From Bacillota bacterium (GTDB lineage: Bacteria > Bacillota > Clostridia > SK-Y3), in contig JAKSBV010000046.1 in NCBI GenBank assembly GCA_022360955.1, positions 1 through 33,605 of the forward strand: a stretch of 33,605 nucleotides of DNA, written 5' to 3'. Every line of letters starts with the position of its first letter. Position 1 is the stretch's first letter. The translations under genes and the position numbers were made by a program. Positions 1 to 33,605 of this stretch are shown here, in pieces. The notes beneath the pieces were generated by a model. That model did no database searches. It was not told where the DNA came from and saw only the letters and a program-made list of their open reading frames with translations.

Positions 1-1038
1 AACGGTCCGTGGAAAGTGGATGAATGGAAGCACAGAGATTATTTCAAGCTTTCCAGAAACGAAAACTATTGGAATAACGATAACATTCATCTGGATGAAA
101 TCCATATGAAAATTCTTACAGATGTTGAAACCAGAACCAATTTATTGAGAACCGGAGAATTGGACGGGTCGGCGATACAGGCAAAAGATCTTCCGGATTT
201 CCAAGATGTTGCAACCATTGAGCAGTATGGTTTGACAGAACTGGAGAGCAATTCAGATTTTGCCGTGTTCTATATCAAGTTCAATCATTTTAACAACCCA
301 TACACTCAAAATGTAAATATCCGTAAGGCATTAGCCTGCGCAATGGACAGACAGAGTTTTGTCGAAAAGATCAATTACGGGGATAATCCGGCATTGGGAT
401 TTATTCCGTTGTACTTCCCGGGGCTGGAGAAAACCTTCCGGGAAGAGACCCAGAAGGAACTTTTTGAAGACAACCAGAAGGAAAAAGCAAAAGAGCATCT
501 CGCAACAGCTTTGCAAGAGCTTGGTCTGCAAGAACTTCCTCCGTTGGATATGATGATCGGAGAAAGCGATATCGCAAAGAAAATTGCGGTGAAGTTCCAG
601 GCGGACTGGTCGGAGGTCGGCATTACGGTTAATCTTAATCCGGTACCGTGGGGGGAACAGCTGACAAGACTTGAAAAAGGAGATTTTGCAATGGCTATGG
701 CCGGATGGGGTCCTGACTTTGCCGATCCAACCACCTATCTCAAGTGTTTTATGCGTGATAACGGTTCAAACCATGGCAAATACTATAGTCCCGTATTTGA
801 AGAATTAATGGACAAAGCCAAAGTGGAAGAAGATGCCAAGAAGCGTATGGAATACCTGTATGAGGCGGAGAGGGTATTGATACAAGATGACATGGCAATG
901 GCTCCAATGTATTTTCGTATGAGGCATAATACAACTAAACAATACTTAACCGGTGTTGTGAACAGAGGTATTGGTGGATCTTTAGATTTCTATTGGGCAG
1001 ATATTGATATGGCGGCAAAGATGCAAGACAAGCAATAG
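1..1038 (+). CDS. Oligopeptide/dipeptide ABC transporter substrate-binding protein, 3' part
   Basis: The reading frame is open from the first base of the window (NGPWKVDEWK), so the gene is cut at its 5' end and the GTG at position 16 is only an internal valine codon. The visible 345 residues are the C-terminal half of an extracytoplasmic solute-binding protein of family 5 (SBP_bac_5, DppA/OppA type). Typical features are the G-P-W-K-V-x-E-W entry, NIRKALACAMDRQSFVEKI, the GWGPDFADPTTYL block and the closing YLYEAERVLIQDDMAMAPMY stretch. In this family the protein captures peptides (sometimes other ligands such as nickel) outside the membrane and delivers them to the permease pair encoded next. 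The signal peptide and lipobox must lie upstream of the window. A 32-base perfect palindrome separates it from the first permease. Confidence 0.93.
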   Translation, partial: NGPWKVDEWKHRDYFKLSRNENYWNNDNIHLDEIHMKILTDVETRTNLLRTGELDGSAIQAKDLPDFQDVATIEQYGLTELESNSDFAVFYIKFNHFNNPYTQNVNIRKALACAMDRQSFVEKINYGDNPALGFIPLYFPGLEKTFREETQKELFEDNQKEKAKEHLATALQELGLQELPPLDMMIGESDIAKKIAVKFQADWSEVGITVNLNPVPWGEQLTRLEKGDFAMAMAGWGPDFADPTTYLKCFMRDNGSNHGKYYSPVFEELMDKAKVEEDAKKRMEYLYEAERVLIQDDMAMAPMYFRMRHNTTKQYLTGVVNRGIGGSLDFYWADIDMAAKMQDKQ

Positions 1039-1063
1039 TCCGCTTCGGTATACCGATACTTCG

Positions 1064-1095
1064 CAGAAGGTATATGTATATACATATACCTTCTG
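1064..1095. terminator. Perfect 32-base palindrome between binding protein and permease genes
   Basis: The stretch from CAGAAGGTATATG to its exact complement CATATACCTTCTG is a perfect inverted repeat with no loop bases left over. It starts 25 bases after the binding-protein stop codon and is followed by TTTGTATAAT rather than a long T-run. In peptide importers the binding protein is usually needed in excess, so this is probably a leaky terminator or an mRNA-stabilising stem. A dyad binding site for a regulator is the alternative. Confidence 0.6.
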
Positions 1096-1144
1096 TTTGT
1101 ATAATATGTGAGATGTAGATATGTGGAAATAAGGGGGCAAACAT

Positions 1145-2074
1145 GTGTTAAAGTATATTTTACAGAGGGTTTCTTATGCGCTTGTTACATTGTGGGTGAT
1201 TGCGACATTGACGTTTGTACTGATGCAGGTTATGCCGGGAGACCCATTTAGAGATGAAAAGATGTCACCGGAAATCAGAAGACAATTATATAAAGCTTAC
1301 GGATTTGATAAGCCTGTTATTGAACAATACGGGATCTATATGACAAATCTATTGCAAGGGGATCTGGGCACCTCAATTAAGTATCAGGGACGTAAAGTAC
1401 AAAATATTATCAAGGCAAGCTTTCCTAAGTCCTTTAGTATCGGCTGGCGTGCGCTGGTGTTTGCCGTGTCTTTCGGACTTGTTTTCGGCATCATCGCTGC
1501 CCTGAACCATGAAAAGGTGTGGGATTACGCAGTGATATTCATTGCCATTGTGGGCGTATCCGTTCCTTCCATCGTCATGGGACCGCTTCTGGCCTATGTG
1601 TTCGGGGTGAATTTGGGATGGCTTCCCGTTACCGTGGATGAAACACAGATTTCGATGATACTGCCGTCCCTGGCTTTAGGCTTGGGTACCCTGGCATTCG
1701 TCTCGCGGATGATGCGCACGACGACGCTGGAAGTACTGCGGCAGGATTATATTCAAACGGCAAAAGCGAAAGGCTTATCCCGGTCGCAGATCGTACGGCG
1801 GCACATCATTAGGAATGCGATCATGCCGGTTGTCACAATTCTAGGACCATTGTGCGCTTCGATTATTACTGGTTCGATTGTTGTTGAAAAGGTTTTTGCG
1901 GTGGCCGGACTGGGAGAATATTTTACCACCACGATTTTAGAAGCGGATTATCCGATGATTATGGGGATTACGATTTTTTATGCGGTTTTGATTATCCTTT
2001 CAATGCTTGTCGTGGATATTGCGTACGGCATCATTGATCCTAAAATGAGAGCAACGGCGGCAAAAGGGAGGTGA
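1145..2074 (+). CDS. Peptide ABC transporter permease, DppB/OppB type
   Basis: This 309-residue inner-membrane permease matches the DppB/OppB family in length and layout. Its N-terminus (LKYILQRVSYALVTLWVIATLTFVLMQVMPGDPF) is the usual first membrane helix followed by the P-G-D-P-F motif. The cytoplasmic EAA-like coupling loop is YIQTAKAKGLSRSQIVRRHI, about residues 198-217, which docks on the ATPase. The start is GTG at 1145: GGGGG at 1133-1137 is seven bases upstream, and the overlapping ATG at 1143 is followed at once by TGT TAA. The stop codon lies inside the Shine-Dalgarno region of the next permease gene, so the two are translationally close. It forms the pore with the product of the next gene. 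Confidence 0.95.
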   Translation: MLKYILQRVSYALVTLWVIATLTFVLMQVMPGDPFRDEKMSPEIRRQLYKAYGFDKPVIEQYGIYMTNLLQGDLGTSIKYQGRKVQNIIKASFPKSFSIGWRALVFAVSFGLVFGIIAALNHEKVWDYAVIFIAIVGVSVPSIVMGPLLAYVFGVNLGWLPVTVDETQISMILPSLALGLGTLAFVSRMMRTTTLEVLRQDYIQTAKAKGLSRSQIVRRHIIRNAIMPVVTILGPLCASIITGSIVVEKVFAVAGLGEYFTTTILEADYPMIMGITIFYAVLIILSMLVVDIAYGIIDPKMRATAAKGR

Positions 2075-2080
2075 TGAAAA

Positions 2081-3376
2081 ATGGAAAAAACAAGTATGGC
2101 AAAAATAGGTTCAGAAATGTTCGAAGTTGAGGGCAAGAATTTGGAAGCCGCACAGGAACTTAAAAGACCTAGTTTATCTTTTGGAAAAGATGCGGTGCGC
2201 AGATTAAAAAAGAATAAAATGGCTATGGCGTCGTTATGGATACTTGGCATCTTGATTTTCATGTCTGTCGCAGGCCCGTGGGTTTCAAAGGCGGTCAGCG
2301 GACATACGTATCGCAGGCAAGATCTCAGCCAACAGAATCAGACGATGTTTATGAACAACAAGAGAAGCCTGAAATTGAGGAAGAATCAGGTGCTGAAATA
2401 CAAAAAATATACCTATACTCCTAGAAAAACGAAATTAACCTTTAGCCGTATCAGTCTAAAGGGTACGGGCAAAATAGCATTTCAAGTGGGCAAGGAGTCG
2501 GAATATGCTTTTCAAGGCGATAAAAAGGAATATATGCTGGAAATTGAGACACAGTCCGGTGATAATATTGCCTCAATCGTCAGCAAATTGAACGAGGCGA
2601 GCCGGAAGCTTTTAGAAGAAGACCCGGATTTTAGGGGGGTGACCTTTAAAAAACAGGGCAATAAGCTTGTTGTGGCATCACAAGGCGACAGCTGGTTTAA
2701 CACGCGATATTGGTTAGGTACCGACGAATTCGGCAGAGACATTTTCACAAGACTTTGGGAAGGCGGACGGGTATCTTTCTTAATTGCATTTCTTTCTGTA
2801 ATGATGACAATTTTGTTTGGAATTATCTACGGCGGAATATCCGGATATATCGGAGGGAAGCTGGACATTGTAATGATGCGTATTATAGAGATCCTTATGG
2901 TAATTCCATCGTTATTATATATTATTTTATTACTAACGGTTATGGAACCGGGGATGAAGCCGATTACGATTGTGCTGGCCATAACCAGCTGGATGGGGAC
3001 GGCCCGTATCGTGAGAGGCGAAGTGCTGCGTTTGAAGCATTCGGAATATGTGATAGCAGCGGAAACGCTGGGGGCGGGAACAAGCCGAATTATTTTCCTG
3101 CATCTGATTCCCAATATTATGGGACCTATCATTGTAAATATGACCATGATGATTCCCAGAATGATATTTGCGGAGGCATTTTTAAGCTTTATCGGTTTGG
3201 GTGTGCCGGCCCCCTTTGCATCTTGGGGCAGTCTGGTGAATGAGGGTGCAAAAATATTTACCCAGTCCCCTCATCAGTTATTTATACCTGCCCTTGCGTT
3301 AAGTTTAACTATGCTGGCATTCAATATACTGGGAGACGGCCTGAGGGACGCATTGGATCCTAGGTTGAGAAAATAG
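2081..3376 (+). CDS. Peptide ABC transporter permease, DppC/OppC type, with a large insert
   Basis: This is the partner permease of the preceding DppB-like protein. The family features are present: an N-terminal cytoplasmic segment, a first membrane helix at about residues 48-68, the W-L-G-T-D-E-F-G-R-D motif at 211-220, and the coupling loop VIAAETLGAGTSRIIFLHLIP. It has 431 residues where DppC/OppC proteins usually have about 280-320. The extra length is roughly residues 85-205, between the first helix and the GTDEFGRD motif, which should be outside the membrane. The insert is rich in Lys and polar residues and contains GDNIASIVSKLNEASRKLL followed by a beta-like stretch ending in KLVVAS. 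The frame is continuous, so this is not a frameshift. The start is an ATG with a strong GGGAGGTGATG upstream. Confidence 0.93.
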   Translation: MEKTSMAKIGSEMFEVEGKNLEAAQELKRPSLSFGKDAVRRLKKNKMAMASLWILGILIFMSVAGPWVSKAVSGHTYRRQDLSQQNQTMFMNNKRSLKLRKNQVLKYKKYTYTPRKTKLTFSRISLKGTGKIAFQVGKESEYAFQGDKKEYMLEIETQSGDNIASIVSKLNEASRKLLEEDPDFRGVTFKKQGNKLVVASQGDSWFNTRYWLGTDEFGRDIFTRLWEGGRVSFLIAFLSVMMTILFGIIYGGISGYIGGKLDIVMMRIIEILMVIPSLLYIILLLTVMEPGMKPITIVLAITSWMGTARIVRGEVLRLKHSEYVIAAETLGAGTSRIIFLHLIPNIMGPIIVNMTMMIPRMIFAEAFLSFIGLGVPAPFASWGSLVNEGAKIFTQSPHQLFIPALALSLTMLAFNILGDGLRDALDPRLRK

Positions 3377-3388
3377 GAGGTGATAGCA

Positions 3389-4438
3389 TTGGAAAGGATT
3401 TTGCAGGTCAAGGATTTGGCAGTATCTTTTGATACTTATGCAGGAGAAGTACAAGCTGTTCGAGGGGTTACCTTCGATTTATATAAAGGAGAAACGCTGG
3501 CCATTGTGGGTGAGTCGGGATGCGGTAAATCCGTTACGGCCAAGTCGATTATGCGGTTGAATCCGGAGCCGCCTGCCCGTATCAAAAAAGGACAGATTTT
3601 ATTTGAAGAACGTGACATTGTTACGATGAAAGAAAAAGAGATGCAGCGCATCAGGGGAAATACAATGGGTATGATTTTTCAGGACCCTATGACATCTTTA
3701 AACCCTACCATGACAATTGGCAAGCAAATTACCGAGGGCCTTAGGAAGCATTACGGCCTTTCCGGCAAAGAGGCCCAGGAAAAGGCCGTTGACATGCTGC
3801 GCCTGGTCAATATTGCGAATGCGGAGAAAAGGCTTCATGAGTATCCGCACCAATTTTCCGGCGGTATGAGGCAGAGGGTTATGATTGCGATGGCACTTAT
3901 ATGCAATCCGGCACTATTAATTGCCGACGAGCCTACCACCGCATTGGATGTAACCATACAAGCACAAATATTGGATTTAATGAAAGAACTCCAGGATACA
4001 CTGGAAATGTCTATTATTATGATTACCCATGACCTTGGTGTGGTAGCGGATATTGCTCATCGTATTATTGTTATGTATGGAGGAAAAATTGTAGAACGGG
4101 GAACCGTGGAAGATGTTTTCTACCGCTCCCGGCATCCCTACACATGGGGGTTGATGCTATCGGTACCGCGTTTGGACATCAAAAAGGAAGAAGGGCGCTT
4201 GGCCTCTATAGACGGCATGCCTCCGGATTTACTGGCACCTCCGCAGGGATGTCCCTTTGCCGACCGATGTGATTATGCAATGAAGATCTGCCGGCAGGAA
4301 ATGCCGCCCTATTTTGAAATAGCTTCGGAGCACCATGCCGCATGCTGGATCAACCATGAAAGCGCACCGGACATACCCGCCCCCGAAGAATTGTATACGC
4401 TGCACGGCTGCGGAGATAGAGGGGGGAGCAGGGCATGA
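3389..4438 (+). CDS. Peptide ABC transporter ATP-binding protein, DppD/OppD type
   Basis: This 349-residue ATPase powers the peptide importer. It shows Walker A (GESGCGKS), a Q-loop region (MIFQDPMTSLNP), the signature FSGGMRQRVMIAMAL, Walker B (LLIADEPTTALD) and the H-loop ITHDLG. The C-terminal oligopeptide-transporter extension carries four cysteines (CPFADRC, IC, AAC), a pattern conserved in DppD/OppD proteins and in some members linked to an iron-sulfur cluster. A longer reading frame begins with GTG at 3380, but that codon sits inside the AGGAGGTGAT ribosome binding site. The TTG at 3389, eight bases after AGGAGG, is the better start. The stop overlaps the next start as ATGA. Confidence 0.94.
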   Translation: MERILQVKDLAVSFDTYAGEVQAVRGVTFDLYKGETLAIVGESGCGKSVTAKSIMRLNPEPPARIKKGQILFEERDIVTMKEKEMQRIRGNTMGMIFQDPMTSLNPTMTIGKQITEGLRKHYGLSGKEAQEKAVDMLRLVNIANAEKRLHEYPHQFSGGMRQRVMIAMALICNPALLIADEPTTALDVTIQAQILDLMKELQDTLEMSIIMITHDLGVVADIAHRIIVMYGGKIVERGTVEDVFYRSRHPYTWGLMLSVPRLDIKKEEGRLASIDGMPPDLLAPPQGCPFADRCDYAMKICRQEMPPYFEIASEHHAACWINHESAPDIPAPEELYTLHGCGDRGGSRA

Positions 4439-5409
4439 GCAAAGAAGACAATCGTGAAGCATTAGTCAAAGTGAATCATCTCAAAAAACATTTTACCGTG
4501 AAGAACAATCGATTATTGAAAGCGGTAGACGGTGTGAGTTTTGAAATATATAAAGGCGAGACCCTAGGTCTGGTCGGTGAGTCCGGATGCGGCAAGTCCA
4601 CTTGCGGACGTACGATTATGGGTATTTATCAGCCTACGGACGGAACTGTAGAGTTTGAAGGCAAAGACGTCGGCAGGATGGGCAAAAGGCAGAAGAAAGA
4701 CTTTTTCAGGCATGTACAAATGATTTTTCAAGATCCGTATGCGAGTCTAAATCCGAGGATGCTGGTTTCCAACATTATTGCAGAGGGGATCGATATTCAT
4801 GGATTATTGTCCGGAAGTGAGCGGGAAGAGAGGATTTATGAATTATTAAGTCTTGTGGGCTTAAATAAGGAACATGCCAATAGGTTTCCCCACGAATTCA
4901 GCGGCGGACAGCGGCAGCGTATAGGGATTGCGAGGGCCCTCGCGGTGAACCCCAAGTTTATTGTCTGTGACGAACCGATTTCCGCCCTTGACGTATCGGT
5001 ACAGGCCCAAGTGGTGAACTTGCTGCAGGATTTACAGAAACAATACGGTTTGACCTATTTATTCATAGCCCATGATTTGTCGATGGTAAGGTATATTTCC
5101 GATCGGGTTGCGGTGATGTATTTAGGGTCACTGGTTGAGACGGCGCAAAGCGACGAGTTGTATGGCAATCCTCTGCACCCCTATACACAGGCATTGCTTT
5201 CGGCCATTCCCATTCCCGATCCGAAAACGCAGAACGAGCGGCAAAGGATTGTACTGGAAGGCGAGGTCCCCAGTCCGATTGATCCGCCCTCAGGGTGTGC
5301 CTTCCGTACCCGCTGTGCCAAGGCGATGGATATCTGTGCGGCAGAGACGCCTATGTGGAAAGAAGTAAAAGAACGACACTTTACGGCTTGTCATCTGTAC
5401 AATGAGTAG
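4435..5409 (+). CDS. Peptide ABC transporter ATP-binding protein, DppF/OppF type
   Basis: This is the second ATPase of the importer, 324 residues long, which is normal for DppF/OppF. Motifs in order are Walker [24 protein letters not shown], signature [15 protein letters not shown], Walker [13 protein letters not shown] and the switch histidine in FIAHDLS. The C-terminal cysteine-containing tail (CAFRTRC, ICAAE, TAC) is also present. The start ATG overlaps the stop of the upstream ATPase by four bases (ATGA), and a GGGGGGAGCAGG purine block precedes it, so the two subunits are probably made by coupled translation as the usual DppD-DppF heterodimer. It is the last gene of the importer operon; the gap that follows is about 750 bases and holds repeats. 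Confidence 0.95.
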
Positions 5410-5443
5410 TGTTCGACTTTGGTTTATATAAATAGTATTATCC

Positions 5444-5545
5444 CTGTCAATGCCTTATGAACAAGCTGCACCAAGGCCGGCGAGCGGAGGTCGGACAGCC
5501 CTTAGTTGGGTTGAGGGCTGAGGCTTGAGGATGCTGCGTTGACAG
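5444..5545. repeat. Structured repeat with inverted ends and GTTGAGG-type array
   Basis: CTGTCAATGC at 5444-5453 pairs with GCGTTGACAG at 5536-5545 (nine of ten positions), enclosing a second perfect 7-bp stem, CAGCCCT (5496-5502) with AGGGCTG (5514-5520). The loop and right flank read as seven-base units (GTTGAGG, GCTGAGG, CTTGAGG). The words TGTCAATGCCTT and GTTGAGGGCTGAG are shared with the longer repeats elsewhere in the window, so this is probably a shortened relative. Confidence 0.6.
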
Positions 5546-5561
5546 GTGCTAATTTTTCTAT

Positions 5562-5652
5562 GTGACATGGGGACTGAACCATCTGACACATACGGTTTTA
5601 GTGTGTCTGGGGGTCTGTCCCCATGTCACTTTCCCGAATGGGCATGTCATTT
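5562..5652. repeat. REP-like long imperfect palindrome, copy 1
   Basis: Positions 5562-5629 form a 68-base imperfect palindrome: GTGACATGGGGAC at the left is matched by GTCCCCATGTCAC at the right, and the inner parts (CTGACACATA and TGTGTCTGGG) continue the stem. It is followed by TTTCCCGAATGGGCATGTCATTT. The last 32 bases (5621-5652) recur at 25190-25221 with two differences. Hairpins of the GTGACATGGGGAC kind are dispersed in Firmicute genomes and resemble REP-type elements; no transposase gene is present here. Confidence 0.7.
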
Positions 5653-5736
5653 GTTTATCGTGTGATATAGCAAAACGCGTTAACGCAATCAAATGCGGCC
5701 TTTTCCGACTTCCGCTTTCTGATTTCCGGCCTCCGC

Positions 5737-5799
5737 AAGGACAGATTTTACGATTATACTTCCGCAGGAAGTGTATTCGTGAGGTCTGTCCTTGTTTTT
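5737..5799 (+). terminator. Long stem-loop followed by T-run
   Basis: AAGGACAGA (5737-5745) pairs with TCTGTCCTT (5785-5793), and inside it ACGATTATACTTCC pairs with GGAAGTGTATTCGT (12 of 14) around a GCA loop. The stem is followed by GTTTTT. This has the form of a rho-independent terminator. It lies about 330 bases after the last importer gene, so it may end that transcript or belong to the repeat that carries it. Confidence 0.6.
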
Positions 5800-5885
5800 A
5801 AGAGGAACCAATGCCCCGTCATTACAGTCTATATATTTTGTAGAAAACTTTTTACGCGGATTTTGCCGCCGATATTGCCAAAGAT

Positions 5886-6074
5886 ATGCTTTCGTCATTT
5901 AAATGTATTTTTAGGCTGCGGTTGATGATCTTTAGTGAATCAAAATATATTATTTTGTCAAATACTAAATATAACATGTTTTTTACAAATGATGGTCAAA
6001 TGATTGAAAAGGAAGATATTAACGGATATAATAGAATGGTTCAAGCGTTTATTTTGAACGCCAAGGAGCAATGA
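5886..6074 (+). CDS. Doubtful 62-residue reading frame, possible gene remnant
   Basis: The frame encodes 62 residues ending in NGYNRMVQAFILNAKEQ. It has no clear ribosome binding site; an inner ATG at 5925 would give 49 residues. I do not recognise a family. The hydrophilic C-terminal half looks more protein-like than the N-terminal half, so it could be the tail of a decayed gene or chance. Confidence 0.2.
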   Translation: MLSSFKCIFRLRLMIFSESKYIILSNTKYNMFFTNDGQMIEKEDINGYNRMVQAFILNAKEQ

Positions 6075-6162
6075 AGACAGGACTTGCGTTTTTCGTGTCT
6101 CTTAGATTGAAATATACTCCGTATAAGATGCGGATTACGAAATAGACGGAAAGGAAATGGAG

Positions 6163-6912
6163 ATGGAAATTTCACTTGTTATCCCCGCATATAATGAAGA
6201 GAATAGAATTACGGATACGGTCCGCAGCATATTGGATTTTTTAGAAGAACATTTTGAAACCTATGAAGTGATCGTTGTGGATGATGGGAGCACGGACGGG
6301 ACCGTAGAACGATTAAGGCAATGTGACGATAAACACTTGGAGATCCTGTGCCTGGGGCAAAACCAGGGGAAGGGACAGGCGATTAAAACCGGAATGGCTG
6401 CAACAACGGGACGGTATTGCTTTTTTACCGATGCGGATCTGCCCTACCGGTTGGAGAGTATACGTCATGCGATGGATCTATTTAAAGAGACCGATGTACA
6501 ATTGGTGATAGGTTCCAGAGACTTATTCAAGGACAAGCCCGATGCCCCTTATCCCCTGCATAGAAAAATAATGTCCAAAATTTTTTCCGCATATATCAAT
6601 ACGGTTTTGGACTTGGGTATTTCCGATACCCAGTGTGGATTTAAAGCGTTCACCTATGATGCGGCCAAAAGTATTTTTCCCGTGCTGTCCGTCCGGGGAT
6701 TCAGCTTTGATGTAGAATTGTTGTATGTCGCCCGGAAATATAAGATGGGCATACGCAGTATCCCTGTGAACATGCGCTACACGGAAGATTCAAAGATTAA
6801 TATTATTGCCGATTCCTTGAAAATGGTATTGGACACGTTGAAGGTAAAGATCAACGATCGGAAAGGCTTGTATGAGATGAGCCACGGAGCGGCAGAAAGC
6901 AGGGAGGGATAG
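6163..6912 (+). CDS. Family 2 glycosyltransferase, ALG5/polyprenyl-phosphate-sugar synthase-like
   Basis: This 249-residue GT-A enzyme resembles the dolichyl-phosphate beta-glucosyltransferase (ALG5) branch of family GT2, which moves a sugar from a nucleotide donor to a polyprenyl phosphate at the inner membrane face. Key blocks are VIPAYNEENR, VVDDGSTDGT, the metal-binding FTDADLPY, LGISDTQCGFKAF and FSFDVELLYVARK. There is no C-terminal membrane domain. Two starts are possible: ATG 6157 abuts the AAGGA at 6151-6155, whereas ATG 6163 is seven bases from it and is preferred. It is the first gene of the envelope cluster, with a flippase-like membrane protein right behind it, so it probably supplies a lipid-linked sugar for that protein or for the later membrane-bound transferase. 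The sugar is not readable from sequence. Confidence 0.88.
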   Translation: MEISLVIPAYNEENRITDTVRSILDFLEEHFETYEVIVVDDGSTDGTVERLRQCDDKHLEILCLGQNQGKGQAIKTGMAATTGRYCFFTDADLPYRLESIRHAMDLFKETDVQLVIGSRDLFKDKPDAPYPLHRKIMSKIFSAYINTVLDLGISDTQCGFKAFTYDAAKSIFPVLSVRGFSFDVELLYVARKYKMGIRSIPVNMRYTEDSKINIIADSLKMVLDTLKVKINDRKGLYEMSHGAAESREG

Positions 6913-6927
6913 GAGGGAGACGGTGCT

Positions 6928-7896
6928 ATGAAGAAGTATATTAAATTGGTAATAGGCATCGCATTTACGGCAGTATTCCTTTTTCTGTCCTATAAGAGCG
7001 TAGGAGAACTGGATTTTAGAAAAGTATTTACATACCCGTTGAACTATCTGCTGATCCCCTTATCGGCACTCTTTTTTGTACTTGCTCATTGGTTTAGGAG
7101 CCTTGCATGGAGCAGAGGACTGAACAAGCGATTAAGGACCGCAGGGGTATTTAGAGCGGTATGCATGGGTACCGCAACGAATATGGTAATGCCCTTTCGC
7201 ATGGGCGAAGCCGTGCGAGTGGCAGCACTGGGACAGGCGTACAAAGATATAGACCAAGAAAAGGATAAGGCACTTTACTATAAAGCCGGCACAAATAGTG
7301 TAGCGGAAAGGCTTGTAGATGGCACTATTTTTGTATTTTTGGCAGCGGCTATGGTGTTTTTTGTAGATTTTGAAGCGGAGGTTACGAGAAAGATTTATTG
7401 GCTGAGGAACTTGATTTTAGCGGGTATTCCGGCCGGTATATTGGCATTCGGCATTTTCCGTCATCTTTGGCTAAATCATAAGCTGCGGTTTAAATGGGTT
7501 GAAAAAGTATTTAGCGTTGCCGAAGAAATGGCGCTTGTGAATTCACCCGGGGTGATTGTGAGTGTGATAGGCTATTTGTTGACAGCGTGGTTGTGTGTCT
7601 ATATATGTATTGTGATAGGGTTGCTGAGCGTAGGCGTTGCCTCTGCAAAAGTTTTGCCTATTGCGCTTACCGTTTTGATCATGACGAATTTGGCCGTACT
7701 GCTTCCGGCCGTACCGGGCGGCATCGGTGTTTTTGAATATGCATGCATCTATTCCCTTGGCTTATTCGGTATATCGGGCATACAGGCAGCGGTATCTGCC
7801 ATCTTGCTCCATTTGATTCAATATATGGCCTTGCTGCCTTTGGGACTGTACTTCTGCATTACGTCAAAGATTTGGCGTTCAATGCCTAAAGGGTAG
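6928..7896 (+). CDS. Membrane protein of the lysylphosphatidylglycerol synthase TM / flippase family
   Basis: The product has 322 residues and about seven or eight membrane helices. It fits the family named for the membrane part of MprF (PF03706; AglD-like), which lacks the MprF synthase domain here. Recognisable blocks are TNMVMPFRMGEAVRVAAL, NSVAERLVDGTIFVFLA and LLPAVPGGIGVFEYACIYSLG. Stand-alone members often sit beside GT2 glycosyltransferases and are suspected to move lipids or lipid-linked sugars across the membrane. The start ATG lies seven bases after GGGAGA within a longer GGAGGGAG purine block, only 15 bases after the upstream stop, so the pair is co-transcribed. It is unlikely to make lysyl-phosphatidylglycerol. 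Confidence 0.85.
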   Translation: MKKYIKLVIGIAFTAVFLFLSYKSVGELDFRKVFTYPLNYLLIPLSALFFVLAHWFRSLAWSRGLNKRLRTAGVFRAVCMGTATNMVMPFRMGEAVRVAALGQAYKDIDQEKDKALYYKAGTNSVAERLVDGTIFVFLAAAMVFFVDFEAEVTRKIYWLRNLILAGIPAGILAFGIFRHLWLNHKLRFKWVEKVFSVAEEMALVNSPGVIVSVIGYLLTAWLCVYICIVIGLLSVGVASAKVLPIALTVLIMTNLAVLLPAVPGGIGVFEYACIYSLGLFGISGIQAAVSAILLHLIQYMALLPLGLYFCITSKIWRSMPKG

Positions 7897-8235
7897 CTTA
7901 CCGTATATAAGCCAGGTTTACTGTAGATTCTTTTTCGTGATCTGCAGTACTGCCTTTGGATACATAGACAACGTACCATAAAATTTAGAAATATAATAGT
8001 ACTCCGGCAACGGGCATTCCAAGACTAAAAAGTAGTTGAGGGCTGAGAATACCTTACCACACACGACATTTTGTGCTGATTACTTTGTGTTCCTGTTTGG
8101 CTATTCCGACTTCCGCCCTGTGACCTCCGACCTCAGGTACATAAGGTTGCCTCCATATAATTATATTTCTAGTTCTAGTGTGTGGTATTTATAAATCCTT
8201 CAAGCGATAAACTAAAAACCAACGAGGTATCAAAA
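7897..8235. other. Intergenic stretch mostly occupied by a repeat
   Basis: Apart from a weak stem (ACTGTAGAT at 7920-7928 with ATCTGCAGT at 7940-7948, eight of nine, no T-run), the gap is a copy of the MITE-like repeat up to about 8192. The remaining 43 bases hold the ribosome binding site of the next gene. Confidence 0.7.
7964..8192 (+). repeat. MITE-like intergenic repeat, copy A
   Basis: The inner ends TAGAAATATAAT (7986-7997) and ATTATATTTCTA (8160-8171) are perfect inverted repeats. The outer ends (ATAGACAACGTACCATAAAATT and AGTTCTAGTGTGTGGTATTTAT) also resemble each other inverted. The core contains ACTCCGGCAACGGGCATTCC, GTTGAGGGCTGAGA, CTGATTACTTTGTGTTCCTG and a GACTTCC-type seven-base array, all shared with the copies near 19081, 25301 and 28610. 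There is no reading frame for a transposase. Confidence 0.78.
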
Positions 8236-9876
8236 ATGAACCAACTCAATAAATGGGTGAACGTCAAAAGTTTTTGGTTCACCTTTATCGGACTGATGTT
8301 AATAAAATACGGTTATTATGGTTTCGAGTATTTTCCCGTGCTGGATGACTGGATCCAATATGGGGGATACCCCTTTTATCCTGATATATTCCAAGATGTG
8401 ATCCTGGAGATGAAGACCTACACTGCCCGGCCGTTAGCTTCGCTTTCCGACCCGTATATTTGGGGACAATTTTGGGGTATGATGGGCATTCCTTTTTTGA
8501 TCATTACCCTGCTGCACGCGGCGAGCGGATATTTTTTGTATAAAGTGCTTGCAGCGCAGAAATTATTCGTAGGTATGCCCTTTTTAGTGGTGTATGGATT
8601 GCTGCCTTTGGGGAGTGAGGCAACCTATTGGATTTCCGCTTCTTCCAGAATTGTTGTAGGTGTGTTCTGGATGGCTTTGGCTTTATTTCTGTTGAGTTTG
8701 TATGTTGACAACGGGAAAAAGGGCTACTTGTGGGCCTTTTTTGCCACCCATTTGTTTTCACTGGGATATTATGAACAGGTGCTTGTACTCAGCTGCTCTT
8801 GTGCCGTACTGTTACTCCTCGGGAATTGGAAGAGGCTTCGGTCAAAATGGGTGCTGGGTATTCCCTTTTTTAACTTTGGGGTTATTGTCCTCTATTACAG
8901 GGTCTTTGGCAGCATGGGCAATGTGGCGCAGAGAGGACAGATGGTTAAAAGCGATTACATTTCCCATTTTATGCTGGTCTATGATAAAGTTACCGACATA
9001 TGGGGAAGAGTACAGATACCTTTACTCAGCAATGGCTTGAGGAGAGGTTTGGAAGTGCTGGTTGAAAACCGGTCCTATTTATTTTTAGCGTTGATCGTAT
9101 GCATAAGTGCGGCAGCGGCCGTTTTCAGCCTGAAAAAAGTTTGGACTTCGGCACCGGGGGCCAGGCATGAGCCCAAGAGCCCTGTCAAAATGCACAGTGT
9201 ACAAATTGTGCTGGGGGGCTTGCTGTTCTGGATTCCTTTTGCCCCTAACTTTTTATTGGAAACGGTGTGGATTTGTAATCGCAATGCGTTTACTTCTTTT
9301 ATCGGGCTGGGATTGGCAGTAGAAGGGGTGCTGGGGCTTGTTTTCAGGGGTAAAATCGGTACGTATTTGAAAGCCGCGGGTGTGCTGGTGGTTACCTTTG
9401 TTTTCCTAATCGTCAATGTTTCGGAAATCACCGACTATAAAAGGGCGAGTGAAATAGACCGGGAAATATGTACGAATATCCTGGAGGCCGTCGACGATCC
9501 TGCGTTTTTCGAAGGACAGCGTGAGGTGATCGTCTTAAATGCCCAATCGGCCTATATGGAACAAAACAGTTATCATAACGATCATATACATAATATCACC
9601 TCCAGTGACTGGGCATTGACAGGAGGTCTGCGGGCAGTTGCTCAAAATGTCCGCATCAAAACGCTTATTATGCAGTGTTATCCCGGAAGCGGTATTAAAA
9701 TGGACCCCCAGGCCTGGGACACGGCGATTATCCTTGGCATAGAAGAGGACTTATCGGTGGTACCCCTGTCGGTTAAGCAAAAGACGGACGGAGAAGTCTT
9801 ATTATCGGAAACAACAGGGGAACATTTTGGCAAAGCCCTATTGGACAACAAGGGGAGATATGTATTCGGACGATGA
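8236..9876 (+). CDS. Large multi-pass membrane protein, possible GT-C type glycosyltransferase
   Basis: This 546-residue protein has about ten or more hydrophobic segments and a soluble C-terminal region of about 120 residues. The first extracytoplasmic loop reads FPVLDDWIQYGG and then ARPLASLSDPYIWGQ. An Asp-Asp pair in the first loop and an R-P-L following it are what GT-C membrane glycosyltransferases and related DUF6056/GtrII-like proteins show, so a transferase using a polyprenyl-phosphate sugar is plausible; I do not recognise the exact family. A longer frame starts with GTG at 8182, but that codon is inside the repeat; ATG 8236 with CGAGGT upstream is the likely start. The GT2 enzyme at 6163 could make its donor. 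Confidence 0.6.
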   Translation: MNQLNKWVNVKSFWFTFIGLMLIKYGYYGFEYFPVLDDWIQYGGYPFYPDIFQDVILEMKTYTARPLASLSDPYIWGQFWGMMGIPFLIITLLHAASGYFLYKVLAAQKLFVGMPFLVVYGLLPLGSEATYWISASSRIVVGVFWMALALFLLSLYVDNGKKGYLWAFFATHLFSLGYYEQVLVLSCSCAVLLLLGNWKRLRSKWVLGIPFFNFGVIVLYYRVFGSMGNVAQRGQMVKSDYISHFMLVYDKVTDIWGRVQIPLLSNGLRRGLEVLVENRSYLFLALIVCISAAAAVFSLKKVWTSAPGARHEPKSPVKMHSVQIVLGGLLFWIPFAPNFLLETVWICNRNAFTSFIGLGLAVEGVLGLVFRGKIGTYLKAAGVLVVTFVFLIVNVSEITDYKRASEIDREICTNILEAVDDPAFFEGQREVIVLNAQSAYMEQNSYHNDHIHNITSSDWALTGGLRAVAQNVRIKTLIMQCYPGSGIKMDPQAWDTAIILGIEEDLSVVPLSVKQKTDGEVLLSETTGEHFGKALLDNKGRYVFGR

Positions 9877-9932
9877 GTGTTCTGCTTTACATCTGCGGGA
9901 AGGAATAATATAATAGTGAGGAGTTCGGAATA

Positions 9933-11522
9933 GTGAGTTCTCGGTTAGGGGTTAGAAGAGATATGTTTAATACGAAAAGTGCAGTCAAAACAGTTAGCTT
10001 TATGATGATTGCGACATTGACGGCAAAGATGCTGGGGATGCTTCGCGATATGCTGCTGGCAGTGAATTACGGGACAGGTTGGGAGGCAGAAGCATTTTTA
10101 ACCGCCATTCGCATACCTATTATGTTTTTTGATATTGGGTTGGGGGCCGCAATATCCTCTACCTTTATTCCGGTTTTTAATACGTATTTGCAAAATGAGG
10201 ACAAAGAAAAGGCCATTCGATTTTCCAATAATTTTGTGAATATTGTTTTGTTGATCACGGCGTTGATCACCTTTTTGGGGATTTTGTTTGCAAGGCAATT
10301 GGCGGACTTTATTGCACCGGGATTGGACGAGCAGACGATTTTACTGACAATACGATTGATGCATATATTGTTTCCGATGATTGTTTTTACGGGTTTGGCC
10401 TATTCATATGTAGGTATTTTACAATCCCTTAATGAATTTAATATTCCGGCGGCCATTAGCTTGGTATCCAACGCCATTGTGATTATCTATTTTATTTTTT
10501 TCAATCGCTCGCTGGGGATTTTTGGTCTCGCGGTGGCCATGCTGGTAGGGTGGGCCGCACAGGTCATCGTGCAAATCCCTTCTTTAAAGAAAAAGGGATA
10601 TGCCTATCGGCCGGTACTTGACTTTAAGAGTGAAGGGATCCGGAAAGTAGCCCTACTGACTTTGCCCATTTTAATTAGTACATGGGTACAGCCTATCAAT
10701 GGGATGGTTAATTTGCGGCTGGCTACCAATATCCAGGGAGGGATAGCGGCTTTAGAATATGCGTACAGGCTCTTTATTAACATCGGCGGTATCTTTACCT
10801 ATGCCCTTACCAACCTTATTTTTCCGTCCCTATCAAGGATGAGTGCGGGAGAAAACCGAGAACAGTTTGCAAAATTGATGACCACCGCATTGCGAACGGT
10901 GATCTATTTTATAATACCTTTGATGGTCGGGTTTATAACGTTGAGGGTGCCTTTAGTCCGATTGATTTACGAAAGAGGAGCTTTTGATGCTGCTTCCACA
11001 AAGATGACTGCCGTGGCATTATTGTTTTATGCGATGGGTATGTTGGGATTTGCCGTTCAGGAAACCATGAGCAAGGGGTTTTATGCGCTGCATGAGGCGT
11101 CTACCCCTATGAAGGTGGCCGTAGGCGGCATCACCTTGAATATTATATTGAGTTTTGTTTTTTTTCGATATCTGGAGCTGGGGGTCGGAGGATTGGCTCT
11201 GGCAGCCTCCGTTGCCTCTACAGTCATTGCTGTTACATTGGTTGTTGTAATGCATAAAAAAATCCAGGGGATTTTTAACATGCAAGTGCTGGTACACTTT
11301 TTAAAAGTGGTGTTTGCCGTAATGGTGATGGGTATTGTTGTAATGGGGATAGGGCAGATTTTGGATATAAGACTGGGGAGCACATTGACGGACAGGGTAT
11401 TGCGTTTGGGTATTCCCGTAATAGCCGGCGTGTTGACCTACGGGATCGTTACGTTTATGCTGGGGGTAAAAGAGGCAAAGGTTGGATGGCATATGATAAA
11501 AGATCAATGGAAGAGGGTGTGA
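9933..11522 (+). CDS. murJ: MurJ/MviN-type lipid-linked oligosaccharide flippase
   Basis: The 529-residue protein belongs to the MviN/MurJ family of the MOP superfamily, with about 14 membrane helices. Diagnostic stretches are the N-terminal helix and loop ATLTAKMLGMLRDMLLAVNYGTG, then FFDIGLGAAISSTFIPVF, and the mid-protein LRVPLVRLIYERGAFD with the following ALLFYAMGMLGFAVQETMSKGFYAL. The Arg residues of the first loop and of RVPLVRLIYERG are those conserved in MurJ. The start is GTG 9933, nine bases after GTGAGGAG; ATG 9963 is an alternative with a poorer binding site. It may be the cell's lipid II flippase or a paralogue devoted to the polymer made by this cluster. The downstream polymerase-like gene overlaps its 3' end. 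Confidence 0.93.
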   Translation: MSSRLGVRRDMFNTKSAVKTVSFMMIATLTAKMLGMLRDMLLAVNYGTGWEAEAFLTAIRIPIMFFDIGLGAAISSTFIPVFNTYLQNEDKEKAIRFSNNFVNIVLLITALITFLGILFARQLADFIAPGLDEQTILLTIRLMHILFPMIVFTGLAYSYVGILQSLNEFNIPAAISLVSNAIVIIYFIFFNRSLGIFGLAVAMLVGWAAQVIVQIPSLKKKGYAYRPVLDFKSEGIRKVALLTLPILISTWVQPINGMVNLRLATNIQGGIAALEYAYRLFINIGGIFTYALTNLIFPSLSRMSAGENREQFAKLMTTALRTVIYFIIPLMVGFITLRVPLVRLIYERGAFDAASTKMTAVALLFYAMGMLGFAVQETMSKGFYALHEASTPMKVAVGGITLNIILSFVFFRYLELGVGGLALAASVASTVIAVTLVVVMHKKIQGIFNMQVLVHFLKVVFAVMVMGIVVMGIGQILDIRLGSTLTDRVLRLGIPVIAGVLTYGIVTFMLGVKEAKVGWHMIKDQWKRV

Positions 11523-13489
11523 GGAGCGTGCAGGGAAGTTTAATCATAAGTTTTTTAACAAGTGTTTTTATAAAGCTGCGTAGGTATTATGAAAACAGTA
11601 TGACCTGTGATGTGTTAAACCGTATCGCACAATTTTTCTTAAAAATGATAGAAAGCAGTGTATTGGTTCAGTTTTTTTTGAAGGATTGGAAAGAAGAAAC
11701 CGCATGGAGAAACAGCTTTATACATAAGTTGATTACCTGGCCGGTAAAAAGCGTGAAAGGGATGTGCGATAAGCTGAGACCACCTATGGAACGCAGTATG
11801 AAGGGAAGCATTCTATGGCGGAGTTTAAGCGGTCTTTTCAACAATTTATTGACGGTGAGCGTGAGGGTTTTCGGTTTGATGCTGCTGGCGTTTACGCTGA
11901 CAGAAGGAATTTTGTGGATGCTATTGCGGGCCAATAATCTAAAGGGCATTGCCCTGAGAGCCGTACTCCTTGGCCTATCCTTTGGGCTGATATGGCTCAA
12001 TCGGTCCGTTGCAGCATTCTATCGGGGCAGCAAAATGATGCAGTTTGCGGCAGGGTTTTTTACGCCTTCGGAGTCCGGTATTCCGGGTGTGGAGGATGAA
12101 GCAAAGAGGGCGGAGAGTCCGGGACTGCGAGCCTCGAATGTGAGAGAAAAGATAAAAATAACGGCTGTTGTGATAGGTGTATTGCTGGGCATCTTGGGCT
12201 TTGTACTGCCTTTTTCTTCTTTTGTCAAGGTAGTGGGAGCTGTAGGAGTTGCCATAGCAATACTGTGGAAAGTAGAGATCGGCGTATTTTTAGTGGTGGC
12301 ATTCACGCCGTTTTCTCCCGGCACAATGCCTTTGGTGGGGCTTGTGCTGCTATGTGCTCTATCTCTGGGCATCAGATTGCTGACCGACAGCAAATTTAAT
12401 CTGACCTATAGTCCTTTGGATACGTTTATACTGTTATTTACAGGGGCGGTTATATACGGCAGCGTTACGTCCTTTGCCTTTCAGAATAGTACAAAGATTG
12501 CGCTGGTCTATGTTGCCTTTATTTTATTCTATATCCTATTGGTCAACACAATCAAAACAAAACGGCAGCTGTATGGGTTGGTGGTATTACTGGTGCTTTC
12601 GGCCCTTTTGGTCGGGCTGTACGGGATCTATCAGTATTATTTCGGCGTACCTACAACCCAGTCCTGGATAGATGAGGAAATGTTTGAAGATTTAAAAGTG
12701 CGGGTATATGCAACTTGGGAAAATCCGAACGTGCTGGGAGAATATCTTGTCATCCTTATTCCCATTGCACTGGCCTTGTTTTGGACTGCAAAAAAATGGA
12801 TCTACCGTTTGATTTACGGAGGGATCACGGCCGTACTGCTCTTATGTATGCTTTTTACATTAAGCAGGGGTTCGTGGCTGGGATTGATATTGGCGTTAGG
12901 TATTTTTGCGGTGTTAAGAGACCGGCGGCTTGTTGTACTGGGGGTTATAGGCATACTGATACTGCCTTTTGTATTGCCGGCAAGTTTTATTGACCGTTTT
13001 TCAAGTATCGGAAATCTTCAAGATACCTCTACCAACTATCGTGTCTCCATATGGATAGGTTCCTTGAAAATTATCGGAGATTATTGGCCGTCGGGCATCG
13101 GCTTGGGCGCTGAGGCCTTTAGCAAGATATACCCTCGATATGCTTTGGCCGGAGCTGCCTTTGCGCTGCATGCACATAATTTCTATCTCCAAATTCTTGT
13201 AGAAACCGGTGTTGTAGGGTTGCTGTCCTTTCTGCTGGTGATTTTTATATTTTATAAAAATGTGCTTGCCTCTTACTGGAAGACAAAAGATTATTTTCTT
13301 TCTACCTTTATGGTTGCACTCAGTGCGGGCATGGCCGGATATCTGCTGAACGGACTTTTTGATAATATATGGTACAATTATCGTATGGTCTTGTTTTTTT
13401 GGACAATGATTGCATTGGGGATGATAGCGGTCAGGCTGGCGAATGCAGGAGATACGACGAAGGCAAGGGCAGATATAGGCGGGGCATGA
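11507..13489 (+). CDS. O-antigen ligase/polymerase family membrane protein (Wzy/WaaL type)
   Basis: The product has 660 residues and more than ten membrane helices. The C-terminal part has the Wzy_C hallmarks: ENPNVLGEYLVILIPIALAL, TLSRGSWLGLILALG, the large outer loop with TSTNYRVSIWIGSLKII and SGIGLGAEAFSKIYP, and HAHNFYLQILVETGVVGLLSF. Members polymerise lipid-linked glycan repeats or ligate glycans to an acceptor outside the membrane. The first 210 residues or so, which include basic amphipathic stretches (KLRRYYENS, PVKSVKGMCDKLRPPMERSMK), are longer than usual and I cannot assign them. The start is uncertain: ATG 11507 is chosen, overlapping murJ by 16 bases, and GTG 11519 is the alternative. 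A 26-base gap leads to the next gene. Confidence 0.88.
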   Translation: MEEGVRSVQGSLIISFLTSVFIKLRRYYENSMTCDVLNRIAQFFLKMIESSVLVQFFLKDWKEETAWRNSFIHKLITWPVKSVKGMCDKLRPPMERSMKGSILWRSLSGLFNNLLTVSVRVFGLMLLAFTLTEGILWMLLRANNLKGIALRAVLLGLSFGLIWLNRSVAAFYRGSKMMQFAAGFFTPSESGIPGVEDEAKRAESPGLRASNVREKIKITAVVIGVLLGILGFVLPFSSFVKVVGAVGVAIAILWKVEIGVFLVVAFTPFSPGTMPLVGLVLLCALSLGIRLLTDSKFNLTYSPLDTFILLFTGAVIYGSVTSFAFQNSTKIALVYVAFILFYILLVNTIKTKRQLYGLVVLLVLSALLVGLYGIYQYYFGVPTTQSWIDEEMFEDLKVRVYATWENPNVLGEYLVILIPIALALFWTAKKWIYRLIYGGITAVLLLCMLFTLSRGSWLGLILALGIFAVLRDRRLVVLGVIGILILPFVLPASFIDRFSSIGNLQDTSTNYRVSIWIGSLKIIGDYWPSGIGLGAEAFSKIYPRYALAGAAFALHAHNFYLQILVETGVVGLLSFLLVIFIFYKNVLASYWKTKDYFLSTFMVALSAGMAGYLLNGLFDNIWYNYRMVLFFWTMIALGMIAVRLANAGDTTKARADIGGA

Positions 13490-13515
13490 TATAAAGAGAA
13501 GCTGGAGGAGTAGCT

Positions 13516-14622
13516 ATGATTAAGGTCATTCATGTGGTGAGTGATACCAATATAGGAGGGGCAGGCCGATGGGTGCTCAATTTTTTGAAAGAGGTGAATC
13601 GTGAGAGGTTTGCCGTAAAAATTGCGCTGCCCCGGGGAAGCCGGTTAAAAGGGGAAGTAGAAAAGCTTGGCGTACAAGCTGTTGAGGTGCCGGGCATGGC
13701 CGACCGTTCTCTTGATATAAAGGCGATCCGGTTTTTATACGGGTTTTTGAAGGGTGAGAGGCCGGATATTGTGCATACGCATGCGAGTCTGAGTGCAAGG
13801 ATAGCGGCAAAGATGGCAGGGATTAAACCCATTGTTTATACCAAGCATTGTATAGATCAAAATATTCCGAAAGGGATCAAGAAAAAGCTTGGGGCTATGG
13901 CAAATAGTTTTTTGAGCGATCGGGCGCTGGCTGTAGCCGACGCGGCGAAGGAGAATCTGATGGCGGCGGGCATCCCTGAACATAGGATTACCGTTTTACA
14001 CAATGGTGTTGAGAAGCTGCGGGAGACCTCTTCCCAAGACCGAGAAAAGACGCGGGCAGAGTGGGGCATCGAAAAGGATGCGGTGGTCATTGGTATCGTG
14101 GCCAGATTGGAAGCGGTTAAAGGACATGGTTATTTTATACAAGCGGCCCGGCAAGTCGTCAATCAGGTTGATTCGGTGAAGTTTTTGATCGTAGGCACCG
14201 GCTCAGCGGAGCAAGCATTAAAGGAACAGGTAAGCAGGGAGAGACTTGACGAACATATTGTTTTTACCGGACATCTCAATGATATTGCACCTATCATGAA
14301 TATCATGGATATTCATGTGATATCGTCGCTGTCGGAAGCCCTATGTCTTTCCATCATAGAAGCGATGAGTCTCGGCAAGCCGTGTATTGCCACCGATACG
14401 GGCGGGAATTCCGAACTTGTACGAGACGGATATAACGGCATACTGGTACCTGTCAAGGATGTGGGCGCATTGGCGGGTGCAATGCTGACCCTGGTTAACG
14501 ATGAGACATTAAGACAGGGGATGGGTGAAAAAGGCAGGATGTTGACGGATGAGCATTTTACGTCCCGAGCCATGACAAAGAAACTGGAAGAGATATATAG
14601 TGAAATATATGGCTGGGCCTAG
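13516..14622 (+). CDS. Family 4 glycosyltransferase
   Basis: A 368-residue GT-B enzyme. The N-terminal Rossmann half begins VIHVVSDTNIGGAGRWVLNFLKE, with the glycine-rich acceptor loop, and contains PDIVHTHASLSARIAAKMAGI. The C-terminal donor half starts near GIVARLEAVKGHGYFIQAA and includes SSLSEALCLSIIEAMSLGKPCIATDTGGNSELV, where the Glu residues of the E-x7-E motif bind the nucleotide sugar. The enzyme is cytoplasmic and adds a sugar to a growing lipid-linked chain; donor and acceptor cannot be read from the sequence. GGAGGAG precedes the ATG at a normal distance. It sits between the polymerase/ligase gene and the DUF4330 pair, in the same transcription unit by spacing. Confidence 0.93.
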   Translation: MIKVIHVVSDTNIGGAGRWVLNFLKEVNRERFAVKIALPRGSRLKGEVEKLGVQAVEVPGMADRSLDIKAIRFLYGFLKGERPDIVHTHASLSARIAAKMAGIKPIVYTKHCIDQNIPKGIKKKLGAMANSFLSDRALAVADAAKENLMAAGIPEHRITVLHNGVEKLRETSSQDREKTRAEWGIEKDAVVIGIVARLEAVKGHGYFIQAARQVVNQVDSVKFLIVGTGSAEQALKEQVSRERLDEHIVFTGHLNDIAPIMNIMDIHVISSLSEALCLSIIEAMSLGKPCIATDTGGNSELVRDGYNGILVPVKDVGALAGAMLTLVNDETLRQGMGEKGRMLTDEHFTSRAMTKKLEEIYSEIYGWA

Positions 14623-14666
14623 GAAGTGGGGCGCAGATCCAGCATAAACGCAAGGAGGTATAATAG

Positions 14667-15158
14667 ATGGCAATTGTTGATAAGCAAGGCAGGTTATTTG
14701 GCAAAATCAATATCATTGATTTATCCTTTATATTGATCGCTTTATTGGTCGTAGGTTTTATTTATGTTCAATATTTCAGGGGAGCGGACAACGGAGAAGC
14801 AGCAGGCAAAAGAATAGAGTATGAGGTTGAGTTGAAGATTAAAACGAAAGAGTATGCGGACGTCATAAAGATAGGCGATGAAATTAGAGACAGCATAAAG
14901 GGCCACTACTTGGGGAAGGTCATTGAGAAAAAGGTATTGCCTGCTTTTACGATCAATGAAAATGCGGAAAAAGGGGAGTATGTGAAAGCGGAAGTACCCG
15001 ACCGGTATGATGTGATTCTGACGTTGGAAGCCAATGGGATTGTGACGCCCGGGAGTATCTTGGCGGAAGGTGTAGAAGTCAAAGTAGGTCAGAAAATGTA
15101 TATAAAAGGAAAAGGGTATGCCAGCCGCGGTTATATTTTGGGGCTGAGATATGAGTAG
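14667..15158 (+). CDS. DUF4330 membrane-anchored protein, first of a tandem pair
   Basis: The 163-residue protein begins MAIVDKQGRLFGKINIIDLSF, then one membrane helix (about residues 20-40), and then a soluble domain outside the membrane with KIKTKEYADVIKIGDEIRD, a YLGKVIEKKV strand and a VEVKVGQKMYIKGKGYASRGYILG ending. The cytoplasmic G-R-L-F-G-K motif and this layout fit the DUF4330 family, whose function is unknown. A strong AAGGAGG lies upstream. It follows the GT4 gene by 44 bases and is followed by a paralogue, which suggests a role in export or assembly of the polymer made by this cluster, by position only. Confidence 0.8.
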   Translation: MAIVDKQGRLFGKINIIDLSFILIALLVVGFIYVQYFRGADNGEAAGKRIEYEVELKIKTKEYADVIKIGDEIRDSIKGHYLGKVIEKKVLPAFTINENAEKGEYVKAEVPDRYDVILTLEANGIVTPGSILAEGVEVKVGQKMYIKGKGYASRGYILGLRYE

Positions 15159-15166
15159 GATAGTTG

Positions 15167-15204
15167 AGAAGCGCTGAGGGTTGAAGGTTGAGAGTTGATG
15201 GAAT
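15167..15204 (+). repeat. Seven-base-period array GTTGAGG between the two DUF4330 genes
   Basis: Just after the first stop codon the sequence runs as seven-base units: GCTGAGG, GTTGAAG, GTTGAGA, GTTGATG. The same units form part of the dispersed MITE-like repeats in this window. It fills most of the short gap, yet leaves the next gene's ribosome binding site intact. Confidence 0.7.
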
Positions 15205-15234
15205 GATTTATAGATGACGGGAGGAGCGATAGGG

Positions 15235-15735
15235 ATGTTAATTGACGAAAAAGGCAGGCTTTTTGGCAAGGTGAGTGTAGTGGATATCCTTGTGGTATTG
15301 TTTATCGTTGGAGCCGTTGCCGGCGCGTATTATAAATTCTTTATAGCGGAAAGAGGGGGTGCGGCTGCGCAATTCGATACCCTCCAATATCAGGTGATAA
15401 CAGTGAGCGGTGTACGTCAACCTTCGGTAGATGCGGTTAAAGAAGGTGCGGAGGTTTTTGACGGTGAGACCGGCGGGTATATAGGTAAAGTGATTCAAAA
15501 GGATATATCCCCTGCGAAGAGCTTCATAAAGAAGACAGACGGGACCTATGCAGAAGCCCGGATGCCGGATAAATTTGATGTGATTATAACGGTTGAAGTG
15601 ACAGGGGTGGAGAATGACCATGGTTTTTTTGCCAATGGCAACATAGAAATCAAGAGAGGGTCGGACCTTAAATTTAAAACCCAAATGATCATGCTTGAGA
15701 CAAGGGTAGTAGATGTCAGAAGAATTAAGAATTAA
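15235..15735 (+). CDS. DUF4330 membrane-anchored protein, second of a tandem pair
   Basis: The 166-residue product is a diverged paralogue of the preceding protein. It has the same start (MLIDEKGRLFGKVSVVDILVVL), a single membrane helix at about residues 15-35, and an outer domain with VKEGAEVFDGETGGYIGKVIQK, ARMPDKFDVIITVEVTG and a GNIEIKRGSDLKFKT segment. The frame opens at ATG 15214, but GGGAGGAG at 15219-15226 places the start at ATG 15235, eight bases downstream. The last codons (RRIKN and stop) are made of a GAATTAA-type seven-base repeat that continues past the stop, so the C-terminal tail may have been reshaped by that array. Function unknown; probably pairs with its neighbour. Confidence 0.8.
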   Translation: MLIDEKGRLFGKVSVVDILVVLFIVGAVAGAYYKFFIAERGGAAAQFDTLQYQVITVSGVRQPSVDAVKEGAEVFDGETGGYIGKVIQKDISPAKSFIKKTDGTYAEARMPDKFDVIITVEVTGVENDHGFFANGNIEIKRGSDLKFKTQMIMLETRVVDVRRIKN

Positions 15736-15749
15736 GAATGAAGAATTAG
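15719..15749 (+). repeat. AT-rich seven-base-period array across a stop codon
   Basis: About four units (GAATTAA, GAATTAA, GAATGAA, GAATTAG) overlap the end of the second DUF4330 gene, supplying its final codons and stop codon. It has the same unit length as the GTTGAGG and GACTTCC arrays but a different sequence. Confidence 0.65.
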
Positions 15750-15802
15750 ATTTTGGGGGATTTATATATTATTTTAAAATAAAGAATAGATCATAAGATA
15801 AA

Positions 15803-15836
15803 AAGAAGGACCGCCTGTAGAGAGGCGGTTCTTCTT
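15803..15836. terminator. Bidirectional rho-independent terminator
   Basis: AAGAAGGACCGCCT (15803-15816) pairs with AGGCGGTTCTTCTT (15823-15836) at 13 of 14 positions, the exception being a G-T pair, around a six-base loop. A run of A on the left gives a T-run for the minus strand, and the right side is T-rich. It lies between convergent genes and can serve both the DUF4330 operon and the minus-strand glycosidase gene. Confidence 0.85.
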
Positions 15837-15857
15837 TGATTTTAAAGTTGGTTATCT

Positions 15858-18695
15858 TTACTCAAACAAGTTTTTGATTTCATAACTCATTTCATCGCCG
15901 TTTACCGTTACAAGGATGTACTTGTATCCTTCAACAAGCGCTTCAATATTATCCGCATTTACTGACATGATGCCGGGGATGCTGATATAGCGTACACCTC
16001 TGTCGATATTGTGCTCCGTTTTGTTGTGATGATAGAAAACAAACACATTTTTGCCTTTTTTGGCAAGGCGTTCTGTCAGCATATCTTTAAAAAGCTGTGC
16101 TTCCCGGACATCCGTAAAGCCGTCTTCGCCGGTTAAAGGTTTCGGCAGGAAGATAAACACATTTTTATTGTTGATTTCTTCGATGGCATTTTTAAACCAT
16201 ACCCATTGGTCGGCATTGGTTTTTCTGAAGCCGTCATTATGATTATCCATGTACAGGAAGGTACTTCCTTCATGCTCAAGCATATGATGTCCCGATGTAT
16301 GGAGATACTTTGTATTCAGTCCTTCCAGCGTTTTGGGATCGATATTTCCTACAAAAGCGGCCAAGCTGCCGGATTTGTTAAAGGTATTAATGGCTTTGCG
16401 CATTACAATGTTTTCCAGCAGTGTGCTGCTGTCAATCGTATTTCCGAAAACCGAAAATTGCAGGCTTTGGCCCCCCGAATCCGGCGCAGAGGCCTTGTTT
16501 AACTCATCGGGCAGTCGTATGTCTTCGGGAAGCACAATGTTTTCCACTTTGTTTTCCGGATTGATAAACGTTAAATCATCAAAGTAAATAGCCCCTTTAT
16601 TTTTAACTTCCGGATCAACCTGTACCACATATAGCCTGGTGAAACGTACAGGGCCCTCCACATCCTCCGGTAGGGCAGCTTCAATATACTTCCATCCGTC
16701 CCAATCAATTTTCCTGGCAAAGGTAAGGCGGTGGAACTTATCGTTTTTATCCCGTATTCCCCCTCTGAGCCAGTGCTGCATATATTGGCTTCCATAGACC
16801 CATAGGCCGATTTTAGTGGTGTCGGGACTAATGACGAGTCCGTCACCGGCATACTGAAAATAGGCTGCTCTGGACTCTTCATGGTCGCTCGTAAAATCAA
16901 ACGTAAGCTTTCCGGCATACTCACCGTTTCTTTTTACTTCCGAGGATAGTGTATAATCCCCTTCTACATAAGAAGGATAGGGAAGAAAAGAGCCGTTTAT
17001 TTTTTCAAAATCATCCACTGCGGTTCCGAAGTCGACAGCAACGGAAGCATGGGTATTAACTTGGTCCACGGTAGCCGTTAAAATGTCTACCCCGCCTTTT
17101 AAAGCTTTAATGCTGTTGTCTTCAATGGCAGCAATCCCGTTAGGCATATCCCAGCTGATATCGGATAAGCTGATCGGAGCGGAATATCCCAAGCGATTCT
17201 TGCCGAAAACGGTTAGCTTCACTTTATCCCCGGTCTGCATATCGATACGTTTAGGTTGAATATCGATTGAAGACGGGGAACTGAGTACATCAATGGCATA
17301 AGTGCCCGAAGCGTTCTGATAGGTAGCTTTAATCACACCATGTCCTACAGTGGTGGGATAAAAGGTATTGCCGGCAAATGTTCCTTCGATATCACTGCAT
17401 TGCCATTTTATCCGATTCATATCTACCGGCACCGGATTATAGTTTTGATCATAGGCTTTGACGGTAAAAGCCCTGGAAGTATTCACAAAGACATTTTCAC
17501 TGATGCTTTCAATAACAAGACCGGCAATAGGAGCTTTAGGTGCCGAAGTTTTAATGCCTACGGCATTGGTAACCTTCCTCAGCCAACCGTCCGATGCACT
17601 GTTTACCACCTGAAGCCGATCATCTCCCAGGGTCTTGGAAACCAAAGTTGTAGAGCCGCCGCCGTCGAGGTTAATGGCATTGTGTATGCCCAGTTCTATC
17701 AACAGTGCTGCCATCTCTTCCTGGGTCATCCCTTTACTGGTGAGCTGACGTCCGTCCACAGTAACCAAATAGAGGGTTTTGCCGGCAGCATCGGTACCGA
17801 TTGCACTGCGAGGGTGGCGGCCTTTAATATTGTGGGTAAAAGGGACTTGTTGTCCGTCTTTTACTAACATAGTCCCGCCTCCGACAGCCAGCGCCAGATC
17901 TTTAAAATCCGGCTGGGTGACGATGTCCAATTGCACCGGGTCGCTTACCTGGAAATTATCAATTAAAAAAGGATCATATTCCGGCAGGTTACATATGATG
18001 TATCCGTTTTCCGGAATTTCCACCGGGGGCATTTCACGCCGGATTTCGCGTACGATACCGTTTTCCACGACTACTTCCACCTTATTGTTATCGGAACCCA
18101 GAGAATGGATATTCCAGTTCCGGTCATAGATGACAATGGAATCAAGGGGATCATATTTATTGATATGCTTCGCTGTAGCCGTATTATTGTTAGGTGCCGT
18201 AATCGTAATCTGATACGTCCAAGACCCGAACAATATATTTTTTAGCCGGTCTATGGACATGACGGACATTCCCTCCTGGTGGGCAGGTGTAGATAGTAAT
18301 TTTCCGTCTTTGACCTGGAGGCCTATGGACGAACCCATATCTGAAGTTCCGCGCAGCCTTTGAAAGAAGTCGGCATTGATGGCGGCCACCGCATTATTTT
18401 CTTGTGCCAGGTTCAGTACATTATCCATATGATTGCCGCCTTGGAGGTCGGTTAGTAAGTCCGCACTGAGGTATTGCTCGGTCAGGTCGGCTTTAATGAC
18501 GTTAATATTTAGCCATCCGTCGGTGGTGTAGCGTACGATGTTTTTTCTGGTAACGCCTTTGGTCACAGTCTCTTCGGCGCTTTTTTCATAGATAAGTATT
18601 TCTGCTGCGTTTACAAAAACAGGGGCCAGCATACTGAGGATGAAAAATATAACCAGCAGTATAGAGACCGCTATCGTGATTTTTTTGGTTCTCAT
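15858..18695 (-). CDS. Secreted multidomain phosphodiester glycosidase (NAGPA domain) protein
   Basis: The 945-residue product starts with a signal peptide (MRTKKITIAVSILLVIFF to FVNA, residues 1-30). Residues 80-385 form a NAGPA domain, shown by AAINADFF, RHPRSAIGTDAAGKTLYLVTVDGR and the LDGGGSTTLV motif (343-351). In this family the domain cleaves phosphodiester-linked sugars such as GlcNAc-1-phosphodiesters. Residues 390-560 look like two Ig-like/BIG-type domains (VNTSRAFTVKAYD; MQTGDKVKLTVFGKN). Residues 560-712 look like a carbohydrate-binding-type beta sandwich, opening DDFEKINGSF and ending KGAIYFDDLTF. Residues 745-910 resemble a calcineurin-like phosphoesterase with degraded metal motifs (VFGNT, VGNID, SGHHM, YHHNK). 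ATG 18695 has AAAGGA eight bases upstream; ATG 18725 is further out with no such site. It may trim teichoic-acid-like or lipid-linked glycan phosphodiesters at the surface. Confidence 0.87.
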   Translation of the reverse strand: MRTKKITIAVSILLVIFFILSMLAPVFVNAAEILIYEKSAEETVTKGVTRKNIVRYTTDGWLNINVIKADLTEQYLSADLLTDLQGGNHMDNVLNLAQENNAVAAINADFFQRLRGTSDMGSSIGLQVKDGKLLSTPAHQEGMSVMSIDRLKNILFGSWTYQITITAPNNNTATAKHINKYDPLDSIVIYDRNWNIHSLGSDNNKVEVVVENGIVREIRREMPPVEIPENGYIICNLPEYDPFLIDNFQVSDPVQLDIVTQPDFKDLALAVGGGTMLVKDGQQVPFTHNIKGRHPRSAIGTDAAGKTLYLVTVDGRQLTSKGMTQEEMAALLIELGIHNAINLDGGGSTTLVSKTLGDDRLQVVNSASDGWLRKVTNAVGIKTSAPKAPIAGLVIESISENVFVNTSRAFTVKAYDQNYNPVPVDMNRIKWQCSDIEGTFAGNTFYPTTVGHGVIKATYQNASGTYAIDVLSSPSSIDIQPKRIDMQTGDKVKLTVFGKNRLGYSAPISLSDISWDMPNGIAAIEDNSIKALKGGVDILTATVDQVNTHASVAVDFGTAVDDFEKINGSFLPYPSYVEGDYTLSSEVKRNGEYAGKLTFDFTSDHEESRAAYFQYAGDGLVISPDTTKIGLWVYGSQYMQHWLRGGIRDKNDKFHRLTFARKIDWDGWKYIEAALPEDVEGPVRFTRLYVVQVDPEVKNKGAIYFDDLTFINPENKVENIVLPEDIRLPDELNKASAPDSGGQSLQFSVFGNTIDSSTLLENIVMRKAINTFNKSGSLAAFVGNIDPKTLEGLNTKYLHTSGHHMLEHEGSTFLYMDNHNDGFRKTNADQWVWFKNAIEEINNKNVFIFLPKPLTGEDGFTDVREAQLFKDMLTERLAKKGKNVFVFYHHNKTEHNIDRGVRYISIPGIMSVNADNIEALVEGYKYILVTVNGDEMSYEIKNLFE

Positions 18696-18723
18696 AGGTA
18701 TGGTCCTTTCTTTTGGTAAGTTC

Positions 18724-18776
18724 ATAGTTTGCGGCTAACCGTTCACGGCGGCTGGGAACCGTTAACGTCAAACTAT
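18724..18776 (-). promoter_or_regulatory. Inverted repeat in the leader of the glycosidase gene
   Basis: ATAGTTTG (18724-18731) and CAAACTAT (18769-18776) are a perfect 8-bp inverted repeat enclosing about 37 GC-rich bases that include two AACCGTT words. On the minus strand it lies between the candidate promoter and the ribosome binding site, so it may form a leader hairpin or bind a regulator. Confidence 0.4.
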
Positions 18777-18780
18777 ACTT

Positions 18781-18809
18781 ATTATATAGTATTTCCAATT
18801 CTGTGTATA
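18781..18809 (-). promoter_or_regulatory. Candidate promoter of the glycosidase gene
   Basis: On the minus strand TATACA (at 18809-18804) and TATAAT (at 18786-18781) are separated by 17 bases, a good sigma-A arrangement with a perfect -10 box and four of six -35 matches. The predicted leader is about 80 bases and contains the inverted repeat above. Confidence 0.45.
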
Positions 18810-18904
18810 TAGATCACAAGGGGTTAAATCTTAAAATTCTGTTAATCGGATATTAAGTTTTATTAACAAAGAAAATGACATTATTTCCTACATTAAACTT
18901 TTTC

Positions 18905-18997
18905 ATGACACAGTTCACGACACCTTGCTGCTGATTACTTTCCGTTCCTTGTTTGGTCATATTCCGAGCTCTGACTTCCGATCTCAGGTACATAAAT
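18905..18997 (+). repeat. Fragment (right half) of the MITE-like repeat
   Basis: The words CTTGCTGCTGATTACTTT, GTTCCTTGTTTGGTCATATTCCGA, CTGACTTCCGATCTCAGG and GTACATAA match the right half of copy A, including the exact CTCAGGTACATAA junction. The left half and the terminal inverted repeat are missing. Confidence 0.65.
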
Positions 18998-19080
18998 TTT
19001 TTTAACTATATTAAATGTACCCATATATAAAATAATGAATTGAATTTATCTACCGGTTAGCATATAATTGAGTATGGAAT

Positions 19081-19290
19081 ATAGATAATAAACAGTAAAG
19101 TTGGAAATATAATCGTATTCCAGCAACAGGTATTCCGAATCTGAAAAATAGTTGAAGGCTGAGAGATGAGGGTTGAGAATGAACCGTGGACCGTTTGCGA
19201 GACCTTGTCGCTGATTACTTTGTGTTCCTGTTCGGTTATATTCCGATCTCCGGTTTATATACTTCCACACGATTATATTTCTATCTCTAG
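19081..19290 (+). repeat. MITE-like intergenic repeat, copy B
   Basis: GAAATATAATCG (19104-19115) and CGATTATATTTC (19270-19281) are perfect 12-bp inverted repeats. The left outer end ATAGATAATAAACAGTAAAG matches the outer end of the inverted copy near 28825. The core has the array GTTGAAG, GCTGAGA, GATGAGG, GTTGAGA and the conserved CTGATTACTTTGTGTTCCTG block. No coding capacity. Confidence 0.78.
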
Positions 19291-19347
19291 TAGGGATGAT
19301 CATCCGTAAACGCCGGATAACAAATTTGAAGCGGAGAAGGTGAAAGG

Positions 19348-20346
19348 TTGGAAAGGGATAGAGGACAAAAAAGAGGTAAGCGGTGGCTGCCGATTTGTTT
19401 AATAATGATTGGTACGATTGCTCTTTTTTTGGGTGCGGGTCAAATGACGGTACGACAAGATAAAAAGCAGTTTATACCTATAGAAAAAAATCAACATCCT
19501 CCACAAGCCGGAACGGAAGAAAACACCGGCCCGCAACCTGTTTTAGGTGTGGAAACTTCTATCGTTCATATCGGAGAAGGCGGGGAAAAAGATCATGTTG
19601 ATCAGGGTAAGGCCGGAAGGGAAGCAACGGGTTCTATTGCCGAAAAGATACCGGTATTAATGTACCATCATATGCTAAGAGACGAAGAGAACAAATTATT
19701 CAAAGAGAACGGTGCGGTTATTGGGGTGGACAAATTTGAAGAACAAATGAAGTTTCTCCATGAACAAGGTTTTCATACCATTACCCTTGCCGAGATGGAA
19801 AAGTTTTTGGATAAAGAAATCACGTTACCGGAAAAAAGCCTTTTAATTACTTTTGACGACGGATATTTAAGCAATTACATCTATGCTTATCCCATATTAA
19901 AGAAATACGGATTAAAGGCAGCGGTGTTTATGATAACGGCAGAGGTGGCCGGCACGCCCCAACCCTTTGATCCTGATGCACTTACGAGATTTAGCTGGGA
20001 AGAAATGGAGAAGAGCAAGGACGTATTTGAGTTTGAAAGCCATACCCATGCGATGCACAGCAAAGCGGACGGCGTTGCCTATTTGCTTTGTAAATCGGAT
20101 CAGAAGATTAAAGAAGATTTGGCTGTAAGCAAACAATTGTTAAGTTCAAAGTATTTTGCTTATCCCTATGGCGCATATAATGCAGCAACAATTGATATAT
20201 TAAAAGACCTTGGTTTTAAAATGGCCTTTACAACGAAAGAGGGCAGTGTGGCACAGGATAGCAATCCGTACGAATTGAAGCGGTATGCCATATGGCCTAA
20301 TACAACATTGAAAAAATTTAAGAAAATAGTGGGAGTTGCTAAATAA
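19348..20346 (+). CDS. Membrane-anchored polysaccharide deacetylase (CE4)
   Basis: The 332-residue protein has a short basic N-terminus, one membrane anchor (about residues 12-32) and a low-complexity linker to about residue 95. A CE4/NodB-type catalytic domain follows: IPVLMYHHM opens it, TFDDG is at 168-172, ESHTH at 230-234 holds the metal histidines, and YFAYPYGAYN is at about 269-278. Such enzymes remove N-acetyl groups from surface polysaccharides or peptidoglycan outside the membrane. The start is TTG 19348, preceded by a GAAGGTGAAAGG purine block; no other start fits ahead of the membrane segment. Its stop overlaps the next start (TAATG). Its place upstream of GT4, csaB and tagA suggests that it modifies the same cell-wall polymer. 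Confidence 0.9.
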   Translation: MERDRGQKRGKRWLPICLIMIGTIALFLGAGQMTVRQDKKQFIPIEKNQHPPQAGTEENTGPQPVLGVETSIVHIGEGGEKDHVDQGKAGREATGSIAEKIPVLMYHHMLRDEENKLFKENGAVIGVDKFEEQMKFLHEQGFHTITLAEMEKFLDKEITLPEKSLLITFDDGYLSNYIYAYPILKKYGLKAAVFMITAEVAGTPQPFDPDALTRFSWEEMEKSKDVFEFESHTHAMHSKADGVAYLLCKSDQKIKEDLAVSKQLLSSKYFAYPYGAYNAATIDILKDLGFKMAFTTKEGSVAQDSNPYELKRYAIWPNTTLKKFKKIVGVAK

Positions 20347-21491
20347 TGGAGCAAAAGAATGATAATATCTTGATGACATTAATGGGATTGGAAATAGGGG
20401 GAGCGGAGACACATGTGGTAGAGCTTGCAAAAGAGCTGCAAAAGCAAGGATTGAACATGATCTTGGCTTCCAATGGCGGTGTTTATGAGAAGGAGCTGTC
20501 GGAGTGCGGCATCAAACATTATAAAGTGCCCCTACATAATAAGCAACCCCATAATGTGATAAAATCGTACAAGTCCATAAAGAGAGTGATAAGGGAGGAA
20601 AAAATTGATCTGGTGCACGCCCATGCCCGGATTCCCGCATTTATATGCGGTCTGCTGCACGAAAAAATGAAATTTCCCTTTGTCACGACTGCCCATTGGG
20701 TATTCAATACGGGGTGGGGATTAAAATATATTACCAATTGGGGACAAAAGACCCTTGCGGTGAGTGAAGATATTAAGACATATCTGATGCAGAACTACCA
20801 AGTACGTGAAGAAGATATCAAAGTAACCATCAATGGCATAGATACGGAAAAATTTTCTCCCCATGTTGATTTCAGTGACATCAAGGAGGATTTTAAGCTT
20901 AAGGATAGTGGTTACCGTATCGTAACCATCAGCAGATTGGATAGTGACAGGAGCGATATTGCATTCCAGTTGGTTGAAATCGTGCCTGAGCTGGTCAAAG
21001 AAAAGGCCGATTTGGAGGTTGTCATTGTAGGTGGCGGAAATGTATTCGAACGGTTAAATGAAAAAGTGAACGAAATGAATCAAAAACTGGGACGTCGTGT
21101 CATTGTAATGACCGGTCCGCGAACCGATATTAATAAATTTGTGGCTTCGGCCGATTTGTTTGTCGGTGTCAGCCGGGCTGCGCTGGAAGCAATGGCGGCT
21201 GCAAAACCGGTTATTTTGGCAGGAAACGAAGGTTATATCGGTATTTTTGATGAACAAAAGCTGCCTACTGCCATTAACAGCAATTTTACCTGCCGCGGAT
21301 CACAGCAGTCTGGCCGGGAATTGTTGAAAAGAGATGTACTGCATGTTTTCAACCAAATGGATCAAGATGAGAAAAAGAGGGTAGGAGATTTGGGAAGGCA
21401 AACGATCGAAGAAAGATATTCGGTCAAAAAAATGGCCCGGGATAATATTGAAGTTTATAGGCAATTGCTTTTCGAATCAAAGAACATGTAG
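20346..21491 (+). CDS. Family 4 glycosyltransferase
   Basis: A 381-residue GT-B glycosyltransferase. The N-terminal half has TLMGLEIGGAETHVVELAKEL, KIDLVHAHARIPAFICGLL and VTTAHWVFNTGWGLKYITNWG; the C-terminal half has VTINGIDTEKFSP, RIVTISRLDSDRSDIAFQL and ADLFVGVSRAALEAMAAAKPVILAGNEG, the donor-binding region, where Arg-Ala replaces the more usual Ser-Glu. Donor and acceptor are unknown. The ATG overlaps the deacetylase stop by one base, so the two are translationally coupled. It is followed by a 118-base gap with a repeat-derived hairpin, then csaB. Confidence 0.9.
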   Translation: MEQKNDNILMTLMGLEIGGAETHVVELAKELQKQGLNMILASNGGVYEKELSECGIKHYKVPLHNKQPHNVIKSYKSIKRVIREEKIDLVHAHARIPAFICGLLHEKMKFPFVTTAHWVFNTGWGLKYITNWGQKTLAVSEDIKTYLMQNYQVREEDIKVTINGIDTEKFSPHVDFSDIKEDFKLKDSGYRIVTISRLDSDRSDIAFQLVEIVPELVKEKADLEVVIVGGGNVFERLNEKVNEMNQKLGRRVIVMTGPRTDINKFVASADLFVGVSRAALEAMAAAKPVILAGNEGYIGIFDEQKLPTAINSNFTCRGSQQSGRELLKRDVLHVFNQMDQDEKKRVGDLGRQTIEERYSVKKMARDNIEVYRQLLFESKNM

Positions 21492-21521
21492 TACGTTCGA
21501 TCTATAAAAAAACTAATATTG

Positions 21522-21584
21522 GTTTAGAGTTGAGGGTTCAGGGTTAACGGTTTCGGTTTCTTCTCCGGGCACCCAACTCCAAAC
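21522..21584. repeat. Hairpin built from a GTTGAGG-type array, ahead of csaB
   Basis: GTTTAGAGTTGAGG (21522-21535) pairs with CCCAACTCCAAAC (21572-21584) with one bulge. The left side continues in seven-base units (GTTGAGG, GTTCAGG, GTTAACG, GTTTCGG). It lies inside the deacetylase-tagA unit, 12 bases before the csaB ribosome binding site, and could act on the mRNA. Confidence 0.55.
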
Positions 21585-21609
21585 GCCGAACTACAAAGGA
21601 GCAAAACTT

Positions 21610-22716
21610 ATGTATGACGTAATGGTATCCGGGTATTACGGATTTAAAAATAGTGGTGATGATGCCCTGTTGATGGCAATGATTGATAGTCTTCGCATGT
21701 TTAAAAAGGACATCAAAATACTGGTGTTGTCCATGAACCCCAAAGAGACAAAAAAAATCTACGGTGTGGATGCGATCAACCGATTTAATGTGTTTCAAAT
21801 CCTATGGGCGATGAAACGCTCAAAACTGTTGATAAACGGTGGCGGAAGTCTTATTCAGGATATTACCAGTACCCAATCCTTAATGTATTATCTGAGCATT
21901 ATATGGATGGCCAAAAAGATGGGACTGAAAGTCATGGTATACGCCAACGGCATCGGTCCGATTTATAAAGAGGCGAACCGAAAGCTGACCAAAAGAATTG
22001 TAAATCAGGTAGATATGATTACCTTAAGGGAGGAAGGCTCCAGGCAGGAATTGCGTAGGCTGGACATTCAAAAGCCGCCTATCCTGGTAACGGCAGATCC
22101 TGCATTGACATTGGAAGCTGTAGACGGACATGCGGTTGATGAAGTATTTCAAAAAGAAAAGATAGATTGTTCCGGTCCGTTAATAGGGTTTTCGCTGAGA
22201 GATTGGAAAGGACATGAGAAAAGATACGGCGCAGTCATTGCGCAAATAGCCGACTATATGATTGAAAAATACAATGCAAAGCCGGTGTTTATCCCGATGC
22301 AATACCCTAGAGATCTCCCCATTGCCCAAAAGATTGTTTCCATGATGAAAGGGAAAGGTTATATTATCGAGAATCAATATAGTGTTTTGCAGACTTTGGG
22401 GATCGTGAAAAAAATGGATATGCTTATCGGTATGAGACTGCATACGCTTATCTATGCCGCCAGCCTGGGGGTTCCGTTAATCGGCCTGGTATATGAGCCG
22501 AAAGTGGCAGGCTTTTTAGAATATGTCCGTCAAAAATCGGCGGGGGATGTCACCCAATTGGAAACCGAGAAATTGAGGCAGTTGGTAGATGAGGTCTGGA
22601 ACAAAAGGGACAGCGTGAGAAAAGAGCTGGAACAAGTTACCGCGGATTTAAAGCAAAAAGCGCTGGAAAATGCGAAATTGGCAGTTGAGCTTTTGGACAA
22701 GCAGGTGAAAAGATGA
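21610..22716 (+). CDS. csaB: Polysaccharide pyruvyl transferase
   Basis: The 368-residue product matches CsaB. The N-terminus is DVMVSGYYGFKNSGDDALLMAMIDSLR, followed by LLINGGGSLIQDITSTQSLMYYLS, MVYANGIGPIYKEANRKL, TADPALTLE and the C-terminal KKMDMLIGMRLHTLIYAASLGVPLIGLVYEPKV. The enzyme adds pyruvyl ketals from phosphoenolpyruvate to secondary cell-wall polysaccharide, and SLH-domain proteins bind that pyruvylated polymer. An AAGGAG lies upstream at normal distance, and the stop overlaps the next start as ATGA. Its presence is the main reason to read this cluster as an S-layer anchoring polymer pathway. No SLH-domain protein is encoded in the window. Confidence 0.95.
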   Translation: MYDVMVSGYYGFKNSGDDALLMAMIDSLRMFKKDIKILVLSMNPKETKKIYGVDAINRFNVFQILWAMKRSKLLINGGGSLIQDITSTQSLMYYLSIIWMAKKMGLKVMVYANGIGPIYKEANRKLTKRIVNQVDMITLREEGSRQELRRLDIQKPPILVTADPALTLEAVDGHAVDEVFQKEKIDCSGPLIGFSLRDWKGHEKRYGAVIAQIADYMIEKYNAKPVFIPMQYPRDLPIAQKIVSMMKGKGYIIENQYSVLQTLGIVKKMDMLIGMRLHTLIYAASLGVPLIGLVYEPKVAGFLEYVRQKSAGDVTQLETEKLRQLVDEVWNKRDSVRKELEQVTADLKQKALENAKLAVELLDKQVKR

Positions 22717-23447
22717 GAGAGATGCTGGACGTGCTGGGTGTAAATATTGACATGGTTACGCTTGAACAGGCGGAACAGAAGATTTGGGCGTTTTTAAAGG
22801 GTGAAAAACTGCGTATGGTTTTTACGCCGAACTCCGAAATGATTATGCTTGCACGCAAAGATGGGGCATTGAAGCAGGTCTTGAATGGCGGTGACTTGGT
22901 GATTGCCGAAGGGATTGGTGTGGTTTACGCGTCCGGAATACTGGGAAAGCCTCTTGCAGAGAGGGTGGCAGGTTTTGACACAGCCAAAAGGATGATCACA
23001 AAGCTGCCGGAAAAGGGCTACACGTTGTTTCTGCTGGGAGGAGCGCCCGGGGTTGCCGAAACGGCGAAGGAAAACTTGGAGAAGCAATATCCCGGCATTC
23101 GCATTGCAGGTACACAGGACGGATATTTTGACGAACAAAAGGAGCAGCAAATCATTGCAGACGTGAATCGAATAAAGCCCGATATCCTTTTTGTATGTCT
23201 GGGGATGTCCAAACAGGAAAAATGGATTTACAACAATCGTGATAAGCTGAACGTTAAAGTCTGTATGGGCATTGGTGGCAGTTTGGATGTCTTTGCGGGG
23301 AAAGCCCGGAGAGCACCGGACTTTTATTGTAAATACGGATTGGAATGGTTTTACCGATTAATGAAAGAGCCCTGGCGTTATAAACGCATGATGGCCCTGC
23401 CGAAGTTTGCCTTGACGGTGATTTGGGAGAAGATAAAAGGGGATTAG
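22713..23447 (+). CDS. tagA: WecG/TagA/CpsF family glycosyltransferase
   Basis: The 244-residue enzyme is a full-length GT26 protein. It has VNIDMVTLEQAEQKI, FTPNSEMIMLARKD, LVIAEGIGVVYAS, LFLLGGAPGVAETAKENLE, LFVCLGMSKQEKWIY, GIGGSLDVFAGKARRAP and the C-terminal GLEWFYRLMKEPWRYKRM segment that completes the active site at the membrane. In wall teichoic acid synthesis TagA adds N-acetylmannosamine to undecaprenyl-diphosphate-GlcNAc; related enzymes use other sugars. The acidic residue before the GIGVV motif is Glu here, where many homologues have Asp. Start and csaB stop overlap by four bases. It probably performs an early step on the lipid-linked polymer. Confidence 0.93.
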   Translation: MREMLDVLGVNIDMVTLEQAEQKIWAFLKGEKLRMVFTPNSEMIMLARKDGALKQVLNGGDLVIAEGIGVVYASGILGKPLAERVAGFDTAKRMITKLPEKGYTLFLLGGAPGVAETAKENLEKQYPGIRIAGTQDGYFDEQKEQQIIADVNRIKPDILFVCLGMSKQEKWIYNNRDKLNVKVCMGIGGSLDVFAGKARRAPDFYCKYGLEWFYRLMKEPWRYKRMMALPKFALTVIWEKIKGD

Positions 23448-23600
23448 GTAGTTGGGAGTGAGGGGTGGGGAGGATGGTTTGAGTGTTTCGAAACGGAGTG
23501 AGTGAAAGCGAGGGAGTCGTTGCTGTGCTGCATAAACAACGTATGATGCACTGTAGGAGATAGATCCTTAGCCCTCAACGCTCAACAAATTCTTAGTGCT
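23448..23600 (+). repeat. Seven-base-period arrays downstream of tagA
   Basis: Directly after the tagA stop the sequence reads in G-rich units (GTTGGGA, GTGAGGG, GTGGGGA), and near 23571-23587 CCCTCAACGCTCAAC is the same type of array on the opposite strand. The two could pair across about 100 bases. No gene and no clear terminator is seen. Confidence 0.5.
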
Positions 23601-23656
23601 TAGTTTAAACCAGTACAAGTTGTAAAATAGATGAAAAAACAAATGGGGGAATAGAA

Positions 23657-24424
23657 ATGACGGCATTAAAGGTTGAACTTTTGCAGTATACGCGTGAGCC
23701 TCAGAAGCTCATAGCGGCAGCAGCCAAGTTGTGTTATTCCAGTTCCGGCATAGAAGGGATTATGGAAGGTTTAACACCGGAAAAGACAGAGGACTTTTTG
23801 GAAAGGTTACTGGCTTTAGGGCATGAAAGCCCTATTGAGCATGTATGCTTTACTTTTGGTGTAGAAGGGGTCAGCAGAAGTCTGCTGGCACAGATAACCC
23901 GTCATAGAATTGCCAGTTTCAGTGTGAAATCCCAGCGGTATGTGAAGGAAGGACAATTTGAATATGTCGTTCCGCCGGAAATAGCCTGCGAGCCCAAGGC
24001 CAAAGAAATATTCATGCAGGCAATGGCACAGGACCAGCAGACCTACAATGAATTGGCGGATATGCTCGCATCAAAACACTATCGGACATTGATCGGGCAG
24101 GGCAAAACAGAAAAGCAGGCTAGACGTATAGCGGAAAAAAAGGCCATTGAAGATGCACGGTATGTGCTGCCCAATGCCTGTGAGACAAAGATGATTGTAA
24201 CCATGAATGCACGGAGTCTGCAAAATTTCTTTCACCACCGGTGCTGTGAAAGGGCCCAGTGGGAAATTAGGGAATTGTCCATAGAAATGCTAAAACTGGT
24301 ACGTGCAGTGGCTCCGACCATATTTAAGCACTCCGGCCCCGTATGTGTTGCGGCTGCTTGTCCCGAAGGCAAAATGAGCTGCGGTGGGTCAAAGGAGAAA
24401 AAAGAATTTTTTAGGAGCTTGTAA
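23657..24424 (+). CDS. thyX: Flavin-dependent thymidylate synthase
   Basis: The 255-residue product is ThyX, which makes dTMP from dUMP with FAD, NADPH and methylene-tetrahydrofolate in the cytoplasm. The signature RHR-x7-S is present as [14 protein letters not shown], and [25 protein letters not shown] precedes it. Later blocks are [37 protein letters not shown], typical of the family. The C-terminal tail is Cys-rich ([15 protein letters not shown]), as in several clostridial ThyX proteins. GGGGGAA upstream of the ATG serves as binding site. The gene is followed by tmk with one base between stop and start, so two successive steps of dTTP synthesis are co-expressed. Confidence 0.96.
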
Positions 24425-24425
24425 G

Positions 24426-25085
24426 ATGGGAAAAAAAGGTATGTATATCGTATTTGAAGGGCCGGACGGTTCCGGCAAATCCGTCCAGGCGAAAAAAATA
24501 GTGGGGCGTTTGAATGCACGGGGCATGAAAACGGTTCATTTTCGAGAACCGGGCGGGGAACTGGGAAGAGAAAATACCATAGGGGAAAAGATCCGTGGGT
24601 TGCTTCAGGATAAAGACAACAAAATCAATCCCATGTGCGAACTCGCGTTATTTACCGCCAATCGTGCGCAGTTGATTGAGGAGATTAAAGCATATACGGA
24701 TCAAGGCATTCATGTGCTGTGTGAAAGGAACTTTCTATCTTCGGTGGTTTATCAGGGTTATGGGAGAGGGATCAATACGGACTTCATCCTGCAAGTGACG
24801 CAGATGTTTGTAGAGAAGCTTCCCGATTTGGTTGTGCTTTATAAGGTAAGTGAGCAAGAAGGAGGAGAAAGGGTAAACCGGCGGGGTGAAAAGGATAGAA
24901 TAGAGCAAGAATCTATAGCATTCCATAAAAGGATATTTGAAGGGTACGGGCAGTTGAAGGCAGTTTGCGATAAATTGGAGATACCATGTGTTGAAATAGA
25001 TACGGATCATAAAGATTGGGATACTTATGAGCAGAGGGTGATGGAGCGCATAACGGCAATGGGACATGCGGAAGGCAGAAATTAG
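24426..25085 (+). CDS. tmk: Thymidylate kinase (dTMP kinase)
   Basis: This 219-residue P-loop kinase phosphorylates dTMP, the product of the neighbouring ThyX. Motifs are IVFEGPDGSGKSVQAKKI (P-loop), FREPGGELGRENTIGEKIR (dTMP-binding arginine and glycine loop), NRAQLIEEI, CERNFLSSVVYQGYGRG in the place of the usual D-R-Y-x-x-S-x-x-A-Y-Q-G, and LPDLVVLYKVSEQEGGERVNRRGEKDRIEQESIAFHKRIFEGY covering the lid region. A longer frame begins inside thyX at 24384, but AGGAG at 24413-24417 sits eight bases before ATG 24426, which is chosen. Asp is replaced by Glu in the D-R motif, a conservative change. A seven-base array starts right after its stop codon. Confidence 0.92.
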   Translation: MGKKGMYIVFEGPDGSGKSVQAKKIVGRLNARGMKTVHFREPGGELGRENTIGEKIRGLLQDKDNKINPMCELALFTANRAQLIEEIKAYTDQGIHVLCERNFLSSVVYQGYGRGINTDFILQVTQMFVEKLPDLVVLYKVSEQEGGERVNRRGEKDRIEQESIAFHKRIFEGYGQLKAVCDKLEIPCVEIDTDHKDWDTYEQRVMERITAMGHAEGRN

Positions 25086-25157
25086 AGGTCGGAAGTCTGA
25101 AATCCGAATTTCATAAATATTGTTGAAGAATTTTTTAGTCCGATTTCCGGTTGGACC

Positions 25158-25221
25158 CACACGCTTTTCGTGTGTTTGAGGGTTTGGACCCATGTCACTT
25201 TCCCGAATAGGTATGTCATTT
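25158..25221. repeat. REP-like element, copy 2 (damaged left arm)
   Basis: CACACG (25158-25163) and CGTGTG (25169-25174) form a small stem, and the right part GGACCCATGTCACTTTCCCG onward matches copy 1. Positions 25190-25221 agree with 5621-5652 at 30 of 32 bases. The GTGACATGGG left arm of copy 1 is missing. Confidence 0.6.
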
Positions 25222-25252
25222 ATTATATTAATCTATATCGTGAAATCTTTCT

Positions 25253-25300
25253 AAATCATTCCCGGCCGATTTTTTCGATTTAGGAATGATTTTTGTATTT
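25253..25300 (+). terminator. Rho-independent terminator downstream of thyX-tmk
   Basis: AAATCATTCC (25253-25262) and GGAATGATTT (25283-25292) are a perfect 10-bp stem around 20 bases, followed by TTGTATTT. It lies about 170 bases after tmk and is the best candidate to end that transcript. Confidence 0.7.
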
Positions 25301-25545
25301 ATAGGTAACACATTGAAAGATTGAAATATAATCGTACTCCGGCAACGGGGAGTACATAAATTTGAAGTGAAGAAAATTATTCCAATAACTGATATTCCAA
25401 GGCTGAAAAACAGTTGAAGGTTGAGTGCTGAGGGTTGAAAATGGATTGCTTGCCGTTGACAATGCCTTGTTGTTGCCTGCTTTCTTCTCCTGTTCGTCGC
25501 ATTCAGACCTCCGCCCTCTGACTTCCGATCTCTGGCCATCCATAC
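25301..25545 (+). repeat. MITE-like intergenic repeat, copy C, rearranged
   Basis: The left end (ATAGGTAACACATTGAAAG, GAAATATAATCG, TACTCCGGCAACGGG) matches the other copies and then jumps to AGTACATAAATTT, a word from the right half. A second, diverged start follows (GAAAATTATTCC to GATATTCCAAGGCTGAAAAACAG), with arrays GTTGAAG, GTTGAGT, GCTGAGG, GTTGAAA and GACCTCC, GCCCTCT, GACTTCC, GATCTCT. The right terminal inverted repeat is missing. It looks like one copy joined to part of another. Confidence 0.7.
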
Positions 25546-25624
25546 AATAAAAAACTGCACAATTTTTTTTAAAAAAAAGAAGGATTTTTGGAATGAATGC
25601 CGAATATATATTAATATCAAGGAA

Positions 25625-25638
25625 ATTAACCGTTTTAC
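25625..25638. promoter_or_regulatory. LacI-type operator-like site, distal
   Basis: TTAACCGTTTTA has the near-palindromic layout with central CG typical of LacI-family operators. It resembles the site next to the regulator gene (TTAAACGTTTTA) and the perfect dyad downstream of it. Confidence 0.4.
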
Positions 25639-25730
25639 CAACTCCGAATAAAATTAGTGCGTTTTGCACAGTGACAATACGATTATTTCCTATTTTTGTA
25701 GTAGATTTGCTGAAATAATAAAATGAATTA

Positions 25731-25742
25731 TTAAACGTTTTA
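25731..25742. promoter_or_regulatory. LacI-type operator-like site next to the regulator start
   Basis: TTAAACGTTTTA with a perfect AAACGTTT core lies directly before the ribosome binding site of the LacI-family gene. Binding here would block its own transcription, so autoregulation is likely. Confidence 0.5.
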
Positions 25743-25754
25743 CTGGAGGTTATG

Positions 25755-26774
25755 ATGGCGACAATCAATGACATTGCAAAGGCTGCCGGTGTCTCAAAAG
25801 CTACGGTATCCAATGTATTTACAAAGAAAAAGCCGGTCGGTCAAGAAATAAAGCAAAGGGTGTTGGAAGTTTGTAAAGAGCTGAATTATTACCCTAACAG
25901 GATGGCATCCAGTTTGGTTACCAAAAGAACAAATATCATTGGGCTTTTGCTTGAAAACAGCAAAGAGAAATTTAAGCATTTTTATGGTGATTTAATCAAT
26001 GGCGTTATGACCTCTGCCGCCAAATGCGGCTATAAGGTTTTGTTGGATGCGTGTACGGATGATTATGAGCAGGTGCACACCACTTTGATTGCAAGGTCGG
26101 ACCCCATTGACGGCTCGATTATACATGCCCCGATTATAGAAGACGACAGGATCTTGGAGATGATTGACAAACACATTCCTTTCGTATTGATCGGCAGACC
26201 GTCCGATGAGATTGATGAAGGGATTTTCTACATAGATGTCAACAATGTAGATTTGGCTTGCAAAACGACGACGCACTTGTTGCAGCTGGGACATAGGGAG
26301 ATTGGTTTTTTGAACAGCAGACCGAATATGACGATTACTTTTGATAGATTGAAGGGATATATAGAGGCGTTAGGTGCATACGGAATCCCTTTTAATCCTT
26401 CTCTGGTATACAATAGTGATAACACCGCCGCAACCGGGAAGGTTACCTGCAGCGAGCTGTTGAAAAACAATCCTCAAGTGACGGCGATGATTACCTGTTC
26501 CGACGACGTTGCGGTTGGAGTCTATGATGTGTTGGAAAAGAAGGGGTATCGCATACCCGATGATATTTCGGTCATTGCGTTAGGGGGAGACGACTATAGC
26601 GGCATGCTGGAACCCCGTCTAACAACCGTTTTGATTGATTACAGAAAAATGGGAAAATTAGCTGTTGAACTGCTGTTGAAGAGAATTAAAAAGGAACCTG
26701 TTGATGAAAAAAGGATTATTGTTGAGGCAAAGACCTTTAAAGGGGAATCCTGTACGGTATGTCCGAAGAAGTAA
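25755..26774 (+). CDS. LacI-family transcriptional regulator
   Basis: This 339-residue regulator has an N-terminal helix-turn-helix (ATINDIAKAAGVSKATVSNVF, residues 2-22), the hinge helix region YYPNRMASSLVTKRTNIIGLLL, and a periplasmic-binding-protein-like effector domain with GSIIHAPIIEDDRI, THLLQLGHREIGFLNSRPNMTITFDRLKGYIEAL, MITCSDDVAVGVYDVLEKKGYRIPDDISVIALGGDDY and PRLTTVLIDYRKMGKLAVELLLKRI. It should repress or activate the transporter and mannosidase genes downstream in response to a sugar. ATG 25752 is only two bases from GGAGG, so the next codon, ATG 25755, is the preferred start. Operator-like dyads lie before and after the gene. The effector is unknown, probably a mannoside by context. 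Confidence 0.93.
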   Translation: MATINDIAKAAGVSKATVSNVFTKKKPVGQEIKQRVLEVCKELNYYPNRMASSLVTKRTNIIGLLLENSKEKFKHFYGDLINGVMTSAAKCGYKVLLDACTDDYEQVHTTLIARSDPIDGSIIHAPIIEDDRILEMIDKHIPFVLIGRPSDEIDEGIFYIDVNNVDLACKTTTHLLQLGHREIGFLNSRPNMTITFDRLKGYIEALGAYGIPFNPSLVYNSDNTAATGKVTCSELLKNNPQVTAMITCSDDVAVGVYDVLEKKGYRIPDDISVIALGGDDYSGMLEPRLTTVLIDYRKMGKLAVELLLKRIKKEPVDEKRIIVEAKTFKGESCTVCPKK

Positions 26775-27162
26775 TTTTTGGAACTGTTATTTAACCGGTT
26801 AACCACATGGGAATGCAATATACGGAACCATTCAGTATGAAGTCGGCGCCGTTTTCACCAAAGAAAGCATTTTGCAGGCCGATGGTGTATAGATACCCAA
26901 CTTTAAAGCTGAATTTATATTTACACAAAAAACGCAAAACCATCGTTATTTGTATAAATAGTATGCTTGGGTTGCAGTTTGTTATCTTACCTGATCCGTA
27001 CAAGGGTCCGGCCTGTTAAAGGAATACATACGGAACATAAAAGGGTGTTCCGCAAGAAATATAGGAGGTGATTGCAAAACTATATTTCCCGTATTCGGTT
27101 ATTCTATATTTATCACAACCTTATCGTAAGATTTAAAATTGTCAAAGGAGGAATGGTATCAC
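26775..27162. other. Regulatory gap upstream of the sugar transporter
   Basis: The stretch holds the perfect dyad at 26792, no convincing gene, and at 27063-27070 a strong AGGAGGTG without a recognised gene after it. A TTG at 27072 opens 35 codons that end inside the start of the lipoprotein gene. Short frames on both strands (26807-27019 and 26791-27003) lack binding sites. No convincing -35/-10 pair was found by eye. Confidence 0.55.
26792..26803. promoter_or_regulatory. Perfect LacI-family operator dyad TTAACCGGTTAA
   Basis: A perfect 12-bp palindrome with central CCGG, 17 bases after the regulator stop and ahead of the transporter operon. It matches the two sites upstream of the regulator in layout and is the best candidate for control of the sugar genes. 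Confidence 0.6.
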
Positions 27163-28488
27163 ATGAAAAAGTCTAGAAAACTCTTATCATTAGTGCTGTG
27201 CGTATGCTTGCTTATTACACTCGTAGGGCTGATAGGGTGCGGAAATACGAGCCCGGAAGAGCAGCCCGGACAACAAGACGATCAAAATCAAGGGGAAAAA
27301 TCGAAAGATGATGCAAAAAAACCTGTTGAATTAAAAATCTGGTGGGCGGAAGGCGATCAATTTAAAGCCATATTACTGGACGCAATATTGGCTTATAGGG
27401 ATGTTAATCCCCATGTCAAAATTGTTCCGCAATGGCAGCCGAACTTTGATACATACGATAAGTTAAAGGTTGCAATAGCAGGAAAGACTGCTCCCGACAT
27501 CACAAAACTCGACTCCGTTTTTGCACCGGCCTTGGGATTTAAAGGACAGCTTGTAGACCTTACACAATTCGGAGCAAATGACATTAAGGACAAATTCATT
27601 GAATCGACATGGAAAGCCGGTATGTACAAGGAGCAGGTCTATGCACTGCCCTTTGATGCCAACACCATTGCTTTTTTCTATAACAAAGATATACTCGACA
27701 AAGCCGGAAAAGAGCCTCCTAAGACCTATGAGGAAATCATTGAGGTAGGCAAAGCGATCGAAGCGCTGAATTTACCGGACACCTATGCCTATACGGTGCC
27801 TGTGACTTCCGGCACGAGCGGATGGCTGGCATTCCAGTGGAACTTCTGGCTGTGGAGAAACGGGGGGGAAGTGCTTAACGAAGATTGGACAAAAGCCGTA
27901 TATAACAGCCCGGAAGGTGTAGAAGCACTGCAGAAAGTGGTTGATTTGGTACACAAACATGAAGTGGTGCCGCCGAATGTTTATCTTGAACCGGAATTTT
28001 ATGACGGCAACGTCGGCATGCTGGATATGGGCTGCTGGAATGTGCCTGTCATTACCGGAGAAGATGCTCAGGCAAACTTCGGCATTACGACAATGCCGGC
28101 ACTAAAGGACGGCGTTCCCGGACATTCCGGACTGGGACTTTACAGTATAGGTGTGCTGACAAGCTGTAAGGCACAACAAGAAGCCTATGAATTTGTAAAA
28201 TTCCTTGCAACCAATAAGGAATATCAGGTCACTTACTCGAAGAAGACGAATCTTATGCCGAGTCTGGTTGAGGCCTACGAGGATGAATATTTCAAAACCC
28301 CGGCGTGGGAAGCATTCTTGGCCCAGCTCAAGATTGCAAAGGCAAGACCCGGTACCCCGGCGTGGCCTGAAATTGCGGAGCATATGAATATAGCGATCCA
28401 GGAAGCCTTAACAGGCAAGAAGACCGCTCAAGAAGCGCTTGACGGTGCGGTTGCAAAGAGTAACGAAGCACTTGCAAAAGTGAAATAA
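27163..28488 (+). CDS. Sugar ABC transporter substrate-binding lipoprotein
   Basis: The 441-residue protein has a lipoprotein signal (MKKSRKLLSLVLCVCLLITL, lipobox L-I-G-C with Cys at 26) and a Gly/Gln/Asp-rich linker, then a family 1 solute-binding domain. Typical parts are LKIWWAEGDQFKAILLDAILAYRD, KLKVAIAGKTAPDITKLDSVFAPAL, YALPFDANTIAFFYNKDILDKAGKEPPKTYEE, WNFWLWRNGGEVLN and MLDMGCWNVPVI. It binds an oligosaccharide or glycoside outside the cell. The frame extends to TTG 27139, but AAAGGAGG (27144-27151) and the lipoprotein signal fix ATG 27163. A hairpin and a repeat separate it from the permease genes, which may hold permease levels below that of the binding protein. The mannosidase gene in the same unit suggests a mannose-containing ligand. 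Confidence 0.93.
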   Translation: MKKSRKLLSLVLCVCLLITLVGLIGCGNTSPEEQPGQQDDQNQGEKSKDDAKKPVELKIWWAEGDQFKAILLDAILAYRDVNPHVKIVPQWQPNFDTYDKLKVAIAGKTAPDITKLDSVFAPALGFKGQLVDLTQFGANDIKDKFIESTWKAGMYKEQVYALPFDANTIAFFYNKDILDKAGKEPPKTYEEIIEVGKAIEALNLPDTYAYTVPVTSGTSGWLAFQWNFWLWRNGGEVLNEDWTKAVYNSPEGVEALQKVVDLVHKHEVVPPNVYLEPEFYDGNVGMLDMGCWNVPVITGEDAQANFGITTMPALKDGVPGHSGLGLYSIGVLTSCKAQQEAYEFVKFLATNKEYQVTYSKKTNLMPSLVEAYEDEYFKTPAWEAFLAQLKIAKARPGTPAWPEIAEHMNIAIQEALTGKKTAQEALDGAVAKSNEALAKVK

Positions 28489-28497
28489 CATTATAAA

Positions 28498-28578
28498 CCG
28501 GAGATCGGAGGTCAGAGGGCGGAAACTGCCCCGGCAGGAGAGGGTTCAATGCATTGCTGTCTGACTTCCGGCTTCCGG
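28498..28578. repeat. Hairpin of opposed seven-base arrays after the binding-protein gene
   Basis: CCGGAGATCGGAGGTCAG (28498-28515) faces CTGACTTCCGGCTTCCGG (28561-28578), pairing at 14 of 18 positions with several of the rest G-T. Both arms are seven-base arrays. The stem begins ten bases after the stop codon, a position where such structures stabilise or attenuate mRNA. Confidence 0.6.
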
Positions 28579-28609
28579 TACAGTATGTTCCCTTACATTA
28601 ATTCAAGTA

Positions 28610-28825
28610 AAGATAATAAACATTAGCACTAGAAATATAATGGTATGGATAAACCGGAGTTCGGAAAAAGACTAAACAGGGACGGAGAGTAAAATAGCAA
28701 CGAGATGTGGTGCAATACTGGGGACATTCTCAACCCTCATCTCTCAGCCCTCAACTACTTTTTAGTCTTGGAATACCCGTTGCCGGAGTACGATCATATT
28801 TCCAACTTTACAGTGTGCTATCTTT
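28610..28825 (-). repeat. MITE-like intergenic repeat, copy D, inverted
   Basis: Read on the minus strand it starts TAAAGATAGCACACTGTAAAG, TGGAAATATGATCG, TACTCCGGCAACGGGTATTCC, AAGACTAAAAAGTAG, then units GTTGAGG, GCTGAGA, GATGAGG, GTTGAGA; at the other end CCATTATATTTCTA closes the inverted repeat. The inner ends are TAGAAATATAAT (28630-28641) and its inverted partner (28793-28804, one mismatch or more). The middle differs from copies A and B. It lies between the binding-protein and permease genes of one operon. Confidence 0.78.
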
Positions 28826-28896
28826 AGCACAACGTGTTAATTAACATATGGATGCGGGTCCTCGTATCCATATAACCGATGGAATGGGGTGAGCAA

Positions 28897-29829
28897 ATGA
28901 AATCGGAGAAAAAAGGGTTTATGGCGGCATTCAAGAAAAAGTACAAAAATGAGATTGTAGCTTATTCCCTATTGGCATATCCGTTACTACATTGGGGCGT
29001 ATTTTTTGTAATTCAATTTTTTAGAGCCTTTGGCTTAAGTTTTACGGATTGGGACATTTTTTCTGAAGCTAATTTTGTAGGGTTCAGCAATTATACTACG
29101 ATTTTGTTTAAAGATGAAGTTTTTAGGATAGCACTGATTAATACGGTTTTGTGGGCATTGGCAATGGCCGTCGGACCATTGGTGATAGGGTTTTTAGTGG
29201 CATTGATGGTCAATCATATTTCGAAAGGGAGCGTATTCTTTAGAACGCTTTTGTACTGGCCGGCCTTGATATCAAAGGTTGTTTTTACATCCATTCAGGA
29301 AAGGATTTTTTCCTCCAGCCCCTATGGATTGATCAATAGGCTTCTGGGTTTATTCGGTGTAGACGCCGTTGCCTGGTTTGATAATCCTGATATCGCACTG
29401 CCTTCTCTTATGCTATGGCCGTTTTTGATGGGTTTTTCGTTCCCGATGCTGTTTTTCCTGGCAGGGCTAAAACAAATTCCAAAAACCTTTTATGAAGCGG
29501 CAGAAGTGGACGGTGCCAAAAAAAGTACCATTTTATTTAAAATTACATTACCGTTGATGAAACCCATCATTTTCCTTAATTTAATACTGGGCATGACCGG
29601 TACGTTTTCATTGACCGAAGGTTTTAGGGCTTTGGCGCCTATGCAGCTCATCACAAAAGGTGGGCCGATTCATGCGACGTATTCCGTGGTGTATAAAATT
29701 TATACCGACGGATTTGACAAGTATCAGATGGGATACGCTTCTGCTATGTCCTTTATCCTTTTTGCGATTATTCTGATTATGACCATCATCCAGTTTAAAA
29801 TTCAGGGTGAACAGGTTTCGTATGAGTAA
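28897..29829 (+). CDS. Sugar ABC transporter permease, UgpA/MalF type
   Basis: The 310-residue inner-membrane protein has six predicted membrane helices, with YSLLAYPLLHWGVFFVIQFF as the first. The coupling loop to the ATPase is YEAAEVDGAKKSTILFKITLPLMKPII, the EAA motif of binding-protein-dependent sugar importers. The open frame reaches back to ATG 28879, but the GGGGTGAG block sits just before ATG 28897, which is preferred. It partners with the next permease and the preceding lipoprotein. No ATPase gene is present in the window; such CUT1 importers often share a multi-sugar ATPase (MsmX-like) encoded elsewhere. Confidence 0.93.
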   Translation: MKSEKKGFMAAFKKKYKNEIVAYSLLAYPLLHWGVFFVIQFFRAFGLSFTDWDIFSEANFVGFSNYTTILFKDEVFRIALINTVLWALAMAVGPLVIGFLVALMVNHISKGSVFFRTLLYWPALISKVVFTSIQERIFSSSPYGLINRLLGLFGVDAVAWFDNPDIALPSLMLWPFLMGFSFPMLFFLAGLKQIPKTFYEAAEVDGAKKSTILFKITLPLMKPIIFLNLILGMTGTFSLTEGFRALAPMQLITKGGPIHATYSVVYKIYTDGFDKYQMGYASAMSFILFAIILIMTIIQFKIQGEQVSYE

Positions 29830-29859
29830 AGATAACGCACATTTTACAATGTGTTATCT
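29830..29859. repeat. Short hairpin resembling fused repeat ends
   Basis: AGATAACGCACATT (29830-29843) pairs with AATGTGTTATCT (29848-29859) with one bulged G. Each arm resembles the outer end of the MITE-like repeat (compare GGTAACACATTG at 25304 and CAGTGTGCTATCTTTA at 28811). It starts just after the first permease stop and could be a collapsed copy consisting only of the two ends. Confidence 0.5.
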
Positions 29860-29874
29860 ATAAAGGAGGCCATA

Positions 29875-30714
29875 ATGAAAAGATCCAAACCAACGGCACT
29901 CAATATTTGTATATATACTTTACTAATCATATTAGCATTATTGCAAATATTCCCTTTTTATTTTACCATTATTCGTTCCTTTCAGCCTGAATCTTTTTTT
30001 GAAAGGGCTACAGAGTTAAAATTCCTGCCTGAAAGCTGGAATTTTGAAAATTATCCGGAAGCATGGCGTCGCGCCAGGCTGGGAAGAGGGTATTTGAACA
30101 GCCTGTTTTACGTATCGGTGTTCACCTTTATCAGTGCAATGATTGCTATGATGGTGGGATATGTGCTGGCCAAAAAGGAGTTTAGGGGGAAAAACTTTGT
30201 TTTTCTGATGTTTTTATCGACCTTGATGGTCCCGTACGAGACATTGCTCATTCCTAATTTTCTAATGGCAAGAGACTTATACCTGACGGATAAGCTTGCA
30301 GGGCTGATTATCCCCGGGCTGGTCAGTATCATGGGCATATTTATTGCCAAACAATTTATGGAGACGATCCCCGACTCAATCGTAGAATCTTCCGTATTAG
30401 ACGGTGCGGGAGAATTCCAAATATTTTATAAAATCATTATGCCCATGTCCAAGCCTGCACTGGCCACCTATTGTATACTTACTTTCACAGACAAATGGAA
30501 TGAATATATCTGGCCGCTGATCATATTGAATGAACCGTCGAAATTTCCTGTTCAACTGAGTTTGCTGTATTTTGTGGACAGACATGCAACCGGTGATTAT
30601 TTGGCGACCCTGCAGCAGGCTGCTATTATCTCTACCCTTTTGCCTGTAGTAATCATCTATTTCATATTCCAGAAAAAATTTGTAGAGGGCATTTCTATTA
30701 CCGGGCTGAAATAA
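29875..30714 (+). CDS. Sugar ABC transporter permease, UgpE/MalG type
   Basis: The 279-residue protein has about six membrane helices and the EAA-type coupling loop ESSVLDGAGEFQIFYKIIMPMSKPALATY. Other family traits are FPFYFTIIRSFQP near the N-terminus, LMVPYETLLIPNFLMARDL, and TDKWNEYIWPLIIL, the usual W-N-E-Y/F-x-W-P-L block. It is the second half of the CUT1 sugar permease. A longer frame starts at GTG 29851 within the hairpin, but AAAGGAGG (29862-29869) is five bases before ATG 29875, which is chosen. The mannosidase gene follows by 56 bases, with its own strong AGGAGG. Confidence 0.93.
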   Translation: MKRSKPTALNICIYTLLIILALLQIFPFYFTIIRSFQPESFFERATELKFLPESWNFENYPEAWRRARLGRGYLNSLFYVSVFTFISAMIAMMVGYVLAKKEFRGKNFVFLMFLSTLMVPYETLLIPNFLMARDLYLTDKLAGLIIPGLVSIMGIFIAKQFMETIPDSIVESSVLDGAGEFQIFYKIIMPMSKPALATYCILTFTDKWNEYIWPLIILNEPSKFPVQLSLLYFVDRHATGDYLATLQQAAIISTLLPVVIIYFIFQKKFVEGISITGLK

Positions 30715-30770
30715 TGGGCGGCGATCTACAGCCCGGCGTATCTATTTCTATTTTAACAGGAGGAAGGCTT

Positions 30771-33605
30771 ATGTCAAAAAAATATCTAATGCATGTAATA
30801 TCCGGTACACACTGGGACCGGGAATGGAGACATACGGCGGAACAATCGAAGTCCCGTCTCGTTGAATTGATGGATACAATCATCGATTTGTTGGAAACCA
30901 AGACGGATTATAAATGCTTTTGTGTGGACGGGGGTACCATTGTACTGGAAGACTATTTAACCATACGTCCGGAGAATAAAGAACGAATCCAACAATTAAT
31001 AGCATCGGGCAAAATGTCGATCGTAAACTGGTACACGCTGCCGGAGACCTTTACCGTGGCCCCGGAATCACTGATCAGAAATTTGCTGCTGGGCACCGGA
31101 ATGGCCAAAGCGTTTGGCGGAGGGATGGATTCAGGATATACGGCAACGTCTTACGGACAGACCTCGCAGCTGCCGCAGATTTATAAGGGATTCGGCATCA
31201 ATACGGCAATATTCTACCGGGGCACCAACAAACATGTTTTGCCGCCGTTTTTTAAGTGGGAAGGGCTGGACGGTTCGCAGCTGTACACCCTTAAAACCTT
31301 TGACGAGGTGACAAGAACGAATTGGTTCTTTTATGTCCATCAGCCGCTGGTACTTGGAAAACCGTGCAGGGACCTTACATATACCTATGATAGAAACCAT
31401 TGTCCCGTTCATATGTGCGACGAAGGCTTGTATGAAAGAGGATTTGTACTTTTGAAGGAAGAGGTTCAATTTAATCAGGACCCGGAGGCTCTTGAAAAAA
31501 CAATGGATGCAATCCTGAATCAGGCAAGGCCTTATGCGGTAGGAAAGCATTTGCTGGCGATGAATATGGAGGACAATGATCAGCCCTTTGCACTTTTGCC
31601 GGAAATGATAGAAAAATTGAACCGCATATCACCGGATGTGGAATTGATCCAAAATTCCCTGGATGACTATATGGACGCATTGATAGAGGAAATGAAGGGT
31701 AAAGAAATGCACGTACATAGGGGAGAACTCAGGTATCCTGCCGTAGAGTACGGATTTAACGCATTACTGGGAGCGACCCATGCTTCCCGAACAAAGCTGA
31801 AGGTATTGAATGATGCCGTGGAAACGCATTTGATCTATCAGGCCGAACCCTTTGCAGCCATTGCTTCCCTCTATGGAAAAGAATATCCTAAAATCACCTT
31901 GGAGAGAGCGTGGGCGGCCCTTCTGAAAAACCATGCCCATGATACCATCTGTGGTGCCGCCGTAGATCGGGCCCACGAAGATATGCTGTACAATTTTTCA
32001 ATCGCAAAAACGGTTGTGGAAGAAGTCACCGCCCGGAGTATTATTGCATTGGTGAGTAATATCGATACGGCTAAATCTTTTTGCAAGGATACGGACCATA
32101 CGATTACTTTATTCAATATGTCCGATCAGCCTCGTAAGGAGGTGGTGCCTCTGACCGTCGATCTGCCCCAGGCAGCAAATGCGGAAGTGATGGATATTGG
32201 CGTGGAAGGCATTCCTGACTGCGAATATTTTGATATCGTTGATGAAAAAGGCCGTAAAATGGAATATGAAGTGCTGAGCTGCGAAAAAATCAAAATCGGT
32301 GTAGAAAGAGAGCTGGATACAAAGGCAATCAAATTCCCGGCAAACAGAAGGCGTATCCTGCTCAATGCGGAAATGCCTCAGATGGGCTACACAACCTATG
32401 CTCTGCGATTCCGTGGGCCAAACTATGTGAAACATCCGGAAACGGGTCCGAACCGGCCCCTCATTGCAAGGGAAAACGGAGTGCTGGAAAATGAATATCT
32501 AAAGGTCACTATCCACCCGAACGGGACCTTTTCATTATGCCACAAGGAAACGGGCAGATGGATGGAAAACCTGCACTACTTCACCGACAGCGGTGAAACG
32601 GGCAGCGCACATATCAGCAATCAACCCCAGCGCAATCCGGTTTTCACCAGCCTTGGCAGTGGGGCCAATATCACAATGCTTGAATCCAACTTGCTCCGGG
32701 GAAGGTATCGGATTGAATTAACAATGAAAGTGCCTGCGGCTGCAACGGTGGATGTACGGGACCGTTTGCGTGAAATGACGGAAATCCCGATTACCTGCTG
32801 GTTGACGTTGGAAAAGGGTGCAAAAGTGCTTAAAATTAAGACCCGTTTGCGTAACGAGGCCCGGGACCATAAATTATGTGTCAACCTCCCCAGCGGCGTA
32901 AAAACAGACTACGCAACGGTGGAAAGTGCTTTTGCCGTTGAAAAGAGAAAGATTCGCTGGACGCAGAGCGGAGACAATTTTGAGCCGTTTTTCCCCTTTC
33001 AACCCATGCAGAACTTTGTTGACGTCAACGATGGTCAAGTGGGGCTTGCGGTATTGAACAAGGGACTGCGTGAATATGAAGTAAAAGATGACGCGGACAG
33101 AACCATTGCCCTTACATTATTGAGGACACATCGGGCCTATATGACGGCCAATACGGATATGACGCCGGAAGAATTTGATCAATATACCGGACTCCATTCC
33201 TTTGGCGATTTGGAATATCACTATGCCCTTTATCCACATACCGGAGATTGGGATGAGGGAGAGGTCCTGGGGCAGGCGTATCAATATAAAGTGGATATCA
33301 AAGCAATCCAAGGGGTTCCGATGGAAGGCAACCTGTCAAGTACGAACAGCTTCTTTAATATTGAGCCTGTAGGCAATGTGATGATTTCGGCATTAAAAGC
33401 TTCAGAAGACGGAAGCGGTATCATCATGCGGGTATGGAATACCACATCGGAAAAGCAAAAGGTGAAAATAACAACTATGCTGCCCGTCAGAGCGGTCAAA
33501 AGAGTGCGTCTGGACGAAACACCGCTTGGGGATATCGGGATGTATGGTGACACCATTGTATTCGATCTGGGGCCCCATAAGATTGAAACGTTGCTGCTGG
33601 TGCAG
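30771..33605 (+). CDS. GH38-type alpha-mannosidase-like protein (3' end cut by window)
   Basis: The frame runs 945 codons from ATG 30771 (AGGAGG seven bases upstream) to the window end without a stop. The last residues, PHKIETLLLVQ, resemble a natural GH38 C-terminus, so little is missing. GH38 enzymes cleave alpha-mannosides with a zinc ion. Present are THWDREW (His14 and Asp16, zinc ligands), SQLPQIYKGFGI, the MNMEDNDQP block with the probable acid Asp, and KNHAHDTICG (His388/His390, zinc ligand region). The nucleophile block normally reads like GYxxDSFGHxxQ, but here it is GYTATSYGQTSQ, with Thr126 at the Asp position. No signal peptide is visible, so it should act in the cytoplasm on imported glycans. 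Activity or mechanism is therefore uncertain. Confidence 0.85.
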   Translation, partial: MSKKYLMHVISGTHWDREWRHTAEQSKSRLVELMDTIIDLLETKTDYKCFCVDGGTIVLEDYLTIRPENKERIQQLIASGKMSIVNWYTLPETFTVAPESLIRNLLLGTGMAKAFGGGMDSGYTATSYGQTSQLPQIYKGFGINTAIFYRGTNKHVLPPFFKWEGLDGSQLYTLKTFDEVTRTNWFFYVHQPLVLGKPCRDLTYTYDRNHCPVHMCDEGLYERGFVLLKEEVQFNQDPEALEKTMDAILNQARPYAVGKHLLAMNMEDNDQPFALLPEMIEKLNRISPDVELIQNSLDDYMDALIEEMKGKEMHVHRGELRYPAVEYGFNALLGATHASRTKLKVLNDAVETHLIYQAEPFAAIASLYGKEYPKITLERAWAALLKNHAHDTICGAAVDRAHEDMLYNFSIAKTVVEEVTARSIIALVSNIDTAKSFCKDTDHTITLFNMSDQPRKEVVPLTVDLPQAANAEVMDIGVEGIPDCEYFDIVDEKGRKMEYEVLSCEKIKIGVERELDTKAIKFPANRRRILLNAEMPQMGYTTYALRFRGPNYVKHPETGPNRPLIARENGVLENEYLKVTIHPNGTFSLCHKETGRWMENLHYFTDSGETGSAHISNQPQRNPVFTSLGSGANITMLESNLLRGRYRIELTMKVPAAATVDVRDRLREMTEIPITCWLTLEKGAKVLKIKTRLRNEARDHKLCVNLPSGVKTDYATVESAFAVEKRKIRWTQSGDNFEPFFPFQPMQNFVDVNDGQVGLAVLNKGLREYEVKDDADRTIALTLLRTHRAYMTANTDMTPEEFDQYTGLHSFGDLEYHYALYPHTGDWDEGEVLGQAYQYKVDIKAIQGVPMEGNLSSTNSFFNIEPVGNVMISALKASEDGSGIIMRVWNTTSEKQKVKITTMLPVRAVKRVRLDETPLGDIGMYGDTIVFDLGPHKIETLLLVQ

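Follow-up and report, generated by a model that had tools for sequence, protein, structure and literature searches.

Tandem repeats with a seven-base unit are familiar from heterocystous and filamentous cyanobacteria, whose STRRs are built from CCCCAGT- and CAACAGT-type units. Tandem repeats of seven bases are in excess in many bacterial genomes (Mrazek et al. 2007, as cited in PMC4692102 and PMC4679880), and, according to the same citing papers, slippage that favours 7-nt steps has been proposed for this heptanucleotide class. G-rich heptamers, GGGAATC in Xanthomonas and GGGGA(C/T)T in Nostoc, have been reported by Rehm et al. (2015; PMC4692102) as facing pairs whose purine strand leads away from the gene, the same geometry as found here, and have been explained by their G-quadruplex potential. 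In Beggiatoaceae, Cyanobacteria and Bacteroidetes, TAACTGA repeats form intergenic arrays, mostly directly 5' of start codons, which differ between strains by 7-nt increments (MacGregor 2015; PMC4679880). There, one unit is used per genome, related heptamers are rare and, apart from one inverted case, paired arms are not described. Heptamers are not discussed in a survey of short tandem repeats across life (PMC12699852), and cyanobacterial terminator families were discarded as an explanation, since PMC13289151 mentions no repeats. Heptamer repeats have so far been reported taxon by taxon, each time with a taxon-specific explanation.

The window analysed here is a 33,605-nt stretch of the genome of a Bacillota bacterium (contig JAKSBV010000046.1), in which a first-pass annotation had listed 16 arrays with a seven-base step. 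All of them were borne out, lag 7 being the best of lags 4-11 at each of the 16 intervals; taken singly, they are short, degenerate and mostly weak, with p = 0.00-0.13 when compared with intergenic positions drawn at random from the same array-rich window. The statement that arrays fill almost every gap was slightly generous, a listed array being present in 9 of the 16 gaps that measure 40 bp or more. Facing partner arrays, such as that at 21570-21596, are absent from that list.

Seven-base repeats between genes are real and genome-wide. The scan covered 1.25 Mb of the same genome (G000), including 195 kb of intergenic DNA, in which 164 step-7 arrays were found (840/Mb), as against 4-16 for each of the steps 5, 6 and 8-13, an excess of about 10-20-fold; Markov shuffles gave 6. 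The first-pass annotation was to count as refuted if period 7 proved no commoner than 6 or 8, or confined to this locus, and neither was the case; the density, which it had called unexpected in an envelope locus, is not special to that locus. Coding DNA contains 19 step-7 arrays/Mb, the arrays lying almost wholly outside coding frames, and autocorrelation peaks at 7, 14 and 21 appear in intergenic DNA and are missing from coding DNA. Period 7 is over-represented between genes, as in the heptanucleotide class of Mrazek et al., and a relationship in kind to the heptamer repeats of cyanobacteria is supported; compared with the long simple sequence repeats of that class and with the STRRs, the arrays show greater degeneracy and often do not reach the thresholds of tandem-repeat finders. 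An exact 14-base search with GACTTCCGACTTCC in the genome gave no match because the units are too degenerate, and an Rfam search of the window matched no family. Instead of three sequence types, the genome holds the unit classes AATKAAK, AGTGGGN, AGTKGAY, AGTNYGG, GGAAGTC and GGTTGAG, of which AATKAAK, without G-tracts, is the largest among free arrays (41 of 115).

Table 1. MITE copies, free arrays and associated elements in the window.
Feature	Position	Strand	Remarks
Diverged MITE-like segment, interior only	5504..5766	+	profile E 9e-7 to profile positions 82-224
Arrays of this segment	5500-5530 (purine); 5708-5735 (pyrimidine)		REP-like palindrome 5560-5651 between
MITE copy 1	7956..8195	+	profile E 1.7e-45; aligned copy
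Arrays in MITE copy 1	8034-8047 (GTTGAGG); 8107-8136 (GACTTCC/GACCTCC)		
Free GGTTGAG array	15167..15204	+	starts 9 nt 3' of stop codon of DUF4330 gene 14667-15158
AATTAAG array and fam2 element (15746-15797)	15719..15797	+	lag-7 identity 0.83; array includes stop codon of gene 15214-15735
MITE fragment (interior), array 18969-18990	18908..18987	+	profile E 9.3e-10; 62-bp match to neighbouring copy
MITE copy 2, GTTGAGG array 19151-19185	19072..19301	+	profile E 7.4e-60; ~40 further copies in own genome
Purine array (GTTGAGG/GTTCAGG/GTTAACG)	21528..21557	+	37 nt after stop codon
Facing pyrimidine array CCCAACTCCAAACGCCGAACTAC (AGTTYGG type)	21570..21596	-	directly 5' of Shine-Dalgarno of gene 21610
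AGTGGGG-type array	23448..23477	+	directly 3' of stop codon of WecG/TagA gene 22713-23447
GGAAGTC array	25086..25108	+	directly 3' of stop codon of thymidylate kinase gene
MITE copy 3, broken (25293-25355 and 25373-25548)	25293..25548	+	profile E 1.2e-8, 1.4e-28
Arrays in MITE copy 3	25414-25444; 25505-25534		
Facing array pair after stop codon	28490..28595	.	GGAGGTC type 28498-28523 and complement 28561-28578; hairpin; weak match to MITE interior, E 8.4e-7
MITE copy 4, CTCAACC array 28729-28757	28606..28831	-	profile E 3e-56; 91% identical copies elsewhere in genome

One dispersed, TA-flanked MITE family carries most of the window's arrays in its interior (Table 1). A profile search assigned 11 of the 16 listed arrays to it, 7 in clear copies and 4 in weaker fragments, so that much of the local density reflects transposon copy number and not repeated local generation. 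The element is about 230-250 bp long, with imperfect terminal inverted repeats of ~38 bp (TAGATAAY...AAATATAATCGTA), and every copy carries one GTTGAGG and one GACCTCC array. A total of 78 merged copies and fragments was counted in 906 kb, and one or two query copies alone retrieved 38-40 matches genome-wide. Alignment of 28 full copies places the inverted repeats at constant ends and reveals gaps of 7 and 14 in the arrays; the span of the right array equals 1 modulo 7 in 8 of 12 copies, its length varying mostly by sevens. TA stands to the left of 14/14 copies and flanks 10 of these on the right as well, a target-site duplication whose signature is two bases long and was seen without an empty site.

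Short and non-coding, with terminal inverted repeats and a TA at either end, and present in tens of copies across the sequence that was read, the element resembles TA-targeting MITEs of the IS630/Tc1-mariner type. Unlike these, it holds two internal heptad arrays, and no autonomous partner, sought as a facing pair of terminal inverted repeats 0.45-3.5 kb apart, was found in the 1.25 Mb read. An IS630-type (DDE_3) gene was set aside as a candidate driver, the sole copy in the genome being broken and lacking clear terminal inverted repeats nearby. Transposition spread the element, both internal arrays being multiplied along with it, and the arrays inside the copies gain and lose units. The MITE represents a second route, that of a transposon which captured heptad arrays and then spread them genome-wide.

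All five listed arrays without a MITE match sit at a stop codon or shortly 3' of one. The free arrays are members of a bacteria-wide class of facing arrays with units of about seven bases, which start at stop codons (at a median distance of 0) or just 5' of Shine-Dalgarno sequences. Their purine strand points away from the gene, an orientation followed by 81/84 arrays in G000 and 28/30 in G004 among those no more than 40 bp from a gene border. Pairs are ordered purine...pyrimidine (RY), with 23 RY and no YR among neighbouring pairs in two genomes; loci drawn from many phyla give 49 to 1. The stop-side orientation has a partly mechanical basis, since stop codons occur in many units of the purine strand, whereas the pyrimidine strand remains open. 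Unlike in the repeats of Rehm et al. (PMC4692102), AT-rich and mixed units keep this geometry, several unit classes coexist per genome and the arms can be seen to match locus by locus; AGTGGGN would qualify for the G-tracts on which the G-quadruplex explanation relies, and AATKAAK would not. What is newly covered here is that the facing-array geometry extends beyond G-rich to AT-rich heptamers.

The arms of a facing pair are matched in unit type locus by locus. At one orthologous site in Mesorhizobium the unit differs among species and both arms agree, unit sharing being 0.264 within species and 0.087 between them (0/10,000 permutations, species kinship being ignored). The within-genome comparison of arms is free of this kinship flaw; in it, 20/20 loci were in RY order, with loops not common to different loci. 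Sharing within pairs exceeded that across pairs in G069 (0.44 versus 0.18, p 0.0055) and in G028 (0.53 versus 0.34, p 0.002). The step, described at first as strict and kept while units differ, is indeed fixed in the window, where several unit types share it, but the Mesorhizobium sites carry units of 7 or 8 bases. Among the near relatives L302, L313 and L314 the unit has switched in both arms, and between L373 and L370 a 7- to 8-base switch has left the loop intact. In relatives without arrays (L365-L368) the orthologous gaps measure about 25-35 nt. Some whole palindromes of one type recur in non-sister species (L300, L301, L302, L309), which could represent exchange between species rather than in-place turnover.

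Taken together, we consider it moderately probable that these are inverted arrays made by slippage, with exchange between the arms, copied further here by the MITE. Slippage of DNA polymerase, with a preference for steps near 7, would lengthen short purine-rich runs in tight intergenic gaps, and a switch of strand or template from one inverted arm to the other would copy units from arm to arm, so that a unit may be replaced in both arms at a site while the sequence between them stays. Template switching is known to homogenise the arms of inverted repeats (PMC8604942, PMC7202029). An active repeat-generating process had been put forward at first pass, and signs of generation or homogenisation are present, although much of the local density is MITE copy number. 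Slippage plus switching derives neither the constant lead of the purine strand nor the step of 7. Since several unit types share one genome and matching is specific to the site, homogenisation by one genome-wide template was rejected, and no trans-acting template is needed. Strict hairpin copying would predict mirrored unit order in the arms; this was not found (20 matches, against 19.9 after order shuffling), and mirrored order was dropped as proof of such copying.

It might be argued that selection keeps the facing arrays as RNA structures at transcript 3' ends, whether terminator, processing or end-protecting stem-loops, or G-quadruplex or R-loop blocks, slippage only supplying variation. 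Arrays start at stop codons; co-directional and convergent genes often have them in between, divergent genes seldom (46/511 co-directional versus 2/70 divergent gaps with strong arrays at the strict threshold), a hint of a link with transcript 3' ends; also in the data of Rehm et al. (PMC4692102) divergent gaps are under-represented and most repeats are transcribed. Of the structures first envisaged, a cruciform or hairpin is formed by the free pair at 28480-28600, whose DNA fold has a z of -3.17, none of 200 shuffles being as stable. However, MITE-borne pairs fold no better than shuffles (z about -0.8 to +1.0), most forming no cruciform or hairpin, and about 60-70% of border arrays lack significant complementarity at the opposite gap end (present in 20/69 and 8/21). 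Pairing as such would also be possible without a tandem 7-base unit, and a regulatory role could not be identified by Rehm et al. (PMC4692102). AT-rich AATTAAG arrays are unable to form G-quadruplexes, which are excluded as the general cause because AT-rich units obey the same rule. We hold selection for RNA structure to be rather unlikely.

Lower still stands the idea that facing arrays are the terminal inverted repeats of small foldback-like mobile elements of their own, moved by a heptad-recognising transposase, which appears quite improbable. The purine...pyrimidine geometry, the empty orthologous sites of 25-35 nt and several dispersed families of G000 with arrays beside them are compatible with it; among these families, fam2, a second palindromic element, adjoins arrays in 11 of its 14 copies in 1.25 Mb, and fam3 in 7/7. 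Against this, sequences between arms differ at every locus of a Mesorhizobium genome, so that free pairs as copies of one transposon are unsupported there, units vary from locus to locus, and the free pairs showed no conserved ends. A telomerase-like or other 3'-end-extending enzyme, which would add heptads rich in purines to the two ends of a break before head-to-head joining, would account for facing arrays of the same class in which the purine strand on either side runs 5' to 3' outward from the gene, like telomeric G strands. It is very improbable, as the unit type differs among loci of one genome, which a single template cannot serve, and the loop is often kept between species; we know of no candidate enzyme. 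Chance, or a bias in the composition of intergenic DNA that is rich in purines and low in complexity, fits the short, degenerate arrays of the window taken singly, but has practically no likelihood left: it is refuted by the fact that step 7 and its multiples stand out and 5, 6 and 8-13 do not, and by the reversed motif, with 0-10 matches per genome against 100-400 for the motif itself (Acidobacteria, Nostoc, Chamaesiphon and a spirochaete).

Going further than slippage and exchange between arms at single sites, it is conceivable, though we would put it forward only tentatively, that one general, unnamed DNA-level process in most bacterial phyla writes facing purine/pyrimidine arrays, with units of 7 (sometimes 8-9) bases, into gaps at gene ends and keeps changing the unit in both arms together. 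If so, the heptamer repeats of cyanobacteria, Xanthomonas and Beggiatoa would be a single phenomenon, due to a polymerase mechanism either dedicated or intrinsic, and not G-quadruplex or regulatory elements. The common geometry across phyla, together with the co-changing arms, makes the question of why seven testable, as slippage and strand switching at inverted repeats. Both are also a warning that bacterial intergenic gaps may be filled by a mutational process instead of regulatory design.

The first-pass annotation had listed 16 arrays, short tandem runs of units of about seven bases, and had held their density to be unexpected for a clostridial envelope locus. When steps 4-11 are compared, step 7 gives the best self-match at all 16 places, as had been claimed. 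The arrays are short and degenerate; even with its most permissive parameters, Tandem Repeats Finder detects no more than four with period 7 and one with period 14. The scan for period 7 against other steps was run, with a purpose-written gene caller, on 1.25 Mb of the draft genome that holds the window (G000; 522 contigs totalling 4.64 Mb, of which the window is contig 306). Of the scanned sequence, 195 kb are intergenic and contain 164 step-7 arrays; each of steps 5, 6 and 8-13 yields 4-16 there, and Markov shuffles yield six of step 7. The number of step-7 arrays per base is 44-fold lower in coding DNA. Autocorrelation peaks at 7, 14 and 21 in intergenic DNA and only at 3 in coding DNA. Thus, the earlier observation was right, but the envelope locus is not special, since step-7 arrays occur genome-wide in the intergenic DNA of G000.

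Most of the window arrays are parts of copies or fragments of a dispersed element of about 240 bp, a TA-targeting MITE. A BLAST search with one array and its surroundings gave, as the best of some 300 first-look candidates, about 40 scored copies in G000, and almost nothing in 20 relatives; a profile search of 906 kb of G000 yielded 78 merged copies and fragments. The alignment of 28 full copies shows imperfect terminal inverted repeats, TATAGATAAYRMACWGTAAARTTGGAAATATAATCGTA at one end and mirrored at the opposite end. Between these repeats lie two arrays of four units each, GTTGAGG-like on the left and GACCTCC-like on the right, with a spacer separating them. Alignment gaps within the arrays measure 7 and 14, and the right-array span equals 1 mod 7 in 8 of the 12 measurable copies, the remaining ones being off-phase. 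TA is found on the left flank in 14/14 copies and on both flanks in 10/14. Eleven of the 16 window arrays lie in this element, seven in clear copies and four in weaker segments. No autonomous partner was found within 1.25 Mb of G000; the sole DDE_3 match in the genome is a single IS630-type transposase gene (L430, contig 400), broken by an internal stop.

Features of the window, with positions in nucleotides
Feature	Position	Remark
Weaker MITE-like segment	5504-5766	profile match, E about 1e-6
Weaker MITE-like segment	28490-28595	profile match, E about 1e-6
REP-like palindrome	5560-5651	TGACATGGGGAC...GTCCCCATGTCACTTTCCCGAATRGGYATGTCATTT
REP-like palindrome	25151-25220	TGACATGGGGAC...GTCCCCATGTCACTTTCCCGAATRGGYATGTCATTT
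Stem-loop	5738-5795	AAGGACAG...CTGTCCTTG; immediately after pyrimidine array
Two neighbouring DUF4330 genes	14667-15735	tandem duplicates; free heptad array between
Six arrays (starts)	15167, 15719, 21528, 23448, 25086, 28498	each starts 0-40 nt from a stop codon or contains one
Facing partner array	21570-21596	absent from the first-pass list

Other dispersed elements also lie beside arrays. A second palindromic element, 11 of whose 14 copies adjoin arrays, borders the AATTAAG array at 15719; in a third family, 7/7 copies adjoin arrays. The REP-like palindrome has 11 merged copies in 1.25 Mb, only one of them beside heptad arrays.

The free arrays, those outside MITE copies, follow a common geometry at gene borders when direction is read along the purine-rich strand. 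Within 40 bp of a gene, this strand runs away from it in 81/84 arrays in G000 and in 28/30 in G004, whose complete genome comes from the same family. The median distance between array and stop codon is 0. The stop-side rule is partly mechanical, because many purine units contain stop codons while their complement is open. Start-side arrays (21 to 2 purine-away) and the order of two arrays sharing a gap (purine then pyrimidine in 23, the reverse in 0) are unaffected by this bias.

This geometry extends across bacteria. When one genome per species was scanned for TTAGTGRRK plus three subsequent units, at least 119 stretches matched, and the matches listed include Acidobacteria, Clostridia, Planctomycetes, Cyanobacteria, Atribacteria and Bacteroidota, as well as Alpha- and Gammaproteobacteria, Campylobacterota, Spirochaetes, Chloroflexota and Peribacteria. 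In loci among these listed matches, near-gene arrays are purine-away in 43 cases and toward in 2, facing order (a purine-strand array, then a pyrimidine-strand one in the same gap) prevails by 49 to 1, and, with the searched motif excluded, 146 step-7 arrays compare with 4-43 at steps 5, 6 and 8-13. Across whole genomes, the motif outnumbers its reversed form in Acidobacteria (278 vs 7), Nostoc (405 vs 10), Chamaesiphon (358 vs 0) and a spirochaete (112 vs 0); the contrast is modest in other genomes, and Campylobacterota match the reversed motif too. Facing order was found in 13/13 of the close plus/minus pairs listed for the Acidobacteria genome.

The unit itself changes in place. For Mesorhizobium, a single gap was compared in 50 species; judging from the sequence, it lies between an SDR gene and a kinase gene. 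Array-bearing species have facing arrays whose unit varies by species: GTGAATA, GGCAGTA, GCGAATA, GTGAGTA or GGTGAAT, or the 8-mers GGGGAGTA and GGGCAGTA. An 8-base step is present at the orthologous site in L306, L313, L314, L322, L327, L329, L370 and L371. Unit sharing between the two arms is 0.264 within species vs 0.087 between them (0/10,000 permutations). In the flank tree, the near sisters L302, L313 and L314 differ in unit in both arms, and the close relatives L373 and L370 keep a common spacer with 7-mer and 8-mer arms, respectively. Where a species lacks arrays, the gap measures about 25-35 nt or contains a different palindrome; at this site L378 and L379 bear unrelated palindromic elements in the place of heptad arrays. 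A palindrome with GTGAATA arms and a spacer like GGAAGTTATC recurs in L300, L301, L302 and L309, non-sister species in the flank tree, which may reflect exchange between species or recurrent origin.

All 20 pairs compared within single genomes are in facing order, with unrelated spacers, and units are shared more within pairs than between them (p 0.0055 and 0.002). Therefore, the unit type is determined separately at each locus, and the two arms are coupled. Mirrored unit order was tested in these pairs and not found, so exact hairpin copying is not demonstrated. One Nostoc gap behaves, as judged by eye, like the Mesorhizobium one; in the Nostoc gap, L403, L404, L406 and L388 contain purine...pyrimidine palindromes that are nested and built of different units (GATTTTA, GGGGGCA).

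A bacterial excess of heptanucleotide repeats is attributed to Mrazek 2007 as cited in PMC4679880, which also published TAACTGA arrays, and the nearest published system consists of G-rich heptamers placed convergently near ORFs, described for Xanthomonas and Nostoc (PMC4692102). No prior report was found in the open-licence literature of the orientation rule for AT-rich units, its breadth across phyla, joint turnover of the unit in both arms, or a MITE with both arrays.

The main rival to a mutational origin is that selection maintains an RNA structure at the ends of transcripts, a reading favoured by the scarcity of arrays between divergent genes: at a strict threshold, these occupy 2/70 divergent gaps, 46/511 co-directional and 4/38 convergent ones. 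The preference for seven and the purine-first order lie outside what a mutational proposal based on slippage and switching explains. Published work documents the homogenisation of inverted-repeat arms by template switching during the evolution of yeast (PMC8604942), and quasipalindrome mutation in E. coli (PMC7202029). On the mutational proposal, runs rich in purines would grow by slippage, and new units would pass from one inverted arm to the other through strand or template switching.

Follow-up and report, generated by a model that had tools for sequence, protein, structure and literature searches.

The GH38-like protein encoded at the end of the window (the whole 33,605-nt stretch of DNA analysed here) is probably a cytoplasmic inverting glycoside phosphorylase, derived from a retaining GH38 alpha-mannosidase and acting with a HAD protein that would convert its product to mannose 6-phosphate. 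The nucleophilic Asp of the family has been removed, the acid and zinc-binding residues kept and cationic residues gained: together, these are the requirements of an inverting phosphorylase. The co-gained basic residues, with a conserved HAD partner, point to phosphorolysis.

The GH38-like gene and its setting

A LacI-type regulator gene and then a three-gene sugar importer lie upstream of the GH38-like gene, all on the same strand. The initial annotation had the protein encoded with its own sugar importer, and Pfam agrees (a binding protein and two permeases):

25752..26774, + strand: LacI-type regulator (Pfam)
27139..28488, + strand: sugar-binding protein of the importer (Pfam SBP_bac_8, SBP_bac_1)
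28879..29829, + strand: importer permease 1 (Pfam BPD_transp_1)
29851..30714, + strand: importer permease 2 (Pfam BPD_transp_1)
30758..30763, + strand: AGGAGG, likely ribosome-binding site of the GH38-like gene (direct sequence reading)
30771..33605, + strand: GH38-like gene, 945 codons, with the stop codon alone missing (Pfam domains; stop on contig C44)

Four Pfam domains are over cut-off in the GH38-like gene (Glyco_hydro_38N, Alpha-mann_mid, Glyco_hydro_38C and Glyco_hydro38C2). The absence of internal stops and strong conservation rule out a decayed pseudogene. The protein misses the NCBIfam equivalog cut-off for mannosylglycerate hydrolase PRK09819 (425 bits vs 1138). No PTS protein was found among the 20 window proteins scanned.

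The window takes up all of contig C306 in its genome, which breaks off one codon too early to include the stop of the gene. Another contig of the same genome, C44, encodes the last 145 residues of the GH38-like protein at 97% identity, followed by the stop and then by a gene for a HAD protein of 334 residues. From this overlap of the gene end we infer that C44 is the true continuation of the window, the conserved HAD partner thus lying past the end of the contig. The gene end is duplicated in the assembly (window 33171-33605 and L028 5085-5519, 97% identity); such a duplication at a contig break suggests a strain mixture. Elsewhere in the window, positions 6157-23447 hold cell-surface polysaccharide genes (glycosyltransferases, MurJ, O-antigen ligase type, polysaccharide pyruvyl transferase and WecG/TagA type), among them a gene on the minus strand for a large NAGPA-domain protein.

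Loss of the nucleophile in one GH38 clade

According to its description (PMC2815779), D125 of SpGH38 is the nucleophile and also binds zinc, together with H13, D15 and H351; D232 is the acid/base, and R149 and Y192 act on D125. The corresponding motif of the window protein is GYTATSYGQTSQLPQI, encoded at 31134-31181. When the protein is aligned by phmmer with solved bacterial GH38s, no gaps occur over residues 5-151 (3lvt/5kbp) or 6-152 (2wyh), and the window Thr falls on the Asp of their G-Y-F-P-D-T-F-G. The residues concerned are listed here; numbers follow P0001, without the start Met, Thr125 there being residue 126 of the gene.

30810..30818, + strand: H13-W-D15, two zinc ligands, retained (36/36 Asp-less proteins)
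30828..30830, + strand: Arg19, directly after HWDREW (Arg or Lys in 36/36 Asp-less proteins)
31146..31148, + strand: codon of Thr125 (126 with Met), the nucleophile position (sequence and alignment)
31218..31220, + strand: Arg149, counterpart of SpGH38 R149 (in Asp-less proteins Arg 30/36, Lys 6/36)
31314..31322, + strand: Arg181-Thr-Asn183, inserted segment (R181 and N183 in 36/36 Asp-less proteins, a gap in 19/19 Asp-bearing rows)
31572..31574, + strand: Asp267, counterpart of the SpGH38 acid/base D232 (36/36 Asp-less proteins)
31938..31940, + strand: His389, C-terminal zinc ligand, SpGH38 H351 (36/36 Asp-less proteins)

Compared with a retaining GH38 alpha-mannosidase, then, the protein has the domains and fold, the three zinc ligands and the acid Asp, and lacks the nucleophile Asp; compared with an inverting glycoside phosphorylase, it has no enzymic nucleophile and keeps the general acid.

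A scan of genome contigs found 20 loci encoding proteins with 58-65% identity to the window protein, mostly in Clostridia, but also in two Planctomycetes-type bins and in bins named Mollicutes and Actinobacteria. Thr stands at the nucleophile position in all 19 full-length sequences (the window and 18 relatives), which rules out a sequencing error or lone mutation as its source, and in the fragment L022 as well. Wider searches brought in 17 further Asp-less proteins (8 with Phe, 8 with Ser and 1 with Ala), and 19 Asp-bearing proteins covering the same residues. Residue counts are based on the 55 of 86 aligned rows that cover residues 15, 125 and 389, after dropping L074 and L076 as repeats of L030 and L093. 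Over the resulting 36 Asp-less proteins the nucleophile site is thus Thr, Phe, Ser or Ala (Phe or Ala in nine), while H13, D15, D267 and H389 are invariant. One sugar-stacking residue of SpGH38, Trp18, is replaced by Phe or His in 12 of the 36, which counts against the phosphorylase reading.

In a tree from a short search, a single branch (SH-aLRT 91) separates the 26 Asp-less rows from the others. The alignment behind this tree excluded position 19 and residues 119-132 and 165-258, and the Thr clade was represented in it by 9 of its 19 rows. By these sequences the Asp-less GH38-like proteins are one clade; as the profile used to collect them was built on the Thr clade (with a strict class search cut-off, E 1e-110), Asp-less proteins far from that profile may have been missed. 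On all these points the initial annotation stands: it had placed Thr126 at the catalytic Asp position, noted that HWD, the probable acid Asp and the C-terminal zinc His are kept, and proposed a family tree as a check on whether the Thr form is a clade.

Loss of the Asp coincides with the gain of basic residues. Residue 19 is Arg or Lys throughout the Asp-less proteins, vs Tyr or His in 17 of 17 Asp-bearing GH38s of HWD (bacterial) type; of the two remaining, non-HWD Asp-bearing rows, one has Lys there. Between residues 160 and 258, Asp-less proteins have a stretch of 97-100 residues and Asp-bearing ones a stretch of 44-63. Two alignments paired N183-W-F with the canonical N-W-Y in different ways, so we assign only Arg181 to the insert. 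Gln129 is likewise invariant in Asp-less proteins, as against 3 of 17 Asp-bearing ones. The insert also contains an acid, Asp216, in 33 of 36 Asp-less proteins (N or S in the other three); because it could act on water as a base, it counts against phosphorolysis.

An AlphaFold model of the window protein has the GH38 fold (mean pLDDT 78.8; Z 37.9 against 3lvt, 33.8 against 2wyh), and the best matches by both Foldseek and VIA-align are GH38s. Confidence in the model is low over residues 15-24 and 178-180; the clade-specific R/K19 and R181 are in or near these stretches, and so are not placed relative to residue 125. From their distribution, both are candidate phosphate-binding residues.

The HAD partner and other neighbouring genes

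A HAD gene adjoins the GH38-like gene in 18 of the 20 Thr-clade loci, and in the window's own genome. In the other two, L014 is on a contig that stops 283 bases past the GH38-like gene, and L021 matches the second half of the gene and is in the same bin as L022, whose HAD gene is on the upstream side. The wider class sample, outside the window's genome, has 10 of 17 Asp-less genes abutting a HAD gene. For three more (two in G495, one in G598) it is about 2-15 kb off on the same contig, and for another three (in G559, G015 and the second of G598) it is on another contig. The last, a Phe-type gene in G466 (L115, G466:C1), has a different neighbourhood and no HAD was found in its genome, which counts against the phosphorylase reading.

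Of 391 genomes, 15 have the GH38-like gene and 17 the HAD gene, and 14 have both (Fisher p about 6e-22; one HAD match, in G012, is an 80-residue fragment, without which p = 1e-22). In a 398-genome phylum sample, no HAD was found at E 1e-30 outside the window's genome; nine other genomes there have strong GH38 matches, all of Asp type, and none of these has the HAD at that threshold. No relatives of the HAD were found in viral contigs.

The HAD protein is over the Pfam cut-offs for HAD_2 and Hydrolase, and its motifs D87-L-D89, K252-P-H-P and E280-D-S are invariant in 18 of 18 sequences. Beta-phosphoglucomutases are among its PDB sequence matches, and its fold matches include these, CbbY and a mannitol-1-phosphate phosphatase domain. 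Two observations count against a mutase and with it against the phosphorylase reading: the protein misses the NCBIfam bPGM equivalog cut-off (24-28 bits vs 189.4), and it is similar to phosphatases too. It could act as a phosphatase, which we rank as less likely than a mutase. Its residues 1-80 (L006 4114-4353) form a conserved N-terminal stretch, predicted mostly beta and with no Pfam match.

A mannose-6-phosphate isomerase gene is within 1.5 kb of 4 of 21 HAD genes (vs 0.04 expected), although three of these four come from one genome (G495) and are not independent. Among the 20 Thr-clade loci, four carry such a gene. The operon in G053 (L071 3-18710, G053:C9) has the order GH88-GH94-HAD-GH38-like, the last being of Phe type; G742 (L108, G742:C11) has the identical order, also with a Phe-type GH38-like gene, and with proteins similar by eye. 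In both, a GH5 gene comes next after the GH38-like gene, and in G053 there is a PL8 gene on the same contig. The presence of a GH94 phosphorylase in this operon was counted in favour of phosphorolysis. The xanthan-use gene set of R.UCG13, as given in a review (PMC10881899), consists of GH88, GH94, GH38-A/B, GH5 and PL8, and the gene order in G053 and G742 resembles that locus. The G053 HAD shares 65% identity with a Thr-clade HAD, vs 32% for their GH38-like proteins; the systems therefore probably form a common product from different substrates, to judge by these identities.

A GxGYxYP-type protein, a putative glycoside hydrolase, is encoded just upstream of the GH38-like gene in L015, L016, L017, L018 and L020, and also occurs at L007, L009 and L012 (confirmed by Pfam in L016, by clustering in the others). 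It may act ahead of the Thr-clade protein. An FAD-oxidoreductase gene (PF12831; L072 5941-7077) is near the Ala-type GH38-like gene, and L113 and L122 have genes whose starts look similar to it by eye.

Proposed mechanism, alternatives and known systems

In the proposed scheme, the importer would take up an alpha-mannoside. Zinc on H13, D15 and H389 would hold mannose O2 and O3, and D267 would donate a proton to the leaving group. Phosphate, occupying the place of the former Asp carboxylate and bound by residue 19, Arg149 and Arg181, would make a direct attack on the anomeric carbon to form beta-mannose 1-phosphate. The HAD protein, as a beta-phosphomannomutase, would convert this to mannose 6-phosphate, which mannose-6-phosphate isomerase would pass into glycolysis. 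Of this scheme, we infer that phosphate is the nucleophile, that the sugar is mannose, which anomer is formed and that the HAD is a mutase. The route from mannoside through beta-mannose 1-phosphate to mannose 6-phosphate is suggested by the importer, the lack of a PTS protein in the scan, the beta-phosphoglucomutase-like partner and the isomerase genes near some HADs. There is a mirror case in GH130, where carboxylates replacing basic phosphate-binding residues turn phosphorylases into hydrolases, as described in PMC4599007.

An inverting zinc hydrolase is an unlikely alternative, in which zinc or Asp216 would activate water, the basic residues would bind a charged part of the substrate (e.g., a uronate) and the HAD would dephosphorylate something else. 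Asp216 is common enough in the clade to suit this, and uronate-type genes adjoin the Ala-type GH38-like gene. The review (PMC10881899) also speaks of hydrolysis, which counts against phosphorolysis: it states that R.UCG13 GH88 and GH38 enzymes, the latter possible members of the Asp-less clade, hydrolyse a xanthan tetramer to cellobiose. However, Asp216 is not invariant, and the constant beta-phosphoglucomutase-like neighbour and adjacent isomerase genes would be left unexplained. Oxidation-elimination on 3-keto sugars, with a zinc-stabilised enediolate and no need of a nucleophile, would fit the FAD-oxidoreductase gene beside the Ala-type gene and the similar starts in L113 and L122. The recurrent Thr-clade neighbours included no gene recognised as such, though, and neither the HAD nor the gained Arg residues would be accounted for, making this route quite improbable.

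The initial annotation had offered a changed mechanism, a different substrate or a non-catalytic role. Its changed mechanism is likely, the Asp being absent and the other catalytic residues retained, and its interpretation holds for the Asp loss, the kept residues and the clade; the non-catalytic role is unlikely. A sugar binder or sensor would be compatible with a lost nucleophile, but the invariance of the acid and the three zinc ligands in 36 of 36 proteins, along with strong conservation over a long sequence, makes it very improbable. Least probable is a retaining mannosidase with another nucleophile (Thr126, Asp120 or Glu266). Thr could in principle coordinate zinc, but the Phe or Ala at that site in 9 of 36 proteins excludes a clade-wide covalent mechanism through it. 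Glu at position 266 is restricted to the 19 Thr-clade rows. Asp120 (position 119 of P0001), which the initial annotation had named as a stand-in that would overturn its case, is rejected: a single one of the 36 Asp-less proteins has Asp there, and Lys predominates.

If phosphorolysis is correct, a retaining hydrolase family has become an inverting phosphorylase by losing its nucleophile, and so provides a natural experiment on the change from hydrolase to phosphorylase. GH38 would then join the 11 CAZy families with phosphorylases counted in a review whose available part does not mention it (PMC8950772). Among the matches listed in the open-access literature, none, judged by title and the start of the abstract, describes a GH38 phosphorylase or a beta-phosphomannomutase. 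The enzymes would offer a route to beta-mannose 1-phosphate, and to alpha-mannosides by reverse phosphorolysis, and would imply that gut and other anaerobes with genes annotated as mannosidases save energy in using mannosides. We lean slightly towards a new alpha-mannoside phosphorylase family inside GH38, with a dedicated beta-phosphomannomutase HAD, to which some annotated alpha-mannosidases of gut Clostridia, perhaps including xanthan-gum ones, belong.

Of the known systems, the closest in structure are the SpGH38 and E. faecalis GH38 alpha-mannosidases (PDB 2wyh/2wyi and 3lvt/5kbp), which have in common with the window protein the fold, the three zinc ligands, the acid Asp and Arg149; the window protein differs in having Thr for Asp125, Arg for Tyr19 and an extra insert with Arg181. 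The pairing of a GH65 phosphorylase with beta-phosphoglucomutase, in which inverting phosphorolysis of an alpha-glycoside is followed by a HAD mutase, is a two-step scheme like that proposed here; it differs in fold and in using glucose rather than mannose, and the HAD here has its extra N-terminal stretch. GH130 phosphorylases act on beta-mannosides. They belong to a different family, and have their likeness to the window protein in what is proposed for it, inverting mannoside phosphorolysis with basic phosphate-binding residues (PMC4599007). The R.UCG13 xanthan locus matches G053 contig C9 in its gene types; its GH38s are named alpha-mannosidases in the review, and are likened to the G053 genes by gene type.
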